Source: a virus
Length of the DNA stretch: 47,760 nt
Virus record (IMG/VR): IMGVR_UViG_3300006925_003412
Span: 1 to 47,760 of that record
Reading direction: 5' to 3' (one strand)
Part shown: in pieces, positions 1 to 47,760 of the stretch
How the letters are laid out: each line of letters starts with the position of its first letter
Numbering within the stretch: the stretch's first letter is position 1
The notes under the pieces: model-generated
Databases searched by the model: none
What the model saw: the letters and a program-made list of their open reading frames with translations, nothing else
What the model was told of the DNA's origin: nothing
Made by a program: the position numbers and the translations under genes

Positions 1-87
1 AAAGAAATAAGAAAAGTGGGATGGCATTCGATTAAAAGACTATTTATTTTACAAAATAAGTTTGGAATAAAAAACTATTCTGTCTAA
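1..87 (+). CDS. 3' end of an upstream gene (28 residues)
   Basis: An open frame enters the window at base 1 and ends at a TAA at 85-87, 24 nt before the next start. The visible residues are basic and hydrophobic (ends FGIKNYSV). Nothing can be said about function because the N-terminal part lies outside the window. The short gap and same strand suggest it belongs to the same transcription unit as the following gene. Confidence 0.5.
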   Translation, partial: KEIRKVGWHSIKRLFILQNKFGIKNYSV

Positions 88-111
88 GGCTTAAACTTTT
101 AAGGTAATATT

Positions 112-2781
112 ATGAATTTAACAAAAGACTTTCTCAGATCTCTTATCATTGAAGAGATGAATAAGCAAATCAATGAAGCAACAGAAGAAGAAATTGGATA
201 TTTAGATGACGTATTGGAGATGCCAAAAGATGCTCTCCCGTTTCATGACATATTTGGAGACAGATATCGCATCTTGTCTTCTTTTAACTCTAACTCCCCA
301 GATTCTCCTTTCTCTCAATTCGAAAAGTTTTTATACAGAACTGGATGGACATTCAACCCTGATAATATGGCAGAAGTTGAAAAGTCGATTACCACCTCGT
401 ATATCGCCAATCCAGAAGATGGAGTACAACAAAGAACAAAAGTCGAAAAGATGTCAATCTCTAAATGGATGCAAGATTTAGTTGATTATGTAGATTCCGT
501 TTCAGGTACCATGTCTAACTGGAATAAAGTTATGAAGGATATGTTAGAATACGCCAACAACACTTTCAAAAAAGATAGCCCTAGGCAACCAAGAGGTGGC
601 TTTAAGTTAGAATATCTCAAAGATAAAAACTATTTAAACATGTTTCGCAAGAGATTGTCTCTTAAAAAATCTATTATGAAATTTCTCCCAGAAAAAAATA
701 AAATGCAAGTATTTTCTGGTATCGGTAGAGTAAGATGGGAAAGCGGAGAAGAGACTGTTAAAGATGTTGAGGATTATTTTAAGTTATCAAACTTGAAAAA
801 AGAAACCCTCAGACAACGTGATTGGCTAATGGGCTCAAAAGGCTCAGGAAAGAAAAACTATGTGATCTTTTCTGGAAAGAATCTAGATGAATATAGAAAA
901 GAAAACGGCAACACAGAGTATATTGTATTTTCTCGCCACCCGATTGATGTGTTTAGAATGTCCGATCATCAAGGACTAGATTCGTGCCACACTCCTCCGT
1001 CTAGCAGAGAGAAACTTGGGGCATCTCCATCTGAAGAAAAATGGGATCAATATAATATATGCGCACTATCAGAAGCCCATGCTAATGGTATGATTGCATA
1101 TGCCCTTAATCCGGATGATTTTGAAGAGCCACCTACACAAGCATTGGTAGATCAATATGAAGACAAAGAACTTTTTTCTGATGATGAAAGAGGCGTAGAA
1201 GGATTTGCACCTGTTGGTAGAATCAGAATTAAGAATGTCGCCTTCTTGGCAGACAAAGGAGATTATTCTCAAATTTTAACAAGGGTTGCTGTTCCAGAAA
1301 ATAGATCATATGGTGATATGATTTCTGGCTTCAAGGAGCACGTAGCAAAAGTCTTATCGCAGGCTCAAAAATCTAAGATTGAAGACATTGTTAACAAGTT
1401 CGAAGGAGATGTGGACTTGCGTAGATTCTTGAGAGTTGGTGGGCATTATCAAGATAATAGTATGTCTCAAATCTTACCAGAATTCTTTGGCAATACTTTG
1501 GATAGAAAAGACATTGAATACACTGAAACAGTTCAGTATTCGAATGAATTAGAGCAGTCCTTAAAAGATCAATACATGGGAACAACTATTGAAAATGCCA
1601 CAGAGACATTGCAGAGCCTGCAGGCAGAATACAATGGAGGTTTTGTAAACTTTGATAATTTAGAAGTGGAGGAAGATTGGAACGGAGATGGATTTTATAT
1701 GTCAGGTGAGGTAAGAGTTATATATAACTATGCTGATGAAATTGAATATGTTAGTGGTAAGTTTGATGTTCGAGAACTTATGAATGATGCCATCGATTAC
1801 GCTGCAGAAACTTATTTTTATGATGATGCTTGGTTTACTAACTACTCTGTATTGTTTGATACTTTTTGGGGAGGATATAAGAATGTTATGATCATATCAA
1901 TTCCTATTACTAACTTTAATGTTACTGATAATGGTGAATATTTTCCTCATGATCCTGATACGTGGATGTATGCATTATCGGAAATGAAAGATAAGTTAAC
2001 TTTTGTTATGGATCGGCATGCCGACGATTCTCTAAATAACACAGTTAAAGATTATATCTCTCATGCTAGCGCAATGTCCGATGGAGAAGAGATTGTTCGT
2101 ACCGATATTTCTGAGAGATACTATCTAACTAAATTCAAAAAAACCCTAGAAGAAGATGGCAACTGGGATATCGATGAAGAGGAGTTAGATAACGATAATC
2201 CTTTAGGATTTGATGTTCTTACTTCTTTCACGGCAGAGTTTTCTGATAGTTCTGATCTGAATCAACTGTTCAGGGAAGTCAATGAAGATTTTGATCCAGA
2301 AAACCCAGAACTAGTTGAAATGGCTAAAAGAATGTCTGGGCATATATCCACATTAATCTCTATATTGGCTTCTGAAGGCATGAATGTTATTAAGGCTGGT
2401 TTGCTAAACCAAGCCTTCTTAAGTAACCAGAGCCTATACTCAAGCCTCTCTCAGGCTACCAAATTAGATGAACTTGATATGAAAGTCGAGGCATCTATTG
2501 GATGGAGTGATGAAATTAGTCCCGACAGAATATTGCAAGGTATTGCAGAAGATGACGATCTGAATCTAAGCATCAAAATAACTTGTGAGGATTGGGATGC
2601 TGTTACCATAGAAACAGTTGGCAAAATGATGTTAGGTAGGTTTAATGATAACAATGGATGGCATATCGATGTTGATGAATGCTTGGAAGCATTAGTCAGG
2701 GCAGATATTCCTAGTCCTCCCAAACCTACAGACATTCAGGAAATGTTACGTCTCGAAATAATAAATCTTCTTCAACGTTAA
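112..2781 (+). CDS. Large acidic phage protein of unknown function, probably virion-associated
   Basis: This 889-residue protein is not assigned to a named family. It begins with an amphipathic helix (FLRSLIIEEMNKQINEA) like the N-termini of several other genes in the first 21 kb. In T4, comparable short N-terminal helices ending in a (L/I)-x-E site target internal proteins to the prohead and are then clipped; applying that here is inference. Around residues 275-300 is a motif with SRHPIDVFRMSD followed by a DSCHTPPSS Cys/His stretch. I recall the general pattern 'MS..., SC(H/M)' from large marine phage proteins of unknown function. The C-terminal half is very acidic (many DD/EE runs). No signal peptide or membrane segment is visible. 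The start is the first ATG after a weak AAGGTAAT leader. An enzymatic or ejected protein is as possible as a structural one. Confidence 0.8.
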   Translation: MNLTKDFLRSLIIEEMNKQINEATEEEIGYLDDVLEMPKDALPFHDIFGDRYRILSSFNSNSPDSPFSQFEKFLYRTGWTFNPDNMAEVEKSITTSYIANPEDGVQQRTKVEKMSISKWMQDLVDYVDSVSGTMSNWNKVMKDMLEYANNTFKKDSPRQPRGGFKLEYLKDKNYLNMFRKRLSLKKSIMKFLPEKNKMQVFSGIGRVRWESGEETVKDVEDYFKLSNLKKETLRQRDWLMGSKGSGKKNYVIFSGKNLDEYRKENGNTEYIVFSRHPIDVFRMSDHQGLDSCHTPPSSREKLGASPSEEKWDQYNICALSEAHANGMIAYALNPDDFEEPPTQALVDQYEDKELFSDDERGVEGFAPVGRIRIKNVAFLADKGDYSQILTRVAVPENRSYGDMISGFKEHVAKVLSQAQKSKIEDIVNKFEGDVDLRRFLRVGGHYQDNSMSQILPEFFGNTLDRKDIEYTETVQYSNELEQSLKDQYMGTTIENATETLQSLQAEYNGGFVNFDNLEVEEDWNGDGFYMSGEVRVIYNYADEIEYVSGKFDVRELMNDAIDYAAETYFYDDAWFTNYSVLFDTFWGGYKNVMIISIPITNFNVTDNGEYFPHDPDTWMYALSEMKDKLTFVMDRHADDSLNNTVKDYISHASAMSDGEEIVRTDISERYYLTKFKKTLEEDGNWDIDEEELDNDNPLGFDVLTSFTAEFSDSSDLNQLFREVNEDFDPENPELVEMAKRMSGHISTLISILASEGMNVIKAGLLNQAFLSNQSLYSSLSQATKLDELDMKVEASIGWSDEISPDRILQGIAEDDDLNLSIKITCEDWDAVTIETVGKMMLGRFNDNNGWHIDVDECLEALVRADIPSPPKPTDIQEMLRLEIINLLQR

Positions 2782-2784
2782 TAG

Positions 2785-2804
2785 CCCCTATATACTAATA
2801 GGGG
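2785..2804 (+). promoter_or_regulatory. Hairpin covering the ribosome binding site of the serine protease gene
   Basis: CCCCTAT (2785-2791) and ATAGGGG (2798-2804) form a perfect 7-bp stem around a 6-nt ATACTA loop. The 3' arm is part of the GGGGGG run (2801-2806), the only Shine-Dalgarno candidate for the ATG at 2814. Folding would therefore hide the binding site. No U-tract follows, so it is not a classical terminator. A translational control or RNA-processing role is inferred. Confidence 0.5.
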
Positions 2805-2813
2805 GGTATTAAA

Positions 2814-3476
2814 ATGATTAGCATTTTATTTTCAATGCTCTTGATAGCCGGAGACACTTCGAGTGCAGATGTCTTTGCTAAGAGCAGTAACTTAGTTCAT
2901 CAAGATACAGAAGATGGATTAAAAATAGCATTCGAGACTTCAGTGAGAATAGTATCTGTGTCTAGTATAGGAACTTCTTTTGGTTCAGGGAACTTGTTCA
3001 CCCATAAAGGTGAATTATATATTATTACAGCAAATCATGTAGTTGAACAGTCTTTGTTTTTGGATATTGTAGAGAAGAATGGCAACATTGTAAGCGGTAA
3101 AGTACTTTTATCAAATCCAGAACTTGACTTGGCAATAATAAAGCCTGATGTGAAACTGACAGGTACACTTGCTACTAAGTTTAAATTTTCTGAAAACAAT
3201 AAACTAGGAGAAAAAGTATTTCATTGTGGGCACCCGTTAGGTATACCATTTAATTTATCCAAGGGGATGATTACTGGATATAGTCCAACAGGATATATTA
3301 TCGATTCCATCTCTTTACCGGGCTCTTCAGGCTCTGTAGTGTTTAACGAGAATGGTAAAGTTATCGGTGTTGTCGTATCCGTTGCTGCTGTTGGAGAGCC
3401 TCCATATGCACAGTTGATCGAAGGTATCGTCAGCGTGGTTCCAATAAATCTATCGGCAATACTAGATGAGAGGTGA
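2814..3476 (+). CDS. Trypsin-like (S1/DegP-type) serine protease with signal-like N-terminus
   Basis: This 220-residue protein carries the full chymotrypsin-fold triad in order: His75 in ITANHVV (compare TAAHV), Asp105 in NPELDLAII and Ser172 in LPGSSGSVVF. The HCGHPLG stretch between Asp and Ser and the GKVIGVVVS strand after Ser also match the DegP/HtrA core. The first ~13 residues (ISILFSMLLIAG) are hydrophobic and could be a signal peptide, although the basic n-region is missing. No PDZ domain follows, so it is a minimal protease domain. A secreted or envelope-acting protease, or a virion maturation/entry protease, are both possible. It sits between large virion-type genes, and translation may be controlled by the hairpin over its binding site. 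Confidence 0.85.
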   Translation: MISILFSMLLIAGDTSSADVFAKSSNLVHQDTEDGLKIAFETSVRIVSVSSIGTSFGSGNLFTHKGELYIITANHVVEQSLFLDIVEKNGNIVSGKVLLSNPELDLAIIKPDVKLTGTLATKFKFSENNKLGEKVFHCGHPLGIPFNLSKGMITGYSPTGYIIDSISLPGSSGSVVFNENGKVIGVVVSVAAVGEPPYAQLIEGIVSVVPINLSAILDER

Positions 3477-3487
3477 CTAATTAAGAT

Positions 3488-3814
3488 ATGGGAATAAAAG
3501 ATTTAATAATATTACCAGTGGTTGGTGACTTAATTACTTTTACAAAAGTTTGGGACAAGGTTCTGTCTAGTAATGGTAGATATCCGTACGGCATCGTCAC
3601 AGATATTTTAGAATATGACTCTATGCTGGTTGTAGAGGACAATACGAATCTAGTTGGGACATTGGCTTTTCCATTGGAAGACAAACATGCATATGAAAAA
3701 AATTTCAAAGTATTTGTTGTAAGATGGGGCTCGAACACAGCCAGTTCATTTAAGTTTATTAATGAAGAATGGTTTCATAATAAAAGTTTCATTGTAGCCA
3801 CAAAAACTAGTTAG
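3488..3814 (+). CDS. Small beta-rich phage protein of unknown function
   Basis: This is a 108-residue protein with no recognised catalytic motif. Its layout is GDLITFTKVW, then YPYGIVTDI, VVEDN and VFVVRWGSN. That pattern (GDL(I/V) start, G-I-V strand, V-x-W strand) looks like a small SH3-like barrel and is shared in outline by the 6524-6760 product. A GAGGTG about 13 nt upstream of the ATG is a spaced ribosome binding site. It lies between a protease and a Nudix gene. Function is unknown; an adaptor or minor virion role is only a guess. Confidence 0.7.
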   Translation: MGIKDLIILPVVGDLITFTKVWDKVLSSNGRYPYGIVTDILEYDSMLVVEDNTNLVGTLAFPLEDKHAYEKNFKVFVVRWGSNTASSFKFINEEWFHNKSFIVATKTS

Positions 3815-3834
3815 ATATATATTAAGGAGACAAC

Positions 3835-4233
3835 ATGGCAAATTTAAAACCCGGTGATACAACCACATCTGCAAAAGCATTTTTCTTTAAAGAAGGAAGG
3901 ATATTATTAGTTAAGCCAACTGGGAGTGAAGATCGATATGACATACCCGGTGGAAAAATTAAATTCGGAGAGTCAAAAGAACAGGGAGTCTACAGAGAAT
4001 GCCTAGAAGAGATTGGATTGAAGATCAAAAAGGCTAAATTTATTGGAAAAGATAGCAATAGAGACAAGATTTATTTCTTAGTTACAGAGTGGACTGGAGA
4101 CATTGTTTTGCAGGCAGAAGAGATAGAAAAATATAGGTGGGTTAGCACATCTGAAGCCAGAGAATATTACCTAACAAAAACTGCTCATAACGGATTGATG
4201 CACTATTTACTTAATGAACTCGGAGGGGTATAA
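3835..4233 (+). CDS. Nudix hydrolase
   Basis: The 132-residue product has a perfect Nudix box: Gly40-x5-Glu46-x7-Arg54-Glu55-x-Leu57-Glu58-Glu59-x-Gly61-Leu62, the Mg2+-binding catalytic helix of enzymes that hydrolyse nucleoside diphosphates linked to another moiety. The preceding DIPGGK strand-turn is typical. Length fits a single Nudix domain. The start is set by AAGGAG 8 nt upstream of the ATG. Substrate cannot be read from sequence; oxidised nucleotides, NAD(P)/ADP-ribose, nucleotide sugars or capped RNA are all used by phage Nudix enzymes. It is followed after 1 nt by the next gene, implying coupled translation. Confidence 0.93.
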   Translation: MANLKPGDTTTSAKAFFFKEGRILLVKPTGSEDRYDIPGGKIKFGESKEQGVYRECLEEIGLKIKKAKFIGKDSNRDKIYFLVTEWTGDIVLQAEEIEKYRWVSTSEAREYYLTKTAHNGLMHYLLNELGGV

Positions 4234-4234
4234 A

Positions 4235-4555
4235 ATGGATTCAGCAGCAGGATGGGAAGTATATAGTAAGATGGTTTTGCAACAATTAGAAAACCTAAAT
4301 ACTAGCATGTCAGAGTTACGTGGTGAAATACAAGAAGTTAAGACTCAAATTGCCGAAGTCAGGGCACAACAAAATAGTGTTGCTGAACTTAAGCAGTGGA
4401 AAGAGCGAATTGATGATATTGTATCTCCAACACAACTAGGTGAGATGAAACAAGAAGTACGAGAATTAAAAGATTTTAAACTGAAAGCGATTGCAGGATT
4501 CACTGTTATACAATTTTTGATGGGTTTAGTCTTATTTTATGACAAACTAATGTAA
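4235..4555 (+). CDS. Coiled-coil protein with C-terminal membrane anchor (XhlA-like layout)
   Basis: The start is placed at the ATG at 4235, with CGGAGGGG immediately upstream, giving 106 residues. Residues ~15-85 form a long coiled coil (LENLNTSMSELRGEIQEV..., VAELKQWKERIDDI). The last ~20 residues (AIAGFTVIQFLMGLVLFY) form one membrane helix with a short KLM tail. This layout is like the XhlA family of phage holin-associated proteins, though I see no decisive motif. A role in lysis or as a small inner-membrane protein is inferred. Confidence 0.8.
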   Translation: MDSAAGWEVYSKMVLQQLENLNTSMSELRGEIQEVKTQIAEVRAQQNSVAELKQWKERIDDIVSPTQLGEMKQEVRELKDFKLKAIAGFTVIQFLMGLVLFYDKLM

Positions 4556-4559
4556 AAAC

Positions 4560-4568
4560 ACTATTTAT
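4560..4568 (+). promoter_or_regulatory. Candidate late promoter element ACTATTTAT
   Basis: ACTATTTAT lies in the short gap upstream of the 4587 gene. The same octamer ACTATTTA recurs in the short leaders at 19468 and 43891, each 17-20 nt before the ATG of a structural-type gene. It might be recognised by the gp55-like sigma factor encoded at 33196. AT-rich octamers arise by chance in this genome, so support is weak. Confidence 0.3.
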
Positions 4569-4586
4569 GCAGAGGTGTTTATACAT

Positions 4587-5522
4587 ATGTCTATAAAAGT
4601 AAGATTAAAAAAAATAAAGAAAGCAGTTTTGGATCTAGTTTGTCCCCCTGCTACACAGGATTTAGCCCTTAATACGAAAAACAGGGATTCTACAATCAAA
4701 AAATTCAACTACGGCCCATTGAATGTCGATGAGCCAGCAGATTATTGGCAGAAAATTGCAAAATATTGGAAAACTTCTGAGAAGGCTGCCAAAGAGTCTT
4801 CATGTGGTGTCTGTGTTGCATTTGATATTTCCCCTAGGATGAAAGATTGTCTTCCCGGTGATACATTTGATGATGATGGTGAATTAGGATACTGCTGGAT
4901 GCATCATTTCAAGTGTCATAGTGCCAGATCATGTCATACTTGGGCTAAAGGCGGCCCAATCGCAAAAGATTCTGAATCTGCAGAGTGGCAGGAGAAGAAT
5001 AAAAATAATATTGAAGAGCGTAAGCGTAAAAAACGTAAAAAATCTCATCATCCAACTCATAAAAGAAGCAAAAAGTACTTTGGAGGCTATTTTTATGATC
5101 ACCATATGCTCCATGGAGACTCTTCCGGTGTTTCAGTTGGTGGTAGCGGTGATGGCGGAGATGGTGGCGGTGGTGGCGATGGAAATCGCTCAGAAAACCC
5201 CAAGACAGGTACAGGTAAAAAGCCAAAAGGTTCCGGAAGAAGACTTTATACCGACGAAAATCCTAGTGACACAGTATCTGTTAAGTTTTCTACAGTTCAA
5301 GATGTCAAAGATACTCTTGCTAAGTCAAGTTTTAAATCAAAATCTCACAAAAGACAATCTCAGATAATAAACTTGATCCATCAAAGGGCTCGTGCTGCTT
5401 ACAAAAATGCAAAAGATCCCAAAGTTAAGGCCAGGCTGAAGAAAGCATATGAATATGCAGAAGAAAGAAAAGAAGCATCCAAGAAAAAAACCCAAAGATT
5501 GAACAAGGAGAAGAAAAAATGA
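4587..5522 (+). CDS. Cys-cluster protein with Gly-rich linker and basic tail, probable virion protein
   Basis: An in-frame GTG lies at 4575, but the ATG at 4587 has AGAGG upstream and is preferred (311 residues). Residues 73-116 form a compact cluster: C73-x2-C76, C88, C103, C110 and C116, within CGVCVAFD, LGYCWMHHFKCH and SCHTWAKGG. The spacing and the G-Y-C-W turn recall high-potential iron-sulfur proteins, but zinc binding is equally possible. The middle has a KRKKRKK run and then an almost pure Gly/Asp linker (about residues 189-203). The C-terminal third is Lys-rich and probably alpha-helical. I recall the same Cys pattern in marine phage proteins of unknown function. It overlaps the next gene by 4 nt (ATGA). 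Confidence 0.8.
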   Translation: MSIKVRLKKIKKAVLDLVCPPATQDLALNTKNRDSTIKKFNYGPLNVDEPADYWQKIAKYWKTSEKAAKESSCGVCVAFDISPRMKDCLPGDTFDDDGELGYCWMHHFKCHSARSCHTWAKGGPIAKDSESAEWQEKNKNNIEERKRKKRKKSHHPTHKRSKKYFGGYFYDHHMLHGDSSGVSVGGSGDGGDGGGGGDGNRSENPKTGTGKKPKGSGRRLYTDENPSDTVSVKFSTVQDVKDTLAKSSFKSKSHKRQSQIINLIHQRARAAYKNAKDPKVKARLKKAYEYAEERKEASKKKTQRLNKEKKK

Positions 5523-6079
5523 GTAATTATGATTTAACAAAACAAGAAATGGTATGGTTAATGGAAGAACTACAGAAAGAAGTTTCATTAGAAAAGAAAA
5601 CTGACGGCTGTGAGCACGATTTAGAGCCTTATGATCCGAATATGCATGGAGGACAGGTGACTGATCCTCAAGCAGGGGCAGCAAAAGCCACTGGTGCTCT
5701 TACAATCACTGGAGAATTAGATCATGAAGTGTCTATGGTTAGAACACAACTAGACAAAGCAGCAAAATACTCTCAATCCATGTCTGCTAGGATGGAGCAA
5801 ATCGGCGAACAGAACCTTCCAGCATGGGTTCAAGCCAAAATCACCAAGGCTTCAGACTATATTTCTAAAGTATATCATTACATGGACAAGTACTTAGGTG
5901 AAGATGTCAATATGATATCAGAAGATGCCGAAGGTAAAATCAAAAAAGCAAGTCACGATATTGAAATTGAAATCAAAATGTCAAAATCAGACATGAAGAA
6001 CCTAGAAGATGGTAAATCTGTCACTCTAAGTGATACTACTGGGACAAATACGTTTAAAGTTAATATAAAAATGGACTAA
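5519..6079 (+). CDS. Conserved phage protein of unknown function
   Basis: This is a 186-residue protein starting at an ATG that overlaps the upstream stop, with AAGGAG just before. The central block (HEVSMVRTQLDKAAKYSQSM, then LPAWVQAKITKASDYISKVYHY) is a helical module that I recall as widespread in marine myovirus genomes, often near head or tail genes. No enzyme motif is visible. The C-terminal ~50 residues alternate charged and beta-type residues (IEIEIKMSKSDM). Probably a minor structural or chaperone-like protein. Confidence 0.8.
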   Translation: MSNYDLTKQEMVWLMEELQKEVSLEKKTDGCEHDLEPYDPNMHGGQVTDPQAGAAKATGALTITGELDHEVSMVRTQLDKAAKYSQSMSARMEQIGEQNLPAWVQAKITKASDYISKVYHYMDKYLGEDVNMISEDAEGKIKKASHDIEIEIKMSKSDMKNLEDGKSVTLSDTTGTNTFKVNIKMD

Positions 6080-6142
6080 TTAACAAAAGTTGAGACAAAA
6101 AAATGTCCGAAAAATATAATATATGATATATGGAATACAAAA

Positions 6143-6316
6143 ATGGAAGATTACAAAAAACTAAAAGAAGAAATGACAAAAAAACTAGAACTAAAGTTCA
6201 ATGAGGCAGGAATATATGGTGCTTGAGCGTACAATGCAGCCCGGAGGGTTGTTAAGTTGTATGAAGAGGGCATGGACTTCGAAAAAGCCGTCTATAAAGT
6301 ATACAGAGGATTATAA
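6143..6316 (+). pseudogene. 57-codon ORF interrupted by one in-frame TGA
   Basis: A single reading frame runs from the ATG at 6143 to the TAA at 6314-6316, broken only by a TGA at 6224-6226 (codon 28). Both halves look like coding sequence of one small helical protein: the part before reads KFNEAGIYGA, and the part after reads AYNAARRVVKLYEEGM and ends VYKVYRGL. A one-base change from TGG (Trp) would restore the frame. The ORF fills a gap of about 240 nt between two genes, and no other gene fits there. Either it is a recent nonsense mutation, a sequencing error, or a site of readthrough. No strong ribosome binding site precedes the ATG. Confidence 0.55.
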
Positions 6317-6319
6317 ACT

Positions 6320-6523
6320 ATGAAAAAATTATTTGAAAATTGGAATAAGTTCATAAAAGAGTCAGAAGTCGCTGATGCTGCTGATGAACTTGCTGATGAA
6401 CTGAGAAAAAAGTCTGAAAAAGATGCTGAAGAGCAAGAAGAAGAGGATGATCAGGAAGAAGAGCAGGAAAAGCAAATAAAATTGATGAATCTCAAATTAA
6501 ATGCTCCTACACCAGAGGGATAA
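6320..6523 (+). CDS. Small acidic protein with capsid-targeting-like N-terminus
   Basis: The protein has 67 residues. The N-terminus (MKKLFENWNKFIKES) is an amphipathic helix ending in I-K-E-S. It closely resembles the T4 internal-protein targeting peptides, which are cut by the prohead protease after (L/I)-x-E. The remainder is extremely acidic (EEQEEEDDQEEEQE), like scaffold/core proteins or T4 internal proteins. It starts 3 nt after the interrupted ORF, with AGAGG upstream, and its stop is adjacent to the next ATG. An internal head or core peptide is inferred. Confidence 0.7.
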   Translation: MKKLFENWNKFIKESEVADAADELADELRKKSEKDAEEQEEEDDQEEEQEKQIKLMNLKLNAPTPEG

Positions 6524-6760
6524 ATGCTTGGAAAAGCAAATTTTGACACGATAGACGTGGGAGACTTGATAAGTTGGACTAATCTCTCCAAACATTCAAG
6601 AAAAAGAAGAGGACTGGTGCTTGAGAAGTGGATCAAGATTGGGACTGAGTCATTGACAGAGAGAAAAGTAGCAATGTTAAGAGTGGTTGACTTTTTGGAT
6701 AATCAAATAACTAATATTTATGCAATTAATGCCAGAATAGAAAGTAAAAGGACTACTTAG
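6524..6760 (+). CDS. Small SH3-like phage protein of unknown function
   Basis: The 78-residue product starts directly after the upstream stop with GAGGG as the binding site. It follows the GDLISW ... RRGLVLEKW ... VAMLRVVDF pattern also seen in the 3488 gene, consistent with a small beta barrel. The C-terminal YAINARIES is a further strand. No catalytic residues stand out. Tight packing between the acidic small protein and the VOC gene suggests one late operon. Confidence 0.7.
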   Translation: MLGKANFDTIDVGDLISWTNLSKHSRKRRGLVLEKWIKIGTESLTERKVAMLRVVDFLDNQITNIYAINARIESKRTT

Positions 6761-6782
6761 TTAGAGTTAAGGAGTATAATTC

Positions 6783-7118
6783 ATGGATTCTGTTGTAGAT
6801 CATATTGCTATTTTAGTTGATGACTTAAATATTTCAGAAAAATGGTATATTGACACTTTAGGTGGGGAAATAACCCACCGACAAGAAAACTATATACGCC
6901 TAAAGATTGCAAATACAAATATTGCGCTTCTAGATAAGAGTTTTGATACATCTAAGCCTCATATTGGGATTAGATGTGAAGAAATAGAAGACTTACCTGC
7001 CAATGGACTTAAAGTTAGTCATAGAGATGGTACAACTGGCGTATATTTGCAAGATCCGGATGGAAATACAATAGAATTCATACACTATAACAAAAAATGT
7101 CAAAAATTTATCAAATGA
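6783..7118 (+). CDS. VOC-fold (glyoxalase/bleomycin-resistance-like) protein
   Basis: The 111-residue product is a single vicinal-oxygen-chelate domain. It opens with VDHIAILVDDLNISEKWYID, the first beta-alpha module with His7, and contains HIGIRC with His60. It closes with YLQDPDGNTIEFIHY, the diagnostic last strand with Glu98. His/His/Glu are the usual metal ligands in this superfamily, in which two modules form the active site. AAGGAG 10 nt before the ATG supports the start. Substrate is unknown; lyase, dioxygenase and drug-binding members exist. Confidence 0.88.
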   Translation: MDSVVDHIAILVDDLNISEKWYIDTLGGEITHRQENYIRLKIANTNIALLDKSFDTSKPHIGIRCEEIEDLPANGLKVSHRDGTTGVYLQDPDGNTIEFIHYNKKCQKFIK

Positions 7119-7128
7119 GGGTATCAAA

Positions 7129-8934
7129 ATGAACGACAACAATAATAAAATCATCAGAGAAGAGTTTGCAAGGGCTATAATGATCAAAAAGGCTAATTCA
7201 GTGCTAAGCGAAAGTGCATTTCGTGCCTTTATCTCTGAAATGAGAAAGTATGAAGAAAACATGATCATTGCTGAAAATATGTCATCTGAAAACATATATG
7301 ATGGATTTCAGAAGCAATTACAAGAGCAAACTGCAGAAGTTGGAAAAGAAGGGGAGATTATTTCCAATCAAATCGGAAAAGGAGAAGGAAATATAACCGC
7401 TGATGCTGAAAAAGAGCCGCCTACAGGTGGTGGTAACAAAGGGGACAAAGATCCTAAAAAGTCTGGTGGTACTAAGAAATTTCCACAAACTTTATCCAAT
7501 TCAGGACAAATAGAACTGAAGAAGTTGAATATGTCAGATCCTGTAAAAATGGCACAGTACATCATGAAAAATACAGATAGATTTGAGACTGGAGATCAAA
7601 TTGAAGCAGAACAATACATAAAATTTCAGAAAGAGAAATTAGGTGGCGGTGATGCTCCCGAAGAACCAACAGGAGATGTAAAGAAAGATACACAAAACCT
7701 AGGTAAAGAACTCGAAAGTCCAAAGGCAAAAGGGATTTTGGCTTCTATCTTCGATTCATACAAGTTTGCATTCGCTTCAAATGCCAAGATGTGGGAAAAA
7801 ATTTATGATTTTATCAATGGTTCTAGTGGTAAGACACCTGCAGAGCAAGAGAAGGCTGCTGAACAAGCAAAAAGCAATTTAGAAAATAATGTCGATTCTG
7901 ATCAGGAAGCAGGAAGAAGTGAGGAAGATCCAGAAGGTGGAGAAGAAGGTGGTGATGAAACTGTTAACGTCAGAAAAGGGAAAAACAGCCTTCAGTCTAG
8001 ACTGTCTAAGTTGTTTCCTGATTTGGCAAAGGCTAGAGGAACTTACTATTATCGCAAAACAGATAAGCAAGGTGATCAAGGAAAAATCGTTTCTAAGAAC
8101 ACTAGTGCATTGGCTGCTATCCTTGGGGACATTGAGGCTCAGTTGAAAGGCTCAGGTATTGAAATTTCAGAATCTTTAAGAAGTCAATTGGTAGATACTG
8201 TTGGAACTATTATGTTGTCTGAATCTGGTGGAGTATTGTTAGAAAAAAGAAGTGATCTAGCAAAATTCAAAACAAATCTTCAAGTTGCTCTTCAGAAAGT
8301 TACTAAAAAGCATGAAGATCCAAAGAAAAAGAGAAAAGCAATACAAAAGTTCTTATTTAGACTCAAGAACTATGCCGAAAAGGGCGACTTTGGTACATTA
8401 GCCTCTAGATACGAAGATATCACCGCTGTTAAGAAAATGAATAGTCTATATGATGGGATGAAGCCTGAAGAGAAAGAAAGTTCAAAAGACTATGCACTCG
8501 CTTATTCCAAGAAGCAATTCACTGCTGCTGGAGAAGGAAGGTTCAAATCTTCTACCTTAGATGACGCTAAGAAAGATTCCCCAACTAAGTCCAAAGAACA
8601 GATGATAAAAATGATTCCAAAAATCAAAAATGGTGTACTCAACATCAGTCAGATTATCGGCCCTAAACTCAAAGCCGCTGGGTATGATCTAAAGTCTCCT
8701 GAGGGACAAAAGGTTCAACAAAGACTTTTAAAAGTTCTAAGAAGGTTCTTGAAGAAAGATCTAGAAAGACTAGGGCTGTCAAGCAAAGTTAAACTTTTGG
8801 CTATGTTTTCAAAATCTAAGCCCAAAAAAGGTAAAGGTAAAGTAAACGAGTCTGCTAGTGTCTTAGAGGAGTCATATCTAGATTTTTTCTCTAATTACAT
8901 GTTAGAAGGTATCATTAATGAATTGTCAAATTAA
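7129..8934 (+). CDS. Large charged protein of unknown function, probable virion or core protein
   Basis: The 601-residue product has no recognised domain. The N-terminus (IIREEFARAIMIKKANSVLSES) is an amphipathic helix with an L-S-E-S site, and near residue 580 is VLEESYLDFF. The middle is disordered in appearance, with Gly/Asp/Glu-rich stretches (PTGGGNKGDKDPKKSGG around residue 105, NNVDSDQEAGRSEEDPEGGEEGG around 255). The C-terminal half is Lys-rich and helical. GAGGG 9 nt before the ATG supports the start. The alternation of charged linkers and helical blocks resembles scaffold/core or ejected proteins. The 3' end overlaps the metalloprotease gene by 17 nt. Confidence 0.75.
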   Translation: MNDNNNKIIREEFARAIMIKKANSVLSESAFRAFISEMRKYEENMIIAENMSSENIYDGFQKQLQEQTAEVGKEGEIISNQIGKGEGNITADAEKEPPTGGGNKGDKDPKKSGGTKKFPQTLSNSGQIELKKLNMSDPVKMAQYIMKNTDRFETGDQIEAEQYIKFQKEKLGGGDAPEEPTGDVKKDTQNLGKELESPKAKGILASIFDSYKFAFASNAKMWEKIYDFINGSSGKTPAEQEKAAEQAKSNLENNVDSDQEAGRSEEDPEGGEEGGDETVNVRKGKNSLQSRLSKLFPDLAKARGTYYYRKTDKQGDQGKIVSKNTSALAAILGDIEAQLKGSGIEISESLRSQLVDTVGTIMLSESGGVLLEKRSDLAKFKTNLQVALQKVTKKHEDPKKKRKAIQKFLFRLKNYAEKGDFGTLASRYEDITAVKKMNSLYDGMKPEEKESSKDYALAYSKKQFTAAGEGRFKSSTLDDAKKDSPTKSKEQMIKMIPKIKNGVLNISQIIGPKLKAAGYDLKSPEGQKVQQRLLKVLRRFLKKDLERLGLSSKVKLLAMFSKSKPKKGKGKVNESASVLEESYLDFFSNYMLEGIINELSN

Positions 8935-9805
8935 AAATAATTCAAATATGGATATGCAGGAACTAAGTCCTCTGATAGATGACTTGGCTTCTGCAGTTCA
9001 ACAGAAAGTTGGACTCAAGTCTATGCCTAGTATTACTCTTCAGGACGACGAGGATAACGCTGATGTCCTTCTAGGGAAGACAGCCTACTATGATCCCCAA
9101 AACAAAGCAGTGACTGTCTATGTGACTAATAGGCATCCTAAAGACATACTTAGATCTATCGCACATGAACTCATTCATCATGGACAAAACCTAAGAGGTG
9201 AATTTGATAAGATCAATGCAATAGGCGAGGGCTATGCACAAAATGATGAGCATCTAAGAAATATGGAAAAAGAAGCCTATTTACAAGGTAATATGTGCTT
9301 CCGAGATTGGGAAGACGGATATAAAAGAAATATGATGGAATCTATCCATCGAAAGAATTCATTTAAAAGGAGAAACACTATAATGAAAAAATATAACAAT
9401 AGCAAGAACAACGAACTTAACAAATTATTGATGGAAAAGTTCAATCTTGGAAAAAGTACTCTGAATGAAGCACACTGTAGTGGAAACAGAGATGAGAAAG
9501 AAGAAGAGAAAGAAGAAACTATAGAAGAAGTTCATTGTATGGGACAAGGTAACAGAGGTGATAAGCCATGCCCTGAATGTGGAAAGCAGAAATGTGCCGG
9601 AAAAGACGGTGGCAAAAAAATCGAAGAACTTGAAAATCCTAAAAAGGCTGATCTGGATAAAGATGGCAAAGTCTCTGGGTATGAAAAGAAGAGAGGAGAG
9701 GCTATTGAAAAGTCTATGAAAGATCAAGATAAAAAGAAGAAGAATGAATCTTATCGTAGACAGGTTCGTGCTATGATGGAAGAGATACTTAAGTTTAATA
9801 AATAA
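8918..9805 (+). CDS. Zinc metalloprotease with Cys-knuckle and EF-hand-like tail
   Basis: Residues 1-140 are a zincin domain: H83-E84-L-I-H87-H88 supplies two zinc ligands and the catalytic Glu, and E119 in EKEAYLQGN is a good third ligand. The LLGKTAYYDPQNKAVTVYVT strands upstream fit phage metalloproteases that I recall from marine genomes. The tail (from ~156) is different: acidic repeats, CPECGKQKC (~219-227) and a canonical 12-residue EF-hand loop, D245-L-D-K-D-G-K-V-S-G-Y-E256. The start at 8918 has AGAAGG upstream and overlaps the preceding gene. Oddly, a full ribosome binding site and in-frame ATG lie at 9365-9385, so the tail may also be made separately or be the result of a fusion. 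Confidence 0.85.
   Translation: MNCQIKNNSNMDMQELSPLIDDLASAVQQKVGLKSMPSITLQDDEDNADVLLGKTAYYDPQNKAVTVYVTNRHPKDILRSIAHELIHHGQNLRGEFDKINAIGEGYAQNDEHLRNMEKEAYLQGNMCFRDWEDGYKRNMMESIHRKNSFKRRNTIMKKYNNSKNNELNKLLMEKFNLGKSTLNEAHCSGNRDEKEEEKEETIEEVHCMGQGNRGDKPCPECGKQKCAGKDGGKKIEELENPKKADLDKDGKVSGYEKKRGEAIEKSMKDQDKKKKNESYRRQVRAMMEEILKFNK
9365..9385 (+). promoter_or_regulatory. Internal ribosome binding site and in-frame ATG
   Basis: AAAAGGAG (9365-9372) lies 10 nt upstream of an ATG (9383) in the same frame as the metalloprotease gene. Initiation here would give a 140-residue protein starting MKKYNNSKNNELNKLLMEK and carrying only the Cys-knuckle and EF-hand region. The residues encoded by the site itself (KRRNTIM) look like a translated leader rather than protein-driven sequence. 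Confidence 0.5.
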
Positions 9806-9816
9806 GGAAATTCGGT

Positions 9817-10449
9817 ATGAAAATCAGAAAATCTAGATTAAAAATATTAATCAAAGAAGAATATGAAATGTATCTTCTGGAAGAAAGGATATTTCAAGAT
9901 GCAATTAATGAAGGCATTGCTAGGGATGCTCTTGTCTTTCTTAAAGATAAATTTGTTGATGGTGTCGAAAAACTTGGAGATATCGGTGGAGGAAATTTGG
10001 CTGTACAGAAAGCAATGAAAGACTTTATCTTTGCATATTCTAGCATGATGTCGTTCAATGTTAAAAATCAAGACAAGTTCTTTCATTGTGTGGCTAACAA
10101 TATGGCAACTCAAAGAGGTTGGAGTGGAAAGGCGTTTGCAATAGTTTTCAGTGAACTAAGAGAGATAACTGACTTAATTAAGCCTACTGGACTTACTTGG
10201 AAAGAAAAATTTGATGATCGTAGAGATGACTTAGAAGCAAACGCACTGGGTAGAGATTCAGTTGGTGATGCTTCTAATGTATCTGGTGAATATCCAGATA
10301 ACTTCTCCGAAGAATATAAAAAAGCAATTGATGCGTGTAAATCTACTTTACCTGCTTGTGCTGAATTTGGATATGAAGATGAAAAAGGAAAGTCAGTCGC
10401 TAAATATGATGGTGATTTTACTGCATGTGGGGGATATATCAGAAAATGA
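9817..10449 (+). CDS. Phage protein with FHC-xAN-x-A-x-RG type domain, function unknown
   Basis: The 210-residue product begins MKIRKSRLKILIKEE, the basic/hydrophobic N-terminal helix shared with the 20501 gene. A domain follows with FFHCVANNMATQRGWSGKAF, FSELREITD and, further on, EANALGRD. This 'HC.AN...G...A...lrE..D...AN..GR' pattern recurs in phage and bacterial proteins whose role I do not know. Two Cys in the tail (CKSTLPAC) and one near the end could form disulfides. It overlaps the hydrolase gene by 4 nt. A virion-packaged protein is inferred from its N-terminus. Confidence 0.75.
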   Translation: MKIRKSRLKILIKEEYEMYLLEERIFQDAINEGIARDALVFLKDKFVDGVEKLGDIGGGNLAVQKAMKDFIFAYSSMMSFNVKNQDKFFHCVANNMATQRGWSGKAFAIVFSELREITDLIKPTGLTWKEKFDDRRDDLEANALGRDSVGDASNVSGEYPDNFSEEYKKAIDACKSTLPACAEFGYEDEKGKSVAKYDGDFTACGGYIRK

Positions 10450-11252
10450 AAATGAAATTAATAATGGAAAACTTTAGAAAATTTAACGAACAGATGGAAT
10501 GGGCAGGGTTTCATGGCAAAGGCGGACGCCCTAATCAACATTCTGTCTCAGGCAGAGGTGGTGGAATGTATCAATTAGGATGCCTAGAAGACGTTATCGA
10601 TTCAGATTCCGGAGAAGGTACTTTAGAAGAACCTGAGCCGGACGGAATTTATGACACTTGGGAAAAGCCCGGAGATGCTGGTTGTCCACAATTTGATAGT
10701 GGAGAGTTGGTTACAGATAGAGATGTTGAAATTGCCGTTAAATTTTTAAACGACAGAAAGCCTGTGCATTTAGTTGCTTACTCCAGAGGAGGAGGCGTTG
10801 CTTTTCTTGCTCATGCCGCTAGCGGTTTACAGTATCGCCCAAAGGTACATTATGTCGCCCCTGCTTGGAAGAAATCTGCTGGGAGCACTTCTGCTGGTAT
10901 TCATGATTCTGGAGGTTTTATTATTCACGGCACCAAAGATATTAGAATTCCTTTGAAAGATTCAGTTGAACTTTCAATAATGACAGGCTTACCGTTGGCA
11001 GTCTTTCCCGGATTTGGACACTTAATGGATATCCTAAATGTTGCCGAAAAGCCAAATATGGCTGAAACAGTTGTATCATCTTCGAAGTTAAAAAGTTTAC
11101 CACAAGAAGTAATCGATCAATTACCAACTTGGGAAGGTAAAGTGGAATTTTGGGCTGAACGCCCAGCAGACGGAAACCCCGGTAGAAAGTCCGATCAGGT
11201 TTTGTCAATAGAAGGTGCGCAACAAAAATGGTATGAAACGTATTTAAAATAA
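10446..11252 (+). CDS. Alpha/beta hydrolase
   Basis: An in-frame ATG exists at 10425, but the ATG at 10446 overlaps the upstream stop (ATGA), is preceded by GGGGG, and gives the common phage N-terminus MKLIMENFRKF; this start gives 268 residues. The hydrolase core is clear. HLVAYSRGGGVA is the nucleophile elbow with Ser113 (Ala replaces the usual first Gly of GxSxG). IIHGTKDIRIP supplies Asp165, and FPGFGHLMD supplies His192. The order Ser-Asp-His and the spacing fit. The N-terminal ~90 residues are Gly-rich and may form a lid or targeting region. Substrate is unknown: lipid, ester or peptide bonds are possible. Confidence 0.82.
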   Translation: MKMKLIMENFRKFNEQMEWAGFHGKGGRPNQHSVSGRGGGMYQLGCLEDVIDSDSGEGTLEEPEPDGIYDTWEKPGDAGCPQFDSGELVTDRDVEIAVKFLNDRKPVHLVAYSRGGGVAFLAHAASGLQYRPKVHYVAPAWKKSAGSTSAGIHDSGGFIIHGTKDIRIPLKDSVELSIMTGLPLAVFPGFGHLMDILNVAEKPNMAETVVSSSKLKSLPQEVIDQLPTWEGKVEFWAERPADGNPGRKSDQVLSIEGAQQKWYETYLK

Positions 11253-11265
11253 AGGAGAATATAAA

Positions 11266-13932
11266 GTGACTAAAAGATTATTGCAAGAAGGCCCGGTTGG
11301 GCATATGTGGCATCCATTTGATCTGGATTCAGTTAAGAATGGAAAAGATCTGTTATCAGTATTCGAGAACGAAGTGATAGAATATATTAATAAATTCACA
11401 CCGTCTATCAAGATAGATGGGATTAATGGGCCGATTCGATTAGTCACTAATAAGTCCGGAGACAGAGAGTTTGCTATTGACAGGATGTCTAGGGCTAATA
11501 TTGATCGTGAAGGAGTCACAGCAGATCGTTTAAAAGAGAGGTTTGAGAAGGCTATATTGCAATCTCTAGATTCTGATGAAGTTATGCAAATCCCTCTACA
11601 CAAATTAGTTGCTATGGGCGTCTCAATGGACAAGTTAACTGTTGGGACTAATTTAACAATCATCCACAAAAAGAAAAAGAAGCCCGTTGTCGTAAAGGGG
11701 ATTACCTCTGGACATGGTTTTGTAAATGATGGTACAGTTGCTTTAACTGTATTGAATAATGCACTTAGTGCTCAACCAACACAAATGGAACAAGTTCTAA
11801 GAGTGTTGGACATGTGGAATAACCCTGCAATATGTTTAAATAATGATATTGTGCATGAAAGTTCGAAAGATTCGGGGCAAGTAAATGCTGTAAAATATGA
11901 TGAAGATTTTATTGCGTTTCATGGACTCAATGAGATATTCAGCCCAGAAGGCAAGACTACTAGAAAAACTAAAGAAATAAATTTGAATGATCAGCAAAAG
12001 CAGGCATTAAATCAATTGGTTAAGATAATCAATGATACAAATACCGTACAAGGCTTTAGAGCGCTCTCTCCGTACGATACAGTCGCTTTAAAAGGTGAGA
12101 TAGACATTGACTATAGTAAAGTTCTAGCAGAGGTTATAGAGGTAAAATTGGACTCACAAACGTCTACTTCACAATCACTATCATCTTGGTTATCTGATTC
12201 TAAGATTGTAAAGCCTTCGTATAGTGTTAAGTATACATTTTCAGATGGAAAATCTAGATCTTGCTTCAGCAAGGCAAATTATGTTGCTTTAATTCCAGAT
12301 CAAGGAGAGCAGCAATACTCAATCAGAGAACTTCTGAGTGAAGAGGCACACCCTGAATTAGATGATGAGATTTATTACAACTTTGCATCTGGTGCAATAT
12401 TCTACCATGCAACTAGACTATTAGGAAGAGCAGTTCTTCAAACTTTAGTCAATAAGTCTAAAGTAGGAAATGATGCTCTCACTAGTCACGAAGGAGTTGT
12501 GATGCGCTCGAATGATGTATTTGGGGTTAATAATCCCATCAAGATCACAGGTGACTTCATCAGAGATGGAATGGGAAGTAATTTAGCACAGGCTATGACT
12601 AAAAAGCCTGCTGCAGTGAATGAGTCTACAGAACTTCAAGATACTCCAGAAGGTGAAATCGGAGATGAAGAAGGAGAGCAGACAATTGTAACTACCACGG
12701 GAACTAAAACTGTTGCTGTAATGCCGGGCTCTTTCAAGCCTCCCCACAAAGGACATCTTCTTATGGCGGAACATCTGTCTAAAGTTGCAGATGATGTCTT
12801 AATTTTTGTATCTGCTCCACGCGGTTCAAAAAGATTGCTACCATTTTCAGGTACTGAAATCACATATGATAAAGCCATAGAACTGTGGAGACTCATGCTC
12901 AGAGGCGCTTCTGGTAATATTAGATTAATAGAGACAACAAATCCTAGTCCCTCTCCTATCATGGCTCTAGCAGAAATAATGAAACCTGCTGATGAAAGAC
13001 AAAGTTATCAAGATGTTGATTTTTATCCCGAAGAATATTCTAAATATTATTTAGCAATGTCTGAAAAAGAAAAAGATGATCCGGGCTCAATGAAAAGATT
13101 TTCATTTTATGAAGATATGGAAAATGTAGAAATAACTTTAGTACCTGCTTTTAAACATGATCCTGAGTACTCTCAAGCAATTGCTGAGTTAATGACTAAG
13201 TCTGCTGATATTATTGAAAGAATTTCTGATGATATAAAAGCAAAGGCTTCAGAACTTGCTAAAGGACTTGTGTCCTCAAGAAAAAGAAAAAAATTATCTG
13301 CCAATGCTTCTGTAGAAGAATACATCTCTGCATTGTCCAAGGCTAATCAGAAAAAAGTTGCTAAGTTTATGAAATCAACACCAAAAGATTTAGATAAACA
13401 AAATTTTAGTGCAACCGATCTTAGACTTCTTTTGGATTTGAAAAAAGTTTATAACCTCCCAGTAGATTCACTTCTCGTAGACTTCGTAGGGCAAAACCTT
13501 GAAGACTATCTTCGCATCGTATTTGGTTCCGGAGAAGTGAATGAATCGATTAACGTAATTCAAGAAATGATTACATCGATCCTTGCGGAACAATTAGATG
13601 AAATGTCCACTATGGCTAGTGGGGCAGTAGCAGGTGGATCTAGCCCACTAGACGGTAACCGTGACGAAGAGGAAGAGGATGTGAACGAAGTCACATTCCA
13701 CCCTTCCGAACTTCCGCAGCAGCCCGGCTTGTCTTCTATGACTGTCAGAGTAATACCAAGTAGTAGACATAAGTCTAATAGTGGTAGCGATGCAATTGCA
13801 AAGAAAAGCATCAAAAACAAATTTAAAATTGATAGTACATATACCGACAAACGAGCCCCCTATTATAGTGAGGACGATATCATAACCGATTTGGTTGAGA
13901 AAGTCCTACACAATATTATACGTTTGAACTAA
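11266..13932 (+). CDS. Two-domain protein: ligase-like nucleotidyltransferase fused to a cytidylyltransferase
   Basis: A GTG start at 11266 is supported by AAAGGAG 7 nt upstream; 888 residues. The N-terminal part contains K49-I-D-G52, which looks like the KxDG adenylation motif of ATP-dependent ligases, followed by a strand-rich region (REFAIDRMSRANIDREGV). The second domain starts near residue 480: VAVMPGSFKPPHKGH holds H494-K-G-H497, the HxGH signature of cytidylyl/NMN adenylyltransferases, with the typical ADDVLIFVSAP strand next. The two are joined by an acidic linker with V451-N-E-S454, a possible prohead-protease site. A second V-N-E-S and a V-N-E-V occur in the C-terminal 140 residues. 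RNA or NAD repair and nucleotide-linked modification are possible roles; the ligase-like call is the less certain one. Confidence 0.8.
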   Translation: MTKRLLQEGPVGHMWHPFDLDSVKNGKDLLSVFENEVIEYINKFTPSIKIDGINGPIRLVTNKSGDREFAIDRMSRANIDREGVTADRLKERFEKAILQSLDSDEVMQIPLHKLVAMGVSMDKLTVGTNLTIIHKKKKKPVVVKGITSGHGFVNDGTVALTVLNNALSAQPTQMEQVLRVLDMWNNPAICLNNDIVHESSKDSGQVNAVKYDEDFIAFHGLNEIFSPEGKTTRKTKEINLNDQQKQALNQLVKIINDTNTVQGFRALSPYDTVALKGEIDIDYSKVLAEVIEVKLDSQTSTSQSLSSWLSDSKIVKPSYSVKYTFSDGKSRSCFSKANYVALIPDQGEQQYSIRELLSEEAHPELDDEIYYNFASGAIFYHATRLLGRAVLQTLVNKSKVGNDALTSHEGVVMRSNDVFGVNNPIKITGDFIRDGMGSNLAQAMTKKPAAVNESTELQDTPEGEIGDEEGEQTIVTTTGTKTVAVMPGSFKPPHKGHLLMAEHLSKVADDVLIFVSAPRGSKRLLPFSGTEITYDKAIELWRLMLRGASGNIRLIETTNPSPSPIMALAEIMKPADERQSYQDVDFYPEEYSKYYLAMSEKEKDDPGSMKRFSFYEDMENVEITLVPAFKHDPEYSQAIAELMTKSADIIERISDDIKAKASELAKGLVSSRKRKKLSANASVEEYISALSKANQKKVAKFMKSTPKDLDKQNFSATDLRLLLDLKKVYNLPVDSLLVDFVGQNLEDYLRIVFGSGEVNESINVIQEMITSILAEQLDEMSTMASGAVAGGSSPLDGNRDEEEEDVNEVTFHPSELPQQPGLSSMTVRVIPSSRHKSNSGSDAIAKKSIKNKFKIDSTYTDKRAPYYSEDDIITDLVEKVLHNIIRLN

Positions 13933-13944
13933 TTACTTTATTCA
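13917..13944 (-). promoter_or_regulatory. Minus-strand copy of the early/middle promoter element
   Basis: Read on the minus strand, this is TGAATAA, 10 nt, then TCAAACGTATA followed by ATA, identical in both blocks and spacing to five of the six plus-strand copies. It points leftwards, so a transcript from it would run antisense through the 3' part of the 11266-13932 gene. No convincing minus-strand gene lies ahead of it. Confidence 0.6.
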
Positions 13945-13963
13945 AGTTTTGGAGAAAATAAAA

Positions 13964-14851
13964 ATGAAAAGAGAAGATTTATTTGACAGTATCGAAAAGC
14001 AGATACTCGCTGAGAAGGTTTACCGTTCTCAAATCAAAAAGAGATTAGGCGAATTTAAAATTCTCCAAGAGTCGAAAAAGAAGAAGCAGGTGATTATCGA
14101 AAAGATATACAGAAAACACTTGAGAAACCAATTGCAATCTTTCATGGTGCTCTCAGAAGCGAAGAAGCAGGCATTTATCCACAAGACTACCGGTATGAAT
14201 GCACTAGAAGATCTTTTCTCTAATACCAACTTGTTAAGCGTTCTAGAGGGTGACTACAAGATTTTGACGACGTCGTATGAACAAAGGAAAGATTATAGAG
14301 AAAGAGTCATGGAACTAGTTCTGGATATCTTCGAGCAAGAAAGTATCGGAAAAGACGAGGATACCAAGAGTATCAATGAAGCAGTTAGCAGACTTTACGA
14401 AGAAGAAGAGCCAGACATCCAAATCACTGTCGATGATGATGATATTCCGGAAGATAAAGTAGTTGGGCCGAAACGGGATGAAATGGAAAAAGAGAAAGAA
14501 CAGGCTCGTGAAGATTCTGAAAATGCCAAGTCTATTGAAGGGAAAGAAGATGCTACTGGTGTACGACGTGCAGAATTAGCCTTTAAGAAGATCGAGAATA
14601 GCATTAGAAGCGCTTATGAGACACTAGGAAACCCTGCTGACAAAACAGAGTTCAAAAGGTTCTTGATCGCTAACCTGACTATGTATTTCAAGCAATTTGA
14701 AGATGGACTTTCAAATGAACCTCAAGCAGATATTCCTCAAGATGCTCAACAAGCAATTGAAGATGCTGAGGAGAAATTAGGTTCAACAGATGATGTCTCT
14801 GCTGATACTGAAGAAGAGATGGAAGTTGACTTAGGGGATTTGGAACTCTGA
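13964..14851 (+). CDS. Conserved phage virion/prohead-type protein
   Basis: The start is the ATG at 13964, 9 nt after GGAG (an in-frame TTG at 13949 is less likely); 295 residues. The first 70 residues contain two similar helical units: a basic helix ending ILQES, then one ending VLSEA. Next comes a conserved-looking domain (TTGMNALEDLFSNTNLLSVLEGDYKILTT). After an acidic stretch, a second helical block follows (FKKIENSIRSAYETLGN, then FLIANLTMYFKQFEDGL), which I recall from proteins near portal/protease genes in marine phages. The C-terminus is strongly acidic. Two hydrophobic-x-E-S/A sites at the domain boundary suggest proteolytic maturation. No enzyme motif is visible. Confidence 0.8.
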   Translation: MKREDLFDSIEKQILAEKVYRSQIKKRLGEFKILQESKKKKQVIIEKIYRKHLRNQLQSFMVLSEAKKQAFIHKTTGMNALEDLFSNTNLLSVLEGDYKILTTSYEQRKDYRERVMELVLDIFEQESIGKDEDTKSINEAVSRLYEEEEPDIQITVDDDDIPEDKVVGPKRDEMEKEKEQAREDSENAKSIEGKEDATGVRRAELAFKKIENSIRSAYETLGNPADKTEFKRFLIANLTMYFKQFEDGLSNEPQADIPQDAQQAIEDAEEKLGSTDDVSADTEEEMEVDLGDLEL

Positions 14852-14906
14852 TATATTAATATTATATATAATTATATATATTATATACTATTCTATTTAT
14901 ATTATT
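14852..14906. repeat. Extremely AT-rich intergenic segment with an 18-bp palindrome
   Basis: The gap is almost pure A/T. It contains a perfect 18-bp palindrome, TATATATAATTATATATA (14863-14880), and a CTATTTAT element at 14893-14900. It separates the late-type cluster from the early-type genes. It could be a promoter, a transcript end or an easily melted site; there is no GC-rich stem for a standard terminator. Confidence 0.5.
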
Positions 14907-15263
14907 ATGATTAATAAGAAAGAAGATAAAGAATTATATTATAAAAATTATTCTAAAATATCAGAATTAAAAAGTTTGAATAAAATTGATGATCAATTCG
15001 TATATTATATTGAGTCCTTATCATTAGAAGATATTATTTCTATTAAACTAGAAACTATCATTAGATCTTTAAACTTTAAATTTTTTAACTTTCCATTGTG
15101 GAAATCATTTCATAAGATTGTTTCTGAGGCTTTAGTTAATTCTATTATTGGTATTGCTTCTAATAATTCTGAGGCTTCTAGATTACTGGGTATCGATATG
15201 AATCAGTACAAAAGATGTCTTAAAGAATTTGGATATGAAATTAAAACTTGGGAGAGAGAATGA
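14907..15263 (+). CDS. Small protein with a Fis-like helix-turn-helix region
   Basis: The 118-residue product comes from an unusually AT-rich gene. The C-terminal part (EALVNSIIGIASNNSEASRLLGIDMNQYKRCLKEFG) matches the spacing of a Fis-type helix-turn-helix: a helix, a turn before A-x-x-L-G-I, then a recognition helix. A transcriptional role is therefore possible, but the resemblance is short. The N-terminus is rich in Lys, Tyr and Asn. No ribosome binding site precedes the ATG, so the true start may lie a little downstream. It overlaps the Cys-rich gene by 4 nt. Confidence 0.65.
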   Translation: MINKKEDKELYYKNYSKISELKSLNKIDDQFVYYIESLSLEDIISIKLETIIRSLNFKFFNFPLWKSFHKIVSEALVNSIIGIASNNSEASRLLGIDMNQYKRCLKEFGYEIKTWERE

Positions 15264-15469
15264 GATACATTATAATCGAGTCAACAAAATTTATAGGCAA
15301 GTTCAGCATATATGATACTGTTTTAGAAGTTGAGACAGCATGTCACAATTATGCAACAGCGAAATCACTATGTGCTCAATGGAATAAAGATACCAGTGTT
15401 TGTGAATCTTGCATTTGTGAAGCGTGTGAATGTGATCCTTGTGATTGTCACGGCTCTCAGGATCAATAA
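15260..15469 (+). CDS. Cys-rich miniprotein, probable metal binder
   Basis: The ATG at 15260 has GGGAG upstream and overlaps the previous stop, giving 69 residues. Nine Cys are present, seven of them between residues 48 and 63 in the pattern C-x2-C-x-C-x2-C-x-C-x2-C-x-C, followed by His64. This regular C-x2-C/C-x-C array resembles a metallothionein or zinc-cluster tail. The N-terminal 45 residues are ordinary and may fold separately (IIIESTKFIGKFSIYD). It is the last gene before the promoter-like element upstream of uvsE. Metal binding is inferred; no family is recognised. Confidence 0.7.
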   Translation: MRYIIIESTKFIGKFSIYDTVLEVETACHNYATAKSLCAQWNKDTSVCESCICEACECDPCDCHGSQDQ

Positions 15470-15490
15470 TAACCCTAACTAAAAATATTT

Positions 15491-15518
15491 TGAATAACAA
15501 TTCTTTCTCAAACGTATA
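15491..15518 (+). promoter_or_regulatory. Promoter-like element 1 (upstream of uvsE)
   Basis: TGAATAA (15491-15497), 10 nt, TCAAACGTATA (15508-15518), followed by GAA. The TATAGA at its end is a reasonable -10 box, and TTGAAT lies in the -35 region. The uvsE ATG is 33 nt downstream. Confidence 0.7.
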
Positions 15519-15550
15519 GAAAGAGTAAATCAAAACAACGGGGGTTAAAA

Positions 15551-16516
15551 ATGATTAACAATATAGGCTATGCATGCATCAATATGCAACTTAACGATCC
15601 AAAAAACTATGGATCAAATCCAAAAGCAGAACGTGTTACGACAAATCGTGCCATGATCAAGCGAACATTCAAGGCAAAAGGTTTGGAGTATGCCGGACAA
15701 CTGGCACTTCAAAATTGTCGAGATCTTCTCACTATCCTTAAATGGAATAAAGCAAACGGTTTCGATTTCTTTCGTCTTTCATCTAATTTGATTCCATGGG
15801 CATCCGAATACAATATTGAGGATCTTCCTCAATTTTCAATGATTGAACGTGTCTTATTTGATTGTGGACTATATATTGAAGAGAACGGAATGAGGGTGAC
15901 ATCTCATCCCGGCCCATTCAATAAATTGACTTCTCCTAAAGAGCAAGTTGTTTTAAATACAATCAAGGATCTAGAAACGCATGGGAAAGTGTTTGATCTG
16001 CTTTGTCTTGAGCGCTCTCCATTTGCCAAACTCAATATTCATGTTGGGGCACACTATAACAATCGAAAGATGGCATTGGATAATTTTTGTAAAAATTTTG
16101 AGCGATTGTCTGAAAGTGTGCGTTCTAGACTAACGGTAGAAAACGATGACAAAGCCTCACTATACTCAACAAAAGAACTTTATGACGAAGTGTTTACACG
16201 TATCGGTATTCCTATTGTGCATGACTACCATCATCACGGCTTCTGCACTGGGGAGTTATCGCAAGAAGAGGCAGTCAAATTGGCAGCCTCAACATGGGGA
16301 GACATCGTCCCTGTAGTTCATTACTCTGAGTCTAGACGAGAAGAACAATGTGACAATTCTATAAAACCTCAAGCACATTCTGACTATATTTATCAGAAGA
16401 TAGATACTTATGGCGTTTCACTTGATGTTATGGTGGAAGCAAAAATGAAAGAACTTACTGTTCTAAGATATTTGGAGTTACATGGTGAACAAACAAAATC
16501 AAAAATTGTGGCTTAA
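15551..16516 (+). CDS. uvsE: UV damage endonuclease (UvdE/UvsE family)
   Basis: The 321-residue product is a UvdE TIM-barrel nuclease, which nicks DNA 5' to UV photoproducts in an alternative excision repair path. Family features in order: the N-terminal IGYACINMQL strand, the N-R-A-M-I-K block, FDFFRLSSNLIPWAS, the metal-site His in VTSHPGPF, HVGAHYNNR, Glu in LTVENDD, Asp/His in PIVHDYHHHG, His in VPVVHYSESR and His in QAHSDYI. All expected metal ligands are present and the length is normal. GGGGG 8 nt before the ATG and the promoter-like element mark it as the first gene of a unit. It probably repairs phage DNA in sunlit water. Confidence 0.95.
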   Translation: MINNIGYACINMQLNDPKNYGSNPKAERVTTNRAMIKRTFKAKGLEYAGQLALQNCRDLLTILKWNKANGFDFFRLSSNLIPWASEYNIEDLPQFSMIERVLFDCGLYIEENGMRVTSHPGPFNKLTSPKEQVVLNTIKDLETHGKVFDLLCLERSPFAKLNIHVGAHYNNRKMALDNFCKNFERLSESVRSRLTVENDDKASLYSTKELYDEVFTRIGIPIVHDYHHHGFCTGELSQEEAVKLAASTWGDIVPVVHYSESRREEQCDNSIKPQAHSDYIYQKIDTYGVSLDVMVEAKMKELTVLRYLELHGEQTKSKIVA

Positions 16517-16646
16517 ATGGAATACTGTTCTGAAGAAGATTCAGAATCTAAGATTCAATTATGCTGGAACAGAAGATAAGGCAATTATCGAAGATATGAT
16601 TCAGTATATAAAAATTTTAATGAAAAGATTAGAAAAAGATGAATAA
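16482..16646 (+). CDS. 54-residue ORF overlapping the end of uvsE
   Basis: A short gene in another frame starts at ATG 16482, preceded by GGAG 4-5 nt upstream, inside the last 35 nt of uvsE, and ends at TAA 16644-16646. The product is basic and helical (WLKWNTVLKKIQNLRF, then IQYIKILMKRLEKDE). It fills almost the entire gap between uvsE and the lipoprotein genes, and its stop overlaps the next promoter-like element. No family is recognised. Confidence 0.6.
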   Translation: MVNKQNQKLWLKWNTVLKKIQNLRFNYAGTEDKAIIEDMIQYIKILMKRLEKDE

Positions 16647-16667
16647 AATCATCTACTCAAACGTATA
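16640..16667 (+). promoter_or_regulatory. Promoter-like element 2 (upstream of the lipoprotein pair)
   Basis: TGAATAA (16640-16646), 10 nt, TCAAACGTATA (16657-16667) followed by ATAATA, giving a perfect TATAAT -10 box at 16664-16669. The first lipoprotein ATG is at 16689, with AAAGGAG between. Confidence 0.72.
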
Positions 16668-16688
16668 ATAATATAGAAAGGAGAAACA

Positions 16689-16916
16689 ATGAAAACTAAA
16701 TTATTAATAATGACACTCTTGATTGGGTGTGGGGACAAGGAGCAAGTTACTGTAACTACTGCTACTCCAACTGCAACCACCAAAGAAGTCGAAACTGTAG
16801 ATACCACTACTGAAACAAAAATGGTAGAAGTTAAAGAAGAAGTGACGGAAGAGAATAGTGAAACTGTTATAACTAATGATAATACAACTAATGTTGAAGG
16901 AGAAAATAATGATTAG
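16689..16916 (+). CDS. Small Thr/Glu-rich lipoprotein
   Basis: The 75-residue product starts MKTKLLIMTLLIGCGD, a short lipoprotein signal with a lipobox L-I-G-C and the lipidated Cys at residue 14. The mature part is a low-complexity Thr/Val/Glu tail with no fold visible. AAAGGAG precedes the ATG. It overlaps the following lipoprotein gene by 8 nt. The protein would be anchored in the host envelope, where small phage lipoproteins often block superinfection or act in lysis; either role is inferred. Confidence 0.75.
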   Translation: MKTKLLIMTLLIGCGDKEQVTVTTATPTATTKEVETVDTTTETKMVEVKEEVTEENSETVITNDNTTNVEGENND

Positions 16917-17097
16917 TAGTTTAATGTTTATGCTCTTTGCTTGTGGAGAGAAAGAAGAAGATACAAGCGTAGAAGAGGAAGTGGCTGAGGAAACAGCCGC
17001 AGAAGAAGTAGAAGAGGAAGATACCGCCTCCGAAGGCTCTGAAGGAGAGAATGGAGAGACTGAGGAAGAACCTGAAGATACTTCACAAGAAGAATAA
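16909..17097 (+). CDS. Second small, very acidic lipoprotein
   Basis: Translation most likely starts at ATG 16909, because AAGGAG lies 6 nt upstream (an in-frame ATG at 16876 lacks one). The 62-residue product opens MISSLMFMLFACGEKEE, with lipobox L-F-A-C. The rest is almost entirely Glu, Asp, Ser, Thr and Ala (EEEVAEETAAEEVEEED). It overlaps the first lipoprotein and ends just before a strong terminator. The pair looks like a two-gene early unit for an envelope function. Confidence 0.7.
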   Translation: MISSLMFMLFACGEKEEDTSVEEEVAEETAAEEVEEEDTASEGSEGENGETEEEPEDTSQEE

Positions 17098-17112
17098 TAA
17101 CCCCCCTGAGTT

Positions 17113-17147
17113 TGGCAGTTCTCTTTAAAAAACTGCCATTTTTTTTT
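17113..17147 (+). terminator. Rho-independent terminator after the lipoprotein genes
   Basis: TGGCAGTT (17113-17120) and AACTGCCA (17131-17138) form an 8-bp stem with a 10-nt loop, followed immediately by nine T residues. This ends the unit starting at promoter-like element 2. Confidence 0.92.
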
Positions 17148-17161
17148 ATCTGGAGATTGAA

Positions 17162-17494
17162 ATGATAACTGTAATTGGCGCAAATGAAAAAAGATTTTTT
17201 CTTAAAGATGGATCTCAAGCGATAGTTCTTGAGCCTAGAGTATATCATGATTCTGCAATATTAGGATACAGCCTTGAAGACGACAGGTTTATGTACTCTA
17301 AGCAACAATTTCTAGAACAGTTAACAGAACAAGGTATGACTTACGAAGAAGCAATCGAGTACTATCATTATAACACGATAGGTACTTACGCTAAAAACTA
17401 TCCAGTTTTCTTGGACACAGAAGACGAACTAATTGAAACTTTTGATGACTACGAAGTACAATATAACCCTTCGGAATGGATAAAAGGTGAGTGA
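17162..17494 (+). CDS. Conserved small phage protein of unknown function
   Basis: The 110-residue product has the pattern AILGYS...RFMYSKQQFLEQL, GMTYEEAIEYYHYNTIGTY, then PVFL. I recall this sequence pattern (an 'A-I-I-G-Y... E-E-A.E...N..G.Y' protein) as very common in phage genomes without known function. GGAG 8 nt before the ATG supports the start. It lies just after a terminator yet ahead of the phosphomannomutase gene, so it either has its own promoter or is read through. Confidence 0.8.
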   Translation: MITVIGANEKRFFLKDGSQAIVLEPRVYHDSAILGYSLEDDRFMYSKQQFLEQLTEQGMTYEEAIEYYHYNTIGTYAKNYPVFLDTEDELIETFDDYEVQYNPSEWIKGE

Positions 17495-17495
17495 T

Positions 17496-18299
17496 ATGAA
17501 AGAAATAATCTTGTTCGACATGGATGGTACGCTGACTCCTGCTAGACAGAAAATGGATATCAACATGGAGATGCGTCTTCATGAAGCGCAGCGAAAAGGA
17601 TTTGATATAGGAATCATTACAGGTTCAGATATGAATTATGTCCGTCATCAATGTTCTAGATTATTTGATTTAAGCCTCGTAGATTCCTCTAGGATTCATT
17701 TTCTACCTTGCAATGGTACAAAGTACCTCTTGAACGATAAAATGGTTTACGAGCGAAATATGAGGGAATATATGGGTGAAACACTTTGGAACAGATTGAT
17801 GATCTTGTTAATAGAATTACAAAAAGATTTAGTCTTAGAGCACGATATACCCCTTACAGGGCATTTTTTTGATTACAGGGGTAGTACACTCAATTGGTGC
17901 CCTATAGGTAGAAATGCTGAAGAGAAAGATAGGAGCAAATGGGAAAGAATGGATTTTGATTATAAAATCAGAAAACCGTTTTTGAAACAACTCAAGACAT
18001 TGGTACACACACAGTGTTCTAATTTAGGAGATCTTTCGTCATCTGATGTTGAATTGAGTGTAAAATATGGTGGAGATACTTCATTTGATATATTTCCATT
18101 AGGATGGGACAAGACTTATCCATTAGAAAATACAGACATATTCCATGATTATAGTAAGATATACTTCGTAGGAGATCGTTGTGAACAAGACGGAAACGAT
18201 TATGAGATATATGAGCACTCAAAGATAACTGGATTTAAAACAACTTCTCCAGATGAAACTATAAAAATTATGAATAAAATCCTATACTCAAACGTATAA
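17496..18299 (+). CDS. Phosphomannomutase, eukaryotic PMM type (HAD superfamily)
   Basis: The product interconverts mannose-6-phosphate and mannose-1-phosphate. The 267-residue protein follows the eukaryotic PMM pattern: catalytic DMDGTLTPARQ near residue 8, IITGSDMNY, LPCNGTKY, the substrate-binding STLNWCPIGRNA (compare LNVSPIGR), KYGGDTSFDIFPLGWDKTY and VGDRCEQDGNDYEIYE. This is a different family from bacterial ManB-type PMMs. ATG 17496 is preferred over the GTG at 17487 because AAAAGGTGAG lies just before it. It supplies the first step for the GDP-mannose genes 10 kb downstream. Its last codons (YSNV-stop) double as promoter-like element 3. Confidence 0.93.
   Translation: MKEIILFDMDGTLTPARQKMDINMEMRLHEAQRKGFDIGIITGSDMNYVRHQCSRLFDLSLVDSSRIHFLPCNGTKYLLNDKMVYERNMREYMGETLWNRLMILLIELQKDLVLEHDIPLTGHFFDYRGSTLNWCPIGRNAEEKDRSKWERMDFDYKIRKPFLKQLKTLVHTQCSNLGDLSSSDVELSVKYGGDTSFDIFPLGWDKTYPLENTDIFHDYSKIYFVGDRCEQDGNDYEIYEHSKITGFKTTSPDETIKIMNKILYSNV
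18271..18298 (+). promoter_or_regulatory. Promoter-like element 3 (upstream of tRNA-Arg)
   Basis: TGAATAA (18271-18277), 10 nt, TCAAACGTATA (18288-18298), then ATAA. The TATAAT box at 18295-18300 puts the expected start of transcription about 7 nt later, at or next to the tRNA 5' end (18309). The element is entirely within the end of the phosphomannomutase gene. Confidence 0.72.
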
Positions 18300-18308
18300 T
18301 AAGTACGA

Positions 18309-18384
18309 GCACTTGTAGCACAATGGATAGTGCAACTGCCTTCTAAGCAGTAGGTTGCTAGTTCGAGTCTAGCCAAGTGTACCA
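18309..18384 (+). tRNA. tRNA-Arg (UCU), CCA encoded
   Basis: A complete 76-nt cloverleaf can be drawn. The acceptor stem is GCACTTG/CAAGTGT (one G-U pair). The D-arm is GCAC/GTGC, and the anticodon stem is ACTGC/GCAGT around the loop CTTCTAA. The T-arm is GCTAG/CTAGC with TTCGAGT. Discriminator A and an encoded CCA end the gene. Anticodon UCU reads AGA, a codon used very often in these phage genes, so the tRNA probably supplements the host supply. A promoter-like element sits directly upstream. Confidence 0.96.
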
Positions 18385-18397
18385 TAAAGAGGATAAT

Positions 18398-18922
18398 ATG
18401 GAAGAAAAAACAGTAGATGAGATGATAGAGGCTTTTATAAAGAATGGCTTGAATATGGAATATTTCAAATTCATCAATGATTATGATAAAGAGAATTTTT
18501 TTATTATGTATGGAGATTTGTTCGAATCAATGATGAAAGAAGATGAGGAATATTACATAGAATATACCGAAGAAAAAGACGTAAGAGTTACATTGCATGA
18601 TGAAGAAGTATTCTTGTATTTTACTGATGGCTATGATACCCTGAAGTGTGAACTTGAAAGAGGATATTACGATAGAGATAACACCAATCAGGTATTGATT
18701 TTGACTATTCTGTTCTTAACCGTCAAGGAGTTGAAAGCAATGATTGATTTATTTGCTGGTGAGATGCTAGAGAATATCAAAAAAAGCAGTAAAAACGGAA
18801 AGTTGACAAGACTCCCAGATTCTTTTGTAGGTAAAGCAAATTATCTTTCCTCAAAGCAAGAATCTATTATGGATAATATTGAGAAAGCAAGAAAAAAAGT
18901 TATAATCAAGGAGATGAAATGA
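18398..18922 (+). CDS. Acidic protein of unknown function
   Basis: The ATG at 18398 has AAAGAGG upstream; a longer in-frame GTG start would lie inside the tRNA and is rejected. The 174-residue product is acidic, with the pattern VRVTLHDEEVFLYFTDGYDTLKCEL suggesting a beta sheet, then a helical C-terminal half (IKKSSKNGKLTRLPDSF and ESIMDNIEKARKKVI). No family is recognised. It is co-transcribed with the tRNA and overlaps the cytidylyltransferase gene by 4 nt. Confidence 0.75.
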   Translation: MEEKTVDEMIEAFIKNGLNMEYFKFINDYDKENFFIMYGDLFESMMKEDEEYYIEYTEEKDVRVTLHDEEVFLYFTDGYDTLKCELERGYYDRDNTNQVLILTILFLTVKELKAMIDLFAGEMLENIKKSSKNGKLTRLPDSFVGKANYLSSKQESIMDNIEKARKKVIIKEMK

Positions 18923-19362
18923 TGAAGTCTAGAAGACTTAATTTGCCAACAGTAATGGTATCTGGAGGCTTTGATCCTATTCACGGAGGACATGTACAAA
19001 TGATTCGTGATGCAGCACAGCGAGGTAATGTGATAGTCGTAGCAAATTCAGATGAATGGCTTATGAGAAAGAAAGGATATGTATTTATGTCTTTTGAAGA
19101 ACGTGCGAAGATCCTTAAAGAGATTAAAGGTGTGATTTTGGTTGCAGCGGTAGATGATTCAGACGATACTGTATGTAATGCAATCCGAATGATTCGCCCT
19201 GATTACTTTGCTAATGGCGGAGATAGGGGCAAATCCAATACTCCAGAGCAAGATGTTTGTGAAGAACTAGGAATTAACATGTTATGGGGAATAGGAGGAG
19301 ACTATAAATTCAATTCATCGTCAGATTTGGCTAAAAATTTGATAAAAAACTACCCAATATAG
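18919..19362 (+). CDS. Cytidylyltransferase-like nucleotidyltransferase (HxGH family)
   Basis: The 147-residue product has the fold and motifs of glycerol-3-phosphate cytidylyltransferase and of the nucleotidyltransferase half of HldE/RfaE: VSGGFDPIHGGH with H22-G-G-H25, IVVANSDEWLMRKKG, SFEERAKIL, RPDYFANGGDRG, and a final SSSDL (compare SSS/STT). Such enzymes join NTP to a phosphorylated alcohol or sugar with release of pyrophosphate. The starting ATGATG overlaps the previous stop. A strong terminator follows. It may take part in activating a sugar or polyol for the glycan pathway; the exact substrate is unknown. Confidence 0.87.
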   Translation: MMKSRRLNLPTVMVSGGFDPIHGGHVQMIRDAAQRGNVIVVANSDEWLMRKKGYVFMSFEERAKILKEIKGVILVAAVDDSDDTVCNAIRMIRPDYFANGGDRGKSNTPEQDVCEELGINMLWGIGGDYKFNSSSDLAKNLIKNYPI

Positions 19363-19424
19363 TCTTTTGGCATACCGGAGATGTAGTTACTATTGTGTAA
19401 ACGTCATTCCCCCCCTCCCTTTTT

Positions 19425-19456
19425 AAAGAGAAGATCAATTGATCTTCTCTTTTTTT
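19425..19456 (+). terminator. Rho-independent terminator after the cytidylyltransferase gene
   Basis: AAAGAGAAGATC (19425-19436), loop AATT, GATCTTCTCTTT (19441-19452) is a perfect 12-bp inverted repeat ending in a T-tract that continues to 19456. It closes the tRNA-18398-18919 unit. Confidence 0.93.
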
Positions 19457-19467
19457 GTTTGTAGTGT

Positions 19468-19476
19468 ACTATTTAT
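19468..19476 (+). promoter_or_regulatory. Candidate late promoter element ACTATTTAT
   Basis: ACTATTTAT lies between the terminator and the ATG at 19497, 20 nt upstream of that ATG. After a strong terminator the next gene needs a promoter, and this is the element shared with the 4560 and 43891 leaders. Confidence 0.35.
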
Positions 19477-19496
19477 TAACAAAATGAGGGTTACCT

Positions 19497-20504
19497 ATGA
19501 ATAATAAATGGAGACGGTTCTTCATCGATGAAGAGCCTAAATACGAATATGAACCGAATCTATCGCTTATATCTGAAGATGACTTTGAAGATATTGAAGA
19601 CTATTCTCAGATTTTAAACGAGGCTGAAGAACTCCTCGACGAGAAAAAGAAGAAAAAAAAGAAAAAGAAGAAGGGTAAGAAGGATGCTTGCTATCACAAG
19701 GTACGTTCTCGATATGATGTGTGGCCGAGTGCATATGCTTCCGGTGCTCTTGTTAAGTGCCGAAAGGTTGGCGCAAAGAACTGGGGTAATAAGTCTAAAA
19801 AGACTAATGAAGAGTTAGAACTAGATGAGGAAACCTTAGAGGAGATAGTCTCAGAATCCACACAAATGAGTAGGCAACAGTTAGAACAACACTATCAGCA
19901 GCATCAAGACTTTATCTTTACTGCTATAGATCAGTTGGAGAGACTAAAAAGAAAGTATAACGGATCAACCACTAGGGTGAACTGGACAAAGAGATACCCC
20001 AGCCGTCAGATGGCTGCTTCAAATCCGTCAGAAATTGATCCACAGTACGCCGCATCGGTAGAGATGTTGTATCCAGACTCTCATGATGATTTTGTTGAAT
20101 TTAACAATTTTTTAGATGAATTTGCTTCTATGATGAGAGGCGCAGGATACCACGCAAGTTTGGTGTACGATATGCCCATTGATGGCTTGATCAGTTCATT
20201 GAAGAAGAAAGTTAATAAATTTTTGATGGAAAAAAAGCGTAAACTAACCTCAAAGCCATCTTCTGAAAAATCTCTTAGAGACTGGTTTGGTAGAAGAGGA
20301 GCAAAAGGAAAGAAGAAAGGATGGGTTGATTGTAATGCACCAGATGGTTCAGGTGGATATAAGTCTTGTGGAAAGAGTTCTGGTGAGAAGCGAAAAAGAT
20401 ATCCTGCATGTCGTCCAACTCCCGGTGCTTGCAAGAAAATGAAAGGCTCTAAAGGTAAATCTTGGGGCAAAAAAGATGCTAAACGCAAAGGAAAAAAGAA
20501 ATGA
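19497..20504 (+). CDS. Lys/Cys-rich two-module protein, probable virion protein
   Basis: The 335-residue product has two conserved-looking Cys modules. After an acidic N-terminus with ILNEAEE and a run of about 11 Lys, the first module is DACYHKVRSRYDVWPSAYAS followed by GALVKCRKVGAKNWG (about residues 63-98). The second is SLRDWFGRRGAKGKKKGWVD then CNAPDGSGGYKSCGKSSGE and YPACRPTPGACKKM (about 260-320), ending in a basic tail. I recall both modules from phage and giant-virus proteins (DUF5872-like, from memory). A zinc or DNA-binding role inside the virion is plausible. Between them, residues 120-240 are helical and unlike anything I recognise. GAGGG precedes the ATG. Confidence 0.8.
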   Translation: MNNKWRRFFIDEEPKYEYEPNLSLISEDDFEDIEDYSQILNEAEELLDEKKKKKKKKKKGKKDACYHKVRSRYDVWPSAYASGALVKCRKVGAKNWGNKSKKTNEELELDEETLEEIVSESTQMSRQQLEQHYQQHQDFIFTAIDQLERLKRKYNGSTTRVNWTKRYPSRQMAASNPSEIDPQYAASVEMLYPDSHDDFVEFNNFLDEFASMMRGAGYHASLVYDMPIDGLISSLKKKVNKFLMEKKRKLTSKPSSEKSLRDWFGRRGAKGKKKGWVDCNAPDGSGGYKSCGKSSGEKRKRYPACRPTPGACKKMKGSKGKSWGKKDAKRKGKKK

Positions 20505-21097
20505 AAATCACTAAACAAAGATTAAAAGCAATCATTTTGGAGGAGACTAAAATTGCTCTCTTATCAGAAGGATTGAAGCACCACATTGATTCCAGAACAC
20601 CTCTTACGGATAATATTTATCGTGTAGGATCTGACTCTTATTTTGAAGTGATATCTGAAGCCAGAAAGGCTTATAATGAAGGAATTTATACCCCTCTCAA
20701 TGAGGAAGAAAAAGAACTTCTAGAGTCTGATCTAGGAGAGTGGGTTGAATTTAAAGGTGAAAGAGTTCCCCTTGATTTTCCTATGTATATGGAGACAATT
20801 GAGGAAGCAAAGAAGAAAAAGAAGAAGAAAGATCCACCAATTGGAAAGCCGATGAAGGGCTCCGGTGGTAAGAAATATCAAGTCTATGTTCGCAGCAAGA
20901 AGACTGGAAGAATCAAAAAGATTTCTTATGGTGATTCAAAAGGTGGACTTAAAGGCAACTGGAACAACGCTGAGGCTCGTTCATCATTCGCTTCGCGTCA
21001 TAACTGCGCTGAGAAAAAAGATCGCACTAAAGCCGGATACTGGGCTTGTAGAGCACATAAAGATTTCGGGACAAATGTTCCCGGAAGGTTCTGGTAA
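20501..21097 (+). CDS. Probable virion protein with Lys-rich linker and conserved C-terminal domain
   Basis: This 198-residue protein overlaps the upstream gene by 4 nt. It begins MKITKQRLKAIILEETKIALLSEG, almost the same pattern as the 9817 product, with an L-S-E-G site. A second possible site is VISEARK near residue 50. After a run of seven Lys comes a C-terminal domain: KKYQVYVRSKKTGRIKKISYGD, then ARSSFASRHNC, YWACR and a final VPGRFW. I recall this 'FaaRH.C...YW.Cr' domain in many marine phages. It resembles a small zinc-less basic DNA- or capsid-binding fold, but function is unknown. Confidence 0.8.
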   Translation: MKITKQRLKAIILEETKIALLSEGLKHHIDSRTPLTDNIYRVGSDSYFEVISEARKAYNEGIYTPLNEEEKELLESDLGEWVEFKGERVPLDFPMYMETIEEAKKKKKKKDPPIGKPMKGSGGKKYQVYVRSKKTGRIKKISYGDSKGGLKGNWNNAEARSSFASRHNCAEKKDRTKAGYWACRAHKDFGTNVPGRFW

Positions 21098-21372
21098 TGG
21101 ATGGTTTTCCATTTAAGCAAGTCAAAATAAAAGAAAACATAGTTCGTAGGACGTTCATGATGGACGTAGACACGTCTGAATTGGTTTGGCATATGGACAG
21201 AGAGGATAGAGTGGTAAAAGTCCTTGAAGGGCAAGCATGGTATCTTCAACTTGACAACGAACTTCCAAAGAAATTAATTGAAGGAAAAGAATATTTTATT
21301 CCCAAAATGTCATACCATAGGATATTTAAAGGTACAAGTAATCTCGTTTTAGAGATCTTGATGCTAATTTAA
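21097..21372 (+). CDS. Small cupin-like protein
   Basis: The 91-residue product reads as a minimal beta barrel: ELVWHMDREDRVVKVLEGQA, WYLQLDNELPKKLIEGKEYF, then IPKMSYHRIFKG and LVLEILML. The positions of His in WHMDRED and YHRIFKG, and the Gly before the second half, match the two cupin motifs. I recall near-identical layouts in cyanophage genomes. The ATG shares one base with the previous stop, and GGAAGG is upstream. Substrate and metal are unknown. Confidence 0.78.
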   Translation: MDGFPFKQVKIKENIVRRTFMMDVDTSELVWHMDREDRVVKVLEGQAWYLQLDNELPKKLIEGKEYFIPKMSYHRIFKGTSNLVLEILMLI

Positions 21373-21392
21373 AGACACAAAAAGGAGTCAAC

Positions 21393-22817
21393 ATGGCAAA
21401 AAAAACATATGTGATTGATACAAGCGTATTTCTAAGCGATTTTAGTTGTATTCATAAATTCGGAAACAATGACATTGTAATTCCATTGAAGGTACTAGAA
21501 GAAGTAGACAAACACAAAAAGAGGCAAGATTCTGTAGGTTCAAACGCTAGATCTTTTATTCGGATTTTAGATGCTTTGAGAGAAAAAGGTTCACTACAAA
21601 AAGGCGTCAGGATTGAAAAAGGAAAGGGTATTGTGTCCGTTGTGACATATGATAATGTGACTGAAAAACTTCCAAAAGATTTAACCTCTGGAGTTGCTGA
21701 TCACATGATCTTAGAGACAGCAATGTCAGTCATGGCTAATACGCCAAAGTCTAGAAAAGTTGTTTTAGTATCAAGAGACATAAACTTGAGAGTTATTGCC
21801 GATTCAATTGGAATGCTTTCTCAAGACTATTTGGTATCTCAGGTTGTCGAAGACAGTGATAAATTATATTCTGGGATGGCTAGCATACTTGTTGATGATG
21901 AATTGATAGATCGATTTTACTCTGGTGAAGATATCTTCATTACAAAAGAAATTGCAGCCGAGCAAAAGATTGCTCTTTATCCAAATATTTTCTTAATGCT
22001 AGTGTCTTCATTTAATGAAAAGAAAACAGCATTGTGTCGTTATTACAGTTGTAATGAGCCAGTTGATCGTTTACTAGACTGTAAGAACATTCTGAATTGG
22101 GGAGTGCAGCCTAGAAACAAAGAACAGACATTTGCCTTTGATCTCTTGATGGATCCAGATATTCACTTGGTTACCCTCACTGGGCAAGCAGGTTCCGGTA
22201 AGACTTTGTGTGCAATCGCTGCTGGTATGGAACAGTCTATAACATTTGCTAGAATGTTCAACAGTAAGCCCGACACAAGACACAAAATGCAATTGTCTAA
22301 GAAATATAATATGATGGAAGATGATGAGGAAGGTATGGTATTTAATAAAATGGTTGTATCTCGCCCAGTTCAGCCCCTAGGTAAAGATATTGGGTTTTTA
22401 CCGGGCACTATGGAAGAGAAAATGATGCCATGGCTTAAGCCAATTCAAGACAACATTCAGTTCATCGTAGGAAATGATAAAATTATTATAGAACAATTGA
22501 TGGAATCTGGAGCAATTGAGTTAGAAGCACTGACTTACATCAGAGGGCGTTCTATTTCTAATGCTTTTATTATTATTGATGAAGCGCAGAATCTTACTGC
22601 ACACGAAGTAAAGACTATTATCACTAGAGCAGGAGAGGGAACGAAAGTGGTACTCACCGGTGATATCGAACAGATTGATAATATATACACAAATGAGACT
22701 TCTAATGGACTCACATATGCTATCGAAAAGTTTAAAGATTCAGCAATCTCCGGACACGTATCGTTCAAAAAAGGTGAAAGATCTAGATTAGCCACCGAAG
22801 CCGCCAAACGTTTGTAA
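21393..22817 (+). CDS. phoH: PhoH-family ATPase with N-terminal PIN nuclease domain
   Basis: The 474-residue product has the PIN-PhoH layout. The PIN domain occupies about residues 1-150 (VIDTSVFLSDF with Asp9, VLEEVDKHK and VSRDINLRV), supplying the acidic nuclease residues. The PhoH ATPase domain has Walker A GQAGSGKT near residue 265 and Walker B AFIIIDEAQNLT near 393, followed by VVLTGDIEQID. PIN-PhoH proteins of bacteria act as RNA helicase/ribonucleases. Phage PhoH is widely used as a marine marker, but its role in infection is unclear. AAAGGAG 6 nt before the ATG sets the start. Confidence 0.95.
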   Translation: MAKKTYVIDTSVFLSDFSCIHKFGNNDIVIPLKVLEEVDKHKKRQDSVGSNARSFIRILDALREKGSLQKGVRIEKGKGIVSVVTYDNVTEKLPKDLTSGVADHMILETAMSVMANTPKSRKVVLVSRDINLRVIADSIGMLSQDYLVSQVVEDSDKLYSGMASILVDDELIDRFYSGEDIFITKEIAAEQKIALYPNIFLMLVSSFNEKKTALCRYYSCNEPVDRLLDCKNILNWGVQPRNKEQTFAFDLLMDPDIHLVTLTGQAGSGKTLCAIAAGMEQSITFARMFNSKPDTRHKMQLSKKYNMMEDDEEGMVFNKMVVSRPVQPLGKDIGFLPGTMEEKMMPWLKPIQDNIQFIVGNDKIIIEQLMESGAIELEALTYIRGRSISNAFIIIDEAQNLTAHEVKTIITRAGEGTKVVLTGDIEQIDNIYTNETSNGLTYAIEKFKDSAISGHVSFKKGERSRLATEAAKRL

Positions 22818-22832
22818 AGAAAATTGGATTTC

Positions 22833-22860
22833 TTTTACATAAGAGAAAAAATATGTAAAA
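22833..22860 (+). repeat. AT-rich inverted repeat downstream of phoH
   Basis: TTTTACATA (22833-22841) and TATGTAAAA (22852-22860) form a 9-bp stem with a 10-nt loop. It is followed by A residues, not T, so on the + strand it is a poor terminator. It lies directly ahead of promoter-like element 4 and could be an mRNA 3'-end stabiliser or a protein-binding site. Confidence 0.45.
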
Positions 22861-22864
22861 AAAA

Positions 22865-22892
22865 TGAATAAACCTTTACATTCAAACGTATA
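22865..22892 (+). promoter_or_regulatory. Promoter-like element 4 (upstream of the 22916 gene)
   Basis: TGAATAA (22865-22871), 10 nt, TCAAACGTATA (22882-22892), then GATAATA. The GTG start of the next gene is 24 nt downstream with GGAGG in between. Confidence 0.72.
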
Positions 22893-22915
22893 GATAATAT
22901 ACACTGGAGGTATTC

Positions 22916-23164
22916 GTGGAAAAAACTATTAAAGAAATTCTTGTAACATATGTTGGAGAAAAGACTAGTCCTGATAATGGAGATGTCACCGTAGATCATA
23001 TCGTTGAAGTAATGTCTGAAGAGTTTCCTGAGTTCTTATTGCTTATAGCAGAAGAAAACTGGATTCGTGGATACGAACAGGCATTAAACGATGTAGAAGA
23101 AGGAGAGCGTCTTGTCAAGGAACAGAAGCAACTTAACGAAGTTACTGCAAAAATCGCAGAGTAA
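22916..23164 (+). CDS. Small conserved acidic phage protein
   Basis: A GTG start is supported by CTGGAGG 6 nt upstream; 82 residues. The block VTVDHIVEVMSEEFPEFLLLIAEENWIRGYEQALNDVEEGE is one I recall as strongly conserved in marine phages, but with no known function. It is probably all-helical. Its 3' end contains the start and binding site of the next gene, so the two overlap by 53 nt. Confidence 0.8.
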   Translation: MEKTIKEILVTYVGEKTSPDNGDVTVDHIVEVMSEEFPEFLLLIAEENWIRGYEQALNDVEEGERLVKEQKQLNEVTAKIAE

Positions 23165-23837
23165 AATTCTTTCTGAAAAGAAGAGATTTTATTTTAATAG
23201 AGGGATTGAGTTCGTACTTGATAAGCCTCTTAAGAAAAATATTAACATTGAAAAAGTAATGGGCTTGTTGCGTAGCAATTTGCCCGTTTCGTCGTACTTG
23301 GGAATCAATAATGTATACTTTGGAGAATTTGACATACTCAAGAAAAGATCACTCACTGCCTTGCATCATAAAGACAACATCTATATTTCCAGTGAAGAAC
23401 TGACTAGTGAGAAAGAGATTCTAGATGATCTAATACATGAGTTTGCTCATAGATTTGAAGAGAATAATTCTGAGGCAATATATCAAGATGGGAAAATTAT
23501 CAACGAGTATCTGGGAAAGATGAACAGACTACATGACTTAGTGGCACAGAAGTACACTCTAGAGAAGTATGATATGTCTTATTTTGACTTTATTAATACT
23601 GAATTTGATAAGAAGATGGATGAGTTTTTATATAAGACAGTTGGCTATGAAAAGATGACTAATATGGCTCCATCTTTGTTCATACGTCCATATGCTGCAA
23701 CCTCAGTACGTGAGTACTTTGCTACTGGGTTTGAAGACTATTACTTAGAAGGTGGACTTAAACTCAAGAACATATCACCAATATTACACTCTAGAATAGA
23801 ACTACTAGACAAGAGTACAGATTTTAAAATTAATTAA
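23112..23837 (+). CDS. Zinc metallopeptidase-like protein (HEFAH motif)
   Basis: A TTG start at 23112 is chosen because AGGAG (23101-23105) lies 6 nt upstream; no ATG is available before residue 50. It overlaps the previous gene. The 241-residue product has DDLIHEFAHRFEE with H109-E110-x-x-H113, a zinc-binding HExxH helix, and VREYFATGFEDYYLE with E201 as likely third ligand (gluzincin arrangement). An IYISSEELTSEKE strand-helix precedes it, as in phage zincins of unknown target. It is a second, different zincin from the 8918 gene. Peptide substrate unknown; host or virion proteins are possible. Confidence 0.8.
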   Translation: MSRNRSNLTKLLQKSQSKILSEKKRFYFNRGIEFVLDKPLKKNINIEKVMGLLRSNLPVSSYLGINNVYFGEFDILKKRSLTALHHKDNIYISSEELTSEKEILDDLIHEFAHRFEENNSEAIYQDGKIINEYLGKMNRLHDLVAQKYTLEKYDMSYFDFINTEFDKKMDEFLYKTVGYEKMTNMAPSLFIRPYAATSVREYFATGFEDYYLEGGLKLKNISPILHSRIELLDKSTDFKIN

Positions 23838-23847
23838 GGAGAATATT

Positions 23848-24183
23848 ATGAAAGAAATCAAAATCGATAAAATAGAGAATGATGAACAATTGATTGTTAG
23901 TGTTGAATTGCCGGCTAGAAGATACGCCAATGATCCAGTACAGCAGTTTTCCAATTCTGAACTAAATCAATACTTGAAAGAGCAAGGCATAACACTTTCA
24001 GAATATGAATTGCAGAGTCGAACGAATGAACATTTGACTTCTTATTCGACAAAAGGATTAAAGCCTACCCTAGAAGGTACTTGGGTATTCAATAAGATTG
24101 ATAAAGTTGAAGAAAAAGTGAATAAACCTAGCACTCAAACGTATAAGAAAAGAAGAACAAAAAAATCAAAATCGGGGGATTAA
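23848..24183 (+). CDS. Small protein of unknown function with basic tail
   Basis: The 111-residue product starts after AAGGAG. It is charged throughout. The last 25 residues contain STQTYKKRRTKKSKSGD, where TCAAACGTATA of promoter-like element 5 is translated as part of TQTYK, so the tail composition may be dictated partly by that element. The middle (LNQYLKEQGITLSEYELQ) looks helical. No family is recognised. It overlaps the nuclease gene by 1 nt. Confidence 0.75.
   Translation: MKEIKIDKIENDEQLIVSVELPARRYANDPVQQFSNSELNQYLKEQGITLSEYELQSRTNEHLTSYSTKGLKPTLEGTWVFNKIDKVEEKVNKPSTQTYKKRRTKKSKSGD
24119..24145 (+). promoter_or_regulatory. Promoter-like element 5 (inside the 23848 gene, upstream of the nuclease)
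   Basis: TGAATAA (24119-24125), 9 nt, TCAAACGTATA (24135-24145), then AGAA. This is the only copy with 9 rather than 10 nt between blocks and the only + strand copy entirely within coding sequence away from a stop. The nuclease ATG is 37 nt downstream. Confidence 0.6.
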
Positions 24184-24962
24184 TGACTAACAAATATATT
24201 TCTTTTTCACAACTTAAAAACTGGGCTAAATGCCCTTTCTATCACAAACTATCAAATATTGACAAGGTAGATGGCTCTTTTTCTGGAAACATTTATACCG
24301 CTTTTGGCTCTGCTGTGCATGAGACGATTGAAAAGCACTTAGAGAATGAGATAGATGAGCAAGGACTTAGAGAGTACTTTGGTTCTGCCTTTGAGAAAGA
24401 AAGAAGCCTATTGTCCGAAGAGATTAAAGACAGCCATTTTGGTGAATTTAGGACTCAAGGAGAAAACTTGGTAGAGAAATATAAAGCCAAACTCGATTCT
24501 TACTTTGGTAAAGATTACGAGATTGTAAAATGCGAAGAGGATATCTTCGAAGATATACCAGAATATAAAGGAACCCCTTTTAAGTTTAAGGGTTTCATTG
24601 ACTTGATTGTCAAGAAAGGCAACACTTATCACATATTAGATTGGAAAACTTGCTCTTGGGGCTGGGACGCTAAAAGAAAGTCTGATAAGATGGTTGTCTA
24701 CCAATTGATTTTTTATAAGCATTATTATGCGATTAAACATGGCATCGATCCAAAGAATATCGAATGCCATTTTGGGCTCTTGAAAAGGACTGCAAAGTCT
24801 AATGAAGTAGAGTTATTCAAAGTTACTTCTGGAAAGAGAAGAACAGAGAATGCTATGGAATTATTAGTAAGAGCCCTTCACAATATCGATAATCGTGTTT
24901 ATATTAAGAATAGACTCTCTTGTGCTTATTGTGAGTTCAAGGGTACTGAACACTGTCCGTAA
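24183..24962 (+). CDS. PD-(D/E)XK nuclease with probable 4Fe-4S cluster (Cas4/RecB-like)
   Basis: The 259-residue product has the Cas4/AddB-type layout. SFSQLKNWAKCPF carries Cys17, and AFGSAVHETIEKH carries His46. GFIDLIV supplies an Asp, and ILDWKT supplies the D-x-K core of the nuclease site. The C-terminal CAYCEFKGTEHC gives Cys247, Cys250 and Cys258, which with Cys17 form the usual four-Cys iron-sulfur site. YQLIFYKHYY resembles the conserved Q-x-x-x-Y helix. It is a 5'-3' or structure-specific nuclease in other systems; here a role in phage recombination, host DNA breakdown or repair is likely. GGGGGAT precedes the ATG. Confidence 0.9.
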   Translation: MTNKYISFSQLKNWAKCPFYHKLSNIDKVDGSFSGNIYTAFGSAVHETIEKHLENEIDEQGLREYFGSAFEKERSLLSEEIKDSHFGEFRTQGENLVEKYKAKLDSYFGKDYEIVKCEEDIFEDIPEYKGTPFKFKGFIDLIVKKGNTYHILDWKTCSWGWDAKRKSDKMVVYQLIFYKHYYAIKHGIDPKNIECHFGLLKRTAKSNEVELFKVTSGKRRTENAMELLVRALHNIDNRVYIKNRLSCAYCEFKGTEHCP

Positions 24963-24977
24963 CATAAAGGAGAAGAA

Positions 24978-26243
24978 ATGTCGGAAAAAAGAATTAAAAT
25001 TTTAACTATTTCTGATCACCCACTATCACCATCGGGTGTCGGAACTCAAACAAAATATATTATAGAAGCCCTGCTCAAGTCTGATAAGTTTGATATCATC
25101 AGTCTTGGTGGGGCAATTAAGCATCCGGATCTTAAGCCACAGATCACGGAGCAATGGGGAGAAAGATGGAAAATCTTCCCTGTTGATGGCTACGGAACAC
25201 AGGATATTGTGAGATCTATCATCAGGAATGAACGTCCTGATGTTTTGTATTTTATGACTGATCCTCGTTTTTATGGTTGGCTATGGGAAATAGAAGCGGA
25301 GATTCGCTCTCTAATTCCTATGGTTTATTATCATGTGTGGGATAACTACCCATTACCTAAGTACAATCAGGCTTTTTATGAGTCTAATGACTTTATTGCT
25401 TCGATTTCTAAAGTCACTAGTGATATTGTGCAGAAAGTTGCGCCTGATGTTAATGAATTGTACGTACCACATGCCGTAGATTCAGACTTTTTTAAGCCTC
25501 TTCCAGAAGAGCAGATAGAACAATTTAGAACAGCATTTGATGAGCAACATAATTCAGAAGGAAAATTTCTTTTCTTTTGGAACAATCGCAATGCTAGACG
25601 CAAACAGAGTGGTTCTCTATTATTTTGGTTTAAAGAATTCTTAGATCAAGTGGGGCACGACAAAGCGTCTTTAATTATGCATACAGATCCAAAAGATGGA
25701 TATGGACAAGATCTTCATGCAATCGTTCGAGAGTTGGAGATTGACAAAGGGCAAGTATTGTTCTCTACTCAGAAAGTTGGCATGGGACAATTGGCTATGT
25801 TTTATAACTTTGTTGATTGTACAATTAACGTTTCAGATGCAGAAGGCTTTGGCTTGGCAACGTTAGAATCTCTATCTTGTGGCACACCGATAATCGTTAA
25901 CATGACAGGTGGTTTGCAAGAGCAGGTAACAGACGGAAAAGCATGGTTTGGCATAGGCTTAGAGCCAGATTCTAAATCAGTGATCGGCTCACAGCAAGTG
26001 CCTTACATTTATGAAGATCGTTTAAACGGAAAGAAAGTTGTAGCAGCACTCCGTTCAATGTATGGAATGTCTGAAGAAGATAGAGCAATATATGGTAGAG
26101 CAGGCAGAGAACACGTAGTAAAGAACTATAGTTTTGAAGTGTTCAATAAAACATGGGTTGATTTAATGCTTAAGATCCATGAAGAAGAAGGCTCTTGGGA
26201 AACAAGAAAGCATTCAAATTATAGACTATTGGAGGTAGCGTGA
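24978..26243 (+). CDS. Glycosyltransferase, GT4-like (GT-B fold)
   Basis: The 421-residue product opens with ILTISDHPLSPSGVGTQTKYI, the Gly-rich N-terminal strand-loop of GT-B enzymes. It has SDAEGFGLATLESLSCGTPIIV in the C-terminal domain with the E-x7-E signature that binds the donor nucleotide sugar. KFLFFWNNRNARRKQ is the usual linker strand before the second domain. No signal peptide is present, so it acts in the cytoplasm. It is the first gene of the eight-gene run of sugar genes and overlaps the next by 4 nt (GTGA). Donor might be GDP-mannose or its dehydrated form. Confidence 0.92.
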   Translation: MSEKRIKILTISDHPLSPSGVGTQTKYIIEALLKSDKFDIISLGGAIKHPDLKPQITEQWGERWKIFPVDGYGTQDIVRSIIRNERPDVLYFMTDPRFYGWLWEIEAEIRSLIPMVYYHVWDNYPLPKYNQAFYESNDFIASISKVTSDIVQKVAPDVNELYVPHAVDSDFFKPLPEEQIEQFRTAFDEQHNSEGKFLFFWNNRNARRKQSGSLLFWFKEFLDQVGHDKASLIMHTDPKDGYGQDLHAIVRELEIDKGQVLFSTQKVGMGQLAMFYNFVDCTINVSDAEGFGLATLESLSCGTPIIVNMTGGLQEQVTDGKAWFGIGLEPDSKSVIGSQQVPYIYEDRLNGKKVVAALRSMYGMSEEDRAIYGRAGREHVVKNYSFEVFNKTWVDLMLKIHEEEGSWETRKHSNYRLLEVA

Positions 26244-27511
26244 AAAAAGTATTATTAGTAGCACCAGTTCTTTCTAGATCTGGTTATGGTGAAATGGGAA
26301 GATTTGCTCTTAGAGCAATGATGTCAAACCCCGGAATTGATTTGTACATGCATAATATCAATTGGGGAAAGTCTGGATGGATCTGGAAGGACAATCAAGA
26401 AAGAAAACTAATTGATGCCTTGCTGCAGAAGACTGTCTTATATCAACAAAATGGTGGACAATTTGATGCTTCTGTTCAATGTACAATACCGAATGAATGG
26501 AAGCGTCTTAGCCCCCATGATGTTGGATATACGGCAGGAATCGAGACAGATAAGGTTGCTGGAGAGTGGCTTGTAAAGGGTAACGAAGTGGACAAAGTAG
26601 TCACTATTTCGAAGCACGGAATGGATGTATTTAAAAATACTACATACGAAGCAGTAGATAACTCCACAGGAAAGAAAATTCCAGAGTATAAGTGCGAAAC
26701 TCCAATTTCTTTTGTAGGGTTTCCCAAAAGAAACATTGAGTCAGTAGATTTAGAACTTAACTTGAAGCATGATTTTAATTTTTTGTGTGTTGCTCAATTG
26801 GGCCCACGTAAGAATGTTGATGCTGTTATTAATAACTTTATCGAAGAGTTCAAGAATGAAGATGTCGGGCTTTTACTGAAAGTGCACATGGCTAATGATT
26901 CTGTTATGGATTTCCATAATATACAAAAGCAATTTTCTGAAATCTCCAACACAGCGAAATCAGAAGGCTGGAAGTGTTCGATTAATCTGTTGCACGGTAA
27001 TTTATCTGATGAACAAATGCAAGGCTTATATAATCACCCTAAAGTGAAAGCGATGGTATCTTTTACTCATGGGGAAGGATTTGGACTTCCTTTATACGAG
27101 GCATCTTGCAATGGACTGCCTGTCGTAGCAACTGACTGGAGTGGGCATTTGGATTTCTTAACTATTAAGGAGGATGTTAATCCTGAAGGAAAACTTAAGG
27201 GTGGGAAAACCAAAGGAAAGATTACAACTTTTAAAAAGAAGTTTGCTGCTGTGAAGTACGAACTTAAGGCTATTCCTAAGCAAGCAGTCTGGAATGGAGT
27301 CCTTCAAGCAGATTCTAAATGGGCTTATGTTGACAATGAAGACGCTAGAAGTAAAATGAGAGATGTATACCAAAACACACATCACTGGAACATGTTGGCT
27401 AAGGAACTTCAGGAATCTTACCTAGGTGAGCAACATTATTATGATCTGTTCAACGAACAGTTGGAGATTGAGTTTGATTCACAAAGCGAAGAAGGAGTTG
27501 TAATATTATGA
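26240..27511 (+). CDS. Glycosyltransferase, GT4-like (second)
   Basis: The GTG start overlaps the previous stop, with TTGGAGG upstream; 423 residues. The N-terminal strand VLLVAPVLSRSGYGEMGRFA, FNFLCVAQLGPRKNVDAVINNF and FTHGEGFGLPLYEASCNGLPVV give the GT-B architecture with E-x7-E. A region of repeated Lys (KLKGGKTKGKITTFKKKF, about residue 315) is inserted in the C-terminal domain; I cannot explain it. Similar overall design to the 24978 product, but too diverged for a recent duplication. Confidence 0.9.
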   Translation: MKKVLLVAPVLSRSGYGEMGRFALRAMMSNPGIDLYMHNINWGKSGWIWKDNQERKLIDALLQKTVLYQQNGGQFDASVQCTIPNEWKRLSPHDVGYTAGIETDKVAGEWLVKGNEVDKVVTISKHGMDVFKNTTYEAVDNSTGKKIPEYKCETPISFVGFPKRNIESVDLELNLKHDFNFLCVAQLGPRKNVDAVINNFIEEFKNEDVGLLLKVHMANDSVMDFHNIQKQFSEISNTAKSEGWKCSINLLHGNLSDEQMQGLYNHPKVKAMVSFTHGEGFGLPLYEASCNGLPVVATDWSGHLDFLTIKEDVNPEGKLKGGKTKGKITTFKKKFAAVKYELKAIPKQAVWNGVLQADSKWAYVDNEDARSKMRDVYQNTHHWNMLAKELQESYLGEQHYYDLFNEQLEIEFDSQSEEGVVIL

Positions 27512-28521
27512 AAACTGCAATAGTAACTGGTGTTACTGGACAAGATGGCTCTTATCTTTCAGAATTTCTGATTGATAAGGGCTACAAGGTGATTGGCACT
27601 CATCGCAGAACAGTATCTGACTTTTCCAATAAGACTCAAAATATTTCTCACTTGCTTGATAACGGTAATTTTATTCTAGAGGAAGCAGACGTTACAGACT
27701 CTGCTTCTCTTTATCGTTTAGTACATGAATATCAACCAGATGAATATTATAATTTGGCTGCTCAATCACATGTAGGTACGTCCTTCAAGACACCTGTCTC
27801 TACAACGGAAATCAACTTGATGGGGTGCTTGTATGCATTAGAGGCTATACGCTTGCAGAAGCCATCCTGTAAGTTCTATCAAGCATCTACTAGTGAGATG
27901 TTTGGAGACAATGCTCAATGTCCTCAAGGGCTTGGAACTCGTTTCTCTCCTGTTTCTCCATATGCTTGTGCCAAACTTGCTGCACACCATATGGTAGGGA
28001 CATATCGTAAATCATATGGCATCTTTGCATGCTCTGGCATTCTTTTCAATCATGAATCTCCAAGAAGAGGAGAAAACTTTGTCACTAGAAAGATAACGAA
28101 AGCGGCATCAAGAATCAAACTAGGGCACCAAAAGGAACTTCGCCTAGGTAATCTTTCTGCCCTTAGAGATTGGGGGCATGCAAAAGATTATGTGAAAGGA
28201 ATGTGGATGATGCTACAGCACGATGTAGCAGATGACTATGTATTAGCAACAGGTAAAACCAATTCAGTCCAACAGTTTCTTGAATATGTATTTGAGTATG
28301 CCGGGCTTGACATTAAAGATCATGTTGTCATCGATCCAAAATTCTATCGCCCTTGTGAAGTTCCAAAACTATGGGGAGATCCTTCTAAAATGATGAAAGT
28401 TTTAGGATGGATGCCAGAATACGATTTTGAAGAATTGGCGATGGAAATGTATGAAACAGATCTCAGAAGAGAATCAGGATTAGTTGATTCTCATCTGTGG
28501 GATAAGTGTGAGGTTAAATGA
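27508..28521 (+). CDS. gmd: GDP-mannose 4,6-dehydratase
   Basis: The product is an NADP-dependent short-chain dehydrogenase that makes GDP-4-keto-6-deoxymannose from GDP-mannose. The 337-residue protein carries all marks: the TGVTGQDGSYLSEFL nucleotide loop, YNLAAQSHVGTSF, QASTSEMFGD with the Ser/Glu catalytic pair, SPYACAK with Tyr152 and Lys156, FNHESPRRGENFVTRKI, and LRLGNLSALRDWGHAKDYV. The C-terminal FYRPCEVPKLWGDPSK is also typical. The ATG overlaps the previous stop. The product is the branch point to GDP-fucose, GDP-rhamnose or GDP-perosamine; no enzyme for the next step is in the window. Confidence 0.96.
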   Translation: MKTAIVTGVTGQDGSYLSEFLIDKGYKVIGTHRRTVSDFSNKTQNISHLLDNGNFILEEADVTDSASLYRLVHEYQPDEYYNLAAQSHVGTSFKTPVSTTEINLMGCLYALEAIRLQKPSCKFYQASTSEMFGDNAQCPQGLGTRFSPVSPYACAKLAAHHMVGTYRKSYGIFACSGILFNHESPRRGENFVTRKITKAASRIKLGHQKELRLGNLSALRDWGHAKDYVKGMWMMLQHDVADDYVLATGKTNSVQQFLEYVFEYAGLDIKDHVVIDPKFYRPCEVPKLWGDPSKMMKVLGWMPEYDFEELAMEMYETDLRRESGLVDSHLWDKCEVK

Positions 28522-29195
28522 TTGATTTTAGTTTTTGTATTATAACGGACAATTCATTAGACGCATGTAAAAGAATTTCGGAGATCGTGCGTTCAATAAG
28601 AAATTTAGATATCCCTAACTATGAGATAATAGTGATTGGCGGACAAGGTTCTAGATTCTCAGGAAACCTCGAAGACTTATTTAAAGTAGACTTTCATGAA
28701 ACAATCAAAAAGGGGTGGATCACAAAAAAGAAAAATGATGTGGCAAAACTAGCAAAATATGAAAACATTGTTATGCTACATGATTATTTTGTTTTTCACC
28801 CAACTTGGTATCAAGGATATCTTAAGATAAAAGAGCGTTTTAAAAATTGTGATTTGTGCCTAAACCCAGTTCTGATGTCTGATGGCAGAAGAGAATATAC
28901 TGACTGGGTGACACTTGATCACCCCACACTTGGTATTCACAGATCACTGCCTTATGAAGACGAGTCGAACATTGAATATCAATATTTCAGCGGAGGGTAT
29001 TTTGTCATCAAGAAAAAGTTTTTTCTTGAGAATCCACTGAATGAAGAACTAGTTGCAAACCAAATGGAAGATGTGGAATGGAGCAAAAGAATTAGGAATA
29101 GTTCTAAAATTATTTTTAATCCTAATTCATATGTAAAACACAACAAAGAACATAGAAATTTAAAAGTAGATTTTTGGAATAGGATAGGATTATGA
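28518..29195 (+). CDS. Glycosyltransferase, GT2/GT-A-like
   Basis: The 225-residue product starts FSFCIITDNSLDACKRI, and IIVIGGQGS and NIVMLHDYFVFHP follow in GT-A order, with HDY at the place of the DxD metal motif. EDVEWSKRI is a likely acceptor-side acidic motif, as in family 2 enzymes. YFSGGYFVIKKKFF is a common strand-helix just before it. Shorter than typical GT2 proteins and without membrane segments. It sits directly after gmd and is coupled to it by a 4-nt overlap, so the deoxy-sugar is a plausible donor. Confidence 0.8.
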   Translation: MIDFSFCIITDNSLDACKRISEIVRSIRNLDIPNYEIIVIGGQGSRFSGNLEDLFKVDFHETIKKGWITKKKNDVAKLAKYENIVMLHDYFVFHPTWYQGYLKIKERFKNCDLCLNPVLMSDGRREYTDWVTLDHPTLGIHRSLPYEDESNIEYQYFSGGYFVIKKKFFLENPLNEELVANQMEDVEWSKRIRNSSKIIFNPNSYVKHNKEHRNLKVDFWNRIGL

Positions 29196-29788
29196 TTAAA
29201 GCAATTTTTTTTGATTTAGACGGAGTCTTGGTGGATGCTTGTGGTTGGCACTATCACTCTTTAAACGATGCCCTTGAGCATTACAAGGGTTTTAAAATAT
29301 CTTACGATGATCATATTGATAAGTACAATGGACTTCCGACAAGTGTTAAGTTAGATATGCTTGGGATCTCTGAGGATGAGAAAGAAGACATATGGAGAAT
29401 GAAACAAGATAGAACACTGGAGAACATTAAAATACACGGCTCAGTCGATAAATATAAAATAAGGATGCTAACCAAACTGAAAGAAGAGAACTATAAATTA
29501 GTTTGCGTAACAAATTCAATCAGAGAAACAGCAACTCAGATGTTAAAGTCAACAGGGCAATTAGAATTGTTTGATTTTTTGATCACAAATGAGGATGTGA
29601 AAAATAATAAACCACATCCGGATTGTTATATATTAGCAATGGGTTTGCTTGGAATTGGTAAGGAAGAGTGCTTGATTGTGGAGGACTCACCCAAAGGAAA
29701 AAAAGCAGCATATGCTAGTGGAGCAAGAGTACTAGAAGTAACAGACATATATGATGTCACATTAAATAATATAAGGAGAATACTATGA
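29192..29788 (+). CDS. HAD-family phosphatase/phosphomutase
   Basis: The 198-residue product carries the HAD motifs in order: motif I FFDLDGVLVDACGWH with the nucleophile Asp and the acid/base Asp, motif II VCVTNSIRE (Thr/Ser), and motif III/IV with Lys in NNKPHPDCY and Asp-Ser in IVEDSPKGKKAA. The cap inserted after motif I is the small helical type of the beta-phosphoglucomutase/phosphatase group. It could remove phosphate from a sugar phosphate in the pathway or perform a mutase step. Coupled to both neighbours by 4-nt overlaps. Confidence 0.9.
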   Translation: MIKAIFFDLDGVLVDACGWHYHSLNDALEHYKGFKISYDDHIDKYNGLPTSVKLDMLGISEDEKEDIWRMKQDRTLENIKIHGSVDKYKIRMLTKLKEENYKLVCVTNSIRETATQMLKSTGQLELFDFLITNEDVKNNKPHPDCYILAMGLLGIGKEECLIVEDSPKGKKAAYASGARVLEVTDIYDVTLNNIRRIL

Positions 29789-30501
29789 AAGTTTTAATAC
29801 CAATGGCTGGTGAAGGCAGCCGATTCGCGAAGGAGGGGTATACATTCCCCAAGCCATTGATCGATGTCAATGGAAAGCCCATGATACAGAGAGTAATCGA
29901 AAATCTAGATTTTGATTGCGAGTATATATTTTTGGTACGTAAGAGTCATCTTGAAAAATATGATGGACTGAGAGAGACATTATCAAGAATCACAAATGAT
30001 AGGATGCAAATTGTAGAGGTAGATGGACTAACCGAAGGAGCAGCCTGTACAGCATTACTGGCAAAAGATTTGATTAACTCTGATGACGATCTGCTTATTG
30101 CAAATTCAGATCAGATTATTGATTATGAACCGCAGAATTTCATCCTCATGAGAAACCTTACAAATGTTGATGCAATTGTGTGGACTTTCAATGATGTACA
30201 TCCTAAGTGGAGTTTCGTGAAAACTAATTCTAGAGGATTCTGTACAGAAGTCGCAGAGAAGAAACCAATATCAGACATTGCCACATGTGGAATATATTGG
30301 TATAGGAAAGGCAGTGATTTTGTTAAATCTGCCGAACAAATGATTCAAAAAGATATAAGAGTTAAAAACGAATTCTATATTGCTCCTGTATATAACGAAC
30401 TAATCGGACAAGGAAAAACTCTTGTTCCATTTTTTGTACATAAAATGCATGGAGTTGGGACTCCGGAAGATTTAAATAATTACCTTAGGAGTGTGAAATG
30501 A
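29785..30501 (+). CDS. Sugar-1-phosphate nucleotidyltransferase
   Basis: The 238-residue product begins VLIPMAGEGSRFAKEGYTFPKPLIDVNGKPM, the signature loop of NTP:sugar-1-phosphate transferases (G-x-G-S/T-R...PK). ANSDQIIDY supplies the metal-binding Asp, and FVKTNSRGFCTEVAEKKPI is the sugar-binding block. TCGIYWYRKG is typical of this family. With a phosphomannomutase upstream and gmd next door, mannose-1-phosphate guanylyltransferase is the economical reading, but the sequence alone does not show which NTP or sugar is used. No C-terminal beta-helix is present. Confidence 0.88.
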   Translation: MKVLIPMAGEGSRFAKEGYTFPKPLIDVNGKPMIQRVIENLDFDCEYIFLVRKSHLEKYDGLRETLSRITNDRMQIVEVDGLTEGAACTALLAKDLINSDDDLLIANSDQIIDYEPQNFILMRNLTNVDAIVWTFNDVHPKWSFVKTNSRGFCTEVAEKKPISDIATCGIYWYRKGSDFVKSAEQMIQKDIRVKNEFYIAPVYNELIGQGKTLVPFFVHKMHGVGTPEDLNNYLRSVK

Positions 30502-31961
30502 GCGACATACAGGCTCATAGGCAAAAATTTGAGTCATTTATTGACTTTTTGAGAGAAAGTGAAATCAAATATGTTATAATGAGGGGATACGATAGGCTAC
30601 CATTGTTCCCAAATACCGATTTGGATATCGTAATAGATCATCACAAATATTCAGAAGTTTTAGATTTTTTGAACAACAATGAGGATTTTAAAACTGATGA
30701 ACCTTCGAAAAGATTTTCGATAGATAAAACTGAATGTAGTTATAATCCATATTTTACCAACCATAAAAGATGTTCAGATATACCCAATGGCTCTTTTAGG
30801 ATAGACTTGTATAACCATTTTTTCTATTTTGGAAAAAAGGTTGTAATATCTCACGAAGTAGAATCAGACATTTTCAAATCTTCAGTGAAGTTTAAGAACC
30901 GCTATAGTATCCCTAGTTCTTCTTGGGATGCTTTGCTACTAATATATCGTGCATTCTTTGATAAAGGTGGCGTTATCCCTGAGAAATATATTCGGAGAAT
31001 AGAGTTTTTAATGCCTAGTATCACAAATGACAAAGAAGAATTTGAGCGATGTCTTAATATGCTTAAGACAGATAATTCTGCACTTGGAAACGCAATGGAT
31101 ACCATCCTTTCTACCGGACAGGTATTCAAGTTTTATAAAGAGAATATGGCTTTTATTATGTGGACTCCCAAGCCAACTGAATCATTTCTTTCGCAAATCG
31201 AGAAAAATAACTTCAAGATCTTGAAAAGGCAGAAGATGCAAATTGGAGGAGATCACAAAAGAAAGTATGATATCTTGAATTTAATATACGAGATAAAAAT
31301 GAACCCTAATGATCCTAGAATATTCTATTCTCACCCTTTTGAGGTTATTGTTTATGAAGATCATAATCCAACGTATTCTAACATAGGAAAGCCTGCTAAT
31401 CAATTTAAGACACCAAAGGTACTAAATCAAAAATCTTTCGAAATGAAAAATGAAGTTAGAAAAAAATACTCTCACTTACATATTCATGGCTGTGACGAGA
31501 TTCACGAATCAAATAAAATATTTGAGTTTTTCAATTTAAATCAATATTTAAATCATTATGCAGTAGTTCCGATTGCTTTGCTTAGAGCAGTTTCTTATAG
31601 AGAAGGGCAGTCTGGAGTATATGATTTGATCAAGATCGAGAGCAGCGTTCAATACAGATATTTAAATGGAGATAAAGAGCAATATATCAGATATACCAAT
31701 ACAGATCCAGATCCTAGGCATACTGTTGAAAGATATGAAGAGTTGATAGAAAAATTTTATCCTCAAGCAGTCATGTGTGATAGTGAAAACATGATTTCTT
31801 GTCAAGTTACTGATACAGGATATTATTTAATCTCAGATGGCTTGCACAGGGCTTCGTTGATGAAATATTATGGATATGAATATGTCAGAGTCAAACTAAA
31901 AAATCCTAAAATAATTAATTATTATGATCAAACGAGCCCACACAGTCTGGAGTCAATGTGA
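30498..31961 (+). CDS. Two-domain protein: nucleotidyltransferase-like plus ParB-like domain
   Basis: The 487-residue product has an N-terminal region with YVIMRGYDRLPLFPNTDLDIVIDHH, like minimal nucleotidyltransferases of sugar clusters (the D-L-D pair follows the RGYD strand). The C-terminal region contains YYLISDGLHRASLMKYYGYEYVRV, like the DG-x-HR-x-x-A motif of ParB-type or related sugar-cluster domains. The middle ~200 residues are unfamiliar. I recall similar C-terminal domains in capsule and LPS gene clusters, so a role in sugar activation or transfer is likely. The exact reaction cannot be read. Overlaps both neighbours by 4 nt. Confidence 0.72.
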   Translation: MSDIQAHRQKFESFIDFLRESEIKYVIMRGYDRLPLFPNTDLDIVIDHHKYSEVLDFLNNNEDFKTDEPSKRFSIDKTECSYNPYFTNHKRCSDIPNGSFRIDLYNHFFYFGKKVVISHEVESDIFKSSVKFKNRYSIPSSSWDALLLIYRAFFDKGGVIPEKYIRRIEFLMPSITNDKEEFERCLNMLKTDNSALGNAMDTILSTGQVFKFYKENMAFIMWTPKPTESFLSQIEKNNFKILKRQKMQIGGDHKRKYDILNLIYEIKMNPNDPRIFYSHPFEVIVYEDHNPTYSNIGKPANQFKTPKVLNQKSFEMKNEVRKKYSHLHIHGCDEIHESNKIFEFFNLNQYLNHYAVVPIALLRAVSYREGQSGVYDLIKIESSVQYRYLNGDKEQYIRYTNTDPDPRHTVERYEELIEKFYPQAVMCDSENMISCQVTDTGYYLISDGLHRASLMKYYGYEYVRVKLKNPKIINYYDQTSPHSLESM

Positions 31962-32413
31962 AAATTATATCACACAGGGCATACGTAAACGGAGAGGATC
32001 CAGATATCGAAAACCATCCAGTAGCGATTCAAGCATTGTTGGATTCTGGATTGCATGTTGAGATAGATGTTTGGTATATAGATGGAAATTATTTATTAGG
32101 GCATGACAGTCCCAAATATCAAATTCAAGAGTCTTTTCTCAAGCAAGAAGGGCTTTGGTGCCATGCCAAAAACAAGTACGCTCTAGAGCAAATGCTGGCT
32201 TCTGAAGTGCATTGTTTTTGGCACCAACAAGACGATTATACTATAACTTCTAGAGGATATATTTGGGCTTACCCTAGTAAGGAAACGAGCGGAAACAATA
32301 CCGTTTTGTTATTTCCAGAAAGACACCCAGAAATAGAATATTCAAAGTATGATTTCATATGCACAGATTATGTTAATAAATTTTTGAATAAAACTAGTAT
32401 CTCAAACGTATAA
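31958..32413 (+). CDS. GDPD-like phosphodiesterase domain protein
   Basis: The GTG at 31958 overlaps the previous stop; 151 residues. It opens IISHRAYVNGEDPDIENHP (compare HRG...ENT), then LHVEIDVWYIDGNYLLGHD, where Glu/Asp of E-I-D and His of G-H-D match the metal and catalytic residues of glycerophosphodiester phosphodiesterases. The domain is half the usual size. I recall similar short GDPD-like proteins beside glycosyltransferases in phage and bacterial genomes. The C-terminal ISNV is encoded by promoter-like element 6. Substrate may be a lipid- or sugar-linked phosphodiester. Confidence 0.75.
   Translation: MKIISHRAYVNGEDPDIENHPVAIQALLDSGLHVEIDVWYIDGNYLLGHDSPKYQIQESFLKQEGLWCHAKNKYALEQMLASEVHCFWHQQDDYTITSRGYIWAYPSKETSGNNTVLLFPERHPEIEYSKYDFICTDYVNKFLNKTSISNV
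32385..32412 (+). promoter_or_regulatory. Promoter-like element 6 (upstream of the 32435 gene)
   Basis: TGAATAA (32385-32391), 10 nt, TCAAACGTATA (32402-32412), then ATAA, giving TATAAT. It overlaps the stop of the GDPD-like gene; the next ATG is 23 nt downstream with AAGGAG between. This unit includes the sigma factor. Confidence 0.72.
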
Positions 32414-32434
32414 TAATTAAACAAGGAGAAAAAC

Positions 32435-32659
32435 ATGAACACCGAAGTTCAAACTACACATTTATCTGATCAAGCATTAGGGGCAATTATGATGGCTTTG
32501 CAAAATAGCCTTCTGAATCAAACTGATATTGTTCCAATTTTAAAGAATCTTAAGTTGACTGTACACCCAACTGAAGGATTGATCGTGATCAACCCACCTG
32601 TTTTAAGGGCTAATACTCAAGAAACTTCTGGTGAGTTCGTAGAAACGAGTGTACAATAA
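32435..32659 (+). CDS. Small conserved phage protein of unknown function
   Basis: The 74-residue product reads DQALGAIMMALQNSLLNQTDI, then LKNLKLTVHPTEGLIVINPP. I recall a similar small protein just upstream of the zinc ribbon and gp55-like genes in marine T4-like phages. No catalytic residues. The ATG has AAGGAG 8 nt before it. One base is shared with the next gene. Confidence 0.78.
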   Translation: MNTEVQTTHLSDQALGAIMMALQNSLLNQTDIVPILKNLKLTVHPTEGLIVINPPVLRANTQETSGEFVETSVQ

Positions 32660-32910
32660 TGCCAAAGTATTCATACCGCTGTGACGCTTGTGAGAGCGAG
32701 TACGAAATTTGGCATGGAATGACTGAGGAGCACACGAATTGTAATGTTTGTGATGCTCCTTCTGTTGTGCGTATTCCTGCTCTTTTGGGCGAAGTTACCA
32801 TCAATACTCCTAGGCAAAGAGTTGGCGATGTAGTAAATCAAACAATCGAAGAAACAAGAAAAGAAGTAAAGGAATACAAGAAGAACATTGATAGGAGTTT
32901 TAAATTATGA
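32659..32910 (+). CDS. FmdB-type zinc-ribbon protein
   Basis: The 83-residue product starts MPKYSYRCDACESEYEIWHGM; Cys8-x2-Cys11 and Cys28-x2-Cys31 are a treble-clef zinc ribbon of the FmdB type. The C-terminal half is Arg/Lys/Glu-rich and helical. Such proteins are often called regulatory but their role is unproven. It overlaps the next gene by 4 nt and sits one gene upstream of the sigma factor, which fits a role in transcription control. Confidence 0.88.
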   Translation: MPKYSYRCDACESEYEIWHGMTEEHTNCNVCDAPSVVRIPALLGEVTINTPRQRVGDVVNQTIEETRKEVKEYKKNIDRSFKL

Positions 32911-33218
32911 TTTTATATTTTATATTGACAATTTCAATTCTTGTTAATGGTTTTTTGGGGTGGTATATTTATAAACTTTTGAGAAATTTGATCTCCATGG
33001 AAGATGATTTTATGGAAATGAGATCTAAATTGCTTGAATTTGCCACTCATCTAAGGGCTATAAACAAAGTCGAATCCTTTTACGGAGATCCAACCATCAC
33101 ATCCTTAGTTGAGCACATGAAAAGACTAGCAGGAGAAATAGAAAACTATTCTCAAGTTATGGTTGTGTTCGAAGACGATCTACAGGAGGATACAGATGGC
33201 GAAGAAACGGAAGCCTAG
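32907..33218 (+). CDS. Small membrane-anchored protein
   Basis: The 103-residue product starts with a membrane segment (ILYFILTISILVNGFLGWYIY, residues ~2-22), followed by a cytoplasmic helical region (KLLRNLISMEDDFMEMRS) and SFYGDPTITSLVEHMKRL, a block I recall as conserved in marine phages. It ends very acidic. Overlaps the FmdB-like gene by 4 nt and the sigma factor gene by 23 nt. Function unknown. Confidence 0.8.
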   Translation: MILYFILTISILVNGFLGWYIYKLLRNLISMEDDFMEMRSKLLEFATHLRAINKVESFYGDPTITSLVEHMKRLAGEIENYSQVMVVFEDDLQEDTDGEETEA

Positions 33219-33885
33219 GACAAAAAGAATGTACTTTACCAAGGTACATGAAAATGCGATTATTGAATTTAATAATCCAGATACACCATTAAGCAAGAAA
33301 TCAGAACTTTACGAAAAACTGATCCATCCTGCATTAGATGAAATGGTTGACAAGATTGTATATACATATAAGTTTACATCATTGCCAAATATTTCTGAAT
33401 TGCAGCAAGACTGTAAAGTAATGCTTGTGACTATATTACACAAGTTTAAGCCAGAGAAAGGGCACAAAGCCTTTTCTTATTTTTCAGTAATTACAAAGAA
33501 TTGGTTTATCGCACAAGTCAAGAAAAACAAGAAGAAAAACCAGAGAGAAACCTCTCTAGAGAGACAAATCGAGGCTGGATTTGAACCCGGAAGAGAAGAT
33601 ACGTATCATGAAGATAGAGAGCGTGAAGAATTCATGAAACTTTTAAAAGAAGAGATTGCTTCTTGGGAGTCTATAACGATGCGCCCGAATGAAAGAAAGG
33701 TGTACGATGCAATTAATACATTAATAGATAACGCTGATAAGATTGAAATATTTAACAAAAAGGCTATTTACTTATACTTAAGAGAGATCACAGGCTTGAA
33801 CACTAAACAAATAGTTGTGCAGTTATCCAAGATGAGACAAAAATACTCTGATTTCAAAGAAAGGTATGATAATGGTGAAGAATAA
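33196..33885 (+). CDS. Late sigma factor, T4 gp55-like
   Basis: An earlier in-frame start exists at 33163, but the ATG at 33196 has CAGGAGG 8 nt upstream and is used; 229 residues. Residues ~45-115 match sigma region 2 as in T4 gp55: HPALDEMVDKIVYTYKF, ELQQDCKVMLVTILHKF, FSYFSVITKNWFIAQVKKNK. A sigma-70 region 4 is lacking, as in gp55. In T4 this protein, with gp33 and the sliding clamp gp45, directs host RNA polymerase to late promoters; those partners are not in the window. The last ~80 residues are helical. Placed after promoter-like element 6, so probably made before late transcription. Confidence 0.88.
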   Translation: MAKKRKPRTKRMYFTKVHENAIIEFNNPDTPLSKKSELYEKLIHPALDEMVDKIVYTYKFTSLPNISELQQDCKVMLVTILHKFKPEKGHKAFSYFSVITKNWFIAQVKKNKKKNQRETSLERQIEAGFEPGREDTYHEDREREEFMKLLKEEIASWESITMRPNERKVYDAINTLIDNADKIEIFNKKAIYLYLREITGLNTKQIVVQLSKMRQKYSDFKERYDNGEE

Positions 33886-34190
33886 TGTCAAAGAGACTTA
33901 ATAAATTTATTGAAGAAGCAGTCGTTAATATAAGAAAAGATCGTGAAATAACCCAAGAGTTATTGAGCGATCTTATTGTAATTGCTGGGCAAAGTGAACA
34001 TAGTCACAAAGAAGTATCACTTGCTGCAGCAAAATACGTAGAAACTCTTCAAAGATCTAATGAGCAGTTAGTTAAATTAGCAGGACTGGTACAGAAAGAC
34101 GAAAAGAAAGATTCCGCTTTTAACTTCTCAGGAGATGATAAGGATAATATTTATGATATAATCCAAAACAGTGACAAAGAGGAGAAATAA
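33885..34190 (+). CDS. Small helical phage protein of unknown function
   Basis: The 101-residue product is helical: VNIRKDREITQELLSDLIV, then VSLAAAKYVETLQRSNEQLVKLAGL, then an acidic tail (DDKDNIYDIIQNSDKEE). I recall this 'AKYVETLQRSNEQLV' block from marine phages, always near the gp55-like gene. It shares one base with the sigma factor gene. A role as a sigma partner or in terminase is possible, but neither can be shown. Confidence 0.75.
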   Translation: MSKRLNKFIEEAVVNIRKDREITQELLSDLIVIAGQSEHSHKEVSLAAAKYVETLQRSNEQLVKLAGLVQKDEKKDSAFNFSGDDKDNIYDIIQNSDKEEK

Positions 34191-34193
34191 TGG

Positions 34194-36482
34194 ATGGCGT
34201 CAAGATTTATACCACCTCCAAATAGACTTAATCAGATATCAAACAAGAAAGCGAAGAGGACTTTCTCGGATGATTCTGGGCAATCTATATTTCATGAATT
34301 AAAAAAGAATGTTCGTGATAAGCATACGGCAGATGCATTTGAGTCTGTCGGTGCCATGAATGCTATAGTGTTGGAAGTTATAGACACTCCCGTAGATAAC
34401 ATGCTTTGGAGAAATCCATTGATGTCGTATCTTAAAGAAGACAAAGGTGTATTACCAGATTATATTGAAATCAGGTTTAGAGTACCAGAACTGCATGCTC
34501 ATTTACCTGAGCCAGAAAATGGTGAAGATTGGAAGGCAATCAATAGACACCCAAAAGCAATCATGACAAAGGATAAAGCAATACCAGAAGTTGGAGATAT
34601 TGTTGTAATTGATTTTCAAGATAAGAATAATTTTTCTGGCGCATCTGTATCAGCCACCGTTAACAGTAGTAGTCCACCTGCAGGAGGGGGCGTCTGTAGG
34701 ACTGCTGACTCGTTTGCTTCTGGAGCCCCTACTCTTAACCTTGCTCAACCTGAAGGAGACGCTCAAGAGGCTCCTGAGGCTTCTGAGGAGCAAGAACTGA
34801 GCACTGATCCTGCTGATGAATCTTTTTCTGATGGAATAGCATATGAAAAAGAGCCAAATACTTCTGATATAGTTTACAAGGCATTTTATTTAGTTTCGAT
34901 CAATGAGTTTGACACGATGCCTGAGTTTTCTGACGTAAGCCTCACTTTTGACACACTTCTCAGAAAAGGCGTATATAACATATGCTTCACATTGGCGAAA
35001 GGAGAAAGAAGGGTGAGAGACACCGATAGGCTTAAGAAAATCATGATGGAACTCAAGTCAAGAGGAGTCAAGACTGGATTATTAATAAGACAGGATTTTC
35101 CCCAATTTGTAGAAAACTTAAAATTATTGGGCTCCACCATTAGAGAGGTTGAACCAGATTATTTCATAAACCACTATACTACAGAGACTTTACAAGAGGC
35201 TAATGAAGTTGACGCCAACTGTCTTCAGTTGACATTCAGCAGAGGGCTAAAACAATATGGGTATATTAATCACGAAACAGAGCATGCTCAGGCAGCAGAA
35301 CTAGAATATTCTTACAAAGTTTTTGCTAGTGCAAATCATTATGATTATAATAATGAAATTAAAAAGTTAGGTACACCTTTCTCAGAAATTTCTTCTTCTG
35401 ACTTTGCTAGTAAAAGATTGAGTTCGTTTAATTTAGGGGGAATTAATTTTCTAAAAACTCTAAATGATCCATGCTTGTTTGGCGAAAGGAGCGAACTTAT
35501 ACTTCAAGAAGAATTAAAATATGCTTTTGCTTTGGAGACTTTGATTGACGGCTATAGTCGGCTGGAAAAAGAAGTCTTGCTTGTTGTAAAAGAATCAATA
35601 GGAATCAAAGAGTCTCAAAAGCAAAACTTCCTAAGTAGTAAAGTAACAGTTGAAAAGAAATCAAAAGCAGAAGTTAGAAGTACTGTTGAATCTCCAACTC
35701 AGGCTCCAGCAGCAGAGACTCCAGTTGATAACACTCCTACATTAGGAGTAGAGGGCACTGCCGAGCCTACCGAGACGCCACCAGTTGAAAACAATGCCTC
35801 TCCGGGGCTACAATGTGCACCTAATCCCGGTATGGGTGGGTTACCAAATCCTGTCGGAAACGGAGAACTTGTACTACCTCCGACAAGGAGATTCTCAGAA
35901 ATTGAAAATCATCAACAACTCGGCTGGACAACAGATGGTGACAAAGGAGTGACTAATGTTATTTTGCAATTCATGGACAGGTTTACTTCTGCGTATTACA
36001 GACGAATCCCATTGAATGATCCTATTAATACCGGAAGTGCGTTCAAGAAGATCAGAGTAACATCCACTTTAAGAACTGCCTCCAAACAGGTTTATTTGAT
36101 GTGGGACAAGATGGACAAACTAGGTGAGAATGGAGTTTGGAGTCTTTATGGATCCAGCCGTCAATGGGTTAAAGATGTAGTTGCCGAATGGAAAAAGCAC
36201 AAAGCAGGAGATGCATCAGCAAATGCACGAGCAGTGGCATCCGTTCAGGCGAATATCGACAAAGGAGCAAAAAATGGGAAAAGAGGGCATAACTACGGAT
36301 CAGGTGTTGACATCCATACTTGGAGTCATTTAAAAGCAGAAGGGCAGCCATATGATGGCGCCTCTGAGACTCAAATGAATAACTCTAGGTTTATCAGAGC
36401 AATTGTCGAGTCTGCAATTGAAGCAGGTGGCAAGCCAATTGTTGAAGCATATCAACAACATGTTCACATAACAATCTTATAA
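34194..36482 (+). CDS. Baseplate hub / tail-spike protein with M15-like peptidase domain (gp5-like)
   Basis: The 762-residue product has three parts. Residues ~40-150 contain AIVLEVIDTPVDNMLWRNPLM, EIRFRVPELHAHLPEP and PEVGDIVVIDFQD, like the OB-fold of gp5-type hub proteins. The middle holds Pro/Thr/Glu-rich linkers and helical parts. The last ~160 residues are a peptidase domain: RVTSTLRTASKQ, then GHNYGSGVDIHTW with H699 and D706, and H756-x-H758 at the very end, as in D,D/L,D-peptidases of family M15. T4 gp5 has a lysozyme instead. It would open the peptidoglycan during DNA entry. Starts 3 nt after the previous stop, AGGAG nearby. Confidence 0.82.
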   Translation: MASRFIPPPNRLNQISNKKAKRTFSDDSGQSIFHELKKNVRDKHTADAFESVGAMNAIVLEVIDTPVDNMLWRNPLMSYLKEDKGVLPDYIEIRFRVPELHAHLPEPENGEDWKAINRHPKAIMTKDKAIPEVGDIVVIDFQDKNNFSGASVSATVNSSSPPAGGGVCRTADSFASGAPTLNLAQPEGDAQEAPEASEEQELSTDPADESFSDGIAYEKEPNTSDIVYKAFYLVSINEFDTMPEFSDVSLTFDTLLRKGVYNICFTLAKGERRVRDTDRLKKIMMELKSRGVKTGLLIRQDFPQFVENLKLLGSTIREVEPDYFINHYTTETLQEANEVDANCLQLTFSRGLKQYGYINHETEHAQAAELEYSYKVFASANHYDYNNEIKKLGTPFSEISSSDFASKRLSSFNLGGINFLKTLNDPCLFGERSELILQEELKYAFALETLIDGYSRLEKEVLLVVKESIGIKESQKQNFLSSKVTVEKKSKAEVRSTVESPTQAPAAETPVDNTPTLGVEGTAEPTETPPVENNASPGLQCAPNPGMGGLPNPVGNGELVLPPTRRFSEIENHQQLGWTTDGDKGVTNVILQFMDRFTSAYYRRIPLNDPINTGSAFKKIRVTSTLRTASKQVYLMWDKMDKLGENGVWSLYGSSRQWVKDVVAEWKKHKAGDASANARAVASVQANIDKGAKNGKRGHNYGSGVDIHTWSHLKAEGQPYDGASETQMNNSRFIRAIVESAIEAGGKPIVEAYQQHVHITIL

Positions 36483-36510
36483 GAAACTAATTAATACTCG
36501 GAGTGAAGAA

Positions 36511-37446
36511 ATGCCTAGATTCAAGAAAGCACTAAACATAGAAAACCTTAAGAAAGAACTCAAAGAAAATATCCTATCATCACCAGACTATATCAATGAT
36601 GTACTTGGAAAAGGTATCGCAGGATCTAGAGTTTCTGAACCTATACCTCAATTCACACAAACTAAAGCAGAGAAAATAATAGAAAATGGAACTAATGCAT
36701 ATGTTGTGGTTGGCAAAGATCGTCCCGGCTCAATTCTCTCAGGTTATGGAGGGAGGGGAGATTCAGGTGCTGGTTCGATAGATATGGTGGTTGGGAGAAT
36801 GTCTCACAATCCTTCAACTGTAAACTCTAGGAATGAAAACTTAAAAGCAGATCCAGACTTTAAACTAGACGCATCAAGGATCTATATCAGCCAAAAGACT
36901 GATATTGATGATAATTTTGATTTAGTTAATGGAAAAGTAGGAAGTTCAACTGCTAGATCTGGAATTGGAATAAAATCAGATGCCATAAGGCTAATAGGTA
37001 GAGAAGGAATTAAACTAGTTACTGGAACAGATACGAAAGGATCTCATGGTGAAGATATTTTAAGCGTATCTGGTATTGATTTGATTGCAGGCAATGATGA
37101 TGCTAATATACAACCCTTGGTTTTGGGGGATAACGTCAATGAATCACTTGAAAAAATGGCTGATCATATTGATAAGTTAGCAGGAATCGTATCTTCTGCG
37201 ATTGTATATCAAATGAAATTTAATACGAAAGTGGCATCTCACACCCACATCACTGCTTTTTTTGGAACACCTACTGCTCCATCTGAAATCCTAATCCCAG
37301 CAGGAGTACAGATTGCTAAAGATTTAGGCACAAAGACTGTTAAGGATCTCTTTAAGTTCAGGACGAACATAAAATTCCACAAGCAAACTTATTATGCCGT
37401 ATCTGGTAAAAAATACATCAACAGTAGACATAATAATACTAATTAA
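36511..37446 (+). CDS. Baseplate/tail spike-like structural protein
   Basis: The 311-residue product is strand- and Gly-rich: DASRIYISQKTDIDDNFDL, SGIGIKSDAIRLIGREGIKLVTG, ILSVSGIDLIAGND. Repeats of short strands with GIK/GID turns resemble the beta-helix of gp5/VgrG-like spikes. The N-terminus (ALNIENLKKELKENILSS) is helical, and the central MADHIDKLAGIVSSAI is a helical stretch. Placed between the M15 hub protein and the 2142-residue protein, a spike or hub role is likely. GGAG precedes the ATG. Confidence 0.8.
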   Translation: MPRFKKALNIENLKKELKENILSSPDYINDVLGKGIAGSRVSEPIPQFTQTKAEKIIENGTNAYVVVGKDRPGSILSGYGGRGDSGAGSIDMVVGRMSHNPSTVNSRNENLKADPDFKLDASRIYISQKTDIDDNFDLVNGKVGSSTARSGIGIKSDAIRLIGREGIKLVTGTDTKGSHGEDILSVSGIDLIAGNDDANIQPLVLGDNVNESLEKMADHIDKLAGIVSSAIVYQMKFNTKVASHTHITAFFGTPTAPSEILIPAGVQIAKDLGTKTVKDLFKFRTNIKFHKQTYYAVSGKKYINSRHNNTN

Positions 37447-37457
37447 GGCGAGGAAAG

Positions 37458-40400
37458 ATGAATAACTTCAAAACAATTATGAAAACCGAATTGTATGATT
37501 CGGCAGATAGTCCCGATAATCCAATAAAGATGATCGAAGAAGGAGAGTTTGTAGAAGTCCTGCAAATTAATTTGGGGGATAGATATCAATATTGTCAAGT
37601 TGAATACGGCGGAAAGAAGTATTTCATGAGAGCGGCATTTTTAGACACTGCCGGAGAACTTTTTGCTGCAAACTATAAAGAAGCATATGATCAGGCAAAA
37701 GAACTGGAAGAAAAGATTGCAGATATCAAAGTTGGCATACCATATCGCAGAAATAATAAAGTGCATATTGTACTAGAGACTGGGTATTTCGATAAGAAAG
37801 AATTAGAAGATAATTTAAAATTAAAAAGTCTTGAGAATATAAAAGCAGCCGCTGCACATGACATATTGAAATATTATGGAAAAAACATCGACGCTACAGA
37901 ATACGAAGAGAAATTGCTTGAATTCGTACTTAGTCCATTTGGACTTCTAGAAGTTGGAGATTTTAATTATTCAACCCGGCCGGGTAAGAGTATTAAGATC
38001 AAGTTCTCGATACATGATAAATATTTTGATGTTTTTAAAGACATGTCAATGGAAGACTTCACCTTACAGAATATCAACACAGATTTTGTGACAACTAATT
38101 TCAGAGGAAATGAACTAGAAAAAATTGTCAAAGACTTGTCAAAGATATTAGACAAATTCGACAAGACTAACAGTAAATTAGCAGGTAGCCTCCAAGGTGT
38201 CAACTTCAGGCAACTCTCTGCAAAATCTAAAAGATTTTTGGCAGATTTCAAAAAATACACACATGAGAATGGTATTACATTGTCTAAAGACTTGAGTAAT
38301 AAGTTTGAATTAGGATTCGACAAGAAATCAGGCATACTCAAATATGTTTTGTTTTTTGATCCAGTCGGCAGATTTCTTAAGATCGGTATGTCGTACCTAT
38401 GTGATATATTTGATCCGGACATCTCTAGAATGATCCAAGATCACAAGAATATTCTTAGATCAGTCAATGTCGATTTTGGAATCAATCCAATAGATTTCAG
38501 TAAAAGATATATCAGAGGCTTAAAGTATAATATTGGTAGTCTACCTAAACTTCCTAGAAGAGATGGTGGGCTGAGTTTTAATATAGGCACTTTACCTAAA
38601 TTCCAAAAAGGAGATGGAATATCAGTTCTATCTGCTGCTGATGCGACTGGTATACATAAGTTTACCAGAGATCCACGCATAAGAAGAGAATTGACTTTAA
38701 GATTAAGAGAGTCTAGAGATTTAATTGGCGATAGGTTCTTGATCGATCTTCCAGATATTATTATGAATATAGGGGATTTGAATTTATTATACGATCTAGT
38801 TTTGAATAAAATATCTTTAAAAAGTCTAGTTGACTTTTTGATGGGTAGTATTGGTTCAAACCTCAGCATACCAGAATTAGGTGAGATAAAACTGAGAGGT
38901 GTTTTGATGTCACTGAGCCTCCCTAAACTTCTGGATATCGTATTTGAATTTCTAGAACTACCAGAATTGTCAGATTTTGGGGGGACTATTTGTGACAAAT
39001 ATCTATTCGGGCGAGAGGAATATTCATCTTTGATAGAGTCGCTAGTTGATGTTGAGAATATTGGGGTATATTTCATACACTACAAGAAAGATGGCACTTT
39101 AGGGGGACTGATACCTGACAACTATGTTGGAGATGTAGGAGATGTTCTAGAGTCAGCCGGCTTGAATGACTGTGCAAAACTGGTACAGGCTATAGCATTT
39201 TCTCAAATCGATTACGATAAGTTCTACCAAGAAGATATGGTTGCCAAAATAATGTGCAAAATACTCACAGAAGGGTTACCTGATTTTGGAGACATTAATG
39301 AATGCTTTAGCATCCCTTCTTTATCGTTACCTTCTTTGAACTTAGGAAGCCTTAAAATTGACATGTTTGAGTTTTTTGGTAAATTAGATCCTGCTCTTTT
39401 AAAGCCTGTTATCGATCTGTATTTCAAAAATCGGTTCAAGTTCGAGCCTCAAAACATGCTTAGAGATAGGTTGTTATCTATTCCGAGTGTATCGTTCCTG
39501 TTAGGAGACTTGCAATTGACTAGAGATAAGTTGCTCAAAAGAGTAGATGGCATTGATCTGGATTTTGAGATTAAAAAGTTAGATTTAGGATTTTCATTTC
39601 CAAGTATGGGAGACATAAACCCTAGTTTTGATTTTACTAATTTTCAATTTGGAAATTTGGACGATATTTTTGGAGATGCCATCAATGCTGCCGAAGAATC
39701 GATAAGATCAGGTATAGAAAGATCTTTGGTTATATCTATCAAAGGTATATTGAGAAGAGTTCTAAGTGGACTGAACGGCGATTTTCCAAACCTTGGACTT
39801 CCGAACTTCGGTTCTCTGAGTATCCCAGACTTATTCAATGCCAGTAATGGCACTAATCTAGACTTCGCGATTGATATAGCACTTAATAGACTCAAATTAT
39901 CAAAAGATTTTAAGTTGGCTAATCTTTGCGATGAGGTGTTTGAAGTTCCAGATCCTAATAGGCAAGATGTACAAAACATGTTTGAAGAGATATCAGAAGC
40001 AGCAAAGCCATTAGAAGCCATACGGATACTTAAAGGGCAAGTCAACGAGAAAGATTATGACAACTTAAGTTCAAACCTCACAGAACCGGTATCTTCTCTT
40101 CTTGACGCGTCATCTTTTATTGACTTGTTCGAATCTTTGTCCGATATAATCGATTTTGAAATGCTTGAAGAATTAGAAAGGGTATACGACAATGAAGAGG
40201 TTTTTGCCTCTTTGTGCGAGAATAGTAACATCTCTTTCATATCAGGAAAAAACTTAAACGACAATTATGCAAATATCAAAGACAAGATTAGAGAAAATTA
40301 TAATAACATATCTGAAGAAGAATTGGATGACATTGTTGAGGGATTGATTGATGATACGAAGGACTCACTGGTTGAGGCGATAGGTGCTATCAAAGACAAC

Positions 40401-43400
40401 TACAATAGCGTTTTACCATTTGACGAAAACCCTTGCTCATTCATGCCTCCACAGTCTTCAATCCCTGCAATGAACTTCGTGAACAATATGGTATTTGATA
40501 ATATTTTTGACACAATCGAAAAGCAGTATAAAGGAGAAGCAGCGACTTTGCAGGATGCATTCTTAGTGACAACTAGTTCGAATGAATATATACAAATGAG
40601 GAACTATCCGTTCGACTCCGTAATTTCCCAGTCAATTGAAAACCCAGACGGAACCTTTGAAATAGTGTATGACACTCTTCTTAACATTAACCCAGAGGCT
40701 TTTCCAGAAGACACTTCAACTATTTTTAATAAAGAATTTGCGGTTAATTATTTCGGAGAGGGAACAAATTTATATAAAAAAGTAGAAGGTGCATTTGAAG
40801 TGATATCTCCTTCTGATGTAGAAATAAAATCAGAGAATGGAGAGTGGAATTTCACCACGAAAGGTATAGAATCTATCAACAACATATACATCAAAAAGCA
40901 GAATCCATCTTCAGTCCCAGTTCCTTTATTTAAAAAGCAATTTACCGATGTTGAGATTAATTCAGCAGCGTCTAGAAGGTTTGATACTCCAAATTATATC
41001 AAAATAGAACATAAAACGAATTTACTTGAAAAGGGTGTAGAGTTTAAGACAACTTATGAATACCAAAGTCAATTTAATTTTATTATTGAACAATACGATA
41101 GTAGATCAGAAGAATATGCACCTTGTGCAGAAGCAACAGAAATTAAATCTTTAAATCATTCTGAATTCGATATTGAAGATATTTTCAAATCTCACGTCGA
41201 GAATGTAGCATCTGGATCAACAGATTCAGAGTATAAGTACAACAAGTTCAAGTCTAAGTTTGAATCGTTTGATGGTGCTGTAGTGACGCTGTCTGATGCC
41301 GCCGATCCTAACTTTGTAGAACCGAGAAGTGGCTTGGTATCAACACTGTTTTATCGATTGTCATACTTAACTTCAAAAGTTCTTAGGAATGACACAAATG
41401 GCGAGAAAGGCTCTGAACTATTTGAAATAGACAACATGTTGTCTTTTGTCATTGACAGCGATACTGTAAACTTATTAAAACTACAAGATACTAAAAATGC
41501 AGCAAAGCAAGAGTTCAATTCTAAATGCTCTTTTGCGGAAAATGATAACTCACTAGAAACATCTTCTATTAAACACCTGATTAATACAATGATTAGGGTA
41601 CAGGTTATAGAAGAGATAGTTAAAAATGCATTTTGTAATTCGAACGTATACGATCTGGAAGCATCTGATGCCTTTGTTGCTGTCGTATGGGCTAAACTAT
41701 CTACATACCTAAGAACACAAAAAGATGCTTTTTATGAGAAGTTTCAAGATAAATACAAAGTTGCTTACAGTGAAGAGTTTTTGCATTCTTCGTTTTCTTT
41801 CTCGAATATTGTGAAAGAGATTTATTCTGATATATCGAAAAACTTTAACAAAATCTTCAGAAAATCAGAAGAGTACTTGCCAAAACTGGCTAGAGAATTT
41901 GCATATGACACGGATATTCAATCTCAGGATATTGCAGGATACGTTACAGGACTTCAAGAGGCATACAGAACTTCACAAAAATTATTTGTCCAGAGAGTGT
42001 ACCGTAAGAGCACATCTCCTGAGAAAGGGAAAGAAATATACTCATTTGAATATGAACAATTGCCTACTAGACTTAAGAGTGGTTACAAGCCTTTATTAAG
42101 ACTTTCTTATATAATGAGAGTGGGAGAAGAGTATGAAATGCCGTCAAACTTTAATGAAGAATATTCAAAGAGAGAACTTATATTAGATGGCACAGTTTAC
42201 AAACTTAAAAATAGTATATCTCATGAGTACTTGGCTAGTAATAGAAGATCATCGGGAACTCTGTTGCAGGCTCAAGATATTTATCTTCTTCCATTAGCAG
42301 AGACTGAGGTAAGCAAAATAGCAAATATAAACACAAAGGCATCAATATCCAAATTAATTACTGACAGCAACAGCACCCAAACTAGTGTATACAACTTTTT
42401 AATGAATATTATGAGAGTAGATCATCTTAAGCAATCGATCATCGAACTTTACAAGGTACTTTTAACATCAGAGAAGCCAGAAATATCTTTAATATTTTCA
42501 GAGTCAAAAGACACAATCAAGAGAAATATTGAAACGCTTGATCAGGATCCTTCTGCATTTGAATCGCAAGATAAGCAATTGGATATGTTGTCCCTAGAGC
42601 AGCAGGCTGGCATATCAACAACTCCAGAGTACTCTGCCACTGCAAAGAAAATGGCATTGATGACTGTGCCTTTAATTCTTAAAGGCTTTGCAGAACAATT
42701 CGATCCCAATATAAAGATCGCCTCGAAGATACGTCAGGGGGCATCATTGGCAGGGTTTGATATACCGCCAAAAGCCGCGTCTTTGATGGCACTACCTATG
42801 AATCTAATCCCATTCGCTCCCGGCCCTCCAATCGGCCCATTAGGACTTTTGTATCTGGCTAGTTCTTATCTAGAACCAAAAGAGAGAAAGAAATTAGCAG
42901 ATCTCAAACGAGGAGATAATCTGAATTCTGGTGCAGATCAGGATACTGGAACTTTCGTTGGGGGAACAATAGAAGAGCAATTGCAAGCACAAACAGGTTT
43001 GTCTTTAGAAAAAGCATCTGAAGTCATTAGAAGGTACACAGAATTCGTTTCTTTTATGGAAGAGTTCTATAATAAATTTTTAAGTTTCCAAAAGCGCTCA
43101 CATGATGATTTTGTAGAAGAAGTAGATCTTCCGGACATCGCTAACTACCCAATATCTACAGCCTTCGGGCAGAGTTCTGGAAAAGTGTCACTAGATGAGC
43201 CACTCTATTATGATCCCGAAGATTATTTCTCAATTGATTTTGATAGGAAAGAAGAGGTAGAACTTTGGAAACTTATAGGATTGATGTCGAACCTGTTCTA
43301 CATGCCGTTAGATCGAGATTTTAGAAATGATTTAGAAGATTATTTAGACTATTTTAGTTATTTAGTGAATGAATCATCTACTTTAGTACCATATGCATGG

Positions 43401-43886
43401 AATAGAATTCTTGAAGAAGGTAAGTTCAAAGATGGAATAAACCAATATAACAGGCTCATGAGAATTGGCTTAAGATACTTTACTTTCTCTGTGTATTTTT
43501 ATAAAACAGTTTATGATCAATATCTTGACTTGCCACTAGAAGAATACCCTTCAACATTACTGCAGCATATCCAATTCACTTATAATGCAACGAGCCTAGA
43601 AGAATTAAATTCAGTGATAAATTATAGATATGAAACTTTCAAAATAAGTCAAGATTCCAGCATCGAGGATGCCAAACAAAGGTATAATAATTTTAAAGAT
43701 TTGTATTCGAATATTAAAACTTTCGAATTTTCTTCAAGTTTTAAAGAACTTTTTGGATATGATATTATTAATATTACTGACACGAGTTTTTACAGAGACA
43801 ATTTTGAAGAAAATGCTAATGATTTCATGAAGGCATTAGAACAAGAAAGAAACCAAGCGATTCTTACTTTGAATCAAAATAGATAA
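37458..43886 (+). CDS. Giant baseplate/tail structural protein (2142 residues)
   Basis: The largest protein of the window. Its N-terminus (GEFVEVLQINLGDRYQYCQVEYGGKKYFMRAAFL) looks like an SH3 domain. Residues ~360-400 hold two similar units (NIGSLPKLPRRDGG and NIGTLPKFQKGDG). Similar Leu/Pro/Phe strands recur to about residue 810 (LPSLNLGSLKI, PNLGLPNFGSLSIPDL). A helical middle follows, and a hydrophobic, Pro/Gly-rich stretch lies at about 1735-1810 (LMALPMNLIPFAPGPPIGPL). It lies between hub/spike genes and the gp25 and gp6 genes, so a wedge or hub-scaffold role is likely; T4 gp7, the usual large wedge protein, is about half the size. A GCGAGGAAAG leader precedes the ATG. No enzyme motif seen. 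Confidence 0.82.
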   Translation: MNNFKTIMKTELYDSADSPDNPIKMIEEGEFVEVLQINLGDRYQYCQVEYGGKKYFMRAAFLDTAGELFAANYKEAYDQAKELEEKIADIKVGIPYRRNNKVHIVLETGYFDKKELEDNLKLKSLENIKAAAAHDILKYYGKNIDATEYEEKLLEFVLSPFGLLEVGDFNYSTRPGKSIKIKFSIHDKYFDVFKDMSMEDFTLQNINTDFVTTNFRGNELEKIVKDLSKILDKFDKTNSKLAGSLQGVNFRQLSAKSKRFLADFKKYTHENGITLSKDLSNKFELGFDKKSGILKYVLFFDPVGRFLKIGMSYLCDIFDPDISRMIQDHKNILRSVNVDFGINPIDFSKRYIRGLKYNIGSLPKLPRRDGGLSFNIGTLPKFQKGDGISVLSAADATGIHKFTRDPRIRRELTLRLRESRDLIGDRFLIDLPDIIMNIGDLNLLYDLVLNKISLKSLVDFLMGSIGSNLSIPELGEIKLRGVLMSLSLPKLLDIVFEFLELPELSDFGGTICDKYLFGREEYSSLIESLVDVENIGVYFIHYKKDGTLGGLIPDNYVGDVGDVLESAGLNDCAKLVQAIAFSQIDYDKFYQEDMVAKIMCKILTEGLPDFGDINECFSIPSLSLPSLNLGSLKIDMFEFFGKLDPALLKPVIDLYFKNRFKFEPQNMLRDRLLSIPSVSFLLGDLQLTRDKLLKRVDGIDLDFEIKKLDLGFSFPSMGDINPSFDFTNFQFGNLDDIFGDAINAAEESIRSGIERSLVISIKGILRRVLSGLNGDFPNLGLPNFGSLSIPDLFNASNGTNLDFAIDIALNRLKLSKDFKLANLCDEVFEVPDPNRQDVQNMFEEISEAAKPLEAIRILKGQVNEKDYDNLSSNLTEPVSSLLDASSFIDLFESLSDIIDFEMLEELERVYDNEEVFASLCENSNISFISGKNLNDNYANIKDKIRENYNNISEEELDDIVEGLIDDTKDSLVEAIGAIKDNYNSVLPFDENPCSFMPPQSSIPAMNFVNNMVFDNIFDTIEKQYKGEAATLQDAFLVTTSSNEYIQMRNYPFDSVISQSIENPDGTFEIVYDTLLNINPEAFPEDTSTIFNKEFAVNYFGEGTNLYKKVEGAFEVISPSDVEIKSENGEWNFTTKGIESINNIYIKKQNPSSVPVPLFKKQFTDVEINSAASRRFDTPNYIKIEHKTNLLEKGVEFKTTYEYQSQFNFIIEQYDSRSEEYAPCAEATEIKSLNHSEFDIEDIFKSHVENVASGSTDSEYKYNKFKSKFESFDGAVVTLSDAADPNFVEPRSGLVSTLFYRLSYLTSKVLRNDTNGEKGSELFEIDNMLSFVIDSDTVNLLKLQDTKNAAKQEFNSKCSFAENDNSLETSSIKHLINTMIRVQVIEEIVKNAFCNSNVYDLEASDAFVAVVWAKLSTYLRTQKDAFYEKFQDKYKVAYSEEFLHSSFSFSNIVKEIYSDISKNFNKIFRKSEEYLPKLAREFAYDTDIQSQDIAGYVTGLQEAYRTSQKLFVQRVYRKSTSPEKGKEIYSFEYEQLPTRLKSGYKPLLRLSYIMRVGEEYEMPSNFNEEYSKRELILDGTVYKLKNSISHEYLASNRRSSGTLLQAQDIYLLPLAETEVSKIANINTKASISKLITDSNSTQTSVYNFLMNIMRVDHLKQSIIELYKVLLTSEKPEISLIFSESKDTIKRNIETLDQDPSAFESQDKQLDMLSLEQQAGISTTPEYSATAKKMALMTVPLILKGFAEQFDPNIKIASKIRQGASLAGFDIPPKAASLMALPMNLIPFAPGPPIGPLGLLYLASSYLEPKERKKLADLKRGDNLNSGADQDTGTFVGGTIEEQLQAQTGLSLEKASEVIRRYTEFVSFMEEFYNKFLSFQKRSHDDFVEEVDLPDIANYPISTAFGQSSGKVSLDEPLYYDPEDYFSIDFDRKEEVELWKLIGLMSNLFYMPLDRDFRNDLEDYLDYFSYLVNESSTLVPYAWNRILEEGKFKDGINQYNRLMRIGLRYFTFSVYFYKTVYDQYLDLPLEEYPSTLLQHIQFTYNATSLEELNSVINYRYETFKISQDSSIEDAKQRYNNFKDLYSNIKTFEFSSSFKELFGYDIINITDTSFYRDNFEENANDFMKALEQERNQAILTLNQNR

Positions 43887-43890
43887 AATA

Positions 43891-43898
43891 ACTATTTA
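43891..43898 (+). promoter_or_regulatory. Candidate late promoter element ACTATTTA
   Basis: ACTATTTA lies in the 29-nt gap before the gp25-like gene, 17 nt upstream of its ATG, with TTTGAGG between. Third intergenic occurrence of this octamer ahead of a structural-type gene. Confidence 0.3.
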
Positions 43899-43915
43899 GA
43901 TTTGAGGTAACTAAT

Positions 43916-44296
43916 ATGTCCAACTATTCACCTAAACTTCCTTTATTGATTAATGACTCGAATGGCTATGAAAATAACCAGACTATCATGGCAGTTATAA
44001 ATCAAAATCTTAAGATGATTCTTCTTACCAGTCCGGGAGAGAGGATTATGGATCCAAACTTTGGCGTGGGAATGAAAAGATATCTATTTGAGCAAAATGA
44101 TTCTTCAACTTATTCTAGAATCAAGGCTAAGATAAAAAGACAAGTAAGTCAATATATGGGGTATATTAAAATCGAAGATGTCTTATTTCATTCAGAATCA
44201 AATAATGACAATATAACTGCGAACGGACTACTAGTTACTGTGAAATTCAGTGTCAACGGATCCGGTGCAGTTAGCGCTTTGGTTGTAAACATATAA
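43916..44296 (+). CDS. Baseplate wedge protein, gp25-like
   Basis: The 126-residue product has the GPW/gp25 signature: INQNLKMILLTSPGERIMDPNFGVGMKRYLFE, followed by IKAKIKRQVSQYMGYIKIEDV. T4 gp25 and contractile-injection homologues form the wedge core that nucleates the sheath. Length is normal for the family. The order gp25-gp6 is the typical phage order. A TTTGAGG precedes the ATG. Confidence 0.95.
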   Translation: MSNYSPKLPLLINDSNGYENNQTIMAVINQNLKMILLTSPGERIMDPNFGVGMKRYLFEQNDSSTYSRIKAKIKRQVSQYMGYIKIEDVLFHSESNNDNITANGLLVTVKFSVNGSGAVSALVVNI

Positions 44297-44308
44297 AGAG
44301 GGAAGTAA

Positions 44309-46120
44309 ATGGCTAAATACGACGATAAAAACAAAAAAGTACCCATTAAGTATACTAGTAGGGACTTTAACTCTATCAAGCAAGACTTGATTAATCATGC
44401 CAAGAGGTACTATCCGGACACTTATAAAGATTTTAACGATGCTTCTTTTGGATCTCTTGTGATGGATCAAGTGGCTTACACTGGAGACATCTTATCTTTC
44501 TACTTGGATTATCAGGCGAACGAATCTTTCCTAGACACTGCAAATGAATATGACAATGTTGTCAAACTAACACGTCAAATGGGGTATAAATACAGAGGAC
44601 GGGCTTCTGCTCATGGATATGTATCTCTTTTTATATTGATCCCGGCAGACTCAACTGGACTCGCTCCGGACTCTAGGTACATACCAGTGCTTAAAAGAAG
44701 AACTGAATTAGCATCTACAGCCGGTGAGAATTTTATCCTTACTGAAGATGTGGATTTTAGAGATTCTAGTAATGAGGTAGTAGTAGGTAGGGTTAACACA
44801 ACCACAGGGCTTCCAACTCATTATATCATCAAATCAGTTGGAAGGATAATATCTGGCAGATTGGCTGAAAAGAATGTAACCGTTGGGGCATTTAAAAAAT
44901 TCAACAAGATTTTGTTAGGTGATACCAATGTGGCAGAAATATTAGATTGTACTGATAAAGAAGGGCATGAATATTACGAAGTTGAGCATCTAGGGCAAGA
45001 CGTTGTTTATCGAGAGATATCTAATAATGACTCTTCTACGAGAGAAGCCGCCCCCATGCTGCTTAAGCCAACCGCTGTTCCAAGAAGATTCGTTGTGGAA
45101 AGAAGCAGAGGTGAGACTCACCTTATATTCGGCTTTGGTTCAGAAGAAGACATAAAGATAGATAAAGTAATTGATCCAAGTAATGTTATTCTAGAGCAAT
45201 TTGGTAGAGACTATATAACCAATACAGACTTTGATCCAAGTAATCTGCTTGGCTCAGACAAGTTCGGAGTTTCTCCAGTTAACACTGTTTTGAATGTAGT
45301 ATACAGGGTTAATAGTAGCAACAACCCAAATGCTTCGGTGGGCTCGGTAACGCAATTAGTCAGAGCAATATACAGTTTCGAGAACGAGACTGCCCTAGAC
45401 TCTGGAAAACTAGCACAGGTGAGAAATTCTTTAGAATCTTCTAACGAAAACCCTATCATTGGGCATGCTAATATACCAACAACAGAAGAGTTAAAGGTTA
45501 GAACTAAATCTTTCTTCGCTGCACAGAACCGTGCTGTAACAAGAGAAGACTACAAATCTTTGGTATACAATATGCCTCCAAAATATGGAGCAGTCAAGAG
45601 ATGTGCGGTGCTTCAAGACAAAGACTCGTTTAAAAGAAACTTAAACATGTACATTATTTCTGAGAATAGTGCTGGAAATCTTAGTGTATCAAACGACATA
45701 ATTAAGAGCAATATCAAGACTTGGCTTAATCAGTATCGAATGATTAATGACACATTGGACATTATGGACGCGAAGATACTCAATCTAGCCATTTCATTTA
45801 GTATTGTAACCAAAGGGGGCTATGATAAATTTAAAGTCCTTGACGAGTGTCTAAGGACGCTTAGAAATCGTTTTTTAAGACACTTTGACATCGCAGAGCC
45901 TTTTAACTATACAGAAGTCTATTCAACCCTAAATAGAGTTGAGGGGGTGGCAGATACAACTGATGTGCATGTTACCAACAAAAACGGTGGAGCCTATTCT
46001 AGAAGTGGAATAGACATCGCTGCTAATACCACCCCAGATGGAAGATTTATTGCCTGTCCACTGAATTGCATATTTGAAGTTAAGTTTCCAACAATTGATA
46101 TCAAAGGGAGTGTTAAGTAA
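44309..46120 (+). CDS. Baseplate wedge protein, gp6/baseplate J-like
   Basis: The 603-residue product opens IKYTSRDFNSIKQDLINHAKRYYPD, then FGSLVMDQVAYTGDILSFYLDYQANESFLDTA and VVKLTRQMGYKYRGRASAHG, the well-conserved N-terminal block of gp6-type wedge proteins. Later AAQNRAVTREDYKSLVYNMPPKYGAVKR and the C-terminal ILNLAISFSIVTKGGYDKF also match baseplate J. gp6 dimers form the ring that closes the baseplate. GAGGG lies 7 nt upstream of the ATG. It shares one base with the next gene. Confidence 0.94.
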   Translation: MAKYDDKNKKVPIKYTSRDFNSIKQDLINHAKRYYPDTYKDFNDASFGSLVMDQVAYTGDILSFYLDYQANESFLDTANEYDNVVKLTRQMGYKYRGRASAHGYVSLFILIPADSTGLAPDSRYIPVLKRRTELASTAGENFILTEDVDFRDSSNEVVVGRVNTTTGLPTHYIIKSVGRIISGRLAEKNVTVGAFKKFNKILLGDTNVAEILDCTDKEGHEYYEVEHLGQDVVYREISNNDSSTREAAPMLLKPTAVPRRFVVERSRGETHLIFGFGSEEDIKIDKVIDPSNVILEQFGRDYITNTDFDPSNLLGSDKFGVSPVNTVLNVVYRVNSSNNPNASVGSVTQLVRAIYSFENETALDSGKLAQVRNSLESSNENPIIGHANIPTTEELKVRTKSFFAAQNRAVTREDYKSLVYNMPPKYGAVKRCAVLQDKDSFKRNLNMYIISENSAGNLSVSNDIIKSNIKTWLNQYRMINDTLDIMDAKILNLAISFSIVTKGGYDKFKVLDECLRTLRNRFLRHFDIAEPFNYTEVYSTLNRVEGVADTTDVHVTNKNGGAYSRSGIDIAANTTPDGRFIACPLNCIFEVKFPTIDIKGSVK

Positions 46121-47574
46121 TGGCTATTAAAAGATATACAGCAATCGCAGATAATACGATTACCAATCAATTTAATTCTGGACTAAGTAAGAGGAGTACT
46201 GGTGCGAATACAGGTTTAGCAGATTCTCTAGAAATATTTAAGATGTATGGGCAAGTTACGTCATCTTCCGTAGAGCAAGCAAGGATACTTATCAATTTCC
46301 CAGTGAACGAAACAGATCTTAACAGTGATATTAAGACTATCAAACAAGATAGAGATGCTGGAGTATTACCAAATTCAGGATCAGTTAAATTTTTCATGAA
46401 ACTTAGCAACGTCGAACATCCTGATACTGTACCAAGAAATTTTAAATTAATTGCACACCCATTGACAGTTGACTGGGATGAAGGCTACGGAATGGATTTA
46501 GATGAATTCACTGATATTGGGCACTCAAACTGGTTATCATCATCCACAACAGCCGCTTGGAGTGCCGGTGGAGCCGAAGGTGATTACAATACCTCTTACG
46601 CATTTGAACAAACATTTGATACCGGACTTGAAGATTTTGAAGTAGATGTGACGAAATATGTAGAAGATGTACTTAATAATTCTCTGAACAGTGGTAACAA
46701 CTATGGATTTATTCTAAAGTTTTCATCGAGTTTTGAATCAGATGCAAACAGTTACTATACTAAAAAGTTTTCAGCAAGAGATTCCGAATATTATTTCAAT
46801 CGTCCTGCTATTGAAGCAAGATGGAACTCTTCTGTCAAAGATGATCGATCAAACTTTTATTACAGTTCCTCATTGGCACCTGCCGAAGATAATTTAAATA
46901 CTTTATACATTTACAATAATATCGGTGGAAGATTAAAGAACATTCCTTCTGTTGGTACAGGAGATTTGGCAGTAGCACTGTATGAATCGTCTGCATCGGC
47001 TCCATCTGGAACAGCACTAGTGACAGTTACAGGATCATATGTTTCAACTGGTATTTATAGCGCATCTGTGTCTATCACTGGAACATCTGAAACTTTACAC
47101 GATGTATGGTATACAGGTTCCACACAATTCCACACAGGAACAATCTACCCAGAAGTAAGATACACTGGGACAACTACAAAAACAAACGACTATTATGTCT
47201 CTATTACTAATTTAAAGAAAGTTTACGAAAGTGACGAAACAGCAAGATTTAGAATATATACAAGATTAAAAGGCTGGAGTCCAACTATTTACACAAGAAC
47301 AGTTGCAGAGCCTCAATTGTATATTCCAACATCAGGATCATATGAAATATTTAGAATCATTGACAACTACAAAGTTATTGAACACGCTACAGGCAGTGTC
47401 AAGTACACAGAGTTATCTTTTGATGGTTCAGGAAGTTATTTCGATTTCGATATGTCTATTCTTGAGCCCGGATATTCATATGGGGTTAAGTTGGCATTTT
47501 ATGACGACTTTATCGCTGATTACAAACCTGTAAACAAGATATTTAAATTTAGAGTAGAGAAATATGAAACTTAA
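46120..47574 (+). CDS. Baseplate/tail structural protein, beta-rich (DNRLRE-like)
   Basis: The 484-residue product starts RYTAIADNTITNQF, then LEIFKMYG and ARILINFPV, and is followed by a strand-rich body with long Ser/Thr/Gly/Tyr-rich strands. The opening reads like DNRLRE-type domains, used in extracellular fibres. Strands such as LVTVTGSYVSTGIYSASVSITG suggest an Ig-like or fibre-type second half. It lies directly after gp6 with one shared base, where marine phages place wedge or fibre-attachment proteins. No hydrolase motif is visible. Confidence 0.82.
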   Translation: MAIKRYTAIADNTITNQFNSGLSKRSTGANTGLADSLEIFKMYGQVTSSSVEQARILINFPVNETDLNSDIKTIKQDRDAGVLPNSGSVKFFMKLSNVEHPDTVPRNFKLIAHPLTVDWDEGYGMDLDEFTDIGHSNWLSSSTTAAWSAGGAEGDYNTSYAFEQTFDTGLEDFEVDVTKYVEDVLNNSLNSGNNYGFILKFSSSFESDANSYYTKKFSARDSEYYFNRPAIEARWNSSVKDDRSNFYYSSSLAPAEDNLNTLYIYNNIGGRLKNIPSVGTGDLAVALYESSASAPSGTALVTVTGSYVSTGIYSASVSITGTSETLHDVWYTGSTQFHTGTIYPEVRYTGTTTKTNDYYVSITNLKKVYESDETARFRIYTRLKGWSPTIYTRTVAEPQLYIPTSGSYEIFRIIDNYKVIEHATGSVKYTELSFDGSGSYFDFDMSILEPGYSYGVKLAFYDDFIADYKPVNKIFKFRVEKYET

Positions 47575-47760
47575 AGACTTATTCAATTCAACAAAAACAA
47601 TTAAATCTTCTAGTCTGGAAGATATGGCTAACGAGGTAGAATCTCAAGAGTATATTGAGTCCTTCAATAAGGATAAGATAAGATTCATGCCTAACGTTGA
47701 CTATAGTGATCCAAAGAACTTTGCCTTCTTTGGCTCGGCAGAAAGATATTATGATGATGG
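47564..47760 (+). CDS. 5' end of next tail/baseplate gene (partial)
   Basis: The ATG at 47564 overlaps the end of the preceding gene by 11 nt; the frame is open to the window edge (65 codons). The product starts MKLKDLFNSTKTIKSSSLED and contains NFAFFGSAERYYDDG. I recall this 'F.FGSAE.YY' block in large marine phage tail proteins near gp6. The rest is beyond the window. Confidence 0.75.
   Translation, partial: MKLKDLFNSTKTIKSSSLEDMANEVESQEYIESFNKDKIRFMPNVDYSDPKNFAFFGSAERYYDD

Follow-up and report, generated by a model that had tools for sequence, protein, structure and literature searches.

In phage T4, association of the internal proteins and of Alt with the core is mediated by a capsid targeting sequence (CTS), which is removed by gp21 (PMC5694885, PMC9958956, PMC7411985), and in phage P1 the 30 N-terminal residues of DarB are enough for packaging (PMC9024508). 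In the virus fragment analysed here, IMGVR_UViG_3300006925_003412 (47,760 bases, the whole of which is called the window below), and in its relatives, proteins were found to carry short N-terminal leaders that, judging from their distribution and their conserved ends, are probably capsid-core targeting tags removed by a prohead protease, that is, modular addresses for prohead loading. According to the mechanism proposed here, the leader, a short N-terminal amphipathic peptide, would be a modular address tag by which its protein docks into the scaffold core while the prohead assembles; cleavage after hydrophobic-x-E at the leader end would be the work of a T4-type S77 prohead protease (the gp21 homologue), and the mature protein would stay in the head and probably be ejected with the DNA. 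By sequence, the leaders occupy the N-termini of unrelated proteins, related proteins can differ in the leader they bear, each leader closes with a protease-type site, and one interchangeable class copies the C-terminal tail of the scaffold; that the leaders dock and are cleaved, and that their proteins are packaged and injected, is what we infer.

The window is part of the genome of a T4-like phage that has Flavobacterium phage immuto among its relatives. Its right end carries T4-type baseplate genes (gp25- and gp6-like) and its left part a row of mostly unknown genes; a sugar-gene block, PhoH and a late sigma-like gene are also present. The gp6-like protein (44309) could be aligned to immuto and Microcystis phage Mel-JY01 over 98–99% of its length, and the baseplate wedge genes of the window, together with portal, protease and capsid genes in relatives, place the phage among the Immutovirus-like T4-type myoviruses. 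The same region is covered in the IMG/VR relatives G001, G002, G003, G004, G008, G009 and G010, of which G001 is ~100% identical to the window and adds ~27 kb beyond its left end, and G010 is a 180-kb relative. An S77 prohead protease, a gp22-like scaffold and a gp23-like capsid protein are encoded by immuto, Mel-JY01 and G010; within the 47.8-kb window itself, neither an S77 prohead protease nor a scaffold gene was found. Two further window genes were assigned: a eukaryotic-type phosphomannomutase at 17487-18299 (PF03332, E=5e-39), consistent with the sugar genes of the phage, and a trypsin-like serine protease at 2814-3476 (PF13365, E=7e-20), the hydrophobic N-terminus of which resembles a signal peptide.

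Three leader classes were considered in detail: class A, with the consensus MKITKSQLKQIIKEEL...(V/L)LxE and a length of ~15–30 residues, class B, with the consensus MKLLFENWRKYLNE and ~14 residues, and class D, with the consensus MKKQILSEEFRRMQKLAGIITE. Because circularity had to be avoided, the HMMs for classes A and B were built from IMG/VR pattern matches in other phages only. In the window and its relatives, HMM A found 26 of 1155 N-termini at E<1e-3 and 2 of 5759 internal segments, and HMM B found 15 of 1155 and none of 5759, respectively. A sequence-only reading of the window had named seven proteins with such N-termini, and the gene starts and N-termini agree with its description. With the HMMs, three to five window proteins appear to have an A or B leader, all encoded on the plus strand, and the putative leader ends are LSE/G, INE/G, INE/A and IKE/S (the slash marks the leader end here and below). 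The best supported are a class A leader, MKITKQRLKAIILEETKIALLSE, at 20501..20569 of the protein 20501-21097 (E=1e-7, putative cut before G), retained with LLSEG in G002 and G004; a class A leader, MKIRKSRLKILIKEEYEMYLLEERIFQDAINE, at 9817..9912 of the protein 9817-10449 (E=1e-6, putative cut before G); and a class B leader, MKKLFENWNKFIKE, at 6320..6361 of a 67-residue acidic protein, 6320-6523 (E=5e-6, putative cut before S). Two others of the seven matched class A more weakly: the 889-residue protein 112-2781, with the putative leader MNLTKDFLRSLIIEEMNKQINE at 112..177 (E=0.05, putative cut before A), in which leader and INEA are identical in G002, and the 601-residue protein 7129-8934, with a class A-like N-terminus at 7129..7212 (E=0.04) and LSES at residue 28, retained as LSES/LGES in G002 and G004. 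The remaining two of the seven did not hold up in this test: the B-like N-terminus MKMKLIMENFRKFNE at 10446..10490 (plus strand, protein 10446-11252) gave a non-significant E=7 with HMM B, G009 having the similar MKMKLIMEGWRGFLTEA, and the protein at 13964 belongs to neither class A nor class B. In the sugar genes, where the sequence-only reading had foreseen that the pattern would tell against it, and in the other right-hand enzymes, there is no leader (next class A match, E=5.6).

Among the other proteins of the left part, the protein 19497-20504 (plus strand) has a degenerate B-like N-terminus, MNNKWRRFFIDE, at 19497..19532 that can be assigned by orthology only (HMM B, E=31), its orthologues having full B leaders in G008 and G010 and an A leader in G009. 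The protein 11266..13932 (plus strand) starts with MTKRLLQEG and is without a class A or B leader, the LLQEG/LLMEG/LLTEG start being retained in close relatives; the cytidylyltransferase domain ascribed to it was confirmed (PF01467). Directly left of the window, three further leader-like genes stand in tandem in G001 (24442-26044, loci L036-L037), with the N-termini MKMKLIMESFNSYVIEE, MKITTSYISQLVKEEM (HMM A, E=9e-4) and MKRYSSDKKMQKLFEGFRKTVLSES. The protein 9817-10449 contains a serum amyloid A domain (PF00277, E=5e-14; PDB mouse SAA3, E=9e-6), which is otherwise known from animals, and this leader protein was found only in the window phage and two near-identical contigs.

In an AT-rich genome, K/E-rich N-termini and common LxE sites might coincide by chance, and there would then be no shared leader at all. 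The failure of 10446 and 13964 to reach HMM significance agrees with this, and so does an enrichment of internal sites that is small and selection-biased (see below). For the leaders, however, chance is refuted and in our estimate extremely improbable: N-terminal matches far outnumber internal ones, the class A pattern gave at least 120 matches in IMG/VR against 4 for a mirror-image pattern of equal base content, and class B is highly specific. Class B was searched with a degenerate DNA pattern for FENWR.(Y/F)(L/I)xE in which no start codon was included; it was found in at least 120 IMG/VR stretches, and among the matches listed, 147 of 160 B motifs had an in-frame ATG exactly four codons upstream. 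In 257 Gb of cellular genomes, the same pattern gave 8 matches, one of them N-terminal in a recognisable leader, so that the leader is essentially absent there. In the cultured-phage collection, short-query searches, within their sensitivity, detected neither A nor B leaders apart from one weak match to an uncultured huge phage, and class D was present in immuto phages only.

A few related patterns were noticed in these searches. The class A motif stands at the very C-terminus in 8 of 2839 C-termini (for example, L226, G003 64385 and L087 2258), which is above the internal rate, and some of these motifs have an xE site before them, as if the tag fits either end; the small number led us to reject class A as a common C-terminal tag. 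In immuto (L012-L014), a fourth class, C, MENFDLKKFLVENKLTxNSKLLxE, occurs on unrelated proteins (genes at record positions 1803, 103806, 117631, 118632 and 125241), with a related form directly after the prohead protease gene. In the G006 contig (loci L039-L042), the N-terminus MKFQDLTTLLEQDESIFKPR is repeated on several proteins (genes at 21315, 21935, 23713, 24309 and 34100) and may represent either a further leader class or a family of paralogues.

Most of the sites scattered inside the proteins, in contrast to the leaders, may be there by chance. The sequence-only reading had pointed to many internal [LIV]xE[ASG] sites as evidence of wider processing. The ten proteins that it named have 25 such sites against 13.5 ± 3.7 in shuffles (p=0.004), an enrichment that is selection-biased, since these proteins had been picked for having sites; the right-hand genes have 34 against 25.9 (p=0.07). 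The enrichment is mild, and the claim of wider processing is weak: given the selection bias and mixed conservation in orthologues, the internal sites were rejected as processing sites. Of the sites said to lie at domain borders, E453 of 11266 (VNES) is retained in the close relatives G002, G003 and G004 and missing from G008 and G009, and the sites before the TTGMNAL block of 13964 are mostly not retained.

The leaders themselves end at a protease-type site. In 165 B leaders sampled without using the site, [LIVMF]xE was found at the leader end in 122, against 2.4% expected, and the information content, 2.05 bits at E, is down to 0.48 bits one position later and to 0.18 bits after two; in the residue after E, A and S are enriched and K and L depleted. 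In class A, [LIVM]xE occurs at residues 17–30 in 70% of leaders and further in at 17–20%, and the residue after the conserved I-x-E (residue 14) is often E, not A/S/G. A similar site ends the conserved capsid propeptides of leader-bearing genomes (n=17), mostly LL[RK]E/[AS], and in the large genomes this end lies near the T4 gp23 cut position. The S77 protease itself was found in 17 of 20 large leader-bearing contigs and in 5 of 13 random large contigs, with 4 positives among the 6 longer than 120 kb; since random large contigs often carry it too, this association alone proves little, and the presence of S77 was rejected as proof of the leader role for its lack of specificity. An RNR-based scan yielded immuto-like relatives and was unusable as a control. 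In G010, the leader genes are distant from the head genes, which counts against head targeting, as do the E that often follows I-x-E in class A and the lack of a protease or scaffold gene in the window.

The leaders are modular. The 498 leader-bearing proteins fell into 311 body clusters (BLAST, E 1e-4), and in seven families of bodies more than one leader class is found. For example, bodies that are 83% identical follow a B leader in L111 and an A leader in L259, and homologous bodies (E=5e-39) follow a B leader in L098 and a D leader in L541. Among 75 representative bodies, Pfam detected NUDIX, protein kinase, poly(A) polymerase, DnaJ, TseH-like, HD, AAA_33, amidase and NT5C domains, and no domain in most of them. 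In G010 (14032-14415, locus L018), the body of a class B leader protein resembles by eye a SET-domain methyltransferase (KIHGKGIFAGEKI). Head-targeted proteins could also act in assembly, as parts of the core or scaffold in the manner of T4 gp67 and gp68, and not as injected effectors. Such a role would fit the many leader proteins that are small and acidic or have no known domain (e.g. 6320), as well as the degradation of T4 core proteins by gp21, but the huge variety of bodies, with kinase, NUDIX, DnaJ, poly(A) polymerase and amidase among them, is unlike a conserved assembly function, and we consider this reading unlikely. That an enzyme payload is packed and injected, as had been suggested for the window phage, is plausible. 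Pfam gave no support for a "metalloprotease" at 8918, where only a HELIHH motif was seen by eye, or for a "hydrolase" at 10446.

What such a leader may bind is suggested by class D. The scaffold proteins of these phages have a C-terminal R(W/M)xxLAGIK, and a profile of this tail trained without immuto placed the immuto scaffold third, behind only two training members. Next in the ranking came two N-termini of other immuto proteins, MKKQILSEQFRRMQKLAGIITE/S and MKKQILSEQFKRMQFLAGIITE/S, whose scores of 23.0 and 22.3 stand far above the next score, 14.0. In IMG/VR, 83 of 131 class D matches were N-terminal and 35 C-terminal, the latter mostly on scaffold-like proteins ending ...ESNEAFARMQKLAGII. 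Class D cargo, in immuto and in freshwater relatives, thus seems to begin with a scaffold-tail copy, after which comes a protease-type site. Classes A and B were rejected as scaffold-tail copies after profile scans of 17 head regions. Since D and B stand on homologous bodies, B, and through the A–B swaps also A, would be expected to serve the same purpose.

The dissimilarity of A and B to the scaffold tail could also mean that leaders dock to another phage assembly (membrane, replication compartment or tail), the terminal hydrophobic-x-E belonging to the docking helix and being no cleavage site; by sequence the leaders are indeed amphipathic helices, and some class A motifs are internal or C-terminal. 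Against this stand the scaffold-tail identity of class D, which is interchangeable with B, and the conservation that ends at x-E with A and S enriched next, as at a protease site, and we regard docking elsewhere as quite improbable. Tags on unrelated proteins, a T4-type protease site and one class like the scaffold tail are together the reason why the leaders probably load proteins into the head. The capsid-targeting reading first made for the window is therefore well supported by modular leaders with conservation ending at hydrophobic-x-E, and further by the similar site in the capsid propeptides of relatives and the apparent scaffold-tail mimicry of an interchangeable class; the leaders are also more widespread than that reading had supposed. 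We lean towards the wider view that, in uncultured T4-like phages, a toolkit of interchangeable N-terminal leaders brings unrelated proteins by the hundred, enzymes in many cases, into the prohead, and that in at least one class the scaffold tail has been copied and grafted onto cargo, which poses as scaffold until the prohead protease frees it.

If this is true, a simple sequence tag would identify the proteins that travel in the heads of uncultured phages and are probably injected, and hundreds of hypothetical proteins would become candidate effectors of host takeover or anti-defence. The copy of the scaffold tail would also give a concrete idea of what a capsid targeting sequence binds. Since, in the cultured-phage collection, class D is present only in immuto phages and the short-query searches gave no A or B leader beyond the one weak match, immuto is the obvious test system. 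The literature search returned no mention of the leader motifs and no immuto virion proteomics.

Compared with the described systems, the leaders are supported as functional analogues of the T4 CTS. Like it, they are short N-terminal peptides (10–20 residues in T4) on non-homologous proteins and end at a gp21-type hydrophobic-x-E (MKTYQEFIAE/A in T4 IPII and IPIII), and relatives have an S77 protease and a similar site type in the capsid propeptide. No sequence homology was detected, however, HMMs A and B missing T4 IPI, IPII, IPIII and Alt (E about 70); here several leader classes occur per phage clade, on far more and more diverse proteins, and class D copies a scaffold tail that T4 gp22 does not have. 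In the giant phages SPN3US and phiKZ, N-terminal propeptides of head proteins are likewise cut by the prohead protease, and two paralogues share an identical N-terminus, but those propeptides are mostly >100 residues long with an AXE/SXE motif, whereas the leaders have 14–30 residues and [LI]xE. In P1, an N-terminal signal of 10–30 residues of DarB is similarly enough to load a reporter into the head, yet the Dar proteins are without a common consensus, and the leaders form a recognisable repeated motif. The logic of class D has a parallel in P22, with its scaffold that has an essential C-terminal helix-turn-helix and its nanocages, for which fusion of cargo to scaffold is an engineered route of loading; those fusions are man-made, whereas the class D tail copy is natural, stands at the N-terminus of the cargo and is followed by a protease-type site.

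Follow-up and report, generated by a model that had tools for sequence, protein, structure and literature searches.

A predicted ECF-type promoter, inverted at a gene junction and overlapping a putative late promoter, in an undescribed phage group

The whole 47,760-nt stretch of DNA from an uncultured phage analysed here (the window) contains a junction at which two rightward genes, 11266-13932 and 13964-14851, are separated by a gap of 31 nt with an inverted promoter-like element (Table 1). The left-hand gene encodes an 888-aa protein that matches the Pfam family CTP_transf_like and, at its cut-off, TIGR00125; a PDB profile match to phosphopantetheine adenylyltransferase was also obtained (E=8e-4). 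By eye, the N-terminus carries GHMWHPFD and KIDG, a ligase-like KxDG motif. Members of this protein family occur in several uncultured viruses, and DNA and protein searches of named phages with the region gave no match. The structure prediction had a pLDDT of 43 and was not taken to a fold search. On these signatures the gene appears adenylyltransferase-like and is not evidently structural. Several proteins encoded between 112 and 14851 of the window, and at L084 2178-3118, have common short N-termini, such as MKMKLIMExF, MKKLFENWNKFIKE and LLxEG, that recall capsid-targeting peptides, and the products of the block may include internal head proteins. A hairpin-like CCCCTATATACTAATAGGGG at 2785-2812, directly before gene 2814 and over its ribosome site, is a possible translational control element or terminator. 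The gap that follows the 295-aa gene (14852-14906) is almost pure A+T, with 3/60 G+C, the minimum of the window. Its position but not its sequence is kept in four genomes (2-5/60 G+C; CTATTTA in three), and it is possibly an unwinding element or a late promoter.

Table 1. Features at and around the junction, with other promoter elements and the late sigma gene of the window
Feature	Position	Strand	Basis or context
Gene, 888 aa; predicted target of leftward antisense RNA	11266..13932	+	HxGH adenylyltransferase motif, residues ~480-525
Inverted ECF-type promoter, predicted	13917..13944	-	Exact class match, weight-matrix score, conservation
-35-like TGAATAA of inverted element	13938-13944	-	
10-nt spacer, then TCAAA, between -35-like and -10-like parts of inverted element		-	
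-10-like CGTATA of inverted element	13917-13922	-	
ACTAATTA, form of late-promoter core ACTANTTA	13928..13935	+	Inside spacer of inverted element
Gene, 295 aa, charged; predicted to be read from overlapped late promoter	13964..14851	+	ORF with GGAG ribosome site
Forward ECF-type element	15491..15518	+	32 nt before gene 15551
Forward ECF-type element	16640..16667	+	21 nt before gene 16689
Forward ECF-type element	18271..18298	+	10 nt before tRNA-Arg 18309-18384
Forward ECF-type element	22865..22892	+	23 nt before gene 22916
Forward ECF-type element, 9-nt spacer	24119..24145	+	37 nt before gene 24183
Forward ECF-type element	32385..32412	+	22 nt before gene 32435
Late-promoter core ACTATTTA	4560..4567	+	Upstream of gene 4575; kept in relatives
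Late-promoter core ACTATTTA	19468..19475	+	Upstream of gene 19497; kept in relatives
Late-promoter core ACTATTTA	43891..43898	+	Upstream of gene 43916; kept in G012, flanks diverged
T4 gp55-like late sigma gene	33163..33885	+	phrog_234 late sigma transcription factor, E=2e-7

The reverse complement of 13917-13944, read directly, is TGAATAA, AGTAATTAGT, TCAAACGTATA, then ATA, just as the initial annotation of this DNA had described it. The count given there, a seventh copy and the one on the minus strand, also holds: the window contains seven exact copies of the TGAATAA-N10-TCAAACGTATA type (9- or 10-nt spacers), six on the plus strand and one on the minus strand, and 100 shuffles of the window contain none. 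The inverted copy has a weight-matrix score of 35.4, equal to the median of the forward copies (35.4), and looks like a full-strength promoter. Its identity as a promoter is well supported by sequence, and the leftward start would be expected at ~13908-13911.

The class to which the element belongs was followed through IMG/VR, where a scan for the exact element gave 47 stretches. By weight matrix (score threshold 20), overlapping records of the same virus or a near-identical strain contain at least 60 distinct forward copies and 1 reverse copy, and 16 records together contain 128 forward and 4 reverse copies; 442 kb of triplet-shuffled sequence gave no match at a score of 10 or more. Three records extend the window: G003 (9 mismatches in 19,534 bases), G010 (11 in 28,364) and G019 (98.8% identical). 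The four reverse copies come from four genomes, each at this same junction, and no further reverse copy was found across the records. A ribosome site and start codon follow 101 of 107 forward elements within 150 nt (median 30 nt). In a logo of the 128 copies, whose selection with at most two mismatches biases it towards high conservation, GAATA and CGTAT are invariant or nearly so, TCAAA is conserved and the spacing is 16 nt; A-tracts 5' of the element resemble UP elements. The class, TGAATA-N16-CGTATA, has the GAA core in the -35, the -10 starting with CGT and the ~16-nt spacing of ECF promoters and, by sequence, matches promoters of ECF sigmas. A weak element (score 17-21) lies at 14977-15004 within gene 14907-15263 in 4/4 genomes; coding conservation may explain it, or it may act as a promoter of low strength. 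Copies in distant relatives (24-33% identity) did not rise above a reversed-pattern control. Bacterial genomes totalling 257 billion bases held 15 single copies, in unrelated bacteria, which by our own estimate is about the chance level, and therefore no host is assigned.

A candidate cognate sigma is encoded at 23597-24232 of contig G003 (= L084 1333-1968), which overlaps the window. The protein, ~191 aa with region 2 and region 4, matches TIGR02937 (E=2.9e-15), and its best PDB relative is sigma-W (E=5e-7). Its gene lies 3' of a forward element at G003:23320 and is followed by a strong terminator (G003:24301-24321) and a late-type core at 24401; a sigma-70-like TATAAT site lies just upstream of it, and its codon style is apparently more G+C-rich than the surroundings. 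A close-relative scan of viral contigs returned no other relative of this sigma, which was found in one contig, the other contigs stopping short of that locus. By family resemblance, we infer that it reads the element class. Promoters of B. subtilis sigma-W, TGAAAC-N16/17-CGTA (PMC2375139), have a near-identical layout and -10, and among solved structures sigma-W is the nearest to the phage protein; the phage elements differ in their -35, TGAATAA, in the extra conserved TCAAA before CGTATA, and in their location in a phage genome. The ECF-like sigma SaPh711_gp47 of phage 7-11 has measured promoters, GTAAtg-(16)-aCTA, from which late genes are transcribed at eight sites (PMC8948821). A bipartite promoter, the 16-nt spacing and a phage-encoded sigma are common to both systems, but the consensus is another one, and whereas in phage 7-11 the element drives late genes from eight sites, ~60 copies lie here mostly in early-type regions and there is a separate gp55-like sigma. 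The product of that second sigma gene (33163-33885) has a weak match to sigma-70 region 2. If the phage's own ECF sigma drives the class, its expression is probably delayed-early or middle, and is better called so unless the ECF sigma is carried in the virion.

The plus strand of the inverted element's spacer reads ACTAATTA, 28 nt upstream of ATG 13964 and identical in four genomes, a feature that the initial annotation had overlooked. Motif discovery upstream of late-type genes, with the junction site excluded, gave ACTATTTA, only moderately above shuffles; 36 of its 59 distinct copies are found 9-45 nt before a start (baseline 4%, p ~2e-35). Position 5 is also A (11/29 near starts) or C (8/16), and with most other single changes the near-start rate drops towards background. 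The class ACTANTTA has a strand bias of 114:16, and 57 of the 114 copies are 9-45 nt upstream of starts (baseline 4%). For ACTAATTA, leaving out the junction copies, the figure is 8 of 26 (p=5e-6). Flanks diverge while the core stays, for example between window 43891 and G012 45320. ACTANTTA thus has the form of a gp55-type promoter, a short core in a fixed range upstream of late genes and on the coding strand. As in T4, a gp55-like sigma goes with a single short late core near gene starts; the core is TATAAATA in T4 and ACTANTTA here, and the T4 motif is not enriched in the window (4 copies against 5 expected, three of them on the minus strand). Since the other strand of the spacer is a late core, two promoters for two sigmas appear to overlap back to back at the junction. 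A collection scan for the combined ECF and late-core pattern found this junction only, in four contigs. Of 132 distinct elements, the others with an opposite-strand late core are those of G019 and G005, at what appears to be a single orthologous position; the core there extends into the TTATTCA part of the element, an overlap that can be chance. The element, its class and conservation, its overlap with the late core and the two sigma genes are all read from the sequence; the sigma-element pairing, the start sites, the timing and the repressive purpose are predictions.

The 295-aa gene to the right has no family match and no forward ECF-type element upstream; it does have the late core, and the late-type block therefore runs to 14851 or beyond. 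The site had been placed exactly at the border between late-type and early-type blocks, a placement that has to be given up, the first strong forward element being at 15491.

Near-identical records aside, the junction is present in the window, G009, G012 and G024, and the check proposed at the outset, whether related genomes keep the inverted copy, gave a positive answer: it is at the same place in 4/4. Its spacer is identical in all of them, and G009 has one substitution in TCAAA. G024 is the most distant genome with the reverse copy (72% DNA identity over 18.8 kb); in its alignment with the window, the site forms an unbroken stretch of 29 identical nt that ranks 11th among 3,518 such runs and is bordered by differences immediately to its left and right. 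Neighbouring forward copies have drifted more than the inverted copy in core and spacer. Conserved synonymous codons make up 10/17 between a minus-strand ORF and the gene end, against 29% in the rest of the gene. Because the four genomes form a single clade, their conservation does not represent four independent events; the I-R-L-N codons and the stop codon of the overlapping gene may also account for some of it. At the junction of a more distant relative, G033, neither promoter was found, so that this gene order can exist without the two-promoter device. No inverted copy was seen in the other large late block of the records examined, and the arrangement is thus not a general rule for late blocks.

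With a promoter that looks full-strength and no convincing gene on the minus strand, antisense RNA is the natural product, and the leftward RNA is most likely antisense to the 3' end of the 888-aa gene. A convincing minus-strand terminator that would fix its end was not found, and Rfam gave only the tRNA near the site. The proposal of an early antisense RNA against a late gene accordingly needs qualification: the antisense part is favoured by the full-strength score and the conservation, and the overlap with the 3' end of 11266-13932 stands, but "early" becomes probably delayed-early or middle for an ECF-class promoter, and the target, with its adenylyltransferase signatures, is not obviously structural.

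We regard as moderately probable an arrangement of back-to-back promoters for two phase-specific sigmas on the same ~30 bp, in which ECF transcription would mask the late promoter and direct antisense RNA leftward. The ECF-type promoter would probably be read by host RNA polymerase with the phage ECF sigma, giving an RNA that begins near 13909 and is antisense to the 3' part of the 888-aa gene, perhaps also to genes further left, and the gp55-type promoter ACTAATTA, wholly within the ECF spacer, would serve gene 13964-14851 rightward. While the ECF sigma is dominant, polymerase on the site would cover the late core, and antisense RNA, possibly with opposing polymerases, would enter the late operon from its 3' end. 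Once the late sigma takes over, the direction would flip, and the same DNA would fire rightward into gene 13964-14851. The starts would point apart, so the two transcripts themselves would not collide; interference would consist of the shared footprint at the site together with antisense RNA or head-on polymerases in the late operon. Occlusion of the late promoter is as likely as antisense RNA. A two-sigma switch, in which the 28-bp site would be held by one sigma at a time, with antisense transcription early and sense transcription outward late, is offered tentatively, its chances being put somewhat below even.

Overlap with the late promoter could instead be incidental in a crowded 31-nt gap, the leftward promoter acting only through its antisense RNA by duplex formation, degradation or a translation block. 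The strong promoter score, the lack of a convincing minus-strand gene and the precedent in phage PAK_P3 agree with this, but the late core fits entirely within the spacer and does not vary in 4/4 genomes, whereas the spacers of forward copies nearby have drifted; the chance of such an overlap would be small, and there is no conserved terminator or known RNA family to mark a discrete small RNA. We consider it rather unlikely. A leftward mRNA is improbable, although the earlier judgement that the minus strand has no believable gene was right only in that nothing convincing is coded there: an ORF of 96 codons, open in four genomes, does exist. It runs from TTG 13850 down to 13560 and would specify a small hydrophobic protein (83-101 aa) overprinted on the 888-aa gene. 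The frame, the TTG and an AGGGGG ribosome site at 5-nt spacing are present in 4/4 genomes, the codons GCC CCC under that site are unchanged in the four, and a synonymous shuffle gave p=0.008-0.08 per genome for the open length. Yet wobble positions coincide in this phase, where frames of such length are common, so that the ORF would be weak evidence for a gene; elsewhere in the gene a 119-column frame in the same phase is open in all four. Its region has no extra synonymous constraint (25% vs 29%), its start is 66 nt from the promoter against a forward median of 30, and length (83-101 codons) and sequence vary between genomes.

Two further readings have still less in their favour. Transcripts from middle promoters prime replication at some T4 origins, and the one reversed promoter of a genome otherwise read in one direction, with an AT-rich gap (3/60 G+C) kept in place in 4/4 genomes ~0.9 kb to the right, would suit a leftward replication primer; that gap, however, is behind the promoter and not in front of it, and the site has no clear change in strand skew, which leaves priming very doubtful. 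That only one copy is reversed might suggest a remnant of a rearrangement, as the initial annotation allowed, or a chance copy without function. Such an origin is disfavoured to the point of being highly improbable: the copy has a full promoter score, persists in four genomes and has changed less than the adjacent forward copies, whose cores and spacers differ.

Antisense transcription in phages has precedents. In Pseudomonas phage PAK_P3, RNA-seq detected 20 asRNAs, early and over structural genes (PMC4933390). The likeness is early-phase transcription opposite late genes, proposed to hold them down; the difference is that 20 asRNAs were measured there, whereas here one site is known from sequence alone, with a defined ECF-type promoter class that overlaps a late promoter. 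The CfrI antisense RNA of cyanophage S-PM2, ~225 nt, is likewise a cis antisense RNA in a T4-like phage; it is antisense to an endonuclease gene and psbA, and the part of the account drawn on here makes no mention of overlap with a late promoter (PMC2984593).

Two promoter classes are now defined for an undescribed phage group. Antisense control was proposed from the RNA-seq of PAK_P3 without a defined promoter logic, and the present site, as read from sequence, would supply one through its overlapping ECF-type and late promoters. A single conserved site that can be mutated, with both sigma genes identified, makes the idea directly testable in vitro. Phages must silence their late genes until replication is under way, and the inverted copy, if the proposed reading is true, would give a phage a concrete means of holding late genes quiet early in infection.
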